DNA from: Siphonodentalium dalli
Taxonomy: Eukaryota; Mollusca; Scaphopoda; Gadilida; Siphonodentaliidae
Direction of reading: 5' to 3'
DNA length: 64,000 nt
NCBI GenBank assembly: GCA_032622095.1
Contig: CP136064.1
Span: forward strand, 3,778,280 to 3,842,279
Shown here: positions 1 to 64,000 of the stretch, in pieces
Position numbering within the stretch: the stretch's first letter is position 1
Layout: each line of letters opens with the position of its first letter
The notes under the pieces: generated by a model
Databases searched by the model: none
What the model was told of the DNA's origin: nothing
Seen by the model: only the letters and a program-made list of their open reading frames with translations
Made by a program: the position numbers and the translations under genes

Positions 1-370
1 TAAAAAATTACCCATTTATGTGTACAAATTATTACACAATTTGTGTACGAATATGAAACTACACATATACTACACAAATATGTTTAAGATCAAAATTGAA
101 TAATGATTGTGTAGCAGGGCTACACATTTTGTGTAGAAAACCTACACATTAGTCATAAGAGTGCATGTGGCCTCAAAACTTTTGTTTAACCCACTAGATT
201 GAATTATACATATCTATGTAAAACCAAATTGTAGTCTTTTATTTTTGCAAACTAATGTGTTTATGATGTGCATGTATTGATCCCAAAAAACAAACATCCA
301 TTCGAACTGTACGATTAAAAAAATTATACTCCGAAGCACGCGCAGTTAAATAGATAAATCATTGTGAATT
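1..370. other. AT-rich stretch, no gene seen
   Basis: No supportable coding sequence. Several short inverted motifs of the TACACA...TGTGTA type occur between about 30 and 150. The GMC oxidoreductase gene annotated downstream must have its earlier exons to the left of this window, so this stretch is probably intron. Confidence 0.5.
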
Positions 371-1313
371 TGTTGCAAGAACTAATCGAGATAATCAAAA
401 TAACAATCACTCCGACAAGGTGGCTTATAATCCATGTATAAGCATGACGTCCTGTGATGCCATTTTGGATATACAATAAATGATAATCCGTGTGACACTT
501 TGAGCAAGAGTATCCACAAAAATGTCTACAGTAGAGGGTCTCACATCACTTTAACCTGTGCAGCGCCAGGTAACCCTGTTAGAAATAAAGATATATATAT
601 ATATGTTTTCCCAGGTATCAAATTCACATATGACCTAACCCATACCGGGGTGTTTACGAACCCATACCGGGGTGTTTACGAACCCATACCGGGGTGTTTA
701 CGAACCCATACCGGGGTGTTTACTAACCCATACCGGGGTGTTTACTAACCCATACCGGGGTGTTTACGAACCCATACCGGGGTGTTTACGAACCCATACC
801 GGGGTGTTTACGAACCCATACCGGGGTGTTTACGAACCCATACCGGGGTGTTTACGAACCCATACCGGGGTGTTTACGAACCCATACCGGGGTGTTTACG
901 AACCCATACCGGGGTGTTTACGAACCCATACCGGGGTGTTTACGAACCCATACCGGGGTGTTTACTAACCCATACCGGGGTGTTTACTAACCCATACCGG
1001 GGTGTTTACTAACCCATACCGGGGTGTTTACTAACCCATACCGGGGTGTTTACGAACCCATACCGGGGTGTTTACTAACCCATACCGGGGTGTTTACTAA
1101 CCCATACCGGGGTGTTTACTAACCCATACCGGGGTGTTTACGAACCCATACCGGGGTGTTTACTAACCCATACCGGGGTGTTTACGAACCCATACCGGGG
1201 TGTTTACGAACCCATACCGGGGTGTTTACGAACCCATACCGGGGTGTTTACGAACCCATACCGGGGTGTTTACGAAACTAGGAGTGGAGCCTATCATAGA
1301 ACGGCTGCCGCCA
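371..1313 (+). pseudogene. Duplicated, decayed copy of a GMC oxidoreductase exon and its upstream intron
   Basis: Bases 371-640 repeat 1649-1920: the same intron sequence, the same polypyrimidine/CCAG acceptor, and the same exon start encoding GIKFTYDLTHT. In this copy the acceptor AG is at 613-614 and exon-like sequence begins at 615. The exon is interrupted by 29 copies of a 22-bp unit (639-1276), then resumes with sequence matching the functional exon (…VIERLPP) to 1313. There a dispersed repeat is inserted. Some 22-bp units carry TAA, so the reading frame is broken. The intact copy is at 1895-2117. This looks like a tandem segmental duplication in which one exon copy then degenerated. Whether the upstream acceptor is still used is unknown. 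Confidence 0.8.
639..1276 (+). repeat. 22-bp minisatellite, 29 copies, derived from exon sequence
   Basis: The unit CCCATACCGGGGTGTTTACG plus AA is repeated head to tail for 638 bp, exactly 29 times. Units differ mainly by TACGAA versus TACTAA. The unit corresponds to the codons for THT(E/G)VFT in the neighbouring GMC exon (1895-2117), so it was seeded from coding DNA. Because 22 is not a multiple of 3, the frame rotates through all three phases every 66 bp. The long open frames here are a by-product of that. Confidence 0.97.
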
Positions 1314-1583
1314 TTTTTTAAATAAATGTTTCTTACAATTTTTAGGACATAAAATAAAAAACATCCATTACCCTGCAGGGAGCCCCACACATATATAGAA
1401 GCATTTAGAAGAGTGTCGTCTGCTCATGTTTGTCTGGGGCTCTGTATGGGTGAAATTATAAAATTGTTAAAGAATACAAGAAAAAATTATTAAAATTGTA
1501 AAAAATTGTTAGGCCAATGCATTCTCTTATAAATGCGAGGCGACCTATGGTCGACTCGCATATATAAGAGAATGCATTGGCAC
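1314..1583 (+). repeat. Dispersed ~270-bp element ending in a 70-bp hairpin
   Basis: The same sequence recurs at about 15488-15765 and 20190-20430. It begins AT-rich, contains an imperfect inverted pair (AGGGAGCCCCACACATATA against TGTCTGGGGCTCTGTATGG), and ends in the perfect-stem hairpin at 1513-1581 (CCAATGCATTCTCTTATA…). Here it interrupts the duplicated GMC exon right after the codons for LPP. There is no coding capacity. It is a non-autonomous element of unassigned type. Confidence 0.75.
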
Positions 1584-1894
1584 ATTAGGCACCCCCTTTT
1601 ATTCACATATGTGGGTCATACAAATAGTTGATAGACAATTCTTTATTTGTGGCAAGAACTAATCGCGATAATCAAAATGACAATCACTCCGACAAGGTGG
1701 CTCAACATCCATGTATAAGCATGACGTTCTGTGGTGCCATTTTGGATATATAATTTATGATAATACGTGTAACAAGTAATCTCTATATTCACCAAAGGTC
1801 CAATGCAGAGGGTTTCACATCACTTTAACAAGTGCAATGCCGGGTAACCCTGCTAGTACTAAATATATATAAATTTATATATCTGTTTCCCCAG

Positions 1895-2117
1895 GTATCA
1901 AATTTACATATGACCTAACACATACCGAAGTGTTTACGAAACTTGGGATGGAGCCTGTCATCGAACGACTGCCACCATGTGCGCATCACGTGACAGGAAG
2001 TGACCAATACTGGGAGTGCTACGTCAAACAACTGACAACAACTATTTACCATCCAACATCAACATGTAAAATGGGCGGGGCTAAGGACCCTACAGCTGTC
2101 GTAGATCCGAGGCTAAG
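1895..2117 (+). CDS. GMC oxidoreductase, penultimate exon
   Basis: This exon encodes the start of the C-terminal domain of a glucose-methanol-choline (GMC) flavoprotein oxidoreductase, the choline/glucose dehydrogenase-like family that oxidises alcohols using FAD. Visible family motifs are SDQYWECYVKQ, the catalytic-region YHPTSTCKMG (the family has the active-site His in a YHP-x-GT-C-MG motif) and VVDPRLR. Family members usually have GT where this protein has ST. The acceptor is TTTCCCCAG at 1886-1894; the donor GT is at 2118. The exon ends with two bases of an Arg codon, and the last exon at 6623 completes it as R-V-R-G. Earlier exons lie outside the window. The family assignment is firm; the substrate is not predictable. 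Confidence 0.9.
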
Positions 2118-2159
2118 GTAATAATACATATACTATACATTCATGTTCAATAAATATAT

Positions 2160-3060
2160 ACGACGAGCAGGTGACCCGACTTCGTCCGGGCATTGACCTT
2201 GAATTTACCATTTTTAAGGTCAAGGTCAGGTCGGGGTAACGATTTGACCCATTGAGTTAATTCTGCCTTTTTAATCAAGAGAAATGATGGTACCCGTCCC
2301 GTGATGGTACCCGTCCCGTGATGGTACCCGTCCATAAAAGAGGTACGTTTGTGGGTACCCGTTTCAATGTGAAGATCACCTCGGGCGGAAAAACTTACCC
2401 GATGAAAATCTCCCCCTTCCTTGGAAGTACGAAGACAGACATAAGAATCACAACTGGCGTGGTTCGTCTCATGGCTTTGTTCGAAAAAGCAATTGCAACA
2501 GCTTCCGAGACACGTATGCTGCACCTAGATGTAAAATTTCGTCGAAATCCGCCAGTTTCACCCGATTTGACCTCGAATTGATCATTTTCAAGGTCAGGTC
2601 GCGGTCACAATTTAACCCGTCCATGACATTTCCCGTGGGTAGCAAGTTTGAGCTCAATCGGTTCGAGTCTATAAAGGACACACACATATATATCATTTGT
2701 GGGTACCCGTTTCAATGTGAAGATCACATCGGGCGAAAAAACTGACCCGATGAAATCTCCCCCGTTCCTAGGAAGCCCTAAGTACGTAAGAATCACACAA
2801 CACGCTCATGTCTGGATACAGTCACGCGCACGTGTGGACCCAGACGTAAGAATCGCATTACACGCATACGCTCTTTATCAACGACACTGTGGATACGAAC
2901 GCTCTTTAACTCTCAACGCGATTAACTCCACCGTGCCAATGGCGGTAATTTTTGTGACTGGAAGTGGAGAATGGGTGTTCTGGGCTTCTCCAAACGGCGG
3001 TAAACACTGCCCGTGGTTTTTTAACCTTAGATTGGAAGTTTGAGCTCAATCTGTCCAGCC
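2160..3060 (+). repeat. Direct repeats within the GMC intron
   Basis: A block of about 90 bp at 2335-2430 (GTGGGTACCCGTTTCAATGT…) is repeated at 2699-2790. Each is preceded by an AAGGTCAAGGTC-like stretch (2215-2230 and 2590-2605). A 19-bp GATGGTACCCGTCCCGT unit is tandem at 2283-2330. Open frames across this block reflect the repeat and resemble no family I know. The AAGGTCA-rich sequence is typical of dispersed repeats in molluscan genomes, which is inference. Confidence 0.7.
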
Positions 3061-4130
3061 GTTTTCCCGGCCATAGCTAACAGACAGACTAACAGAAGTC
3101 CCAAAATATATATTAGATATATTTTCTGTTTGGAATCGTTGTTTGATAAATTCCGCTTCAATAATTTCAAAGTTAATTCTTCGGCTTATGCTCAGAAATG
3201 GCCGAAACCCACAAAAATACCAATTTTTCCCAGACGAATTTGAAATCACAAGATGCATGACCTTTCTCTAACTAACAAGTTCAAAACTATTCATAGAGTT
3301 ATTCTCGTGATAAGTTTATTACAAAAGTGTGAACCCATATATATCTCGTCACCTCAATGACAATGAGGGTCTCAGAGGCGCGTATGTACACTGAGATACC
3401 GGGAATCAGATCGGTATAGTCCCATAGTGTCTATCGATGTCAACCAGCTAGTGAAAACGGTCGGGACAATACTGGTTTACATCGACGTATATTTACATAC
3501 ACCTAATATCGCTTCCGATTTCCCCATAGCGTTACGGTAGACACGTCCCCTGATTCAATGTGTTAATAAACCTATGAAAGTAATCTGACGTCACTTTCAA
3601 TGTCGTTCATAGGTTTATGAACACTTTGATCCCGGAAATCACCGGGGATTGTCGGACATGAACGACTGCTTGAGTATCTAGCAGATCCGGATTTGGCAAG
3701 AAATTTTTTTGTTAAAAAATCAGTGTATAAGCATGGATGTTCAAATAACCGCGCTACTCAATAGAGTTTGATAATTTTCCTTGCCGCTACAAATATTCCC
3801 CCGAACTCACAAATATATCATTATGGTAGAACGTGTTGTCAATTTCTTATCCGCAGCCGAAACTTACTTGTTAGTTTCAGATATTATCATTCTTGAAATC
3901 AACACGTCTACGTGCATTACAATTAGCTAAACAGGACATTTCGTCATATGTGTATACTTTACTGTGAAATTGCGTTTTTTTCCGCTCTCTGTCAACGGAT
4001 TCTCACAATGTTTGGTTTTCTAAAAAAGCGAGGATTCGAACTGTCTGAATTGAACTCCATGCATTCATTTTAAGTTGAATAAATAGTGGGAAAGACAGAC
4101 AATCCTAGTTCATAATAAATTTAAGTATAT

Positions 4131-4241
4131 AAATATAAATAATAAACGGCGGATTCAAAGTGGTCATGGGTTTTGACCGCGATAAAAATTCAGCAAACCC
4201 CGCATGAACCACATTTAATCCGCCGTTTATTATTTATATTT
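4131..4241. repeat. Hairpin, ~25-bp perfect arms
   Basis: AAATATAAATAATAAACGGC plus GGATT at 4131 is mirrored by its reverse complement ending at 4241, with a partly paired middle (GTGGTCATG against CATGAACCAC). This is a MITE-like hairpin within the intron. Confidence 0.85.
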
Positions 4242-4731
4242 ATTTCTTATAAAAACCAGCTAGTGAAATCAGTAGGGATAATACTGGTTTACGTGTACGT
4301 ATAAACCAGCTAGTGAAATCGGTAGGAATAACTGGTTTACATCGACGTATAAACCAGCTAGTGAAATCGGTAGGGATAATACTGGTTTATTCCACACCCA
4401 TTGACGTGAGTCACATGTATTCAACGGAATCCCAGCCATTGTATACATATTACTGTATAACTCTAGTGGAATACAAGCCGGAACTATTGACGTTGTCGCC
4501 AAGAAAGATGACGTACATTACGTCGATCATCCGCTTTCGGTGATCCCCCCATAATTACTAGTTATTTGTCAGACTTAAATCACAATAAAGGTAGCTATAG
4601 TAACAGTAAAGGTGACATTCATGGATAATACTGGTTAACATCGACGTATAAACCAGCTAGTGAAATCGGTAGGGATAATACTGGTTTACATCGACGTATA
4701 AACCAGCTAGTGAAATCGGTCGGGATATAGA

Positions 4732-4892
4732 TAGAACCGCATAAGTGTCTGAATTTTGACGAAATTATCGCACGAGATTTGTTGGCGGAGCGATACCTCG
4801 AGTGCGGGACGCAGTCCCGCACGAGAGGTATCGCGTTCCGCCAACAAATCGAGTGCGATAATTTCGTCAAAATTCAGACACTCATGCGGTTC
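4732..4892. repeat. 161-bp near-perfect palindrome
   Basis: Two ~77-bp arms (AGAACCGCATAAGTGTCTGA… and its complement ending at 4892) meet at GTGCGGGACGCAGTCCCGCA around 4803-4822. Only a few bases differ between arms. Long open frames on both strands here are a symmetry artefact. Confidence 0.92.
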
Positions 4893-6335
4893 TATTTTTA
4901 TTACATATCTACGTATTATAGTAAGTTGACTCACAGTCGTCAATCTCCGGTACAGAAATTGTGAATTTAATTGCGTTTTAACGGCATTTTAGGGTTAACG
5001 CAACAATCAGACAGGGAGCCCTTCTATCCGCGAGTGAACTTGACACATCTTGACCCGCGCAAAGGTGTTAATTGGGTTTTCCCAGATTTTCCCAAAATAT
5101 AACCCAATCAGCGCGCTGCGATTTCGACATGTGGGTTGTCGCCCTTGCGTTGAAAAGTTGAAAAAGTAAAAATAGTAACGGCGAAAGCCAGTCTAACAAC
5201 ACTGAATGAAATAGTTCCGTCGACAGATTGCACTAGTGCGATTCTGAGAATTATCACACGCCTGGAACGTCGTGCGATCATGCGAATTACGTTGATAGAT
5301 ATGTAATAAAATACTGGTTTACGTGGACGTATAAACCAGCTAGTGAAATCGGTAGAGATAATACTGGTTTACATCGACGTATAAACCAGTTAGTGAAATC
5401 GGTAGGGATAATACTGGTTTTAATCTAACATCACCAATGACGGTAATAAAATGTTACAATTGTGAACATAATCAGGTTCATTCCATAGAAAAATATTGTA
5501 TTTGTTCTGAACCTCACAATAGTTTTCAAATGAAAGTAGTAATTTAAGGTGAAAAATATATTTTATCACAATTTGTACATAATTCCAAAAGAATACGGTC
5601 TCATTTGACCTCGCAAATACCCAAACAGTTCGGGTCTTTAGACGAAAAAAACATAACAAATATGAGGTTTCTCCTAATAACACGGCACATTCTGCGCGTA
5701 ATTTAACACTTCCATGACTAGAGCTTCCTAAAATTTTGCGGAAACCTTGTGTTAAAGCATAAGATATACTGACACATGCATGATTTTTAATGCTGCACCA
5801 GCACAGCTCGCGTCGTGAAAGGGTTAACACAAGAGTTATATTAGATTATAACCGTAAGATATCAGTTTTTCCGATAAATGTATTTGTATTGATGTGTATG
5901 ATAAAGTCCATTAAAATTGACCAAAATCCCGCCACTGAATCTGGGCGTAATGTCCGCTGTTGAGGAGAAAGGCAACTGTGCATTGACTTAAGGCAGTATT
6001 ATGTAATATCCCTACCGATTTCACTAGCTGGTACATACGTCGATGTAAACTAGTATTACTTATTATACTTAACGATTCCACTAGCTGGTGCATACGTCGA
6101 TGTAAACTAGTATTATGTATTATACTTACCGATTTCACTACTTGGTTTATACGTTTATGCAAACAGTATTATGTTTTATCCCTGGCGATTATTTATACGT
6201 TGATGTAAACAGTATTATGTATTATCCTTACCGATTTCACTGGCTGGTTTATACGTTGACATAAACAGTATTATGTATTATCCATACCGATTTCACCAGC
6301 TGGTTTGCGTCGAAGTAAACTGGGACAAGATTGGT

Positions 6336-6411
6336 GTGTGAATTAACTTCCTAGTGGCAATACATTCATGCATGGACTATTTTACAGGGTGAGAGGAATT
6401 TCGGGATTGAG
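6336..6411 (+). pseudogene. Truncated duplicate of the last GMC exon start with its splice acceptor
   Basis: Bases 6336-6411 repeat 6556-6646: the same intron tail, the same TTTTACAG acceptor (AG at 6386-6387) and the same first ~24 exon bases (GGTGAGAGGAATTTCGGGAT…). After the codons for RGISGL it diverges and reaches a stop. It is a decoy acceptor about 235 bp upstream of the real one. Confidence 0.85.
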
Positions 6412-6622
6412 CTGGATTGAGGGTGTATAATCCCTACCGATTTCACTAGCTGGTTTGGTTTATACGTCGATGAAAAACAGTATTATCCCTACCGTTTTCA
6501 CTAGCTGGTTTATACGTTGGCGTAAACAGTATTATTCCTACCGATTTCACTAGCCGGGACCAGATTGGCAGTCTGAATTAACTACAAAGTGGCCATACGT
6601 TCATTAATTGTCTATTTTGCAG

Positions 6623-6755
6623 GGTGAGAGGAATTTCGGGATTGAGGGTGGTGGACGCATCCATTATGCCAGATGTTATCGCTGGTAATATCAACGCGCC
6701 TACAATAATGATTGGGGAGAAGGCAGCCGACATGATTAAAGAAGACAACAAATGA
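6623..6755 (+). CDS. GMC oxidoreductase, terminal exon
   Basis: This exon encodes [20 protein letters not shown], followed by the family-typical [18 protein letters not shown] and a stop at 6753-6755. In GMC enzymes this segment holds the second catalytic-region Asn (GN-x-NAP) and the last FAD-contacting strand. The acceptor TTTTGCAG ends at 6622, and the first base completes the Arg codon begun at 2116-2117, so the reading frame joins without a break. The final helix (EKAADMIK) is of normal length, so the protein has an ordinary C-terminus. The ~4.5-kb intron is full of repeats. No clear polyadenylation signal is seen in the first 300 bp downstream. Confidence 0.92.
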
Positions 6756-6814
6756 CGTCACATTACAGATTCAGTATAACAGTGATTACGGGTGCAGATA
6801 GGGGAGCAATTATC

Positions 6815-7035
6815 ATTACATGTACATCCATGTATCTCCCATAGAGAGCCCCAAACAGATAGAAGGATCTATTACTGGATGTCGCCTGGTCGTGTCTGTA
6901 GGGGGCACCATACGGGTGTTCAGTATATCATGCCATGAACCTCTACTCTGGCTAACTCCCTTATGGATCCAGCAACCATCATTACATGTAGACCCATGCA
7001 TATCCCATAGAGAGCCCCACACAGATATAAGGTGT
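6815..7035 (+). repeat. Two direct copies of an ~53-bp motif with CCCATAGAGAGCCCC
   Basis: Bases 6815-6868 and 6980-7032 are near-identical and contain CCCATAGAGAGCCCCACACA. The same motif appears inverted around 27110 (GTGGGGCTCTCTATGGG) and in looser form inside the hairpin-bearing element at 1380-1435. The rest of 6756-7360 shows nothing codable. Confidence 0.7.
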
Positions 7036-7365
7036 TGATGTTCTTACCCGTTCTGACAGGGAACTATATAGCCTTTAAAATACATGGAATATATTTCGTT
7101 GTTAAAACTTGTTCCTCAATAATCTACTTCACATTAGTGGGTGGTCCCAGCTTGATATTGCATGGTTTTCTGTGACTTTTTGGAGCCAATATCGCAAGCA
7201 ACATTGCATGAACTACCCATGATAAATTCCACAATTGTACGTGACGCAAAGCAAAATTGCTCACAAATCACTTAAATAATGCAATTGCCAGTTAGTGTCT
7301 TCACCTTTAGTACGAAAGCGCATTAGGGCCACCAGAAACACCACCGTACCCCCTAATATATAGAA

Positions 7366-7625
7366 ATAAAACTCGTTATAATGACTTGCAAGTCGTTATA
7401 ACGAATTCCAACAACTCGTTATAGTGATTTGCAAGTAGTTATAACGACTTACAACATGTTATAACGACTTTCAACCGTCATAACGACTTCCAACAACTCG
7501 TAAAATTCGTTATAACTAGTTGGAAGTCGTTATAATGAGTTATAACGACTGCTAGACAAATTTACAAGTCGTAATAACAAGTCGTATAAACGATTAATTA
7601 CGACTTGTATTTTTGTTACGAGTTG
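7366..7625 (+). repeat. Degenerate ~20-bp satellite (CGTTATAACGACTT)
   Basis: About a dozen diverged copies of ACTCGTTATAACGACTTGCA-like units occur here. Each unit carries the palindrome CGTTATAACG. The array decays towards its 3' side. Confidence 0.8.
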
Positions 7626-7880
7626 TTGGAAGTCCACCAACTGTTGTGTATTTGTATATTTAGGGATAAGATGGTGTTTCGGAAGGTCCCAAATGCGATT
7701 TCGTACTACGGGCATTAGCGAGAGTAGACATTCATGGCATGATCTAGCTTGGAACGAGAAGTGCGACACAAAATACGATATTCATTTCATGCATAGCAAT
7801 TCCATGTTTTAGAGGGACATGGAAAAAACAAATTACGCACTTACATGTACATGTTATTACGCACTTACAGGTTATTCTAG

Positions 7881-8036
7881 GAAGAATATATCATTGAACC
7901 ATATCTCACGTATACGAAATCACAAGAAGCTCGAGCATATTTTACTAGACTTCGCGCGAGTAATCATGTTCTAGAAATAGAAAAAGGGAGACACAGCCAG
8001 CCTAAGACACAATTAGAAAAGCGAATATGCCCTGTA
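7881..8036 (+). mobile_element. Non-LTR retrotransposon (LINE), 5' part of split reverse transcriptase C-terminus
   Basis: Reading from 7881, just after a TAG at 7878-7880, the frame encodes the conserved C-terminal LINE segment …FTRLRASNHVLEIEKGRH… and then LEKRICP at the 3' edge. The pattern LRxSxHxLxIExGR followed by RxCPxC is typical of LINE ORF2 C-termini. The frame continues, after removal of the foldback element at 8037-12933, as VCKQNRIETEIHF at 12934. It is 5'-truncated or degenerate, so not active. Confidence 0.85.
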
Positions 8037-11000
8037 TAGTCCAGGAGATATTGATAGACCTCTGCACCCCCCCAGGACTTAACTTCACCCCACTAATTTT
8101 CTTCCTTAAGGTCTCCTCTAATTTTATTCACTTGGCGGCCATTTTATTTATATGCACCAGGTATCTTTGATCGCCGTTATAGTAAAGATGATGTCACATG
8201 CGTCTTGTTTTCCGTTCGATTCGCTATGGTAATATACAACTCTTACAAATTAGCCAAAAATCCGACACAAAAATCCAATATGGCGACCAAGATGGCCGCC
8301 GAAATGTGAAAATTTGCTATTGTTCGGACATTTCACCACCTTTCGTTTGTCTCTGTGGGAAAATATTGGCACCTTGACGCGATTTTATACACTTATCGTC
8401 TAGAAGAGTCATTGGCGAACACACGGGGACCATAATATACATTCCTTGCCGGATATTTTTGTCCGATATCACGTTTTCCCAAATGCCGGTATAATCCGGT
8501 CAAAGCCAAAACGACGCTTATAATGAGTGTTATTGCTATTATTACTCCAGCCATGATTATATATGTGCAGGAGATACTCGGGCTAGGATTTCTCTTATAC
8601 CTGAGTTGAGGAATATTCACCCAAATCCAAGATGGCGGCCAAAATGGCCACCAGAAATAGAAAAATTGCCGAAAATCCCTGATTTTAACATCAGTGAGAG
8701 TTATTGTCACGACAACTCCACACCTGTTTACTATTGTGAGTTGAGAACACTTAGTTGAATAACTGTCCTTATATTGCATCCAAATAAAAGTCCCCCAAAT
8801 CCAAAATGGCGCCCACAATGGCGGACAAATTTTGAAAAATCACCGAAATTCCCTCATGTTCACATCATTGGGCATTATTGTCGAGAAAACTCCACACATG
8901 CTGACAGTTAAGTTGTAAATACTGAGGTGAAGTAATTACCTTTCATCCCATGCAAGAAATGGTTTTCCAAATCTAAGATGGTGGCCAAAATGGTCTACAT
9001 TCCTTTACTGTCTTACGATGGGCGTTATTGTTTCGCGAATTCTACCCACCATTACATGTTGATATGGAATATTGGTATGAAGTATTCATTTGAGTTTGGT
9101 AATTGATACTCAAGGTCAAGATGGCAGCTAAACTGGAAGCCAGAAATTGAAAAGAAATCGAAATATTGACATATAAATTTCAACTTTTTGTCATAATATC
9201 GATATGTATGGACGAAACTATGCACAAGCCATATATTAGTTCAACTTAAAACGTATCAAAACGCATAACATTGATCGTGTCCTTCTGGAAGTACGAAAAC
9301 CCAAACTTAATATAGCGATGTGTCATTTCAAAATCCGAATAACCATATTAGAACAATTACCTGGTACAAGATTCTGATTTGCCACGTCCTTAATGATCTG
9401 GACAAGTTTCCATTTCTTTGCCTGATAAATCTAGGTCGCTCACACCGACAAAGTATTCAACACTTCCTGGGAGAAGGGTCCCTTTAATCATAACGTTTCA
9501 AACAATTAATTTCCCGGTGTCTGGCTTAATATTTTAGATGCTTGCTAAATATGGGATTTGTTCGTCATCTTGAACTAGAAATGCATATGGTCGATAAGTA
9601 TACAAGCTTACAGAAGGTAATCTCTATGTATGTCTTTCTCATACCCCGTGGGGATAACGAATTGTATACCTGGCGACTTCCCAGTTAACTAGTCACTTCT
9701 CAATAGATGGTTCAACTCACAAACTTAGCGAACGTATTAGCACACGTGGACAACTTCGGCAGTGTTTCGGAGGTAGCTAGCTGTCTCATTCCCTTGGACA
9801 GATGCCTATCTGCTAAGGAGAAGACCATAATGTACCGACTACCCACACTTCTTGGCCATGATCCTAACCAAACTGTGTGACGTCCCGCAGTCGTCTCGTC
9901 GAATAGCTCACAGCAGAGAAGAACAACACTCGCGGTGCTAGTTTGTGGACATGCGCCATGACAGTGGGAATGAAATGGGCCACGGTATAAAACCCTACAC
10001 CAGGTCCATGTTTCAATATAGAATGTCATGCGTGTTGGTCTTTTTGGTGTGGTAAGATTGTATTTCCGCATCCGTTTCAAGGCCGTTCTGAATCAACATG
10101 ACCAGACGTATAATTTTGTCTGGATAATACTATCCTAGCCAGTCGGATGGGCTAAAGGATAATGTATGATCTCTCAGAGTTAGTGTCAGTATGTGGGCGG
10201 TTTTATTCAAGAAAATGTCAGGAACTGTGGTGCATTTATTTCACTGTGTGTTTAAAGAACAATTTATAGTCTCGATGGCAATGGATGTGGACGTTGGTGA
10301 ACGTGACCTTATTGTCATATAGCTATATATAACTTTAGAATATAGCAGTTAAGATGACTCATGCAGGACAATGGTTTTGAATGGTGATGTTACCAAGAAA
10401 TCACTTGGTGTACCCAACGTAGGTTAAGCTGAATGCAAGATCTCATCAAAGTAACATTCCTCTAGAAGTTCTTCGCGTTGAACATTTTACCCTTGTGTTG
10501 ATGGCATTGTACTTTCTTGAACCATACCGACCACCACCCAGCGTGAGTATGACATATTATCGGTAACTATCAAATGCATCGTCCTGAAGACTACATCCCA
10601 GTCTGGTGGGGCTTATATAGTAGTAGCCAATGGTACACGTCTGGTTCGTTGATTAAGAACGGCTTCCAAGCGGATTGAAAGATACAATCTTAGCATACAA
10701 GGAAAGCAAAGCCACATGAGATCATGTCTGAATCTAAAACATAGCCAAAGAAACTTAGGGTGGTGCAGTCATGGTCCAATTTCATTTCCACTATCATGAC
10801 ACATGCCCACAAACTAGCACCGCATGTATTGCTATTATCTGCTTGGATATGTACGGTGAGGTGATTGATGGACGCCACCAGGACTGTTCTTATGATCATG
10901 GTCAGGAAGTGTGGGTATATTATGCATTATGGTCTCCTACGCCTTAGCAGAAAGGCATCCGTCAAATGTTAGGCTTTCAACATTCGAAGCCATATACAGA

Positions 11001-12933
11001 AGTTGTCCGGCTACGTCAGTACATGAATATGTAAATTGATGAACCATATGTTGAGAAGTGGCTGGATGGGAAGATCAACAGATGTACAGTTTGTTATCCA
11101 CATTAGATAACCAAATCTGAAAACTTCGCAGACAGATAGGTCCTTCTGAAAGCTAGTATACGCATCGACCGCATACCTTTGTAGTTTACCACGCAAGATG
11201 ACGCTCAGATCCCATATGTAGCATCTGAATTATACCATAAGCTACCACGAATGAAGCTCGCCAATAATAAGGATAATAATTCCCAGCTTTCGAGACAAAC
11301 ACGTGAGATTGACACCGGCATATGTGTTGTTTGAAACATTCCGATTAGTGGGACCCTTCTACCAAGAAGTGTAGAAAACTGTGTTGGTGTGAGCGAGATA
11401 GATTAATGTGACGAGACGGATGCTGGTCCAGATAATGCTGAATGTGGCAAATCAGAATAAGCTCAGGTACTGTTGTTTTGATTCTTGGAAGTCATAATAT
11501 GACTATTCGGCGTACCCATATACGGTTACGGCCATTATGGGCGCTTAGTGGAGAATGGATTTCGAAATGCCACATCGCGATTATTGTAGGTTTTCATCCT
11601 TCCAGAAGGCGACGACCTATGTTGGAACTAATAGATGGCCTATGTACCGTTTCGTCCAATCCATACATATTGATATTATGACAAAAAGTTGAAATTAGTA
11701 TGTGACAATTTCGACTTCTTTTCAATTTCTGGCCGCCAGTTTGGCAGTCATCTTGACTGTGAGAGTTGGCCAAACTCAAATGAATACTTCATATCAATGT
11801 TCCATATGAATACTTCATATCAATGTTCCTTATGGGTAGAATTCGCGTAACAATAACGCCCATAGTAAGAAAGTAAAGGAATGTAAGCTTGTTTTCAAAG
11901 TTCGGACGCCATTTTGGCCGCCATCTTTGATTTGGAAAACAATTTCCTTCATCAGATGCAAGGTAATTACTTCACCTCAGTATTTACAACTTAACTGTCA
12001 GCAGGTGTGGAGTTTTCTCGGCAATAATGCCCAATGATGTGAACATGAGGGAATTTCGGTGATTTTTCAAAATTTGTCCGCCATTGTGGGCACCATTTTG
12101 AATTTGGGGGACTTTTATTTGGATGCAATATAAGGACAGTTATTCGACTAAGTGTTCCCAACTCGCAATAGTAAGCAGGTGTGGAGTTGTCGTGACAATA
12201 ACCCGCACTAATGTTAAAATCAGCGATTTTCGGCGATTTTTCTATTTCTGGTGGCCATTTTGGCCGCCATCTTGGATTTGGGTGAATATTCCTCAACTCA
12301 GGTATAAGAGGAATCCTAGTCCGAGTATCGCCTGCACATATATAATCATGGCTGGAGTAATAATAGCAATAACACTCATTGATTCGAAACAGACATTGCG
12401 TTATAAGCGTCGTTTTGGCTTTGACCGGATTATATCGGCATTTGGGAAAACGTGATAGCGGACAAAAATATCCGTCAAGGTCAAGGAATGTATATTATGG
12501 TCCCCGTGTGTTCGCCAATGACTCTTCTAGACGATAAGTGTATAAAATCGCGTCAAGGTGCCAATATTTTCCCACAGAGACAAACGAAAGGTGGTGAAAT
12601 GTCCGAAAAATAGCAATTTTTCACATTTCGGCGGCCATCTTGGCCGCCATATTGGATTTTTGTGTCGGATTTTTGGCTAATAACGAATCGAACGGAAAAC
12701 AAGACCGCATGTGACATCATCTTTACTATAACGGCGATCAAAGAGACCTGGTGCATATAAATAAAATGGCCGCCATGATGGACGCCATCTTGTCTGGAGT
12801 CTCTGCGGCCACTTTTTTTTCTAGTTAACAAGTGAAAAAAATTAGAGGAGACCTTAAGGAAGAAAATTATTGGGGTGAAGTTAAGTCCTGGGGGGGGGGG
12901 GGGTGCAGAGGTCTACCAATATCTCCTGGACTA
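8037..12933. mobile_element. 4.9-kb foldback element (giant inverted repeat) inserted in a LINE
   Basis: The left end TAGTCCAGGAGATATTG (8037) is mirrored at the right end (CAATATCTCCTGGACTA, ending 12933). Corresponding sequence can be followed inwards from both sides to about 10.15 and 10.6 kb, so arms of ~2.1 kb or more nearly meet around 10.49 kb. Divergence is moderate, with indels. A GTA target duplication (8034-8036 and 12934-12936) brackets it. Both arms contain three to five units of about 150-190 bp carrying CAAGATGGCGGCC-like motifs (for example 8290, 8632, 8806, 8975, 9118, and mirrored at 11.7-12.8 kb). No transposase was recognised, and open frames on either strand mirror each other. 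The 3-bp duplication does not by itself assign a superfamily. Confidence 0.88.
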
Positions 12934-13308
12934 GTATGCAAACAGAATAGAATTGAAACGGAGATACATTTTGTCATGGAATGCGATGCCTATAAGGATC
13001 TCAGACATAATTTGTTCGAAACGATTGAAAGAAACGAACCGAATTTTTACAAGATGAACGAAGCGAACAAATTTTTAAATATCATGCAAAACAAGCATGG
13101 GAAAATAACTGCTTATGTGTGCAACATGATCCGGTTATTCTTCATTCGGAGAAAACAGCTCATTAGTAGTTGACAATTGCAAATATGTCATTATCAATTA
13201 ACTATATTATGTTTGTTATTATGTTGTTTATGATATATATGTTCGTTATTTTCAATTGTGCAACTGCCATAAATTGGTGTATTGCAATAAATATATCTAT
13301 CTATCTAT
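12934..13308 (+). mobile_element. LINE 3' part: end of reverse transcriptase ORF and 3' tail
   Basis: The frame resumes exactly where 8036 stopped and encodes CKQNRIETEIHFVMECDAYK and about 60 further residues, ending at TGA 13171-13173. The ETEIHFxxECxxYxxLR pattern is the Cys/His region found at LINE ORF2 C-termini. The tail has CAATAAA (13286) and ends in a short ATCT repeat (13292-13308), as in several LINE clades. Removing the 4897-bp foldback element and one GTA restores a continuous frame, which shows the LINE was there first. Confidence 0.85.
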
Positions 13309-13309
13309 G

Positions 13310-13956
13310 AACAATTTATTACATACAATACGCAATCCAACATTTGTTCAGTTCATCTCAAGAACGCCATCCCAACTCATTCGATAAAGTATCCATTAAG
13401 ATGCCCGTTGTGTTCTATCTATATGTCTTGTCGTTGTTTCGCGCTCCGCGTGTATGTTTCGCTGATTCTTGGTATACATGGGCCATGGGCGTTTAATCTA
13501 TAGAAATCGGAATTTTTGGGACTGATTAAAAGTCGAACTGCGACCCGGAGACCGAGTCCGATAAAAGGTGTAGTTGTGAATTCTGGTGATATGCATGAGA
13601 AACCTTCAGTGATAAGCCGTATATACATGTAGTTGTAATAATTTGAAGGATTAGTTGTTTTAACGGAATTATGAAGTTGTCATTCGTGAAATCAATATAT
13701 GTTATATTCTATAATTACATATCATGGTTATATAATAGATGATATTGAGCGCGTTACCATTTCTGACATTGTATTATTAGTTATCTTCGACAACAACGTG
13801 TGTACATGGAGATTTAATACCTGGATCGTTTTTAAACTCGAGGCGGAGTCGAGTTGTTCAAAAACAAACATCCAGGAATTAAATCTCCACGTAGTCCTAC
13901 CCCACGATGTTGCCGCAGATAAATAAGTTGCCCCCCCCCCCACAACATTAGCCAAT
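13310..13956. other. No gene seen; contains an IR at 13807-13889
   Basis: This is unique-looking AT-rich DNA plus a hairpin with ~19-bp arms (TGGAGATTTAATACCTGGA at 13807 and its complement ending 13889). Bases 13706-13775 are a dispersed repeat related to 24965-25040 and, inverted, to 29150-29210. A poly-C tract precedes the next element. Confidence 0.5.
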
Positions 13957-14173
13957 TTAACCCTTTCGTAACGGGAGCTGCGCTAGTCCCTCGCATATGT
14001 AAACAAATGCACTGGTTTACAAGGTCAAGGTAAATATTATACCAATGTGTTCTATTATATATATATATATATATACGACGCTCCCTATAGAAGACTCGCA
14101 TATGTATATAAGAGAATGCATTGGCACAGGTTTTTCGCAAAATTTCAGGAAGCCCCAGTCACGGAAGGGTTAA
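13957..14173. mobile_element. TTAA-flanked MITE (CCCTTT ends)
   Basis: TTAA at 13957-13960 is followed by CCCTTTCGTAACGGGAG. The right end reads …CACGGAAGGG then TTAA at 14170-14173. Inside are an (AT)n tract and a degenerate half of the 70-bp hairpin (14090-14135). TTAA duplication with CCC…GGG ends is the piggyBac-type signature. There is no transposase, so it is non-autonomous. Confidence 0.65.
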
Positions 14174-15247
14174 GTATATGGTGTTCATAGGTTCAAGAAC
14201 ACATTAATTCGACGTATGTATCCGGCGTCTAGAGCAACGTCACGATTGGTGGAAACTGCCAGTTCAAGGGACATTCATATGTATACATCCAATGTGTCAC
14301 GTGCACTTATATATGTATACTCCCGATGTTTCGCGCACGTTCTCTTAAACTCCGCTGAAGAGATGACTCTATATAAGATGGGAGATGACTCTATATAAGC
14401 ATCCAATGTTTTGTTGTCAAATCATCTTCAACCTACAAGTATCTCTACATAGATACATGTGTCAAGCTCAAGCTCATTAATCATATATTTTATTTTGGAT
14501 GAAATAAATATGGTTTAAACCAAACCGCGCGGTAAATAGTGATGGTGGACATATTGATTTGAACGGGGCGTTGTACCCTATATCATTGGTAGTCACAGTC
14601 GAATGTGGGGACAATATCTTATTTTATCTTACAATTTAGCTATATTTCCTCAAATACACGCGAAAACGCCTAGGCGGTTTCCGATCTTGTATCCTGGATG
14701 GCAACAAGGATATCGTGGATGGCAACAGCTAGTGCACGTGCGTTTCGGCAACTGGCTTTCAAAACAAAACGTCTAAATAACCAATTAAAAGTCATAAAAT
14801 AATATTATCGTATGCTACAAACGTAAAATAATCAATAAAGTGGACAAAATGTGGAGACATGACCAAAAATGTGTTGGAATCCGAAAAGTTACGACCGTTA
14901 CACATTGTTTACAGCGCGCACGAATACGGACTAATTTAACAAATTCTATTTCAGCGAAGTAGGGAATTCCCCGTAATTCAGTATACGGTCTTGATCAAAA
15001 GCTACTGAACGCATTTTTTATTCGATAAAATACAGAAGGGAAAATCAAATTTTATCTCATGTTAAGGATATAAAACAGAATACTTACGAAAAGTCCGTGA
15101 TTTATTGCATTTCCTCTAAATGATAAGTGTCGGAAAGTTCAAAATTCAACAAAACTCTGAATGGACAGTCATCTCCGGCAATGCCTCTCGCCAACAATAT
15201 CACCATCCAAGGAGATTGCATCATAAAATAATACAATTATCCAGTTA
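14174..15247. other. No gene or notable repeat seen
   Basis: AT-rich sequence with two short direct repeats near 14360-14400 (GATGACTCTATATAAG). No exon with convincing splice signals was found. Confidence 0.4.
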
Positions 15248-15415
15248 AAAGTGACTGGATTTGATATGGCGGGTCACATATGCGTAATTATCTTCGTATT
15301 ATTTGACAAGTATATTTCTGCAGATCGAACAAGAGAGTTAATCTGATTAGGAGTTGCGTTCGTAGATGAACAATATGTGACCCGCCATATCAAATCCAGT
15401 CGTAAGTCGGAATTT
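15248..15415. repeat. Inverted-repeat element, 30-bp ends
   Basis: GACTGGATTTGATATGGCGG plus GTCACATATG at 15251 is inverted at 15377-15406. A third copy lies at 15789-15818, so the 15248-15820 block is a nest of these ends around a copy of the hairpin-bearing element. Confidence 0.8.
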
Positions 15416-15425
15416 TTTTTACCCT

Positions 15426-15770
15426 GTGCCAATGCATTCTCTTATATATTATGCGAGTCGATTATTGGCCAAACAATTTTTTATCATTTTTTTAAAATAA
15501 ATGTTTCTCACAATTTTTAGGACATAAAATAAAAAAACATACATTACCCTACAGGGAGCCCCATACATATATAGAAGCATTTAGAAGAGTGTCGTCTCTC
15601 ATGTTTGTCTGGGGCTCTGTATGGGTGAAATTATAAAATTGTTAAAGAATACAAGAAAAAATTATTAAAATTGTAAAAAATTGTTAGGTCAATGCATTCT
15701 CTTATATATGCGAGGCGTCCTATGGTCGACTGGCATATTTTAGAAATTGTACCCTGCATTGGCACAGGGT
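15426..15770. repeat. Second copy of the hairpin-bearing dispersed element
   Basis: A half-hairpin at 15428-15450 is followed by ~250 bp matching 1314-1583, then a degenerate full hairpin at 15688-15763. It carries the same AGGGAGCCCCA…GGGGCTCTGT pair (15556-15622). Confidence 0.75.
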
Positions 15771-15975
15771 AAAAAAATTCCGACTTCCGACTGGATTTGA
15801 TATGGCGGGTCACATATGGTCCATCGTATTGCTAATTTGAGAATGTGTGTTAGGAATTCCGAGCATTTGTTTTGGTGCTATTTTCTAATGTAGGTATTAT
15901 CTGCATGCACTTACAAGTGTGACTAAAGTTGGCTTTCACAGCACAAACAACCGTTTTAAAGGCCCACTTAATTTT

Positions 15976-16168
15976 CGAACCCCCAGATTACATTATATAA
16001 AATATATGCCATATTATATACCACGAACCCCCAGATTACATTATATAAAATATATGCCATATTATATACCACGAACCCCCAGATTACATTATATAAAATA
16101 TATGCCATATTATATACCACGAACCCCCAGATTACATTATATAAAATATATGCCATATTATATACATT
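15976..16168 (+). repeat. 48-bp tandem repeat, four copies
   Basis: CGAACCCCCAGATTACATTA plus 28 bases is repeated four times with almost no variation. The 48-bp period is divisible by 3, giving open frames on both strands that are artefacts. The first unit is slightly truncated. Confidence 0.95.
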
Positions 16169-16727
16169 TGAAAGAGGAAGCTCCAAAAACATTGTATTAT
16201 CAACTTACCCCGTGTAATAAACTGTGAACATCATGTTGTTTTTGTTGAGTTGCCAACGCATTTTGTCATCAAGATTGAAGTAAAAATCAGTATTATTTTC
16301 AATGCAGGGGGAATAACTATATATATTAAAGATAGAGTAATTTCCCTTCCATTGAAAAAATTTGAATACTGTTGCATTCTGGGTGGCTAAGGGGGGAGGT
16401 CTTCAGCAGTTTTCTATTTCTCTGTGGGCATCTTCTGAAACACAGATGTTTCAAATAGTAATGAATTATAGTATTTTAATCATATATTATGGCATATATT
16501 GTTATTAAAACCGTATATCAAGTCACAATAAAACAAAATAATCGGCGACTCGAAATTTAAGTGGGACTTTAATTTACCGTGTATTCTTTTGTTCTGCGAA
16601 TGACGCTTATCTACAAGCCTATTATCTGCGTAAATATTCAAAACATTCTGACTAAAGTTACAGAAATATAGGTTTAGTGTTATGACCCAAAACAAAAATG
16701 GTAACATAATGGATGTTGCATGTCAAG

Positions 16728-16850
16728 CAACCCACCGCGATCCTCATGTCAGTATCATAACAACCCACCGCGACCGTCATGTCACCACCATAGCAACCCA
16801 CAGCGACCGTCATTACCATAGCAACCCACCGCGACCGTCGTGTCATTACG
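16728..16850 (+). repeat. Short tandem repeat, CAACCCACCGCGACCGTCAT unit, ~4 copies
   Basis: Units of about 27-33 bp vary in their 3' part (GTCACCACCATAG, TACCATAG and similar). No function is suggested. Confidence 0.85.
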
Positions 16851-16988
16851 ATGATCATATGTGGGTGGTTACATCCGAGTTATCTTACTGAGGTGCACAC
16901 CATTCAATACACTGTATTCTTGAGTCATCAGAATTTCACATCTCATGTCTAGGAAATTAAATCATCAGTCCTGTCGAAGAGAAAGACA

Positions 16989-17935
16989 TTAAAGGGTAGA
17001 TGTATGCCTATTTCAATATATTCCCGATTAATAACAACGATCGCATATAGATAATATCTAGACAAAATATGTAATTTGAGATGAATATGTATTCTGTAAA
17101 CGTATATGTTAACATGTTATCTTAAAATCAAAGTTAATAATTTTATATAAATTGAATTTATCGCTCGAGTTTTAAATTAAATTACGAATGACTCAATCAA
17201 ATTAATTGACGGAAAGTGCATGGATTTGTGCAACGCGTGACACACATGATCCTGTAAAGATGTTGATACGGTGCGTAAACTCAAGCCACTCACTAAATAG
17301 TGGCTATACGATAACCCTTAATGAGTAAGCAATTATTTCATGTGTCTTTTGGGAACAGGCAAAACTGTTGTCCCTCGGTATCAGGAATGACCATCGAACT
17401 GTTGCCCAAGGCCGAGGGACAACAATTGCTAATTAATCACACTCTTTAATAGTGACAGTGACAATGCGGAAATCCGGTACAATTAAAAAACGAAACCGGA
17501 AATTTCCGGAAATAGCCGAAACGTCACGGAAATTGCAAACCATGTAACAGTTCGTTCGGGCCAGGCAACAGTTCGCTCGGTCGGGCAACAGTTCACTCGT
17601 GACGTCACGAAAGCTGACCGTGATTGCAAACCGGGCAACAGTTCATTCAGGGCGGGCAACAGTTCGTTGTGGCGTTACGAACGCGAATTTGGGGTTAACC
17701 AGTTAATTCTAAATCCGAATGATTTACGAAGTAAAACTCTACTATTGGGTAACAATATATACAAGTTAATGAACTACATGTACGATATTTTCATTATGGC
17801 AATCCTGCTTGCCACCTGTAACATTAATTCGCACTCAACATACTTTCAAATAATGTAAAACTGGTTACCTTATATTCTAGGAAGCAGAGGCTTTGATATA
17901 AACTAACAACATAATTTGAGTACAGTATCCCTTTA
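16989..17935 (+). mobile_element. TTAA-associated MITE, copy 1, with internal insertion
   Basis: TTAA 16989-16992 is followed by an AGGGTA end. About 350 bp matches the copy at 25132-25697, and the match resumes at 17830-17935 (…GAGTACAGTATCCCTTTA). Between them, about 17350-17810 is extra sequence including GGGCAACAGTTC repeats. Confidence 0.65.
17358..17665 (+). repeat. GGGCAACAGTTC repeats and a CCGAGGGACAAC inverted pair
   Basis: ACTGTTGTCCCTCGG (17366) pairs with CCGAGGGACAACAATTG (17412). Then GGGCAACAGTTCRYTCG recurs about five times between 17545 and 17665, interleaved with CGTCACGAAA motifs. Confidence 0.7.
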
Positions 17936-18114
17936 TGCCCACACAAATTGATGCAACAGTCACCGGCTTGTACATTTCTTCATTGTACTCACTATATTGA
18001 CTTAGGGGGTAATAATTGTATGTCAAAGCTATACTGGTCAACTTATGGACTTCTATCAATATAAACTGTTTGCCTTATTTGTTTTCGACGAACTGGAACA
18101 AGACATGTCACTAC

Positions 18115-18665
18115 CAGGTAAGGCACATCCTGAATTCCACTATTATAGTGAATTCCACTATTATAGTGGAATTCCACTATTATAGTGGCATATGACTATA
18201 CAATATTCACGTTTCCTTTATTTGCGTCGGGAATAGAAAAAGGCGCATACCCGTGCACAGCCAAATGTCACTCTTAAAAATATTGCAGCGAATGAACAGT
18301 CTTCTGACAAAATTCGCTGTGCGATCTTTTGCGCCAGCTTTGTTATTCAATAATATTATAATATATTACTAATATATGCCTTTCTAAATGACAATAACAG
18401 GATGACCCAATCGCTCCTTCATAACAGTTCAACTAAGTGCATGCTAGTTGAGTTGCTTATCATGTGCCGTCATGATTATTCTTTCTCCTGGACAAACTAT
18501 ATGTATGATACCGAATTAGTGCGACACTGAATTTGAATAATATTTGTGTGAAATATGATTTTGGATTATCCCTCTTTTAACAAATTAACAAAACGGTAAT
18601 GGTCATATACCACTAAAATAGTGGAATACCACTATACTAGTGGAATTCAGGATGTGCCTGACCTG
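18115..18665. mobile_element. 551-bp MITE with ACTAC target duplication
   Basis: The left end CAGGTAAGGCACATCCTGAA and the right end (reverse complement CAGGTCAGGCACATCCTGAA) match, and both continue into CCACTATTATAGTGG palindromes. ACTAC flanks both sides (18110-18114, 18666-18670), a clean 5-bp duplication. The interior (~450 bp) has no coding potential. Confidence 0.88.
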
Positions 18666-18756
18666 ACTACGGGATATATAACAACCGAGAACGTGACGTG
18701 ACACCGAACCGCAATCACGTGATTACAGAGTGTGACAAAAGTGAAACCAGACTTAC

Positions 18757-19175
18757 CCGTGGAAGAATTGAACGAGATCACGTGGCACTGCCGGGATGCC
18801 ATCCGGGTGATAACGTCTATACATGGCGATCCCCATCATCGACTGCTCGTAACGATGGCAACCACCGACTATCGTTGTATTAGTCTTCTGACATTTCAGA
18901 AGCCGCTCGCTGTGTATCGGCGCCATACAACGTCGGTCAAGGCCACACGAAACTATGGCTGCGGTTATCATCTGGTTCTCTTTGTTTGCTACCATAAGGT
19001 AAAATGTTGTTTCGATCTCAGGGTTTCCACTGAAGGTGCATGGATTTTCATCGAGGTGTTCGAACAAGAACTTGCCGGTTCGGAAAGTCAGACGACCGGA
19101 ACCTTTAAGCATAACTGCACCGCGCTCTCGTGCCAATTCAAACAGTTTCTCTCTGTATTCACGGGCATCCGCCAT
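18757..19175 (-). CDS. First coding exon of an unrecognised protein
   Basis: The minus-strand frame from ATG 19175-19173 runs 139 codons plus two bases to a consensus donor (CACGG|GTAAGT, GT at 18756-18755). The N-terminus MADAREYREKLFELARERGA looks like a genuine amphipathic helix with balanced codon use, followed by LKGSGRLTFRTGKFLFEHLD. The ATG is embedded in TCAAGATGGCGGATG, a YY1-like element over the start codon, as in TATA-less housekeeping promoters. An in-frame ATG 30 bases upstream is possible but less likely. The segment after about residue 70 could be less conserved. I do not recognise the family. The opening only loosely recalls orotate phosphoribosyltransferase N-termini, and I do not claim that. 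Downstream exons should lie below 18750 but were not identified. A long plus-strand frame over the same bases is treated as its shadow. Confidence 0.5.
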
Positions 19176-19715
19176 CTTGAATCGCGTAGATGCGTCACCC
19201 CACATGACGAAATCGAATTCGATAATTATCTTCTGTTGGACATACGAAAGAGTGTATTATGAGTTAAAAACAGTGGACCACAAAAATCTGATCTGATTAA
19301 TATTTAACTTATTGCAATATGTCTCAAATTCATCGTGCCAAGATTAACGAAATATAGATTCATTAAACGAACATGAATTCCCAGGCCTACTTGCTTACCT
19401 GTGACGTACGAGTAGAATAATCTATAGGCACACATAGTGTTCGGAATTTGGAGACATGTATTCCGCACATGGGCTTTATTTAACTAAAAACAATGGTGAT
19501 AAAAATTAATAAATTAAATTTAGTCTTCAGCAGAACTTTAAATAACGTAATTTAACCAGCTAAAGTGGTCGATGATGTGTAATAATTACAGAATCACAGT
19601 TACAAACACTATGTGCAGCTTTTAAATGATCTACATGTGTAGTGGCACATACTCAGTGCATTGCTTCAAATGTGCTTGTTTCAGGGAGCGTGAACAGATT
19701 CGAATTTCTTATCGA

Positions 19716-19960
19716 AATGGCCATGTATCGATAGGAATGGCCATGTATCGATCATAATGGCCATGTATCGATCAGAATGGCCATGTATCGATCAGAATGG
19801 CCATGTATCGATCAGAATGGCCATGTATCGATCAGAATGGCAATGTATCGATCAGAATGGCCATGTATCGATCAGAATGGCCATATATCGATAAGAATGG
19901 CCATGTATCGATAATAATGGCCATGTATCGATCAGAATGGCCATGTATCGATCAGAATGG
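19716..19960 (+). repeat. 20-bp tandem repeat, ~12 copies
   Basis: The unit AATGGCCATGTATCGATCAG occurs with minor variants (ATAGG, ATCAT, ATAAG). It contains TGGCCA and ATCGAT. The array ends abruptly before CACAGTTAG. The surrounding 19300-20180 shows no gene. Confidence 0.95.
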
Positions 19961-20189
19961 CACAGTTAGTTGCCCTGAACTCATACATAAAAAGGACTTT
20001 ATTAAAGTAAATTATAATTATGTATGCTATGTTATATATTATTTTATTTTACGGAAACTAAATTTGCGAAATCGTCAAAAATACATCAAATTTCAATTTG
20101 AGTTCCCATTTTCATAATGTGTTTCAATTTTCACGATTCAGAGTAGTGGTTCACACTTTCAAGTGAACCTAGTGTCGGTTTATGCATTG

Positions 20190-20436
20190 TAACATAAAAT
20201 TAAAAAAACATCCATTACCCTGCAGGGAGCCCCACACATATATAGAAGCATATAGAAGAGTCGTCTGCTCATGTTTGTCTGGGGCTCTGTATGGGTGAAA
20301 TTATAAAATTGTTAAAGAATACAAGAAAAAATTATTAAAATAGTAAAAAAATTGCTAGGCCAATGCATTCTCTTATATATGCGAGGCGACCTATGGTCGA
20401 CTCGCATATATAAGAGAATGCATTGGCACAGGGTAA
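20190..20436 (+). repeat. Third copy of the hairpin-bearing dispersed element
   Basis: It matches 1345-1583 closely, ending with the complete hairpin at 20359-20427 and CACAGGGTAAAAAAA, the same 3' flank as at 15765. Confidence 0.85.
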
Positions 20437-20889
20437 AAAAAACAGAACAGAAACAGAATTAAAATAACCATAACGTGTACTCACCCGAAATATTATAGCC
20501 TTGAATACGTAATACTTGAGATATGAGACGAAACATGGATATCGGTTATAGTCGAATCTCCTAATATCACACCGCGGGCATAGTTCTGTGACCTGAAATA
20601 GTCCAGTCGAAATGAGGCTAGACCCAGACAAGATTATGCTGGTTTAGTTTTAGCTTTTTTCGAAGCGGCGCAAAATGTCTATCAATAATTGCTTAATATT
20701 TTTGCTATAAGAAATATTCTTGAATGGCCGAGATTTGCTCACGTTATTCTTTGATTCAACGGCATCGTCCGCTAATGTGTGAACAAGTTGAATGTAGCAC
20801 GTTGCTATTGACGACGCGTGTCAAATAAACAGCCAGGGATAGCAAAATCGAGTTCAAAGTGTAAGTTATTTGCTATAGCCACGATATAT

Positions 20890-21235
20890 AGTAGCATTCC
20901 ATTGTGTCAGACAGTAATGGGACGTTTCAGCAACGTCGGCGGGTACGCTCACATGTGCGGCAACACATATCAAAGGCTCATCCAAATTTGAGGTCCACTG
21001 TGTGCAGGTCAAAGGCCCATTTCAGGTGATGGTGTAATAGAGTTATATCTCTTCAATCTACATAACTGTGTGCATATGTATATAGTACATTGTAGCATTC
21101 CATTGTGTCACACAGTAATGGGACATTTCAACAACGTCGGCGGATACGATTAAATGTGCGGCAATACAGATCAAAGTCTCATCCAAGTTTGAGGTCCACT
21201 GTGCGCAGGTCAAAGGCTCATTTCAGGTCTACTGT
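20890..21235 (+). repeat. ~195-bp tandem duplication
   Basis: AGCATTCCATTGTGTCAGAC at 20894 and AGCATTCCATTGTGTCACAC at 21093 open two copies that run to CAGGTCAAAGGCYCATTTCA. Bases 20725-20830 just upstream resemble 27150-27260. Confidence 0.85.
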
Positions 21236-21905
21236 GGCTTCGCATGTGGAGGGTGACGTTACGATATAAAAAACATGTGTTTGTATATAGTACATTGTAG
21301 GATTCTACCCCATCTGATGGGGGTGCGCCAACAAGTCACGGCGGAATTTCATTATACATACCATACCATACCCAGAAAATATATCACGCGAAAAAAGTTA
21401 ATCTCTCCATGGCATGCAATATCGATACAACGTGTAGTCTCTGTCCCGTGCGTTCGCTAACTGTTTTCATGCTCGAATCCCCTAATATCCAACGAAACAG
21501 GTCACATTTATCCCATAAATCAATCAGCGACGATGTGTAAACGCATCTCTCATGAAGCCATATTGTTCGATCTATCCAGCAACAACTCTTGAATTAAAAT
21601 GTCTTTGTTGCATATATAATCTGAACAGTTCTTAAATGAAGACTAAACAATTGAATTTAATACACTTCAAAAAATAATGTGATTGTCTCTTTTGTTATCA
21701 AGATCTGCTAGCATAATTAATTATTAAAAAAAAACCTAGTAAATCACCAAATATGTTATATTGTCTTGGTTCTATGGAAGGAAACACATATACAACAAAG
21801 AAGAAGTCAGCCACAAATAGTTCAGCACAAGGAACGAAACTGTTTATAATTATACAGTCTGGTCCATCCAAAGCAGGGAGCATTCAACTGGGAATTTTGT
21901 TTGTG

Positions 21906-22195
21906 GTAATGATGAGAATGTTTCAGATGTTGATGATGATGATATCGATGATACCGATGACGATTATGATGATTATGGCAATGATGGTTATGGCGATGAT
22001 GGTGCTGATTATGGCGATGATGGTGATGATGATGGTGGTGATGATGATGATGTTGATGGTGGTGATGATGATGATGATTATGTTGCTGCTTCTGCTGCTG
22101 CTGATGATGATGGTGGTGATCATCATCATCATCATAATGATGACGATGATGATAATTATGATGACAAAGACGACGATGATGATAATGATGATGAC
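21906..22195 (+). repeat. Imperfect (GAT/TGA)n trinucleotide microsatellite
   Basis: About 290 bp of GATGAT with interspersed GGT and CTG variants is followed by a poly-G tract at 22243-22258. Poly-Met/Ile and poly-His frames here are artefacts. Neighbouring 21240-21905 and 22260-23110 contain nothing I can call. Confidence 0.97.
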
Positions 22196-23443
22196 AGGAC
22201 GTGCCAAACAAGGTGCCACTTATGGGCTCTTACCCAGCGCTGTGGGGGGGGGGGGGGGGTAATCTATACTAACCCGGCCCGCGGAGGTAACTGGTACGTA
22301 TATGTCACAATGCAATGGTGGTTTGTCTCCTATTATTTAATTCGCCCATATTACTGCGCTAAATACATCCCCCGGTTAAAGCTGCAGGACAAAGTTCAGC
22401 CCCATAGCTACGCTGGTCTGACCGTTGCCATCACGAATATTTTCGCATTTAATTTTTACTTACGTATTTTGTCAGTTACATTTCATTCTGGTTTGATCGA
22501 GCCAATTTTCAAACAAATATAGACAATTCAGTTTCTCAGAATAATGCAGAATGAATTGTAGCCGATAGAAGTCTTAAAGTCATGTGAAACACTGAGGTTT
22601 TCATCGGACGGAATAACAAACGATCATACCAAAATAAGTTATTTTCATTGATATGATATCGAAATAATCAGAGAACAGTGTTCACCCTGTTTTCTCGAAA
22701 ATCCGAAATTATCTGCTTATAATATAACTTGTTTTAGGTAGATAATCTGCTTAGAATCGTCTATTTTGAGTAGGTAATGTGCTGAAAACGAGAACGTTTT
22801 AGTCACATCATCGACTCATAATGAGGCAATTCTAGGCATATTATGTGCGGACAAAGACACAAATGAGTCAATTTTTCAAGTGTACGCTCTTTAACATGTG
22901 TTTTCACTGTGGCCTGCATTATAAAGCGAAATAACGGCTATGACTCCATTATATGCTTAATTTAGAATCAAATAATCATATTATGTACCTATTTCACATT
23001 ATAAGTCGATTATGTGCTTATTTGCTTGAGGATATGTTGCTTTGTTGTGTACGAATTACACGCAGTAAATATTATTGGCGTAATTATTGTCGTAATATGT
23101 ATGCCCAATAAGGGTACGTTCATACGCTGGCAAGTTTGCACGGTATGTTTTGCCGGCATTTCGTCATAGAAAATCACATGGTGCCAGAATATGAACGGAT
23201 ACATTCATATAACATGCATCTTTACCAAATCTAACGACATGAGAAGTAACTTCTCCGTAGTTCCACTTGTAACGGTGCTACTGGCATTTGGCTTCAAATA
23301 CCTGTATGACTGATTCTTGCGAGATAATTGCATGCTATTTACAAGCAAATTCCAGTAGCATGGCTACAGGTGGAACTACATTGTTTTTACTTCGCCCGTA
23401 GTTAGCCGTGGTACAGATGCATTGTATAACAGAACGGCCCTGT

Positions 23444-23513
23444 GCCAATGCATTCTCTTATATATGCGAGTCGACCATAGGTCGCCTCGCATATATAAGA
23501 GAATGCATTGGCT
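23444..23513. repeat. 70-bp hairpin family member
   Basis: GCCAATGCATTCTCTTATAT, ATGCGAG, a 15-nt loop region TCGACCATAGGTCGC, then the exact reverse complement of the arm. The loop orientation is opposite to that at 20359. Confidence 0.95.
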
Positions 23514-23681
23514 TAACACATTATAAAATTATAAAATTGTTAAAGAATGTAAGAAACAAGAGGTGGCATCAGAGATGCTGTGTCTCGTTTTCGGTGGCTT
23601 ACCGCCGGTGGCTACCGCCGGTGGCTACCGCCAATTGGTATGCATCAGTATCGGTAGACTAATTAATAGGTAAAATCGAAA

Positions 23682-24345
23682 AATGACTAATTAAGGGCCA
23701 TAACTCTATCAAATTTTATCAGGCCAGGCTGGTTTTCGAACTCGTCCGAAATATTCTTGGCAAGTACGTCTATTCCAAATTTTAAACAAACCGGAGGACG
23801 TTTGTTGAAGTTATCGCGCTAACGAGCTAAAAATTCACGCAAAAATTACTAATTAAGGGCCATAACTCTATCAAATTTTATTGGACCAGGCTGGTTTTCG
23901 AACTCGTCCAGGATATTATTGGAAGACACTTATATACCAAATGTTAGTTGAATCGGATGACGTTTGTTGAAGTTATCGCGCTAACGAGCTCAAAATTCGT
24001 ACACAATGAGTACTTAAGGACCATAACTCTATCAAATTTTATCGGACCGGGCCGGTTTTCTAACTCGTCCGAGGTATTCTTGGGAGACACATATATATCA
24101 ATATTTCAATCAAATAGGATGATGTTTGTTAAATTATCGCGCTAACGAGCTGAAAATTTGTGAAAAATGACTAATTAAGGGCCATAACTCTATCAAATTT
24201 TATCGGACCAGGCCGGTTTTCGAACTCGTCCGAGATATTCTTGGGAGACACCTATATACCAAATTTCAATCAAATCGGATAACGTTTGTTGAAGTTGTTG
24301 CGCTAACGAGCCTAAAATCAGTGAACAATGGCAAAGGGCCATAAC
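23682..24345 (+). repeat. ~160-bp tandem repeat, 4-5 copies (GGCCATAACTC)
   Basis: Unit starts at about 23682, 23845, 24004, 24165 and 24324 share AATTAAGGGCCATAACTCTA followed by TCAAATTTTATC, GGTTTTCGAACTCGTCC and TTATCGCGCTAACGAGCT. AAGGGCCATAACTC is a motif I associate with molluscan repeats, which is the basis for the taxonomic guess. Confidence 0.9.
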
Positions 24346-24419
24346 TCTGTAATAAATGTGCGAACGAACCCGATTTTTTGTCTGCAGCTTACGTGCATGG
24401 ATATGTACTCACACACCAG

Positions 24420-24488
24420 GCCAATGCATTCTCTTAGATATGCGAGGCGACCTATGGTCGACTCGCATATATAAGAGAATGCATTGGC
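24420..24488. repeat. 70-bp hairpin family member
   Basis: Full hairpin with the GCGACCTATGGTCGAC loop orientation. One stem mismatch (CTTAGATATG). Followed by CACAGGG as in other copies. Confidence 0.95.
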
Positions 24489-25131
24489 ACAGGGCATAAC
24501 TGTAACCATCACAATGTTGTCAATGAACCGATGCATCTTGTATTCTTATTTCCGTTCATATTATGGCACCATATCGTGTTCTACGACGAAATGCTAGGAA
24601 ACCATATCGTGCACACGTGCCAGTGTATGAACGTACCATAAGGCGTCTCCAGTAAAGTAGTAAATATTCACACGTGTGAATATTTCAACCGTCATGTTAT
24701 TTATAACAGGCACCAAAAAAGTAGTAAATAGTTACATGTGTGCATAGTTGAACCGTTGTGTTATTTATAATAGCCACCAAAAATGTTTGTTAGTATGTTG
24801 TCTTCCCTATATGACCAGGACATTGTAGTAGAACGATTTAGGATGGTATATGCTAACTTATCCCTTTCTATAATAAATGGATTCCCCCATAGTGGCGTTT
24901 ACATTATGTCAATAATGTTGAGTTTTGGTTTGTGATAAGCTATGCCAATTACAAATAATAGAAATGAAAACAGATTCTATAATTACAATCATGGGTATAT
25001 AATATATGATCTTGAGCGCATTGCCATTTCTGACTATGGTTTTCTTGTATTAATTGGTTGCAGTTGATTGGATAATAATTTAAACAGACGACGTTATGGC
25101 CGTTTGTTGAACTTATTTTCTGAACATTTCA

Positions 25132-25697
25132 TTAAAGGGGTACTGTACGCAATTTTCAATAAATTCCCGGTAATAACAACGATATAATGTCGATAATATA
25201 TAGAAAAATAATTAATTTGAGTCGAGGATGTATTGTGTAGACGTTCGGGTTAATGGGGTATCTTAAAATCAAAGTAAATAATTTTATTTAAATTAAATTT
25301 ATGGCTGCAGCCATAAATTAAATCACGAATTTCCGTGTACAAGACGTAATCAAATTAATTAACGGATAGTGGATTGAGCAATGCGTGGCACACATGATCA
25401 TGAAACAAAATACGGGGCGTAAACTCAAGTAACTCACTGACTAGTGACTATACAATAACTTAAATGAGTATATGGGACTAGTATGCATATAATATAACAT
25501 ATAATAAATACATTTGTTAGAACACTGTAAAAAAAAATAATCGACAACGACAATTTGTAATTTCGCATTCCGACTAATCAATCTGCCATCCTTAACATTA
25601 ATTCCTACTCAACATACTTTTAGATAATGGAAATCTGATTACCTTATTCTACGACTCAAGAAACCAACAACAACATTTGAGTACAGTAGCCCTTTAA
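25132..25697 (+). mobile_element. TTAA-flanked 560-bp MITE, copy 2
   Basis: TTAA 25132-25135 is followed by AGGGGTACTGTACG. The right end reads GAGTACAGTAGCCC then TTTAA, with TTAA at 25694-25697. The ends form an inverted repeat (GGGGTACTGTAC against GTACAGTAGCCC). It matches 16989-17935 apart from the latter's insertion. Confidence 0.75.
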
Positions 25698-26157
25698 CCC
25701 TTTACCCAGCAAACCGGCCAAAAACGCCCAAATAAAGCTTCAACAGCCTAAAATATCCTCGGTCTGTCTCAATAACACCATACAAATATGGATATCATTG
25801 GAACCGGTTCATTGACCACATTGTGATGGTTACAATTATGTCCTGTGCCAATGCATTCTCTTATATAGGCGAGTCGACCATAGGTCGCCTGGCATATATA
25901 AGAGAATGCATTGGCCTAAAAAAAAAAATTTTTAACACTTTTTAACATTTTTTCTTACATTCTTTAACAATTTAATAATTTTTTCTTACATTTTTTAACA
26001 ATTTTTATAATATTTTTCTACATTCTTTGACAATTTTATCATTTTTAATATGTGTTAAGCCAATGCATTCTCTTATATATGCGAGGCGACCTATGGTCGA
26101 CTCGCATATATAAGAGAATGCATTGGCACAGGGCCGTTCTGTTGGGTAAAGGGTTAA
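25694..26157. mobile_element. TTAA-flanked piggyBac-type MITE containing two 70-bp hairpins
   Basis: TTAACCCTTTACCCAGCA at 25694 is mirrored by TGTTGGGTAAAGGGTTAA ending 26157. Hairpins sit at 25848-25915 and 26059-26127 in opposite loop orientation, separated by ~140 bp of T-rich sequence. It shares its left TTAA with the right end of the neighbouring MITE. A related copy ends at 58814-58817. Confidence 0.78.
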
Positions 26158-26182
26158 GGGTCTACCCTTGTTGAATTGTTAC

Positions 26183-26601
26183 CTGTTGTCTTCCTTCCTC
26201 TGTGAGACCCATGTCGTAATATACACATTTCATCTCCGGGAAAACAGAGAATATCGTCCAATGCCAATTACGAAGAGCGGCCAGAGATTCAGTAAGATGG
26301 TTCTGTGACGCGGCTGTTACCATGACGGGGAGATCTGGAAAGGCGGCCACATATCGGATGGAACCAAGTTTAAATTCATCTCTAAATGCGCCATTTTCCA
26401 ACAAAGGATACGACGCGATTTTTTGAAGATTTTCGTCCCTCGTTTGACCGAGAGAACTTGTGCAGGGTATTTCCATCGTTGCTGGTCGGACATCGATGTT
26501 AGCCGCCTGCAATTCCGCCGATGAATATCTATATTTGACGTCATCTGTCGATACCGTTTCTTTGTGGTCTTGATCTGCTATTGAGAATTCTGTATTGAGT
26601 T
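26183..26601 (-). CDS. Exon of a putative DUF1647-like glycosyltransferase
   Basis: An open minus-strand exon lies between an acceptor TTTCTCGCAG (AG at 26603-26602) and a donor ACAACAG|GTAACA (GT at 26182-26181). It begins in frame as LNTEFSIADQDHKETVSTDD and includes PVMVTAASQNHLTESLAALR followed by VFPEMKCVYYDMGLTEEG. The combination VTAxSxxHxxES…YYDxGL is characteristic of DUF1647-type proteins, predicted GT-A-like glycosyltransferases that are numerous in invertebrates. There is no start or stop in this exon, so it is internal. The N-terminal third is hydrophilic, as expected for a stem region after a signal anchor encoded by an earlier exon. Flanking exons were not found among the repeats on either side. 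Family assignment is by motif only. Confidence 0.6.
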
Positions 26602-26719
26602 CTGCGAGAAATTAATACCTTTCATTAAGGAAGAAGATGGTTCACCTGGATTGATAATACGAAAATATGAGCAGACGACAGATTGACGAACGGATAATAT
26701 AAGTACAGAATAATTTATA

Positions 26720-26900
26720 TTCGTTGATGGGGAATGTTCAGATAATAATCATCATGATAAGTTCACTTGGGTAGTTTATCATGATAAGTTCACATGGGTA
26801 GTTTATCATGATAAGTTCACTTGGGTAGTTTATCATGATAAGTTCACTTCGGTAGTTTATCTGAACATGCCCTCGTGGAACTATTCCTCATCGAGTATTT
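26720..26900. mobile_element. Small inverted-repeat element with a 27-bp tandem core
   Basis: Ends GGGGAATGTTCAGATAA (26729) and TTATCTGAACATGCCC pair. The middle has four copies of ATCATGATAAGTTCACTTGG plus GTAGTTT (26753-26868). The unit includes the palindrome TATCATGATA. Confidence 0.75.
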
Positions 26901-28480
26901 AGTAATGAACGGAAACAATATATTTTAGCAATAAACAGACCTAGAACCCCTATGAAATAAGATAACGAATCCAAACATAATTGTAATCTCATAATTTCAT
27001 CTCAAACCTCACTGATAATGTTTAATGTTTAACCCACAGGGATCCTCACACAGCTTGAAGCATGCACTATATAGGGATTGTCGTGTGCACAGTATATGTG
27101 GGGCTCTCTATGGGTTCAGCCTTATGTCGCCAAAATTAATGTCGCATTCTCAGATGGAGAGCTGCTAACTTTAGTTTCGAATTCACAAGCATCGTCCGCT
27201 GAAGCGTGCACACATTTTGAGTAGCAAGTTGCTATTGACAACGCTTATCAAATACATCACCAGGCAGCTGTTACGGTAACTGCATGGGCCGTACCCCATC
27301 CTGGCCTATTAGATTGACCAATGAGAATGGAGATCTACTGATAGGAGATGGTGACATATTAGGTACACCTTGATTGACACTGATCCCATATTGAAAGCCC
27401 CACGCAGGGGGTATATGGATTCATATGGGGTCGATAGACGCCATCTTGTTTTTCTTGGAACTCTGCCGCCTCGGGGATATTTTCGGTGTATTTTGGCATC
27501 AAGAAAAGCGATATCTGTCGGAAATCATTCTCTGCGAATTTAAAGACAAAGTACCATGTACCAAAACCTGCACATGATGTATTTGAGGAATCCTAAAGAC
27601 TCATAAATTAACTATCAAACTAAATGTGTTGTCCTACTTCTTGCGATATCTATATATTTAACTTACTATAGAACTTCGTACAAGTAATTCAAATTCTGAC
27701 CTGGAAAGCGTGATAAAATCGTTACAGGACTCGTTGCTGCTGACTACGGTGACATATGAGGTTCAGCGAGATTAATAGCGCCTCGCCCGATATTAATTTC
27801 ACTTCGCCTCATATGACACCGTATCCGGCAACAACTCGAACTGATTGGTTCTCCAACAGTGGCTAGGATTGCAGCTACTGAATTGCTTCGCACCACCCAT
27901 GTGATGTGGAAGTATTCGGTCGGTGCAGGGTCCGCGTTTGGCCGAAATTTACTTTTGCCAAATAATTTGCCAAATGAAATTTATTTTTTTCGAATTCTTT
28001 TAGAATTCTTTTCTGCAACATTGAGTCTTATGTTTCATCACTCGTGCATGGTTTGAACGACTTTTGATATCGATAGGAAAGCAGTTAGTTAATAATTACA
28101 CTCGCATCTCTGTTGTGGTTTATCATACAAAAATAAACCAGTCACCGGACATTACCATGATAGAAGGGTTGCTTCGTCACAAGAGCATTAGCTATGTAAA
28201 TAACACCATCACACTAAATACGGATAATCCCCACCATCGATACTAACGCTATCAGATTAACTTCATCTTCATAGAGGTGTTAACTGTTCCTAAACCTTAT
28301 AAAACACCACTACCATAATTATATTGTAAGAGTTTCCAGAAATGAATGGTATTGATTGACCCATATATTTTCCACTTTCTTGAGGAATTAAAAACTTTTG
28401 CCAAACGAAAATATTTTTTGCCAAATGTGAATTATTTTTGCCACTGGCAAATTTGGCAAATGGCAGCGCAAACCCTGGGC
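26901..28480. other. No gene called; inverted pair around 27755-27820
   Basis: GACATATGAGG (27750) pairs with CCTCATATGAC (27807) within wider partial symmetry. TTGCCAAATG motifs recur at 27955-27975 and 28390-28460. Bases 27040-27120 are a diverged copy of the GAGCCCCA hairpin repeat. I could not support any exon. Confidence 0.4.
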
Positions 28481-28486
28481 CGGTGG

Positions 28487-28625
28487 CATGATAACTTGTC
28501 AGTATGCTAACATTGATATGCCCAGTATTTCGCTGTAGCGGGATTGCTTCATCGTTGGAGGTGTAAGGTCGGTGGCATGATAACTTGTCAGTATGCTAAC
28601 ATTGATATGCCCAGTATTGCCGATG
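28487..28625 (+). repeat. Direct ~75-bp repeat, broken by a MITE
   Basis: GGTGGCATGATAACTTGTCA at 28482 recurs at 28571. The following CCCAGTATTTCGCTGTAGCG recurs at 29063 after the MITE, indicating that the MITE landed in a second copy. Confidence 0.75.
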
Positions 28626-28626
28626 G

Positions 28627-29051
28627 GGTCATTGTCACAAGGCTCCGGTCACATTCGTAGCCAGCTTTTTAAATGGATCACAAATGTAGCCAGCTTATTC
28701 GCCGTTGATCACATTTGTAGCCAGCTTGTCTAATTCATGCTTTATATGGCGCGAAATATGACGTCATCGCGTTCGTGACTAAAATGTCGATAATAATTCG
28801 AGCTTTCCAACGACATTGATCGGAAACCTGAGGTTATTAGATGAACTAATATCAAAATAAAATTCAAGTTGGTGTTGTTCATCCATCAACTCAGAAAAAT
28901 TAGATTAACCTGATCGTGTTCATTGCACGATCGGGCTCGCTTGAATATGAAAAGCTGGCTACAAATGTGATCGCCATAGAAAAGCTGACTACATTTGTGA
29001 TCGATTTAAAAAGCTGGCTACGAATGTGATCGATGCCTTGTTACAATGACC
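28627..29051. mobile_element. 425-bp MITE with ~110-bp inverted ends made of iterated units
   Basis: GGTCATTGTCACAAGGC (28627) and its inverted partner (ending 29051) each lead into three spaced copies of TCACATTTGTAGCCAGCTT. Subterminal iterations of this kind are typical transposase-binding arrays. It lies 210 bp outside the left end of the large TIR element. No clear target duplication. Confidence 0.8.
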
Positions 29052-29309
29052 ACATCAGCCCCAGTATTTCGCTATATCGGGATTGCTTTATCGTTGGAGG
29101 TGGAAGTTACACCGGTGTCATGAGCCATAAGCCCCAGGTAGTACAAGAAACCCATTGTCAGAAATGGTAACGCCATCTAGATCATATTATTAGCATATAT
29201 AAATATATTGGAGCTTTAATGTATTGAGTGTGAAAAATGTCTGTATAGTTGAGTGTGTGTACTGATGATACCCACCCCAGTTGGCCCCCAGTTCAGGAAC
29301 GATAACTCT

Positions 29310-29395
29310 ATCCGACCTATACTCCGCAGTACTCCAGTCTAGACAGTTTGACCTACATTCTCTGCAGTACATGGAGTTTGACCTATATTCTCCGC
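29310..29395. repeat. Terminal iterons of the left TIR
   Basis: On the minus strand, TAGGTCAAACT occurs at two sites and TAGGTCGGA at a third, about 30 bp apart, each preceded by GCAGAGAATG, GCGGAGTA or GGAGAATA. The same array is kept at 55545-55635. Iterated sites this close to the ends of a protein-primed type element could serve replication initiation or end recognition, which is inference. Confidence 0.6.
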
Positions 29396-30130
29396 CCACG
29401 CGTCGGTTTATGATCCCCATTAGCATATTATTATACGGAAGGGATATTTTTGGCCGGACATGTCCAAACACGTTCGCCGCCCACGCATTCTCACGTCATA
29501 TACTACGAGTCATTATCGATTTACTCTGTGTCCACTCGGTGATGTGCTTCTGTATAAATTATCGATTAAAACGTGTCATGACACAGCCGCTTTCTGCATG
29601 CCAGTCGATTCGCTATAACACGTTCAGACTCGATCCACCATCTATAAATATATAAACACGTACGGACATGTTTGTTATATATAGCTTTTCGTCGACCCCC
29701 CCTCAGGTATATAAACGGTCGTTTCTTGATGTGATATCATAGATGGCTCAATGAAAATAGATACTACGAGGGACGTTTGATATAATGTGAGTATAAGTAT
29801 ATATTCTATACAAAATTGTTTTGAAATATGCAAATATAACTCTGTGTTTAAAACAACTAGTATATGGTGGTACATTGATAAATTCGCAAACGTGACAGGT
29901 AAACTTTATTTATAATCCCCAGCCTCATAAAATTAATATATACGAAATGTTTTAGTGTTTGCCGTAAAATTTGTGTGTGTTTGAACGCACCCCCCCACGC
30001 ATACAGTTATAAAATGCGTAGATCAAATTATAGTGAATAAAATATATATGTATACTATACCCTTTTTACACAGAATGGAACGAAATCCGATAAAACATTA
30101 ATCCGTTTATTATAGAAATTGTCAGGGGCG

Positions 30131-31662
30131 TTAATCCTTATTGTCCCCTTTCTTCTTCGGCGGCTCTACGTCATCGCTGTCCCACGTGCACGAAGTCATT
30201 GTCTTTTCCTCGTCGCTCAGCTCCCAATCGTCCCAATTGCTCATTTCGTCTTTTGGCTGGAAACAGAAGAAAAGACGTTCGGATTCAAAAAATAATTGTT
30301 ATACAGATACGAGTGATTAACGAAGGTGTGTCAATCTCGGGTTATCAATATCGTTCCTTACTATGTTAGGGCCAGTTATAATGATATATACTTACATCCT
30401 CATAGCACCTCAGCTCGCTATCGCCCCCATCTTCCCATTCGTCCCACGAACTCATTGCTGTTAACTGTAAACAGAAGACAAGGCGATAATGTCGAATTTA
30501 AATCGAACAACAATATAGATAATAAGAAAGTTCATTTTATTTATATGAAAAAATAATCGTTAATCTCCCTGAGAAATTGCTGCTTATGCTAGTTAGTGAG
30601 CGTCGGATTAAGAATAAACCATATTCGTTATTCCCAGCACTAAAATAAAAGAACGTGTATTATTTAGTTTTTTGATAACTTAATCAGCTTATATTATTTA
30701 CATAAATAAATCAGTATACTCACAGAATCCGTGGGGTCAACGTTTTCTTTGTCAGACTCCCCATGCTCCCACTCAATGGTGTTGGTGGGGGACTGAAATA
30801 AAAAATAAACATAAAAGTTATCGAGGAAAACCATTCCCTATATTTATAGAGTTGGAAAAAGTGAGTTACAAAATTAAAATATTTAATATCGCCGATTTGA
30901 AGCGTAATATTTTTTGTCAGTACAATGTTATGAATTCAATTGTGAAAGAAGGCGGTCGATACGACGACGTTGGAGTTAAGAATAAATTTTCATTTACCTG
31001 GTGTTCAAAAGCCGGTCAAAATTCGTCAGTAAACATTGCATGAAATTACTTGCGAAAAGTATTGACACAATCCACTTTTTATGTTTTTAAAGTTCAAATA
31101 TATAAGCTGTAATGTGTGTACTTACCGTATCTATATCACTTATTACTCTATCCTCATCCGGGGTAAATAATCTTTTTCTGATCTGTAAATAAAAAAACGA
31201 GCGCAAAAAATTACAAATATTAAGAGCGTGTCATATTAAAACAAAAGATAGGGGGGGGGGCGACACAGAATAGTAAAAAATATAGGCTTTACATGAATAT
31301 GTTATAAAAATCGTGTTCCAAGTAACTCGTCTTTCATTTAGCCCTCGGGTATAGTAAAGAGCGTTATTAGTTACTGTTTTCCCGATATGAAAATAATAAA
31401 GAGCGTTTGGGGTTGTGTAATTAAAAACCAATAAAATCGCACAGCTGACAGAAGACGAGTACACTATATAAATTGTTCGAATTCAAAAACAATACACAAA
31501 GAAATCCCTGGTTTCAACGAGTATGAATAATTCTCAAACGAACGCTACTATTGTCTTTAACTAAATATCATGTTCAATTTAAAATGAAATAAAAGTTATA
31601 TTTATACATACCATTTCCATCGTGGGTGTCTCGCCGTCTTTAATCGCGTTGGGTGTTTCCAT
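30131..31662 (-). CDS. TIR-encoded acidic Trp-rich protein, five exons (left copy)
   Basis: Exons on the minus strand are 31662-31612, 31182-31126, 30792-30724, 30464-30396 and 30256-30131. All junctions are GT-AG and all are phase 0, giving 123 codons and a TAA at 30133-30131. Exon 1 (METPNAIKDGETPTMEM) has two Thr-Pro sites. Exon 2 has RKRLFTPDED, an RxLF cyclin-docking-like motif beside Thr-Pro. Exon 3 has DKENVDP, a KEN-box-like motif. Exons 4 and 5 have acidic tryptophan motifs SSWDEWED, SNWDDWELSDEE and TWDSDD, and the end is PPKKKGDNKD. The protein is very acidic, lacks hydrophobic stretches and is probably disordered. A TATA-like TATAATATAAG lies at 31706-31696, and a polyadenylation signal at 30111-30106. 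The motif meanings are inference. I know no homologue. A copy exists at 54181-54813. Confidence 0.75.
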
Positions 31663-31695
31663 GTTTGAGAAGTTGTGCGGAGTGAAGAATTTCAC

Positions 31696-31706
31696 CTTAT
31701 ATTATA
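31696..31706 (-). promoter_or_regulatory. TATA box of left TIR gene
   Basis: TATAATATAAG lies 34-44 bases upstream of the ATG at 31662. It is conserved in the right copy (54137-54147). Confidence 0.6.
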
Positions 31707-32254
31707 CCCAGTAACTAATCATCGCCCCTATGCTTGACCCAAAGTTATAATTCACGTTACAGTATAATTACAACCGACGTGTGTTTCGCAAATTACGGTA
31801 CCAATTATGGCATTACCAGCGTCCGATGCTTTTGGTCATTTACATCCTACGACACGTTCGCAGCGGGGGTATTAATAGCGGGTATAGTTTGTAATGTAGT
31901 ATAATTGTCTTATTAGCATACTGCCGGACACAAGCCTGTCCGATAAAAGGTTAAATAACCCCCATGATTTGTTGAATAACAGATTATTTGGGGAGGGAAG
32001 ACAGATGTCTACTTTTAAACTTGACAGATATAACACGGTTTTGAATATTGTCAGCAAAATTCCTCGGTCGCCCAATTATAAAGAGGGGTCCACGTTTCCG
32101 ACCAATAAATTCACAATTTAGTTCATTTCAGAGATGACCGAGTACCGTAAGCCACAAACCACCACCCGCATGATACATCGCCGAAAAAAGATTACAAATT
32201 CTCCATGTAATACACAGTGTGAATTTTCATTATTGCTACCATTTAAGGAAACAT

Positions 32255-32890
32255 GCCCCCGATAGGGCTACTATGCGAACACATGTCTATATTAATTTCA
32301 CATATTCCTTACCGTTCATTCATATATACTCCAAGCTCTCTGTTAATACAGAGGCATCAAAACATTGGTCTGGAAAAGACCTACTATGTGGATGCGTTTA
32401 TACATATTTACTTGATGTATTCTTTAATTGTTCATTTCTCTTTATCATCGTTCATTTATAGTATTATTAGAAGAAATTTAGTCTAAAATCTCCATTACAT
32501 GGAGACAATAAAGAGCCCATATGGTGTAGACTAATGCATAAATACTTCATGTATTCTTTTCACCAATTATATGTATTGTACATCCTATACATTTAGTCTG
32601 TTATACAGAGGAAACAAAGCATGTACTACGTGGCAGTTTCATATGACGATAAGACCTACTATGTGAACACATGTGCATATTAATTTCACATATTCTTCTC
32701 AAAACGCTCTATTTTATACGGGGGGTATCAAACATTGGTCTGGAAAAGGCCTGCTATGTGGACGCGTGTATACATATTGACTTCATATATGTATTCATAG
32801 TTCATTTCTCTTAATTGTCGTTCATTTAATAGCATTATTAGTAGAAATATAGTCTAAAACCGTCGGTATATGGAGAATATATAGCGTCAA
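32255..32890 (+). repeat. ~390-bp tandem duplication
   Basis: CATATTAATTTCACATATTC near 32290 and 32675, ATTGGTCTGGAAAAG at 32364 and 32736, and TTCATTTCTCTT at 32429 and 32802 mark two diverged copies. Weaker pairs (CGCTCTTTAATGTATAGTTA at 33181, GCCCTCTACTATAGTTA at 33404) continue to 33470. No gene was seen in 32205-34250. Confidence 0.7.
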
Positions 32891-34249
32891 TACTGTTTTA
32901 TTGTTGGTAACTCAAATTATTGCATCATGTATCGCAACTAAACAAGCGAGATAACTAATAAATTCTTAATAGTTCTGATGTCTATGGCAGTTCACACAGT
33001 GTATATTTTCATTGTTGTTACCATTTTAGTGCATACATTACTGATTTCTGTGTAAGAACGCCGGTCTCCATTGTTGTTATGATTGTGCCTATAACTGTCC
33101 ATATTCTTAAAGCAAGTACGGTACCTCTATGTGATATGATCTATAAAAATTTCCATTTTCACAGGTAAATCACGTATAAACGCTCTTTAATGTATAGTTA
33201 AACTGAGTTTCACATGCAGGGCTATGTCTTTGTGGTCTATATCCGTGGTATACTTCAGTATATACACGAAGTGAATGTGTTCTAAGTATGCGTATCTGAT
33301 TTATGTATACGTCCGTGTTTCTTAAAGCAAAACCAATACATATTAGTGCGTTATATTATGATGTACATTAAGTGCCCTTTTCACTGTTAAATCAAGTAAA
33401 AAAGCCCTCTACTATAGTTAACTATTCAGTTCCACATACGCTATAAGCTCTATGGTGGTCCGGTGTGTCTTATCAATATGCCATTATATGCACGAATGTA
33501 ATGTGTTCAAATATGTGGGTTATGATGTATACTTTAATGTTAAAGTATATAAGCACTCTTTAAGATATGCATATGCAGAATGTTGCCTCTTTACACTGAC
33601 AGAAAAAAAAAGGAATATATAATTTTGAGTACTACTCTTCATAAAACGTTAGAAAACCATAATCTAACAACGAATATCGAAGAACAATGTAATTACTTGA
33701 TAAGCATTGTAAATATTTCGTCTGTTTTAAATAAAATGGAAATATTTCGTCTATTTGAAATACAGTTGGAAGCAACAATCAAGTATTTAAATGAAATTTG
33801 GACCAAAATCTTATAATTTGAGAAAACGTATATAATTTCTATCGAAGTCTTATAATAAAGGAAGGCTTTGTGCGAATCCATTCGGTCTAATGTGTGAATG
33901 TGTTCATCATCGCAAATATAATGATGCAGAAATGAATATTTCCTAGAAAAATGTTAACATAGCTTGTATTTAACCGAAATAATATAGCATTTGAGTTAAA
34001 ATGTTTCATATTAGGACCATAACGAACCAATGCATAAAAATACAATATTTTGTTTTTCATTCTCGATCAAAATAATGCAGAGTTGTCAATTATCAACAAA
34101 AAACAAATACTTTGAAACAAAAACGATGACATAAGAACGAATATCCAAGAGCTAGTGTGAAAATAACCCTCACATTTATAAAAAAAAACAATAAAAATTC
34201 AGTTTTCGAGTAAGTCCTTCAAAATTATTGAATGTTTTCGTCTATGTTG

Positions 34250-35480
34250 GATCAAATTTGACACAAAAATCAATTAGCTCACTAACAGTTCGCGCAATAT
34301 CTCATATTTTGAGAAAAAGTTTGAAATTTTAGACAACAATATTGCTAGTGAAGGTGAATATTTCATCCTGGAACTCATGAAATATGATAAAAATAGATGT
34401 AAAGACACTTCACGAGCCCTCATATCTTTGAGTTATGAACATAAAGTCATCTCATAGTGCCATTGTACCCCATAATTTGGGCAGGAGAAATATGTATTTC
34501 ATATTTGACCCTTCATCTATGGTAAAAAATGAATTAAGGGACATGGGAGTGGTGTCCTAGACATTAACCTAGAGCATAACTTGACTCAATTTTGCAATTT
34601 TAGGCAACATTCTTGCCAGGGAAAGTGTATATTTCATGTTGGAACTCATCAAATGTGATAAACATGCATCAAAAGACACTTACTGAGCTCTGATGACTTT
34701 GAGTTATGACAACAACGGCATCTCATACTAGATTGTTAGCCATAATTTGGTCAGGAAAAGTGTAAATTTCATATTTTATCCTACATGTGTTTTAACAATC
34801 AATGTAATTACACCCCATCGGTCGCCTAGACACAGCGTAAATGTTCTCAAGTTTTCAACTGTAGGCCACAATGTCGGCAGTGAAGGTAAACATTTCATGT
34901 TGGAACCCATGAAATGTGATAAAATGGATAAAAAGACACTTCATGAGTACTTATGACTGAGTTATGAACATAAAGGGAGCTCATAGTGTATTGTAGGTCA
35001 TAATTTGGTCAGGAAAATTGTAAATTTCATGTCTTAAGCTCCATGTGTTTTAAAAATATATTTAATTACAGCCAGGGGGTCCCTAGAGATCAATCCACAG
35101 TCCATATGTAGTCCATATGCAATTTTAGGGAACAGTATTGCTAGTGAAGGTGAACATTCCATGCTGGAACTCATGAAATATGATAAAAATAGATGAAAAG
35201 ACACTTTCTGAGGCCTTGGTCAGGAGAAATGTGTATTGTATTTTGACCCTTGATGCGTGGTAGCAATCAATGAAATTACACCCCATGGTATCCTCAGATA
35301 TGAAGCAACATCATAAATGCACTCAGTTTTGGCAATTTAGAAAACATTGTTGATAGGGAAGTTGTACATGTCATGTTGGAACTGGTGAAATGTGATAATA
35401 ATTGATCAAAAGACACTCGATGAGCCCTGATGGGTTTCAATTATGGTCATAAAGGCATCTGATAGTGTCATTATACAACG
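34250..35480 (+). repeat. ~265-bp satellite, ~4.5 copies, replacing the 3' end of the polymerase gene
   Basis: The landmark AAAAGACACTT with TGAGTTATGAACATAAAG-like sequence recurs at about 34404, 34672, 34931, 35198 and 35408, with intervening GGTCAGGAAAA and CATTTCATGTTGGAACTCAT. It begins immediately downstream (in the gene's sense) of the last recognisable polymerase exon. No palm-motif exon was found within or beyond it. Confidence 0.85.
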
Positions 35481-35626
35481 GGGAAATTTGTGAAGCGCTA
35501 ACAAAGCGTAGCTGAAAACAAAAAATAAAAATGTTTTTTTTTCATCCCGTACTCAATGATACCCCCGACCAAAAAAGGGAGGGGAGGGGGGGCGGCGGCG
35601 CTTTTCGTTTAAAAAAATATACTTAC

Positions 35627-38600
35627 GAATTGACGTATTCCGAGAAGAGTCCACCTTTCTTAGTAGCCTGATTGTATTGCGTGGTATCTGTCCAGTGATA
35701 TACTTCGTATATTTTCGTCACCACGTAACCCTTCTCTATGGCCTTCATTATCTCCGGCGTCGTCCACGTCCCTGTTATAGATCTCGCATCGGTTCCGTGA
35801 TCGCACGTCGTTTGTCTTTGATCTTCCGCGCATGATCGACACAAAGGAAAGGTGAGTTTTCCGTGAGATCTCAATGGCAATACGGGGTGGTACAATTTCC
35901 TCGGAGGAGAAACCTTCACCTTAGCCAGCCCGAAATATGCGCTGATATCTTTAAAGTCCTTAGTTATTATTTCAGGATGCCCTACTGGCATTTTGCCCGA
36001 TTTATTTATATAAGGATACAGGGACGTGAAATCGACGTATTTGATGCTCTCACGTGGGCCCGCGTCTTTGTATAATTTGCAGGCATTCGTCCTACCTAAA
36101 AAGATAAAAGATTTTTTTTTAGAAATAAATTTTATTTATTTTTATTTTATAAACTTCATTTTTTTTTTTTTTAAATATGGAAACTTACCTCCGAAGAAAG
36201 CATCTCGTGGCATAAGTCGAGGTTGTACATCCAGCTGCGACAAGAAGTCCCGCAGTATTTCATTTTTTTTTTTCTGCTCAGTGAATGTATGCTCCCAAAT
36301 GCATACATATTTGTAACCCGCCTTCTTCAAAAATTCACGCTTTTTGATGGTCAGTGTGTACAGTTGATTCAGTGTCTGTTTAGTCAGCGGGTGTTTGGAG
36401 ATGTGTCTGTTTCGTGGGTAACACGTCAAACAAGCGTGATGAAAACAACCTAAAGAAGAAAAAATACCGTTTATTGTATATGATCAATTAGGGGAGGATG
36501 GGACAACTGTTTTAAAATGATTATATGTTGTACTGGAGATGTGTCTCTGTTTCGTGGGTAACGTGTCAAACGAGCGTGATAAAAACGACCTAAAGAATAA
36601 AAATACCATTTATTGTATATGAACAATTAAGGGGGGATGGGATAAATGTTTTAAGATGATTATACGTCGTACTCACCGTGAAATTCGTAGCAGGTGTTGG
36701 TCTCCTGACAATATCCATCCACCTTGTACTTTGAATTTGGTACCTTGAATTCACCGCGGTTCAAAGCGTGTTGTATGTCTCTATTTTTATTGTGGGCCAA
36801 CCAGGACAACCATTGGATGGAGACGTTCGAATATTGGTCCTTGTCACCGTAAAACCCGTTAGGAACTTTGCCTATAGGCGTACTAATGAATTTTTCATCA
36901 GTAATTTCAATTCCAGACTCCTCGGCCGTATCCCGTTCTACCCAATCATCACCGAGCAATACTCGCTCTTTATCATTCAATTTCTTCAGCAAACTGGTTT
37001 CTGATTGATCAGAGTTAGTGAGAGTTATAGAATAAGTTTCTTCCAAGAACAATATTTTATAGGCCTTCATGCACGCAGAAGATATCGTTATCGACATGAA
37101 AGGATCTACCTTATTCTCGGTAACTTTCAAAAACAATGACCGAAACTTCAAACAAGCCTGACGCAAGATATCAACGTCAGAAATGCAGTAAGCCAATAAT
37201 TCTTTCTCTAAATTGAAGATTTCACCGGCTTTAGTTTCGTGCCAACGTAGAAACGCCTCCCTGTCTGTCGTCGACATGGTGTCAGCTCCGTAATACGTTG
37301 AATCGGGATACGGCCCCTCATACAGTCGGTTCTCCTTCCTATTGAAGAAATGAGGGAAATATCCTGAAATAAAATGTTTAAATTTAATATTTAAAAACAA
37401 ATGGAAACGATATATATATATTATTGAAGAAATGGGGGGAAATATCCTGAAATAAAAATTTAAAGAATGTGTCAATTTAATATTTTAAAAACAAATATAA
37501 AAAAGAAATGCGTATACCTTTTTTTAGTTCCTTCAAATCGAAAGCCTTCGGGAGAGCAGCCAATCGCATCGTCAGAAAATTTAGTGAATCTATTATTCGA
37601 ATCCCATGGTGACCTAGCATGTACATGACCTTCGATCCAGAATAAATAATTTTGCTAGGCCTCATCCCCTGGAAAACCATGTATTCCAGCAACAATATAG
37701 CGTCGTAAGCCTTGTTGTTATGAGCCAATACCGTGGCGTTTTTATGGTGTTTAGTAAACAGCCAGGTTCCGAAGTTCAGTAGAGTGTCCGAACCAGACGC
37801 TATGTACTGTCTTCTCCCGCACGTGTCGCTACACGGTGTCTTTTTGTAATCGCCTTCTTTATCCAGGCTACCGCAATGATCGCATCGAGTACCGCAAACG
37901 TCGCAAGTCGAATCTGAGTTCACCGGCGAGTCCAAACAAGAGTCGCAGGCTGTTTGGGCCACCACCAAATTGGGCTGATGTCGATTTAATCCGCACGCCG
38001 GTCGTTTACAGTTTAAGCACCTAAAAAATGAAACAAATTTGTTTAGATTACTGCGGGTTGGTGAGACGCGGGTACAACAATTAATTTTTCGTTCAGCATA
38101 AAATAAATTACTTACCGGCGACATTGACTGCATCTTTCCGCTTCACTGCACGTAGAGCAAGGGAGTCCCATTTTGTATCCACCGTCACATAGGTACACCT
38201 CATCTTGTGAACATTCAAAGTCGTAGAATATGAACTTGTTGACATCTTTCACTTTCTGTTTCGGAGGTCTCAAATAACAGAGGTGACCCGGAAGTACCCA
38301 TTCCTTACAAGATGAACAAGACCATTCGCCGCAAATGTGGGGTATTTCTGCCAGATCCCTCTTCGCACGATTCATTACGCTTCCACACTCTTTACACTTC
38401 AAATATTTACAGCAATTGGATAGTTTATTATCAGGTGCCTCTTTGTGTCTTTGGTAACAGTTCAAAGATCTACAGTCCATATTACAATCGTGGCACGTTA
38501 ATAACTTGCCCATTAATAAAGGGTCAATCAAACACCCCTCTGTTTTGCATACTATGCAATATGACGTGCAGTTATGTTCATCTTTCTGGTCGAAAGGCTT

Positions 38601-39782
38601 TAAACAATTTTCACAAAAGTAAGATAGGCCGTAGAATCCTGAAACGCTGACTATCGGTGTGTAGTGGTCCTGATTATGATACAGATATATATTTCTGTCA
38701 TAGGTGTTGCTGACTCTGGATACTTTTTTTCCAATTTCGCCGCATATGATTATAATATTCACCTTGAATAATGATTCATACTTTGGTAGGTCGGCGTATG
38801 ATCCCGGTCGGTCGGCGGAAATACATAAATCTTTAAGCAGAGTGTTTGCTAACACTTTTTGGTCATTTCGTCCTTTATCCCGTAGGTGCTTATAATAGGC
38901 TTTCGTCACTTTACCGTGTTTTAGAAAAATTTCGAGCAGTGATAATCCGGGATAAGACGATTTAAGATCTTCGGAAACTGTACTAATCTTGGCCATCGCG
39001 ACGCCTATAGCTCTAGGCAAACAGGAGTTGTCAGTATTGTGGATGAAGACTGTTGATTTTTTGTCCAGAAGTGATTTGTCACCGTCGATAGGAACTCCAC
39101 CGCCTGAGCCACTGGGTTGCCTCAGTGATCCTACTGTTATTCGAAATGATCGGTCCAAGTCAATATGTTCGTGCGATGTCAGCACATTAGCTATTTTGTC
39201 GATAATCAACTGAGAATTCAGGTCCGACCATGCCGTTAACGGTACTATGATGGGTTTATCCAACTGATCGGTATGAAGGATAACTCTTCCCAGATCATTG
39301 TCTGCCAAATCACCTCTCGTCGTTCTTAGTATATGATCGAACATGTTGGTAAGGCGTTCCGTCAAGTCTGACAACAGTTCACCGCGCCATTGATGGTCAA
39401 ATTTCACGTCGTATATACTTTCCACAGCCGATGACCTCATGAATGATTTTATTTCACGAAGATTGATCGTGTAGGACTGATTAGCCGTCTGCCGAGTTTG
39501 CTCATCGTGACTAGTGTCGAGAGTAACTTCCTGCGGTTCATTCCGTCCCGTTAAATCTAGAGCGGATGACTGTTGAGCGGCTCGGGATGAGTCCTGTGGT
39601 TGAGACGGTGCGGGGTTTGGCCCGTCATTATCGGGCGACTGCTGTCTACCCTCCATATATATCAATCTGTCATATATATTTCTGTCTGTGTCGGACATTG
39701 AGTCCACTCTCCCGGTGATGCCTCTTAGAAAGTCATCACTACTAAATCCCTCGGCGTGCAATTCATCGATTAACCGCTCCAT
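35627..39782 (-). CDS. Protein-primed-type family B DNA polymerase, five exons, C-terminally truncated
   Basis: Minus-strand exons are 39782-38116, 38020-37518, 37363-36677, 36449-36189 and 36095-35627, all GT-AG with matching phases, about 1195 codons. Residues 1-110 are hydrophilic. A conserved N-terminal region (HNTDNSCLPRAI, ~247-259) precedes Cys/His zinc-ribbon segments (389-502, ending CGEWSCSSCKEW). The 3'-5' exonuclease follows: Exo I FYDFE (~519), a Cys-rich insert, Exo II HNNKAYD (~655), and Exo III YCISDVD (~782). Next comes the family's nuclease-like stretch YEFHG-CFHHACLTCYP with YVCIWEHTF (~950-1030), then FGGRTNA and polymerase motif A DFTSLYP (~1065). The sequence stops at a donor after GLFSEYVNS. 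Motifs B (KxxxNSxYG) and C (YxDTD) are absent, so polymerisation should be impossible as seen. In intact relatives this enzyme replicates the element from a protein primer. TATA box at 39835-39828. Confidence 0.9.
36395..36650. repeat. ~137-bp tandem duplication of a polymerase exon edge and intron
   Basis: 36395-36535 and 36536-36670 are near copies. Both contain the exon-4 acceptor and its first codons (GTGGGTAACRYGTCAAAC, RAGCGTGAT). The upstream copy (higher coordinates) is out of use in the spliced model. Confidence 0.88.
37335..37500. repeat. ~80-bp duplication of the third polymerase exon's acceptor
   Basis: GAAGAAATGAGGGAAATATC plus CTGAAATAAAA at 37343 recurs as GAAGAAATGGGGGGAAATAT at 37425, again copying an acceptor and exon start. 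Confidence 0.85.
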
Positions 39783-39827
39783 CTGAAAAAAGCAAACACT
39801 TTAATGAGCTAGAGGTTCCATATAACA

Positions 39828-39835
39828 TATTTATA
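39828..39835 (-). promoter_or_regulatory. TATA box of the polymerase gene
   Basis: TATAAATA lies 46 bases upstream of the ATG at 39782. The intervening leader ends TTTTTTCAG immediately before the ATG, which also resembles an acceptor, so an upstream non-coding exon cannot be excluded. Confidence 0.55.
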
Positions 39836-39854
39836 GCAACTCGAAATCACTGTG

Positions 39855-40300
39855 CTTAATGATTGGTTGCTATTTATAGCGCATGAGTCGTCCATTTATT
39901 TAAAACACGTGACGTGTAAGAGCTATATATATAGACATTACGAAATTTCATTGACCTATGATCATTATAGCATCAACTCGCTTAATGATTGGTTGCTATT
40001 TATAGCGCATGAGTCATCCATTTATTTGAAACCCGTGACGCGTAAGAGCTATATTTAGACATTACGAAATTTCATCGTCCTATGATCAAAAAAAGGGGCG
40101 GGCACTAATTATTAATGGCTCCGCCGTAGGCGCTACTCGATTGGTTTCTATTTATAGCGCATGAGTCATACATTTATTTGAAACCCGTGATGTGTACGAG
40201 CTATATTTAGACATTACGAAATTTCATCGTCCTATGATCAAAAAAGGGGCGGGCACTAATTATTAATGGCTCCGCCGTAGGCGCTACTCGATTGGTCTAT
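39855..40300. promoter_or_regulatory. Divergent promoter array, three to four ~126-152-bp repeats
   Basis: Repeats begin GATTGG (inverted CCAAT) at 39861, 39987, 40139 and 40290. Each full unit has GCTATTTATAGCGCATGAGTC (AP-1-like TGAGTCA in two), an ACCCGTGACGYGTAAGAGC segment, and ACATTACGAAATTTCATCGT. Two have GGGGCGGGCACTAATTATTA (GC box) and CTCCGCCGTAGGCGC. The array lies between the divergent polymerase and PC4-like genes, so it may drive both. A role as replication origin is also possible. Both are inference. Confidence 0.7.
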
Positions 40301-40325
40301 TTCACTTTTTCAACGTCACCCATCA

Positions 40326-40333
40326 TATAAAAA
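40326..40333 (+). promoter_or_regulatory. TATA box of the PC4-like gene
   Basis: TATAAAAA is 57 bases before the ATG at 40390. An initiator-like CTCATTCG lies about 30 bases downstream of it. Confidence 0.65.
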
Positions 40334-40389
40334 GACGGTGATTCGATGTACTAACTCATTCGCAGCTAAATTTTCATTAAGAAAGGATC

Positions 40390-40902
40390 ATGGATTCTAA
40401 AATTCTCGTCAAAAATTTAGGGAGGGACCGATTTCTCACAGTCGGTGAATATGAGGACCGGAAATACGTTGACTTACGAATATGGAAAGAAGGCAAAATC
40501 CCTACGACATTCGGGGCTCGTATGAGCTTACAGAGATGGCAATGTCTGACTGAAAATATAAAGTCCATCGGTGAACATTTAGTATCCAGGAGTCCTATGG
40601 ATAAAGTGCATCTGGGACACAATCTACATGCGGTTTTAGACCATAATAATGGTGTAGTACACTTACGCCAGTATTTCACCCCGAAGGACTCTGAACATTT
40701 GCACCCCACGAAGAAAGGCTGTACGATTAACCAACAGGAATTTGATGTATTGTTTCAACACATTGACGCCGTTAATCATGTTTTACCTGAATTAGAGAAT
40801 GTGAAAGCTTGTTATTTAACGCACGATGGACAGATGGAAGCGTTAGCGTGTACAGAATGCAATCCTGGAGGTTATGGATTTTACACTCAACGTGATTATT
40901 GA
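40390..40902 (+). CDS. Tandem PC4-like single-stranded DNA-binding protein
   Basis: A single-exon 170-codon gene with its own TATA box and AATAAA at 40939-40944. The first PC4-like unit spans about residues 9-62 (FLTVGEYEDRKYVDLRIW then MSLQRWQCLTENI). The second spans 75-136 (VVHLRQYFTPKDSEHLHPTK then KGCTINQQEFDVLFQHI). Both follow the β-strand/VDLR/β/KxG-SL-x-W/helix order of the PC4/Sub1 fold. The second keeps the PTKKG turn best; the first keeps the Trp. The C-terminal 35 residues include CTECNPGGYGF. PC4-fold proteins bind single-stranded DNA and act in transcription and replication. Beside a protein-primed-type polymerase, a role coating displaced strands is likely (inference). Two domains in one chain would mimic the dimer that ordinary PC4 forms. 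The intact frame contrasts with the truncated polymerase. Confidence 0.75.
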   Translation: MDSKILVKNLGRDRFLTVGEYEDRKYVDLRIWKEGKIPTTFGARMSLQRWQCLTENIKSIGEHLVSRSPMDKVHLGHNLHAVLDHNNGVVHLRQYFTPKDSEHLHPTKKGCTINQQEFDVLFQHIDAVNHVLPELENVKACYLTHDGQMEALACTECNPGGYGFYTQRDY

Positions 40903-41432
40903 ACTTTGACCGTGTGAGGAATACTTATTTTCATCGTAAATAAAATATTAACTTATACCATGTTATTCTCAATTATTTCGGACATATACCCGCGTTGGGG
41001 GGAGGGTGTGTGTGTGTGCGACGATTATTCATGTTTTTTTTTTGGTGAATTATCGAAAGATCTCTATTTTTATTTATTTTATTGACGGCGACGTCGAACC
41101 TTCCTACATGGTGAAAACCGCGTCAAGATCCGACTTCTAGAACTCTAGATAAGGCATATTATGTCCATTGCACGTGCGGCTTTAATGACGTCATAGATAT
41201 TTCAAAATAGACTATCTCCGAGGCGGAGAGAGGTACGGACGAGCCGTTTTCAGATTATTTTTCAGACAGAAGGGGACTATCGTTTGTGGTCGGTTAAGAT
41301 GAGATATTAAGTTTTTTTTAATTTATTTTGCCAATTAGCGGGATCCCTCTATTTTACCCCCAATGGAAATAATGTATATACTCGTGAACACTCTGCCTCA
41401 TTTTAAAGATTACCCCGAAGAACTGTTGTAAA

Positions 41433-41892
41433 CAATTTAGTTCATTTCAGAGCTGAACGAGTACCGTAGGCCATCACTATCATTTACACGATACATCGCC
41501 GAAAAAGATTACAAATTCTCCAAATTGTGAATTTATTGGTCGGAAACGTGGGCGACGGAGGAATTTTGCTGACAAATATTCAAAACCGTGTTATATCTGT
41601 CAAGTTTAAAAGTAGACAACTATGTGCGCACACAACTAATGTGTTATTTAATTAAGCATGGCGGTTATTTAACCTTTTATCGGACAGGCCGGCAGTATGC
41701 TAATAAGCCAATTATACTACAAACTATACTCGCTGTTAATACACCGCTGCGCACGTGTCGCGGAATGAAAATGACTGCGAGTGTATCGGCTAATTCCAAT
41801 GAACGGAAATGGGCATAACGTTGAAACATCTGGTGTAATTATACTGTAACGTGAATTTCGGTCAAGCATAGTGGCGATGATATTAGTTACTG
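41433..41892. repeat. Right TIR, inner segment
   Basis: 41522-41892 is the inverted, indel-rich partner of 31720-32113 (shared TTGGTCGGAAACGTGG, AACCTTTTATCGGACAGGC, GTAATTATACTGTAACGTGA). 41433-41521 is the same sequence as 32114-32204 but in direct orientation, that is, flipped relative to the TIR. Confidence 0.85.
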
Positions 41893-42425
41893 CACTGCCA
41901 AAAATATTTTCTCAATTCAGGAAAAAAAAAATCTTGAAATGAGATATTATCTTGGGAGAATAGCTAGAAAAATAAGAAAAACATATTTTCTAGGTCAAGA
42001 AATGAAAGGGTGGGATAATTTCTTGTCTGAGAAAATTTCTTTAAGAAAACACAGTAATCTTAGTAAGAAAATCCTAGTAAAAAAATCTTAGTATAGATTT
42101 TTTTTCTTAATGTAGGAAAGATTGTTTTTCTCACATAAGTTTATTTTTCTTGAAATAAGATAAGTTTAAGATACTGCGATTATCTTGGGAGAATAGCTAG
42201 AAATTTAAGAAAGCTATACAATTAATCTAGAACAAGAAATTATATTTTCTATAGTAAGAAATATCGTCAAGATATTTTTTCTTAAGTGATGCCAATTTTT
42301 TCTAGAATGAGATTTTCTCAAGCAGGAAAATAAATCTAAGTGAGGAAAACAAGTTTTCTTAACTAGGAATATTTTCCCCAATTAGGAAAGATATATTAGA
42401 AAACAATTCTTAATTAAGAAAAACA
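41893..42425. repeat. Left subterminal array of TTTCTT/AAGAAA motifs
   Basis: About 530 bp of degenerate units such as TTTCTTGAAATAAGATA, AAGAAAAC and CTTGGGAGAATAGCTAGAAA (twice). It mirrors 53825-54132. The alternating GAA/TTC pattern formally resembles heat-shock elements. Confidence 0.7.
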
Positions 42426-42545
42426 TTTAATTTTAAATTAATATATAATTTCAATTGTGTTTTAAAATATACAATTGACATTTATTCTGAATATAAAAAC
42501 TTGTAAATATCATTGTTAAATGTATAATAGAGACAATAAGGGGGC

Positions 42546-43046
42546 TTAAAGGCACGGGAGGCCTTAGTTGTCGAAAATATTCATATTTGTTTCAATCACC
42601 GTAAACAGAAAAACATTAAAACGCATACAGTTTTGTTCATATAAACATGACCATCGCGTAAACAGCATGCTATCATAAAGACCTACTATATTTTACCTAA
42701 GCAGGAGCCTGATTGTGTTACAGAAGGCAGCACAGTGTTACTGGCTAATCACACACAAATGATATAAATGCTCTTTATTCGTTCCATATCAAAATTCAGC
42801 AACAATGAACGCTCTTTATGTTTACCATCATAATATAAACAAACACCAGGAAAGTACCTTTTTATGCTTTTGTTTACATAAGAATGGTCAAACATATGAC
42901 AATAACATACTGTTTATGCGATATTTCTTATTTGTATACGGACAAAGTCTGTCTGCATTTTAATATTCTTTCTGTTTGTGGCGGTTTTTGACCGGTGGAA
43001 ATATTTTCACAGCATACCCACCGCCAAGGCCTCCCGTACCTTTAAA
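42546..43046. mobile_element. TTAA-flanked ~500-bp MITE
   Basis: TTAAAGGCACGGGAGGCCTTAG at 42546 (shown to 20 bases as TTAAAGGCACGGGAGGCCTT) and its complement ending 43046 with TTAA. A relative with AGGCACGGATGGCCTTCG ends lies at 57613 and, inverted, at 44210-44232. Confidence 0.7.
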
Positions 43047-43714
43047 CTTTAAATATACAGTCAACAATTTCTCGTTACAGTTATGGGTTTCTAAAATTGC
43101 AAGTGGCCAAACAAGATACTGTGTACATTCGCGAAATGAAACTATACAAAGTACCTGTATCTTGTTCTGCCTCTTAAAATTGTATAAACCTATATACGCA
43201 ACAAAAAATATATTGATTGCTAATATTACATCCCGACACATGATTTTCAATATATTTATAGAAAGAGTTACCTCAAATCTGTCGGTTGCAAAAATAATAT
43301 ATAACAATTTCTGTTATTTGAGTATCCAGTTCAAACGATAGGATAAAAAATCATCACACATGACAAAACAAGCACTGTATGTGCCTTAATAAACATCGTA
43401 ACCCTGTATTTTTAAATGCACATATTCTAGGACGGGTGATGTGTAATAAACACAGAAAGACACTTGTATTAATGGATTTGTTGATACAGCACTTGTGCCA
43501 TTGAGGAAAGATAGAACTCTAGGGTGTGCTGTTCATTCCGTCATTGTGCGCTAGCACTCGTGTCATATCAACAAACCCATAAACAAAATTGTGTAATTCT
43601 AAGTATATACAGCATGGTTTCAATAGCTGTTTCATGAATCATGCAGATTGCAGGTTTACTGTTCAGGTACTAGCCCAAGTCTTTTCGGTATGCAACAGCT
43701 TGAGATATCGAATA

Positions 43715-43929
43715 CAGTAATGCCCAGAGTATAATCGACTCCTTAAACACAGTAGAATTATGGGTAACTTTTCAGGATTTAGTCGGAAATATGGCTTGTT
43801 GCCATTCATCAGAAAGCTCTCTGAGAGCTTTCCGATGAATGGCAACAAGCCATATTTCCAACTAAATCCTGAAAAGTTACCCATAATTCTGCTGTGGTTA
43901 AGGAGTTGATTACTTAGAGCATTACTGCA
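43715..43929. repeat. 215-bp palindrome (hairpin MITE)
   Basis: Arms of ~100 bp start CAGTAATGCCCAGAGTATAA and meet at GAAAGCTCTCTGAGAGCTTTC around 43822. A half-copy occurs at 46950-47035 (CAGTAATGCCCAAAGTAAGT). Confidence 0.92.
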
Positions 43930-43982
43930 GTTGAAACTGTTTTGGATCGAGTCCTGTCCGGCTACTCTTCTATAACCTCTCA

Positions 43983-44232
43983 AGATTTTGAAGTGTTGAA
44001 TGGGTCACCATGAATCGCTCAATTAAACAATCGCAACGGTGTTGAGTGTTTTGCTTATCGCTCACTATTTACTGCTGTATATAAACAAACGATTGACTCA
44101 CACAAAGTGTGTTTTGTGGATAATAACGCATTCATATGAACATTATCCTATACTATTAGTATATTCTTGGGAAACTTTTTGTAAATGTTATTTATAAATT
44201 ATAACCTATAACGAAGGCCATCCATTCCTTTA
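43983..44232. repeat. Dispersed repeat, inverted copy at 57612-57870
   Basis: GTGTTGAATGGGTCACC (43993), TGTTTTGCTTATCGCTCAC (44048), ACAAAGTGTGTTTTGTGGA and ATAACCTATAACGAAGGCCA are all found inverted in 57612-57870. One copy is inside the 12-kb insertion; the other is outside the large element. Confidence 0.8.
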
Positions 44233-46540
44233 AGTTCCAAAGATATAAGGAGAATCACTGCATTTTAATTGCATACCGCATCCATCGTGGTGCTGTTTTG
44301 TGTTCAAGTGACAACCTTACCATGGTGTTGGAAATTACTGCAGTGTAATACCACAGCATTACCTGGGTAACACCACGTTAGAGATGGTCAATTACTTTAA
44401 GTATATGCAGGTTTGAAATCATCATGCTTGGGAAAGGCTGCCCTCTATGTTCTTATAAAAAAGCGTCACTTTGACCTAATCTGACGAAATACTGGTAGTG
44501 CTACAATCAAGATAACTTCAACCCACAATTCTGGGCGTAAAGTCCATTATAGAAGAGTATCGGGATGGGACTCGGTCCAAAACAGCATCAACCCAACCGA
44601 TACCACAAGTTGTGGACAGGGAAAACTTGGTCTAAACAGGTACTAGTACATGCATGTATTACAAGCATTAAAGGGTACACTAAATCCGGCCATTTATGAG
44701 ACCATCTCCTTGTATACTCAACAGAATATATGCAACAAATGAATGTGCTCTATGTCTAAGCCACATTAAGCTCCTTGTACAGATTACTTGGTGATACAGC
44801 AGGTTGACAAAGATAAAGGAACATCAGAATATTTTTATACTGTGATGGATTTTAAGGCCTGTATGTGTGTACATGTACATGAATCTGATTATATTGACAT
44901 GCTGCAATAATGTGTCACTTGAAGTGATGTGAAACACTCCAATAGGGTGATAAAATATAAATGGAGAATAATCTTGTTAAAAGTAGTACTTTTTACAAAC
45001 ATTATATCCAAATTAACAACACACACCATCATTCGTATACATAATTAAATGCAGTAACTATCAAAGGCGAACTCGTTTTCGTTATATTATCGCCGATAGA
45101 TGCGCCCCGAATCGAGTAGTAAATATTCACAATTGAGCGTAGTTCAGACAATGTTTTCTATGGAGTATTACGGTTGATTTGCTTTCGATTTTCGGCTATG
45201 TTAGTAGAATGCTACCTTATTCCAGTTGGCATAGCGCCTTGGTACTAACTGATCAGTTCCACGCACCAGAACAAGTGCATAATATATCTTTAAAAGTTCA
45301 TATCCTTCAGACAAGCTCAGAAACAAGGCTTGAGACTGATCCATGGGTACTGTTGTGCTTTGTGTAGAGATATGAAACTGTTACACCTCCAAATTCTGGT
45401 CAATGTAGTATGAAGTACGGTATAACAAAGGTTATGCATACACTGGATGCCATAGTGCACATTTTCTGAGACTCATACAGGTACATACAGAAGCATACAG
45501 GTACATGTATGTTGTAGAATTGAATTCACTAACTTCACTTGCCAAGATTTTCACCACTAAGTCTGATAAAATGTAGACGTCACTGATCGGTCTCCATCAA
45601 GGAAGGAATTGATGTGTCATTTTTGCCTTTGATGAAGACATTGGTCATCATTTGGTTATATATTAAAGCCTCCCCTTCGCTGCACAGTACTGGATTCAGT
45701 GCATACCGTCCATTGGCATACATATGGTACATGTATATAGCCAGGACTGTCACAAAGCAACAACTCACATTATGTCATGCATGGACGAATACCGATAACA
45801 TCTAGATTACATGTATCCGTTACATGTACACCGAATAACATTTGAAATCCTTCCTCATCCAGTCCTGGACAGAATTAATAATATTGGTATCAAGGGTAAT
45901 CATTATCTGCAAGAAACACTCAGGAAACATGATTCTATGATTGGTTGTCAGATATCATGCCTTGAATGAAATGTGTATGTCTCAATCCAGTCAGGCAGCT
46001 CCTCCTGTCTGAAAAATAAGATTTGAATGCTTGTAATGACATCAGAAAAGCGGAATGACTAATCATGTACATATTATTAAGATGTACGGTCCAAATTAAT
46101 CACCCGGGGGGGGGGGGGGGGAGGGGCAGTTATAACAGTAATGTTATCCATTCAAACGCTGCATGTTGGTCAGAATCAGCTACAAATACATATATTTACA
46201 TACTAAGTGTTGTCATCACTAAATCCAGCATACTGATTGGTCGGCGCCCACGTGGCTAGTTGCAGTTATTTCTCGGTGAATGCGCAACGGCTCATAACAC
46301 CAAGCTCACAACACCATACATACGTCATTGGGTTTGGAAAAACGAACGCGTAATGTTTTGGGAGCATTTGGACTCGCGCAGGATTGACTTAATACATCAT
46401 CTGGTTGCAATATGAAGAGAAATTGTTCCTATTAACTTTTGCCAAGGGTGCTATTGGGTACTTTGGGCTGTTTTTTGTCACGATACACTATTCAATTTAA
46501 ATACATTTACAAAAGTGGCTTTTTCGCTAAATGTATATAA
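44233..46540. other. No gene seen
   Basis: AT-rich DNA with a poly-G tract at 46107-46122. ACATGTACATGTA-type palindromes recur (44870, 45500, 45720). None of the short open frames has splice context or a familiar motif. Confidence 0.4.
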
Positions 46541-46544
46541 ATAT

Positions 46545-46703
46545 AAGGATTAACTGTCATGTGGACTATTTTAATGGAGATGTAACCGTGAGGAAAGTGG
46601 TCATAACTTGTATGTAAAACCCTTTGGGTTTTACACAAGTTATGTCCACTTACCTCACGGTTACATCTCCATAAAAACAGTCCACATGACAGTTAATACT
46701 TAT
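46545..46703. repeat. 159-bp palindrome
   Basis: TTAACTGTCATGTGGACTAT…ACCTCACGGTTACATCTCC, arms of ~75 bp meeting at AAACCCTTTGGGTTT (46618-46632). Confidence 0.92.
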
Positions 46704-47354
46704 GTACATATACTAGTAGCATATACCGTTGTAACAGGATACCTCCCCTTAAATATCTCCCCACTAACAATACCCACATGAATGACTAAAATAAAATTTC
46801 ACTCATTTGATATGTTACTTGAACAAACAAAATTAAATAAAAAACAAACGTAAATCTCATAAAACATCTTTTTCGGGCCATTTCATGGTCAAATGATATC
46901 AAAAGGGTGAATTTTCTTTTAGTCAAAGATTGGGGGAATGTCAGGGAATTACAGTAATGCCCAAAGTAAGTGACCACTTAACCTCAGGATTGTGGGTAAT
47001 TTTTCAGGATTTATTCAGAAATATGGCTTGTGTGGTCTCACACCAGAAACTTCTAACACAGCAGTACTAGAAAGGTTACCGCTTCAACACTGCACCAAAT
47101 CGGTTGATATTTATGTAAAATATACGAAGCAGACTAGGTGTTATGTATTGCTCTGCGTACCTATTTTTCCATGTACCTAAAAATAAGTCAAGCCCTGTTC
47201 CATGTGTGAGGTATGGCTACATGTATACTCAAAGTAATTGGCCACCTCTTAGTATAGTGCCCCCGTTAATACTGCAGTATTAAAGATATATAAAGCACAG
47301 TAACCTCCAACACCTCATTATGGTTACTAGTACAGTTTCAACGTTGCATATACC

Positions 47355-47475
47355 ACAGTTACACCCCATATGCATGTTGTCATGTCACACCCCATATGCA
47401 TGTTGTCATGTTACACCCCATATGGCATATGCATGTTGTCATGTTACACCCCATATGCATGTTGTCATGTTTCGC
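47355..47475 (+). repeat. 26-bp tandem repeat, ~4 copies
   Basis: TTACACCCCATATGCATGTT plus GTCATG units; one unit contains an extra GCATAT. Confidence 0.9.
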
Positions 47476-48654
47476 ATGCATGAAAATAAAATGCAGTGTT
47501 TTTCCTCCTATCTGTGGAACGGATGGCCTTCGTTACATGTACATGTATATATTATTCCAAATATAGGACATGGGAACGCTGATAGAAAAATTGTATTGTA
47601 TATACGGGAGTTAAATGTAGCACATAATGAACTTTTAAGTTGCCAACATTGTTTAGGCTGTCAATTTATAAACTCCACCCATCCATGTTGTCAGGCTGCA
47701 TTGATTGGCATTACACAAACAAGCATGAAAAGATAATTTAGTGATTCATCTTATTCATGCATATATAAGTTCATTGAACAAGATCCATGTGGCTGTTTTA
47801 ATTTTCAACTTTTGGTGCGATATTTGTTGGTGTATCATAACTGCATGATGCTCCACAACAGTAATCGACTTGATACCGTGGTGGATATCATATACTGCCC
47901 GTATATACTGCGATCATTACCAGGTATCCCCCCCGGAAAACAACTGCGGGACACAACGTACCGGGGGGTGGGGTGGTACTTAGGCGTAAAAAATTTACAT
48001 GTAAATTTTTTCCTTATTCATTTAGGGGGGGGGGGGGGGTTGTCGGAAAAAATTTGCATGTAATATTTTTCCAAATATGTATTTTCAGACTCACAACTTC
48101 AATTTTCTCTCATTTTATAGAATATGGATTAACCTTAATATCCAAATCATATATACATGAGTAATACAATCCACATAAAACAATTTTGGATAACCACTGT
48201 CTTGGTGTACATGTGATATTGACCCCATTAACCCTCTTAATAATGCCAACTATGTCAGTGTCTACCAGTCGATTGCAGAATTCTACCCTGCGATCGCTTA
48301 TCTGGCAAATTTTTACTGCAGAACTATCCCATGTATTAAACAATTTCTCCTCCAATGGTATCAGAAAACAGTTATATGCTGGTATCTCACTCATCTCATT
48401 TGCATCTTTTTCAAAGTCGAGGTAATGACTAGTTGTCATTTTTTAAAGTGCATACATAGCGTTGCGATCACCAATATACATGTTTGTACATGTCATGACA
48501 TCACGAGGTACAAATCTGCGTTCTACTGGTAGACAATGACCATTTTAGTCACAATAATCTAAACTAAGTTAACAAGCACCTTCTCGTGAATTGTATGCTC
48601 CGGTGTTTTTTTCGCTTTCCGGTCAAACCGAGTTGTTGTCCGGCTGCGGTAGAT

Positions 48655-48815
48655 TTGATTTGGGGGGGGGGGGCGGGCAAATGGTCAGTGGAAAAAAACT
48701 GCAGTTTTTGCTGTTTTGGGGGGGGGGGGGGATACCCAAACCGAAGAAAACAGTTTTTTCCACCCTGTGTCTGCAGTTTTTTTCCGCCCCACCCCCCTGC
48801 CCCCCCCCCCATTTT
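48655..48815. repeat. G/C-tract hairpin element
   Basis: Outer G12-13 and C11-12 tracts bracket inverted GTGGAAAAAAACTGCAG (48689) and CTGCAGTTTTTTTCCGCCC (48771). Several overlapping open frames with poly-Gly/Pro are artefacts. Confidence 0.8.
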
Positions 48816-49254
48816 AAGGTCCATAATTTTGAGGATAGCAGTATATACATGTATTGGTGACAATGTACAAATATTCATCTGCATGGTAGCTATACATGTA
48901 GATTATAAACTCACCACTGGTATTTTGGCGAACAGACTTCCAGTAATATTTCACCTGTCATTTGTTCATTGCCACGTGTCTAGCTAGACAGGACCGACGC
49001 TTAGACTAATCATGGGCGAAATCAATCTTCATATGTTGAAGATGAGAGGGCATGATGCCGCATCCACCATGGCTAATGAATCTGGTATTTCTGTAATTGA
49101 AGAAAAAATACATGTACATGTATGCTGCATATATATGTATGTGATATGGATGCATGTATTTTCATAATTTGCAAACATATTCAAAAACCAAGTGTAAAGT
49201 TCATTCTTCCAACAATATTAGCATTTTCGGCGATTCAGATGTCAGAAGACCATA

Positions 49255-49820
49255 ATTCAATCGTAAGTGGAGGAATCGGGCCTGACAAAATCATGGATAG
49301 TTTGTTACGATGTCATCGCAGATGAGAATATTTAATATCGGTGGTTAACCACGTGATTAACTATCCTATGATATTTCTATTTACTTTGTACGATTTTTAC
49401 GTACACGCAAATTTCACCAAGTGGAGGTAACCAAGGATACGTCACAATTTTTGCAAATCTGCATTGATATAACTCGTGATCATGTCGTGAGCATGCGCAG
49501 TCCAACTATCGGTTATTACCCAAGATGGGAATCTGTCCACTTACAATTGAATCGTAGTCATATGAATCATGAATGTTCACTCAGTGAACGTACAGATGAA
49601 AGATATAATCTTAAGTGGAGGAACCGGGATCGACGAGATCGTGGATAGTTTGTTCACACGATTACGATGTCGTACATGATGAAATCACAGTTTTTTTGTA
49701 AAGCATGTGATTGACTATCATGCGATCCTTCAGGCCACACTTTTTACATACACATGACTGATTAGTGATTACGTCGCAAATGGGGATAACCAAGGATACG
49801 CCACAATTTCGCTTTTAAAT
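49255..49820 (+). repeat. ~350-bp diverged tandem duplication
   Basis: AAGTGGAGGAATCGGG (49265) recurs at 49613, and GGATAACCAAGGATACG-like sequence (49428) at 49785, with the same order of intervening motifs (GTGATTAACTATC, TTTTTACGTACAC). Confidence 0.75.
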
Positions 49821-51660
49821 AAAACAGTGCATGATATTATTTTTTACCTACTTACCGGTACAATTGTATCGTGGTAATCTGAACGTTCACTTAGTGTTAA
49901 ATTGGCCATGGCATGACAATATTAAAGAGATTGTGGGAATTCTATCAGATTGACTATCTATCTATCTACTCGATACTCCATCGCCCTCAATGTGCTGAGG
50001 ATTATGTGGAGGTCCAGGTGCTACCACGGCCGAGTAACTTTATAACCCTGTGGTGACTCCAGTAGCGTTCTTTAACGTGCACACACTGAGGCGTGTACAC
50101 GGGTCAGCCATTAATGTCCGCGTCCGATCGGACAGCGTACTGAACCCACGACAACATACCTGGACAAGTGTTGTAATGGGGGGAAGTCGGCATTTTTGCA
50201 TTCGGATCTTTATTCAGTGATCTCGAATGAGACTTTTCAGCCTGACAAACTTGTATCTGACCGAGTTCTGATTTTTGTCAGAATACCCTGACCACGTTAC
50301 GATCCCCGGTCCGATAGCACGAGAGACCAGTACGCTACCTGTCGGCCACCGACTTCCCTTGACATTTGTTAGAATAATGGTATGAAGTATAACTGATCAT
50401 AACTGACAATTTCCTTATAAGCTACATGTATATTTTCAATAAATGGTACCTTTTTATTTTCCAACTATTGTCATATTAATGTCGACCGATAATACACTGC
50501 ATTTATGGCAGAATTTGATTTTGCAGACGAAAATAGCCATTCCCGGATAGTTTTTCTTTTTATGTAGCATAAAATTTAGGCCAATTTATAATTCATTAAA
50601 AATCGTTTTTGCAGTTGGGAACGCAGTTGGGAATATTGTGTAGGGCTACCTTTATATATGAATCATAAATGCCATATAATCATAGTCCGTCAGAAGTTAC
50701 TATTTTGACAAAAAAAATGTTCATTTATCAATGACGGATTCCATTTTCTGAAATATTACACGGAAACAAAATTAGGCCGATTTACTATCAAATTTCATTT
50801 GAATAAAATGGATAATTCGTGCCCTTTTAATTGTAGTTCGATTAAATATTTTACTAGTAACAGTCTGTTCATAATGAGAAATCACTTCAATTGATTACTA
50901 ATTAGTTTCACTTACCTAAAATCCGATCAATTTGTATCCTATGAAAACGTACGATGGACGTAGTTTTTTATCCACGAAGCCTCGATCTGAGCCGGTAGGT
51001 AAAACAATAGGAATGCTTTTGCCCCTGTTGTAAAGTGGAACGAAATTACACGCTCAAATTTGTAATAATAAAAGTTCAACGAAGCAATAGATTGATAAGG
51101 CCACCACCAACAGGAACGTGGAGACAGGGTGATTGAGGTGTATATATCCCAAACAGTTCTAATAATTAAAAATTTCATGACTGCCACATTAGTTGTAAAC
51201 TTCACACCATATAAGAGCACCCCCACCCCCTGGAATACGGAATAATACCACTTAACACAGAGGGTGGAATACGAAATACCAGTTAACAGCCATATGGATA
51301 AATTCTCTATTGTCGTACGAACGCAGGTCATAATGTCCATGTCTAAAATGATATAAATTGATGATCGACGATCTGTATGTCAAACCGTGCATTTATTGTG
51401 ACAAACATCGCATTTATATTATTCTTATGATCATTTTTTTTGGAAGGTTGGAATACGAATACCGGTATTTTTGGAATACCGAATACCTCCTAACAGAGGG
51501 GCCGGAATATGTCGTACCTCGTAACAGGGCATGGAATACGGCGTACGAAATGGGGGGGGGGGGGGCTCTTATACCGGGTATGACATACATAAAAAACACA
51601 CTCACAACGCTGTTGAAGGGGGGGGGGGGGGGTGTCTGTGCAACCTTTGTTTATTAATTT
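49820..51660. other. No gene seen; remnant repeat at 49950-50370; poly-G tracts
   Basis: 49950-50370 has a GC-richer block (CTCAATGTGCTGAGGATTAT, AACGTGCACACACTGAGGCG, GAGAGACCAGTACGCTACC) that looks like a dispersed repeat seen in other molluscs, which is inference. 51190-51560 contains a partly inverted GGAATACG-rich segment with G tracts at 51552-51564 and 51619-51632. Confidence 0.4.
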
Positions 51661-51664
51661 AACC

Positions 51665-53110
51665 CTTTCATAACGGGAGTTAGGCTGGTGCAGCATTAAG
51701 GACGCTGTTTGTATTAAACATTTATCATGGTCAGTGTATGCATTTTAAAACACAGGGCAAGTTAGATTACATCATTTAATTGATATTCTAGTTAAAATAG
51801 TCTGTGAAACTACTTTAAAACCACATGTTATGCACCCTGTTTTGCCAACCAAACTATGAAATATAGATATGTTATTTGTTTTATTATCAGAGAAAAGCAT
51901 TCTGCAAAGATATGGCCTTATACATGTTATAAACATGCAAATAGTGGCTTCATTTGGCCTTTCTACCATCATTTAGAGAGTCAAATCTGAAGAAATTCCC
52001 TTAGTTTGATATTTATGATTCCATAATCCCATGAAATGGTATTTAAAACCTCAAATGTCAGTATTTCCTATCAGATGGACATATCAACTAATAAATTAAA
52101 CATTTCCCATGGTCATTACATGCATTTTTAATATACAAGGCAATGTAGAAAACATCATTTGATGGATATTTTACTTAAAATAGTCAGTGGAAACTACATA
52201 AAAGCAATATTGTATGCATCCCTGTATAGCCAAATCAAATTAAACTATGGATATTGTATTGTTTATTTCATCTGAGACATGTATTCTGTTCAGATATAGC
52301 CTTATATATGTTATAAAGATGCCAATAATGGCATAATTTAGGCTTTTTTTCCATAATTTAGAGGGTCAAAGCTGAATAAATTCCCTTATTTCAAATTTGT
52401 AAGATGCCAAGCCAGCTGAAATGGTATATCAAACCTCAAATGGCAGTATTTCTTATCAGATGGACATCTCTACCAATAAATTAAACATTTTTCATGGTCA
52501 TTGCATGCATTTTAATATACAGGACAAGGCAGAAAACATCATTTGATGGATATTTTACTTAAAATAGTCTGTGGAAACAACCTAAAAGCCATGTTGTATG
52601 CATCCCTGTATAGCCAAAACAAATTAAACTATGGATATTTTATTGTTGATTTCATCAGAGACATGTATTCTGTTCAGATATAGCCTTATATATGTTATAA
52701 AGATGCCAATAATGGCATAATTTAGGCTTTTTTTTCCATAATTTAGAGGGTCAAAGCTGAATAAATTCCCTTATTTCAAATTTGTAAGATGCCAAGCCAG
52801 CTGAAATGGTGTATCAAACCTAAAATGTCAGTATTTCTTATCAGATTGACATCTCTACCTATAAATTAAGCATTTATCATGGCCATTGCATGCATTTTAA
52901 TATATAGGACAAGGCAGAACACATCACTTGATGGATATTTTACTTAAAATACTTTGTGGAAACTACATAAAAGCCACATTGTATGCTTTCCTATATAGCC
53001 AAATGAAATTCAACTATGGATAAATTGGATATTTTATTGTTTGTATCATCAGAGACATGCATTCTGCTAAGATATAGTCTTTTGTGTATTATAAACATAC
53101 AATAGGTGCA
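51665..53110 (+). repeat. 384-bp satellite, four copies
   Basis: CATGGTCA…GCATGCATTTTAA landmarks at 51725, 52109, 52493 and 52876 are 383-384 bp apart. Copies 2 and 3 are the most alike; copies 1 and 4 are diverged. No coding potential. Confidence 0.93.
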
Positions 53111-53457
53111 TGGCCTCATTGGGCTTGCTTTCATAATACAAGAGAGTCAACTCTGAAGAAATACCATCGGTTTGAAATTGGTAGCATCTTCCATCCTTAT
53201 ATAAGAGGGGTATATACCAGCTTGAAGTACCTGTTTAATTAATAGGTTCAATGCAAGGGGCCACCAGAGAGGTTTGTCTAGTTCGGGATGGTGTGGCAAA
53301 CCACCAACTGGAGATTTCAAGGGAGGCCTCCTCAATGGCGACCCACTATATTGTGCAAACAAAATTTTATTAAAATTGTATAAAGGTCAGCAATCCCTAA
53401 GAGCATTGAGAAATAGATAAAAACACTTACTGACAGATTGCCAATAACAAAATTACA

Positions 53458-53748
53458 GCTGTTGAAACTATTGTCATGTAAACAAAACTGTTACAGTGAT
53501 TTGTCAACAAATATATAATTCTAGCTGTATTATTAGTTCAAATATTTAACTATGAATAACATTTTCAGAATATTTAATCAACAGGTTGGACCTTTTCCAA
53601 TGTTATGTAAACAAAACTGTTACAGTGAGTGACTTGTCAACAATTATATAATCCTATAGCTGTAGTATTACATGTAGTTCAAATATTTAAGTATGAATAT
53701 GAATTTCAGAATATTTAATCAACAGGTTGGACCTTTTTCAATGTTTAC
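53458..53748 (+). repeat. ~145-bp tandem duplication
   Basis: ATGTAAACAAAACTGTTACA at 53476 and 53613; AACAGGTTGGACCTTTT at 53580 and 53721. Confidence 0.9.
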
Positions 53749-53824
53749 CATAACATTTTTATCACAATTTTGCTATCGTTGGACTTTTACAGTTATTCCA
53801 TTACAGCAGTAATTTGTACATAAC

Positions 53825-54132
53825 AATTAATTCTTGGTTTAGAAATATTTTCTTTAAGTATTTCTTAACTTAGAAAAAAAATCTTGAAACAAGAAATATA
53901 TATTTAATTTTTGAAGCCATTTTCTTAGTAAGGAAATTGTTTCTTGTTTCAAGACTAAAATCTATCTTATTTGAGAAAACTATCTCTTGACTGGTGGGAG
54001 TTTCTTAAATTTTCTTGATGTAGCAGACTTGGGGGGTATATTTCCCAAAATAAGATTTATTTTCCTGTTTCAGGAAATAGTTTTTCTTGTTTCAAGATAT
54101 TTTATCTTATTAAGAAATTATTTTTGGCAGTG
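53825..54132. repeat. Right subterminal array of the 12-kb insertion
   Basis: TTTCTTGTTTCAAGA-type units (53940, 54085 and others) mirror 41893-42425, ending at ATTTTTGGCAGTG. Confidence 0.75.
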
Positions 54133-54180
54133 TGGGTATAATATAAGGTGAAATTCTTCACTTGACACAAAACTACAGAC

Positions 54181-54813
54181 ATGGAAACACCTAACGCATT
54201 TAGTGACGGCGAGACACCCACGATGGAAATGGTATGTATAAATATAACTTTTATTTCATTTTAAATTGAACATGATATTTAGTTAAAGGCAATAGTAGCG
54301 TTCGTTTGAGAAAGATTCATACTCGTTGAAACCAGGGATTTCTTTGTGTATTGTTTTTGAATTCGAACAATTTATATAGTGTACTCGTATTCTGTCAGCG
54401 GTGCGATTTTATTGGTTTTTAATTACACAACCCCAAACGCTCTTTATTCATATCGGGAAAACAGTAACTAATAACGCTCTTTACTACATCCGAGGGCTAA
54501 ACGAAAGACGAGTTGCTTGGAACAAGATTTTTATAACATATTCATGTAAAGCCTATTTTTTTTACTACTGGTCCCTAAAATAGTAAGGAACCATATTGAT
54601 AACCCGAGATTGACACACCTTCGTTAATCACTCGTATCCGTATAACATTTGTTTTTTGAATCCGAACGTCTTTTCTTCTGTTTCCAGCCAAAAGACGAAA
54701 TGAGCAATTGGGACGATTGGGAGCTGAGCGACGAGGAAAAGACAATGACTTCGTGCACGTGGGACAGCGATGACGTAGAGCCGCCGAAGAAGAAAGGGGA
54801 CAATAAGGATTAA
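54181..54813 (+). CDS. TIR-encoded acidic protein gene, right copy lacking exons 2-4
   Basis: Exon 1 is 54181-54231 (METPNAFSDGETPTMEM, donor GTATGT) and the last exon is 54688-54813 (acceptor TTTCCAG at 54681-54687; SNWDDWELSDEE; TAA 54811-54813). Both flanking phases are 0, so direct splicing of exon 1 to the last exon would keep the frame and yield 58 residues. This short product would lack the RxLF and KEN-like motifs but keep the Thr-Pro sites, one acidic-Trp module and the Lys-rich tail. Exon 1 differs from the left copy at two residues (FS for IK). The last exon is identical at the protein level. The TATA box is at 54137-54147, only five bases from the end of the 12-kb insertion, so its natural upstream region has been displaced. 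It could be a pseudogene or a variant isoform. Confidence 0.65.
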
Positions 54814-55544
54814 CGCCCCTGACAATTTCTATAATAAACGGATTAATGTTTTATCGGATTTCGTTCCATTCTGTGTAAAAAGGGTATAGTATACATATAT
54901 ATTTTATTCACTATAATTTGATCTACGCATTTTATAACTGTATGCGTGGGGGGGTGCGTTCAAACACACACAAATTTTACGGCAAACACTAAAACATTTC
55001 GTATATATTAATTTATGAGGGCGGGGATTATAAATAAAGTTTACATGGCAAATTTGCGAATTTATCAAAGTACCACCATATACTAGTTGTTTTAAACACA
55101 GAGTTATATTTGCATATTTCAAAACAATTTTGTATAGAATATATACTTATACTCACATTATATCAAACGTCCCTCGTCGTATCTATTTTCATTGAGCCAT
55201 CTATGATATCACATCGAGAAACGACCGTTTATATACCTGAGGGGGGTCGACGAAAAGCTATATATAATAAACATGTCCGTACGTGTTTATATATTTATAG
55301 ATGGGGGATCGAGTCTGAACGTGTTATAGCGAATCGACTAAGCATGCAGAAAGCGGCTGTGTCATGACACGTTTTAATCGATAATTTATACAGAAGCACA
55401 TCACCGAGTGGACACAGAGTAAATCGATATTGACTCGTAGTATATGACGTGAGAATGCGTGGGCGGCGAACGTGTTTGGACATGTCCGGCCAAAAATATC
55501 CCTTCCGTATAATAATATGCTAATGGGGATCATAAACCGACGCG

Positions 55545-55635
55545 TGGGCGGAGAATATAGGTCAAACTCCATGTACTGCAGAGAATGTAGGTCAAACTGT
55601 CTAGACTGGAGTACTGCGGAGTATAGGTCGGATAG
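55545..55635. repeat. Terminal iterons of the right TIR
   Basis: TAGGTCAAACT at 55558 and 55589 and TAGGTCGGA at 55624, as in the left TIR. Confidence 0.6.
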
Positions 55636-55834
55636 AGTTATCGTTCCTGAACTGGGGGCCAACTGGGGTGGGTATCATCAGTGTACTAATGTGTTTATGT
55701 GTATAGCATGTGCTTGGTGAGAAAGCATATGAACACATTTTAAAAATCGTACGTGCCAAACTAAAGTTATGATAATTATGAAACATGTACACATTGCATT
55801 GATCCACCAATATATTATTGGTTATGAACAAATG

Positions 55835-57469
55835 TCCGATAGTACACAAGATAGTATAGTTATTGTTATATGTTACCCGAATCTAGGATAAACTGCCTTT
55901 CCCCAGTGATTGTAATGATAGGGTTAATTGTATAGATAAGCACATCGAGATGTAAATGATATAGTATAAGAGCACACAAGCATAATTAACAAGATCATAT
56001 TCTTAATTGGTTATGACTGGTAGCAACCATTGTATAAGTGAGAGAGGATCAAACCAGTATCATTCTATAGTAAACAATAGTATGATACACGTCATTGGCA
56101 AGGGTATCGTGGTATCTCAGACCTTATTTGGATGCATGATACACCATGCGTTGGAATAACTACTCGTGTCGAGAAATACAGAGACACTCCCGCTTAGACC
56201 ACCGATCCACCAACTCCTCTGTTCATCTACCTTTTCTGTACTTATCGACAGAGACTTATACTTAAGAATATAACAGTTATCGAATCTTCTGGACTCTTTA
56301 TTGTTCCCGTACGCGGCCACTCTACCTTCACCAATATACACTACGGGACACAAACACTCATGGCCAACAAAATGACAAAGCGCCTTGACGATTGACATTT
56401 CATTATGTTAACGTGTTGCCAGCTCGCGCCAAATACACTAAACTGTTATTTTCTCGGTTCTCTTATACGACATTATAATTGTTTTGGGCTGGCATGTATC
56501 TTTTCTTTGTTATTTGTTCTAAGTTATACGGAAATAGAGGTCTGCAATTGACTGACAGAAGCCAATATACGGCGGCTGAACACTGAATGATTTACAAACA
56601 ATCTCGAGAGTCATTATGAAATAATTTCCGATAAGGTTTCATTAACCACCGATTATGGAGACTAATTAATCATAATGCCTTCAAGGTTTCATGAAATCAC
56701 CACCTCAGAATTCATATGAAGACATATGCCAACACTGAGACATCCGCGAAGTTACATCCTGCAAAAGTCTAACTGGTACGGAAATTGCTTTTATCTTTTT
56801 AATCACATTTCTATAAATAAATAATCGAAGCACATCTAAACTAATTAATTGTATATAATGAGCTATTTTGATCCTATATCGATAGTGCCATTAAGTTTTA
56901 GAGGTCCGTATTGAATATCCTGGGTCTTTGTGTCGACGATCTTCAATGTGAACCGATTATTCCGTTGTCCAGTGCATGGTAAATGTAAAGATGCCCGTGT
57001 ACGGGAACAATGGAGTGTCCAGAGGTTTTATACTTTTATGTTTCAATAACGTGTACTTCCCGTAAGCACAATAGGTAGAAAACCACAGGTGTTGGTGAAT
57101 GGTGGGAGTGAATCTATATCGCGTATACTACGAGTAGTTATTCCAAGAGTAAGGGTATCATGTAGTCAGATAAGGTTTGATATATCAAGATACCCGTGTA
57201 TATGGCGTGTATCATATTTGTGTTTACTATAGGATGATAAAGAATTGACCATCCCTCGACTATACAATGGTTAGTACCAGTCATAACCAATTAAGAATAT
57301 GATCTGGTTAATTATGCTTGCATGTTATATACATTATTTATATCAACCACGCATATGTGCTTACTCAAATACATTTAACCCCAGCAGTTACAATCACTGG
57401 GGAAAGGAAGTTTATCCTAGATCCGGGAACACATCAAACTAAAACTATACTATCTTATGTACTATCGGA
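55835..57469. mobile_element. 1.6-kb inverted-repeat element, ~340-bp arms
   Basis: TCCGATAGTACACAAGATAG (55835) to about 56165 is mirrored by 57130-57469 with moderate divergence and indels (shared CTAATTGGTTATGACTGGTA-type and CTTTCCCCAGTGATTG blocks). A minus-strand open frame at 56398-56117 (HFVGHECLCPVVYIGEGRVA) overlaps the left arm. I do not recognise it and do not call it a gene. It lies 152 bp from the end of the large element. Confidence 0.7.
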
Positions 57470-58630
57470 AACCGATGACCATAAATGCATATGTACTTTG
57501 CCGTGTAGATATGATGTAGGGTTAAAGAATTGCCATTAGCGCTTCATAATATCGTAACTATAGTAACTGCATTTAAATCCGTTATTGTTGTTGTTTCTCG
57601 TGAATTGACAGCTTTTTCTTAAAGGCACGGATGGCCTTCGTTATAGGTTATAATTTAGAAATAACAGTATCCAAATTATGATAAATTCCTAAAAGAATAT
57701 AGTAATAGCATAATGTAATGATAGTATGAATGCGATATTTCCACAAAACACACTTCGTTTGTTTATATTCAGAACGTAAAGAGTGATCGATAAGCAAAAC
57801 ACCCAACACCGTGACGACTTTTTTAGGAGAGTGATTCACCGTGACCCATTCAACACCGAAATATGGAGAGTCGGTTAGCGTGAGCTATGTCAGTATCATG
57901 TAAACAACTTGGTGGCAATTTTAACCAAAGTTCCATCAGTGGCAGTCTTGTCGATAAACTAAAATTTTAGGGTCAACCTAGAACAAATTTGGACTAAGTT
58001 GGTTTTTGTTCCATTTTGAAGAGAAATATATCCTCTATAACATATCCAAAATCCGCTAAAATCGCTTTGAACATTTTGTTTGTAATCCAAGATGACGTCC
58101 ATGATGGTAGTTGGTATCGAAGAATTCAGATTTTTGTGGTAGGTGCATCAACTAATACCACATTATTAATAAAATAAAATAAAATACACACAAACCGTGC
58201 TTAGTCGTAAACCATATCGGTAGAATGTCTGTCCCGAAATGGCCGACAAAATTTACAAAATCGAATGAAATTACAATTTGTGGAAAATTGAAAAGCGTGA
58301 ACAAGCTCTCGAATTATGCGAGGAAGAATGATTTCAGAGTATAAGAGAAACTTTTGATAAGAAATGTACGAATTATCCCTAATGTATCGAGAGAGAGAAA
58401 GCAGGGTCTCATGCACAGGTTTAGGGTCTATTCATATTGCACACGCGCTGGCGATTTACCGCCGCGTTTTTTAAGGTCGAGCGGCTATACTGCGTTCGAT
58501 TGCATTCCTTCCTCCCAGTGCTAACAGTTTTTTCCTCCCCAATATAGGTGGGTGGTCTGACGAAAAAATTCACACACAGGGGTGGGGTGGGTGGGTGATA
58601 AAGTACTTTTGGTTGGGTTGACCAGATATA
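57470..58630. other. No gene seen; contains the inverted copy of 43983-44232
   Basis: 57612-57870 is the dispersed repeat noted above. The remainder is AT-rich without convincing exons. Confidence 0.4.
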
Positions 58631-58639
58631 TACTCGGGT

Positions 58640-58817
58640 ATATGGATATCATTGGAACCGGCTCCTTGACCACATTGTGATAGTTACAGTTATGCCCTGT
58701 GCCAATGCATTCTCTTATATATGCGAGTCGACCATAGGTCGCCTCGCATATATAAGAAAATGCATTGGCCTAAATTTTTGTTTCAATGTGTTAACGTTCT
58801 GTTGGGTAAAGGGTTAA
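58640..58817. repeat. Hairpin (58701-58769) in a right-hand part of the piggyBac-type MITE
   Basis: 58640-58700 matches 25790-25850, followed by the hairpin and GTTGGGTAAAGGGTTAA (TTAA 58814-58817). The internal ~140-bp T-rich stretch and second hairpin of the 25.7-kb copy are missing. Confidence 0.75.
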
Positions 58818-59288
58818 CGATGTCACAATGACATAAGTTTTGAGGGAACAATTTATAATTAGCTGGATAAATATTTACTATAGGACTAACATAGCAATAC
58901 GGGTTCAATTCCATGCAGATGGGCATAAATATGCATATTTTGTTCCAACTTGAAACGTATACAACATGATATAGTACGACCACAATGCAGACAACAGGAG
59001 TTTTATGTACATAATTGTTAGTTCACTCAAAATTGTCAAAAGTGAACGATTCAAGTGGTTCGATCAAACATATTATATCCAGTAAAAATTATGGAGAAAG
59101 AGGGGATGGGACCCAACTCTGTTGGGGGAAAAATATATTAGCATGTAGACCCATCTTATATGTTTAACAAAATATAGCTAGTTGTTTAACTCATTATGTG
59201 AAGATTTCCTAAGGGAACTATCCGTCAATGTGTAATTAGAAAATAAATAGAAAACACCTATAGATTGTGTATGAATACCGAACGATGT

Positions 59289-59375
59289 CATGAGTGTCTG
59301 AAAGATATATCGAATTTTCACGAGCGGATGCAACACCGCCAGTGAACATTCGATATATCTTTCCAGACACCCATG
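59289..59375. repeat. Hairpin, ~25-bp arms
   Basis: CATGAGTGTCTGAAAGATAT plus ATCGA pairs with TCGATATATCTTTCCAGACA plus CCCATG. One bulge. Confidence 0.85.
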
Positions 59376-59830
59376 AGGTGTTTCAGATATTCAAACAAAA
59401 AGCTTAGATACATTTGAAGACAAATGTTATAACCGCGCGTTATAGTAAATTGTCTGACAACTTATCTGTTATAACCAATAAGCTTATTCGAAACAAGAGT
59501 TAGTTCTTGTGATTTAATCCGTCATTTCACAGGGAATCCACCATAAGTAGAAGGCAGAAGTAAAACAAGCGAAAAACTTTCTAAAAAAAATCACACGCGC
59601 GTAAAGTTGAAACAGACACTCTTGACAATCAAGGGTGGTCAGAGATTCGGCGTTTTTGATTGGCTAGCTGGTACTTATCACGCACTGTGCAGCTGGGGCC
59701 CGTGCACATGGGATTTATATATTTCGACTGTGGTGACACGAAGACATGTTTTTTTTTCGATTCCCTGTTTCATTTCTATGCACTTATGATTCGTATGAAG
59801 TATTCTTCAAATTGCTGTACTGTTAAAAGT

Positions 59831-60139
59831 AAGAATGCCGTATATAGCTTGGCAACTTTGATAATAAAAAATGTAGGTATTGCTATATATCATATCATGT
59901 CTGGCTTCCTAAACGAGGACGCTGATCAATACTTTTTCACTTGTCCCTTTTATCAAACAGAAAGGGCCAACCTCGAAGAAAAAATAGTGCGAATTGGACT
60001 ATATCAAATATATGTTGCCGATCTACTTTGTGGATCAGTCTCACTTTCCAAAGAAGGAAATGACCAATTGTTCGCAGCTGTCCAAAAATATATTATAAAC
60101 TCACTGCGATTTGGCGATGAACAGATGCATTACATTTAG
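59831..60139 (+). mobile_element. LINE reverse transcriptase C-terminus (second, different LINE)
   Basis: The frame ends with LNEDADQYFFTCPFYQTERA, then LLCGSVSLSKEGNDQLFAAV and a C-terminal helix ending LRFGDEQMHYI before TAG 60137-60139. The pattern E-D-xx-YFFxCPxYxxxR…LLxGxxxLSxxxNxxxFxAVQxYI is the C-terminal Cys/His region of LINE ORF2 proteins. It differs from the LINE at 12.9 kb, so it is another family. It is 5'-truncated: upstream sequence (59660-59830) has no reverse transcriptase motifs. The 100-N assembly gap follows 260 bp downstream. Confidence 0.75.
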
Positions 60140-60397
60140 TGAACATTACCAGTCGTATATTAACTTAAATCGAGAACAACATACACTAAGCATAAACATA
60201 TGATATAAAACTATCTTCCCTTATCCCATACCAATCTTGAACATTCCATATTGTATTTGTGTGTTTTGTCAGAATTTTTGTTTTGTGTTCAACATTTATG
60301 CATTTAAATGTTTCTTCCGTGCACCACCATCTTTTCCCGGGGAGAGGAGATCCACCTAAGTTGCTATAACTTGTGTTCCAATCCCCATTCGTTCATC

Positions 60398-60497
60398 NNN
60401 NNNNNNNNNNNNNNNNNNNNNNNNNNNNNNNNNNNNNNNNNNNNNNNNNNNNNNNNNNNNNNNNNNNNNNNNNNNNNNNNNNNNNNNNNNNNNNNNN
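60398..60497. other. Assembly gap (100 N)
   Basis: A run of exactly 100 N, a scaffolding placeholder of unknown true size. Any open frame across it is meaningless. Confidence 0.99.
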
Positions 60498-60811
60498 AGA
60501 AGTTACGGAAATGGTATGGGTATTTTTATGCTGCTGATTTTTGTGCAGTAAATGGGGTAGTTGAGGAAATGCAAGATTATCGTTTGAAAAAAAATACCGA
60601 AAAGGGGCGCGTTTGTTGTCACATACTGGTGCAGAGGATGACGTTCTAAGGGAAAATTGACCACTTGAAGTTCAAATAGGTCAAACCCATGGCCGGCGGG
60701 ACTTTTAGTTAACACTGTCGCCTATGGAAAATAATTAGTTGTGTGTAACCTCTACGTGTAGGGAAGTGATTTCGCGGTGAAATTAATCATCTTTTTGGAC
60801 TTTACTTCGCC

Positions 60812-61528
60812 TACCTTACTCATATTTAAATTCGCGCAGTACTATTTTTCGCGCACACCATATAATGAGATGTTTCTGTTGCCATAAAACCATTCGCTCA
60901 AAGTGGAATAACTCTATTGTATGTGTTTCTTTGTGACAGTCAATAGAATAGAATATAACATGTTTTGAAAAGACTATTGCACTCACCCATCGGTGCGCGA
61001 ATTTAAAACTGAGCGAAAAATAGTACGACTCCCAAGTTTAATCTAAACCAGGTAATATGTAATACAAGAGGGATATGTTGCTGAGTTTACATATATTATG
61101 GACGGTTGAATAGGCAATTACGCCTATACATATGTATGCATATATTTATATTCGGTCAACCGCTGATCAACACCATTGCTCACAATGCCAAGCGACAAAT
61201 CATGGTAACATAGACATTGTTGAACTTTGTATAAGAAATACTAATATTCCAGGTCGCCACAAAATTATGATGTATGTAGTTACTATAGTTTATTGTCTAC
61301 ACGATGTAAATCCCCGCGATAGTATTTAATATACGCATATACTATCTCCAGCAATGGCTAAGAACCGAAAATGTCATCAGCTCCAAGATATACGAATATA
61401 TCACGGAAATATTACGAAAATATTTTTGTCAGTTTTGAATTCGCGCAGCTAAGTGCGCCAATTTAAAGTGCGCGAATTCAAAACTGAGCGAAATATAGTA
61501 CTGCGCGAATTTAAATACGAGTAAGGTA
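60812..61528. mobile_element. ~717-bp inverted-repeat element
   Basis: TACCTTACTCATATTTAAAT plus TCGCGCAGTACTAT at 60812 is matched inverted at the right end (…GAGTAAGGTA, 61528). A third half-copy GTGCGCGAATTTAAAACTGA lies at 60993. No transposase or target duplication evident. Confidence 0.75.
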
Positions 61529-61776
61529 TGTAACTAGGTAACAATACAACGTCGTGATATGGCCTATGTATTAATCACTCGGCAAACCTCGTCAGATTCC
61601 GGCACCAGGGGTCATATGTCGAGGAGTCCAGAATGATGTATTAATGTCCCAGGATTCCACGAAAAGAGCAGTGGGTGGAGCTAGCGAGATTTCGTCGGAC
61701 ACAATTATTATGAACGATCACGCTTTCCCATTAATCGCCAACAAGTATTGGAAGAAAAACGAGAGTCTAGCAGCCA

Positions 61777-61934
61777 TTAATCTGTTATATTTAAATGCAC
61801 ATCTTCTCCGACGCCATACTTTGTTTTGTGAGTTTCATATACTTCATTCAGACCACTCATATACTGCTCGTGCACTTCATCTATGTCTGTCTGTGTCGGC
61901 TCCAATTTCTTCGTCACCTCAATAGGTTTACCAA
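61777..61934 (-). CDS. DGAT2/MOGAT-type acyltransferase, terminal exon
   Basis: The minus-strand exon starts after the acceptor CTCGTTTCAG (AG at 61936-61935), begins GKPIEVTKKLEPTQTDIDEV and continues HEQYMSGLNEVYETHKTKYG, ending at TAA 61779-61777. The order GKPIxV…PTxxxIDxxHxxYxxxLxxxxxxHKxKYG is the conserved C-terminus of diacylglycerol O-acyltransferase 2 and monoacylglycerol acyltransferases. These are ER membrane enzymes that transfer acyl-CoA to mono- or diacylglycerol in triglyceride synthesis. The catalytic HPHG motif would be in an upstream exon (higher coordinates), which I could not find before the window's end. DGAT2 and MOGAT cannot be told apart from this exon. A plus-strand open frame over the same bases is its shadow. 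Confidence 0.82.
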
Positions 61935-62990
61935 CTGAAACGAGAAAATATATTTACCATTACTACATTTTGGTATCATCAAGAGTGTCAGAACGCCGGA
62001 ACTAAAGAGTTTACCAGCTGATCGACCATCAGCCTTGGGGTAATTTGAGAAATCAGGATAAACCAAAGATGGTGGTCAAACTGGTCTAAATAGAGACCTT
62101 TCGCATCCTCACGTTTACGATTACGAATACGGATAGCTATTCGTAGTCGTAAGTCTATCCGTATGGCCAAAAAGTCCTTTCGCAAAACGACTACGCGTAA
62201 GAGTTTTGACGAACACGTACCATCATTATTTCGTACCACTTTTACAACTCAAAGCGTGTGTTTGGTATACAGTCCCTTAATACTTCACATATCGTCTCAT
62301 TTGCAACAATGCGATAATCATGACTTGTTTATATTGTCAATAATTCGACCAGTCACAACGTACGACCCTGGATTATCGTGATATATTATGGCAATACAGG
62401 TATAAATCCCAGGTCATATGTGGTGGAAATTCAGTTCGTTGTTATCACGGATGACCTGATAGACATTATGCTGATGGGGGAAGAGGGGTTCCTAAACTTG
62501 GATCTCACATCAATCACGACGCCACCACCACTTCAAGACCCTTCCAGTCCGCAATTTCATTTCAATGCGATTTCGACAGGAAGACAGTCTTGTCAGATTA
62601 TGCCATCCCCCACAATATACGACAGAATTATCCATAATTGTCATCATTATTATGTAATATGTATGTACAGACACGTGGCTAGAGGGTCTCCGCTGGGGGT
62701 TGTCCACCTTGATAATTCCAACTGCACCCCCTTGAATCAAATCAAATCAGAGACAAGGTTGTGCAGAATTCCATTTGCATCCCCCCTTGAATCAAACAAG
62801 GTTGTGTATAATTCCAATTGCACCCCCCCCCCCCTGAATCAAACCAAAACACCCTTTGAATCTGACCAAATGTTTTTTCATAATTTCATTCCCTCATTGC
62901 ACCTAAGCGTCCACATGCCTAATAGCCCATTTATGAACCATGGTTCTATCTACCCGGTATGAAAATATTAATATATTTTGAACCTGAAAA
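61935..62990. other. No further acyltransferase exon seen; short CCCCCCTTGAATCAAA repeats
   Basis: 62720-62870 has three copies of AATTCCAATTGCACCCCCC-like units followed by TTGAATCAAA. A GTC/TACG inverted patch occurs at 62110-62200. Nothing supports a protein. Confidence 0.4.
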
Positions 62991-62999
62991 TTGCACAAA

Positions 63000-63760
63000 T
63001 CCTAACATCTAGTGGTCTAACTCCAGACAAATGCACACGACTACGGGCAATAGACCATGGTTGTTCGGCCCGGTGTGAGAAATTTTTGAAAACTAAACAA
63101 GGAAAATCGCAAAATCCTAGCAAGAAGACTGACCTCAAGCTTTCCTAGTGTTGGAAATTTCAAACCTCATACTCTCCCTTAGTTTGGAAATTTTCAGTCA
63201 ACAATTTTAACCAAATGTAGTAAAATATTGTTTTCTTAAACTCATTAGCAGTTTTTTTATTGGCCACGGGGAGGGACCAGGACACACCGGGCGGACCTTG
63301 GTTCGGCCGGGTGTGCGAAAATTTTGAAACCCGAACAAAAAAATCGCAAAATCCTGGCATCTAGACTAGCCTCAAGCATTCATAGGGTTGGAAATTTCCA
63401 ACTGATGACAATTCCAGTGACAATTTTGACCAAATGTAGTACAATATTATTTTCTTAAATTAACTAGAAGATTTTGACTGGCCACGGGGAGGGACTAGGA
63501 CCCAAGCTTTCCAAGTGTTGGAAATTTCCAACCTGACACCCCTAAGGTTGGAAAATTTCAGTCATTTCAGTCCAACTTTTTATCAAAAGCAGTCAAAAGA
63601 AGGAAAATATGCAAATTTTGGTCCAAATAAATTGTTTGAAAATCAAACTACAAGAAGATTTTCAACCTATTGTTGGTGTGAAATTTCCAACTAATGTTGT
63701 GTCAGGTATGAAATTTTCAACTCTTGAAAATTTTGGATGGTGAGACATCACCCCCACCCC
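63000..63760 (+). repeat. ~240-bp diverged tandem repeat, three copies
   Basis: GTTGGAAATTTC with CAATTTTRACCAAATGTAGT and TGGCCACGGGGAGGGAC recurs at about 63150-63275, 63390-63500 and 63520-63560, with GTTCGGCCCGGTGTGAGAAA and GTTCGGCCGGGTGTGCGAAA at 63062 and 63301. Poly-C at 63752-63771. The last 230 bp of the window show nothing callable. Confidence 0.8.
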
Positions 63761-64000
63761 CCCCCCCCCCCTGTCGCCACGTCTCTGTGTATTGGAAATA
63801 AAATATCCTATCATATCCTATCCAGGCCTATCACCTCTTTGGGGTTTAGGAAATCCGACATAAGGTTGGTGTGCTCGCTGATGTGCATCACTTCTGATTT
63901 GGTCCTATCAAATCGAACCAAAGTCGACACGGTGATGTCGGTGGGTGTGCCAAATATTCTTTTAGTACCACCAAATCCATGTCAGTCGTGTATTTTTGGC

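What the first reader, a model, noticed from the sequence alone, without database searches (positions are those of the whole stretch)
29261..55682. A minimal virus-like element: PolB plus tandem PC4, with a spliced gene in each long TIR
The sequence shows long TIRs, a protein-primed-type PolB, a PC4-like gene and no recognisable integrase, ATPase, protease or capsid. Polintons normally carry all of these and have short gene-free TIRs. Either this is a reduced derivative moved in trans, or a lineage of self-replicating linear elements distinct from known Polintons and adintoviruses.
Basis: partly seen in the sequence, partly recalled or inferred. Interest (0 to 1): 0.88.

Follow-up and report, generated by a model that had tools for sequence, protein, structure and literature searches.

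The report
Mirror-ended defective copy of a Polinton
This stretch is a damaged, mirror-ended copy of a virus-like mobile element (a Polinton) that occurs many times in this animal genome; complete copies carry unusual transcription genes, and the mirror-ended copies look like the defective genomes that adenovirus-type replication leaves behind.

Summary
The anatomy is real, but it is not a minimal lineage. The window copy (29263-55680) has long inverted ends, a spliced PolB, a tandem PC4-like gene and a 6-bp target duplication, GTGTAC. It is one rearranged member of a multicopy family. Four complete copies read in the same genome are 14.0-14.3 kb with short TIRs (130-154 bp in three, about 125 bp with a gap in one). 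They encode PolB, a packaging-ATPase candidate, capsid candidates, an rve integrase, PC4 and a TATA-binding protein (TBP). In the window, 41893-54132 is an insertion absent from 20 of 20 fetched stretches, and PolB is cut off inside intron 5. The long TIRs are the PC4-side end present twice; the ATPase-to-TBP block is missing. Four other mirror-ended loci were found: three PC4/PC4 and one reciprocal INT/INT. Of nine loci with both ends read, eight have exact 6-bp duplications. Three junctions examined show 4-7 bp microhomology. Best reading: copy-back defective genomes made during protein-primed replication and integrated in trans. A seven-intron PolB and an element-encoded TBP are unusual; my full-text searches found no Polinton TBP. 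Verdict: new variant of a known kind.

The parts
29257..29262 (.). left 6-bp target duplication GTGTAC
55681..55686 (.). right 6-bp target duplication GTGTAC
29263..32205 (+). left arm of the mirror (PC4-side end of the element); 30764-31270 is of the L015/L018 type
54133..55680 (-). right arm, outer part
41439..41892 (-). right arm, inner part, cut off from the outer part by the insertion; 98.9% to L012
31612..31662 (-). TIR gene exon 1, predicted (right arm copy 54181-54231, +)
31126..31182 (-). TIR gene exon 2, predicted (left arm only)
30724..30792 (-). TIR gene exon 3, predicted (left arm only; no match at the cut-off in other fetched copies)
30396..30464 (-). TIR gene exon 4, predicted (left arm only; no match at the cut-off in other fetched copies)
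30131..30256 (-). TIR gene exon 5, acidic Trp-rich C-terminus (right arm copy 54688-54813, +)
38116..39782 (-). PolB exon 1: N-terminal part with possible vOTU-like residues (NSCLPRAI, DHYTPI), zinc-binding-like Cys pairs and exonuclease motif YDFEC
   Evidence: no Pfam match
37518..38020 (-). PolB exon 2
   Evidence: Pfam sub-threshold 0.0012
36677..37363 (-). PolB exon 3
   Evidence: Pfam 8e-9
36189..36449 (-). PolB exon 4
35627..36095 (-). PolB exon 5 with motif DFTSLYPY; the gene then ends inside intron 5 at 35510
   Evidence: Pfam 1.1e-12
40390..40902 (+). tandem PC4-like gene, 170 aa
   Evidence: low-confidence model
41893..54132 (.). 12.2-kb insertion in the right arm, ends CACTGCCAAAAATA...TATTTTTGGCAGTG; not part of the element
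32206..35509 (.). stretch not shared with complete copies; ~265-bp repeats; origin unresolved

Best explanation
The window copy is a defective, mirror-ended derivative of an animal Polinton. Shown: complete 14.0-14.3-kb copies exist with short TIRs and both gene halves; mirror-ended copies of both polarities exist; three junctions examined sit at short microhomologies; most loci with both ends read have exact 6-bp duplications. Inferred: the complete element replicates outside the chromosome as linear DNA with protein-primed ends. A nascent strand switches template at a few bases of homology and copies back to the same end, on its own molecule or on one of another subfamily, which gives a genome with two copies of one end. 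Both ends still serve as origin and as integrase substrate, so the product is replicated with help from complete elements and inserted in trans. The window copy later received a 12.2-kb insertion and other changes at 32206-35509. Further inference: the element's TBP, PC4 and acidic TIR protein help recruit host RNA polymerase II to its genes.
For: Complete copies: L021/L029, L027/L032, L009/L031, L025/L030. Mirror copies: window, L018/L019 (arms 3286 bp, 99.5%), L017 and L033, INT/INT copy at C6:118.372-118.381 Mb. Exact 6-bp duplications in 8 of 9 both-end loci, 4 of the 5 mirror-ended. Microhomology GAAA (L018), TCTCAC (L017) and CCCGGTG (L042). Arms of different subfamilies in the window and L017. 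Complete copies share the terminal variant between their two ends, as end-to-end copying would give. Integrase: Pfam rve 5.8e-11.
Against: No extrachromosomal DNA, transcript or replication was observed. L033 has no matching duplication. The L018 junction was found at one place only (1 of 40 scored of 126 candidates), so spread of a derivative as a unit is not shown; the L017 junction search did not complete. Repair inside the chromosome could give some of the same structures. The window's own mirror junction is obscured by 32206-35509.
Confidence: 0.6

Rival explanations
1. Rearrangement after insertion: break-induced replication or gene conversion between the two TIRs of an integrated complete copy overwrote one end with the other.
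For: The short TIRs give inverted homology at both ends; such an event keeps the target duplication; the L018 junction is at one locus only among the scored hits.
Against: It must also remove the block between and rejoin at a microhomology; both polarities occur; L017 has two different terminal variants, one at each end, flush with its duplication, although the complete copies read share theirs.
Confidence: 0.22
2. Assembly artefact: fold-back reads or misjoined repeats made false mirror structures.
For: L033 is a near-perfect palindrome (3 mismatches in 2543 bp) without a matching duplication.
Against: Four of five mirror-ended loci have exact 6-bp duplications with different flanks; the arms of the window and of L017 differ at many sites.
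Confidence: 0.06
3. A separate lineage of minimal PolB plus PC4 elements with long gene-bearing TIRs.
For: The window copy alone looks like this.
Against: Its core is 98.3% identical to L010 and L011, stretches of the same family; four continued copies carry the capsid-candidate/integrase half, and 23 of 40 scored ends have a capsid-candidate gene inward.
Confidence: 0.03
4. An ordinary internally deleted Polinton.
For: ATPase to TBP are missing from the window copy.
Against: The INT-side terminus is also missing and replaced by a second PC4-side end.
Confidence: 0.05

Closest known systems
Polintons / Mavericks and adintoviruses of animals
   Same: PolB of the same family, rve integrase with a weak chromodomain match, TIRs, 6-bp target duplications, gene content of a capsid-encoding element (candidates). 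PMC11071296 (passages) defines adintoviruses by PolB with an OTU-like domain, hexon and rve integrase with chromodomain.
   Different: PolB split by seven GT-AG introns, a TBP gene, a tandem PC4 gene, a spliced acidic gene beside one TIR, and no protease match among 52 of 79 listed ORFs.
Defective copy-back / symmetric genomes of adenovirus and hairpin derivatives of linear plasmids such as kalilo
   Same: One end duplicated in mirror image, expected from protein-primed replication. The adenovirus case is recalled; for kalilo I saw only the title of a cited paper (Vierula and Bertrand 1992) in the reference list of PMC11071308.
   Different: Here the derivatives are integrated in chromosomes with 6-bp duplications, and both polarities occur.
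Virus-encoded TBP of giant DNA viruses
   Same: A virus-borne TBP; PMC12085832 and PMC11464507 (one passage each) describe it in large DNA viruses.
   Different: Those are large genomes; this is a 14-kb integrating element in which I found no RNA polymerase gene among 52 of 79 listed ORFs.

Membership tests
Polinton/Maverick (complete copies) | protein-primed-type family B DNA polymerase | tested here: met
   Family membership by Pfam DNA_pol_B_2 and 49 relatives; protein priming itself was not tested
Polinton/Maverick (complete copies) | retroviral-type (rve) integrase | tested here: met
   PF00665 5.8e-11; Ty3 integrase 7.4e-6
Polinton/Maverick (complete copies) | terminal inverted repeats | tested here: met
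   4 of 4 copies, about 125-154 bp
Polinton/Maverick (complete copies) | 6-bp target duplication | tested here: met
   4 of 4 complete copies exact
Polinton/Maverick (complete copies) | packaging ATPase | tested here: inconclusive
   GATKSGKT P-loop in 17 loci; Pox_A32 16.1 bits, below the 22.8 cut-off
Polinton/Maverick (complete copies) | double jelly-roll major capsid and penton proteins | tested here: inconclusive
   Candidates by place, size and recalled resemblance; no Pfam, PDB or phage-record match
Polinton/Maverick (complete copies) | adenovirus-type cysteine protease | tested here: not met
   No protease family at E<=0.5 in 52 of the 79 listed ORFs; a spliced or divergent gene could be missed
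Polinton/Maverick (window copy alone) | integrase, ATPase, capsid genes in the same copy | tested here: not met
   The ATPase-to-TBP block has no match in the window copy
Copy-back defective genome | one terminus duplicated in mirror image, the other lost | tested here: met
   5 loci, both polarities
Copy-back defective genome | template-switch junction at short homology | tested here: met
   3 of 3 junctions examined, 4-7 bp; the window's and L033's junctions not resolved
Copy-back defective genome | dependence on a helper for replication and integration | not testable with these tools
   Inferred from missing genes plus integrase-type duplications

The most novel reading that the evidence does not exclude
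An animal Polinton that behaves as a nuclear linear virus with its own transcription start-up kit (TBP, tandem PC4, acidic spliced TIR protein). Its protein-primed replication throws off mirror-ended defective genomes of both polarities, and these are integrated back, so that the host chromosomes keep a record of its replication errors.
Probability: 0.45. Interest if true: 0.78.

Novelty: new variant of a known kind. Interest (0 to 1): 0.62.

Why it matters
How Polintons replicate in animals is inferred rather than seen. Integrated mirror-ended copies of both polarities, with target duplications, would be genomic evidence for extrachromosomal protein-primed replication and for integration in trans. 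A 14-kb element with its own TBP and PC4 and a seven-intron polymerase gene points to nuclear transcription under partly its own control, which is not in the usual Polinton gene list. It also warns that a single copy can look like a new minimal element.

Tried and rejected
Rejected: a distinct minimal lineage; the C3:70.58 Mb inverted pair as a further mirror copy (no termini in L038/L039); C9:13.62 Mb likewise (no termini in L040). Led nowhere: viral-contig scans with the first PolB ORF, the capsid candidate, the integrase and a PolB alignment; protein searches with the PC4 ORF and the first PolB ORF; PDB search with the first PolB ORF and the capsid candidate; phage-record search with the capsid candidate; Rfam scan; PC4 structure model of low confidence (mean pLDDT 46), so no fold search was made. 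The tree of the outer arms is distorted by the indel in the arms and is not used. A first microhomology reading at L042 (CCCCCGG, my note) was corrected to CCCGGTG. Structure prediction of the capsid candidate was not sent, because fetched genome loci are not on that tool's list. Genome searches with the PC4 ORF, the first PolB ORF, the TBP family and the L017 junction did not complete.
Full report
WHAT IS IN THE WINDOW. The window is C4:3778280-3842279 of a 2.23-Gb genome in nine contigs. Inverted ends lie at 29261-30376 / 55682-54567 (98%) and 31271-31710 / 54567-54133 (93%); the left arm has about 0.9 kb that the right arm lacks. Other copies fix the terminus: 20 of 20 fetched stretches L009-L028 hold an end that starts TGATGATA, with different flanking DNA. 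That puts the window copy at 29263-55680 (26418 bp), between two copies of GTGTAC.

GENES OF THE WINDOW COPY. PolB runs on the minus strand. DNA_pol_B_2 matches 36660-37475 at 8e-9 and 35623-36135 at 1.1e-12. The open frames are separated by GT-AG introns with consensus sites; for example, CACG|GTGAGTACG ends exon 3 and TTCTTTAG|GTTGTTTTC starts exon 4. Relatives such as P0002 read straight through the places of introns 2 and 3. In the window the gene ends inside intron 5 at 35510. In L018 it goes on through introns 5-7, and motif C is split by intron 7. The 170-aa ORF at 40390-40902 has two PC4 stretches. Over 23 hits, the window included, it has no frameshift or internal stop, and variable sites fall 9/5/17 on codon positions 1/2/3. 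The TIR gene has five predicted exons, all in phase 0, encoding an acidic chain rich in Trp. At 90% coverage exon 1 had 22 hits without a frameshift, exon 2 nine, exon 5 sixteen of which two are frameshifted, and exons 3 and 4 matched the window only.

THE INTERIOR IS LARGELY NOT ELEMENT. 20 of 20 fetched stretches match up to window 41892, and none matches anything inside 41893-54132; the arm's 54133 follows directly. So 41893-54132 is an insertion. Its ends are CACTGCCAAAAATA...TATTTTTGGCAGTG, with an apparent 2-bp duplication (TG) against the site in L009. Such ends recall CACTA-type transposons (recalled, not tested). The stretch 32206-35509 is also absent from complete copies and holds ~265-bp repeats.

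COMPLETE COPIES. Continuing inward from four ends gave the other half: a PX-like small protein, a capsid candidate (426-aa frame), a penton candidate, an rve integrase (PF00665 5.8e-11) and a TBP, followed by the other terminus. Sizes are 14015, 14055, 14234 and 14326 bp. The TBP matches PF00352 at 6.7e-15 in two stretches, and human TBP over residues 4-154 at about 3e-14. The packaging-ATPase candidate has GATKSGKT but only a sub-threshold Pox_A32 match. The names capsid, penton and PX rest on place, size and recalled resemblance; no library confirmed them. No protease family appeared in a Pfam scan of 52 of the 79 ORFs listed for L021/L029. TIRs of the four copies are 132 bp (100%), 154 bp (99.4%), 130 bp (98.5%) and about 125 bp in two pieces (95-97%); the two ends of a copy share its terminal variant nearly or fully. 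Three more ends (L015, L020, L024) run into the capsid candidate.

HOW MANY. The TIR search scored 40 of 1113 candidates; the capsid-candidate search scored 40 of 298, the full-length hits at 99-100% identity. Both are capped. Of the 40 scored TIR ends, 23 have a scored capsid-candidate gene inward in the right orientation; seven belong to the four PC4/PC4 mirror loci; ten have no scored partner, and one of those (L027) does have the gene by sequence in L032. Damage exists. Internal stops occur in 4 of 21 hits of PolB exon 1 (two with a net frameshift), 1 of 11 of the ATPase candidate, 1 of 4 of the penton candidate and 1 of 4 of TBP; the capsid candidate and the integrase have none in 4 of 4 each.

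MIRROR-ENDED COPIES. L018/L019: 14017 bp, arms 3286 bp at 99.5%, lacking capsid candidate to TBP but keeping PX and ATPase. L017: 8792 bp, inner arms 99.2%, outer arms 90.8%, two different terminal variants. L033: 6824 bp, a palindrome with 3 mismatches in the 2543 bp compared and a loop of about 88 bp. C6:118371759-118380779: the reciprocal form, 9021 bp, with inverted capsid-candidate genes 866 bp apart, 226 of 226 bases identical beside the junction, the PX-like gene in the loop and the same terminal variant at both ends; its interior was not read further. Microhomologies are GAAA (L018), TCTCAC (L017) and CCCGGTG (L042). Exact 6-bp duplications: 8 of 9 loci with both ends read; the failure is L033. 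The L018 junction was spanned by its own locus only, 1 of 40 scored hits.

HOW IT MOST LIKELY WORKS. Integrase-type duplications on forms that lack the integrase gene fit insertion as a unit with an enzyme supplied in trans. Two like ends, short microhomologies and both polarities fit copy-back during protein-primed strand displacement. The window and L017 combine arms of different subfamilies, so switching between co-replicating genomes is likely. The main rival, repair inside the chromosome, cannot be excluded without alleles. The transcription part is weaker. TATA-like words (TATAAAW or TATAATW) lie in the 130 bases upstream of 5 of 9 genes (TIR gene, PC4, PolB, TBP, PX; not the capsid, penton, integrase or ATPase genes), against 18.6% of 5502 background windows; binomial P about 0.014, with the words chosen after looking.

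AGAINST WHAT IS KNOWN. PMC11071308 (passages) describes TP, vOTU and polymerase domains in Polinton PolB; the first window PolB ORF has NSCLPRAI and DHYTPI at residues 252 and 372, a resemblance only, with no Pfam match. PMC11071296 (passages) defines adintoviruses. PMC6431247 (passages) gives Polintons as typically 15-25 kb. PMC10120064 (passages) states that endogenous viruses of its survey do not contain introns, with one exception dealt with separately. PMC12220804 (passages) reports 5-6 bp duplications and group I introns in protist relatives; PMC11244446 (passages) reports adintovirus insertions in a protist. Searches for Polinton with 'TATA-binding protein' or 'TBP' listed five papers. 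In the three whose passages I read, the TBP belongs to giant viruses or to other repeat elements with mirusvirus-type capsid genes; PMC10132985 and PMC7786948 I saw in the listing only. Polinton with PC4 listed none. Polinton with 'defective' and 'palindrom' listed eight, and Polinton, Maverick, nonautonomous and TIR listed nine, all seen as listings there. Subscription journals are mostly outside that library, so absence there is weak evidence.

Noticed in passing
8133-9248 and 11618-12775: Another pair of long inverted repeats (87%), spanning about 4.6 kb outside the finding.
   Followed up: no
1511, 15686, 20357, 23442, 24418, 25845, 26057, 58699: Eight copies of a short, nearly palindromic repeat (AGGCCAATGCATTCTCTTATATATGCGAGGCGACC...), probably a small fold-back element.
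   Followed up: no
503-1418; 15976-16213: Tandem arrays with 22-bp and 48-bp units.
   Followed up: no
41893-54132: A 12.2-kb insertion with CACTG...CAGTG ends and an apparent 2-bp duplication inside the element's right arm.
   Followed up: partly
L029 4316-8433: Next to the integrase-side end of copy L021/L029 lie long open frames (395 and 791 aa) without a Pfam match; the element seems to sit in another coding repeat.
   Followed up: no
36396-36673 (PolB intron 3 area): A partial duplication of the exon 4 start region within intron 3, also in L016 and L018.
   Followed up: no
L040 (C9:13621050-13622400): The ~265-bp repeats of window 34182-35472 occur here in inverted arrangement between two PC4-side matches, so they may belong to another rearranged form.
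   Followed up: partly
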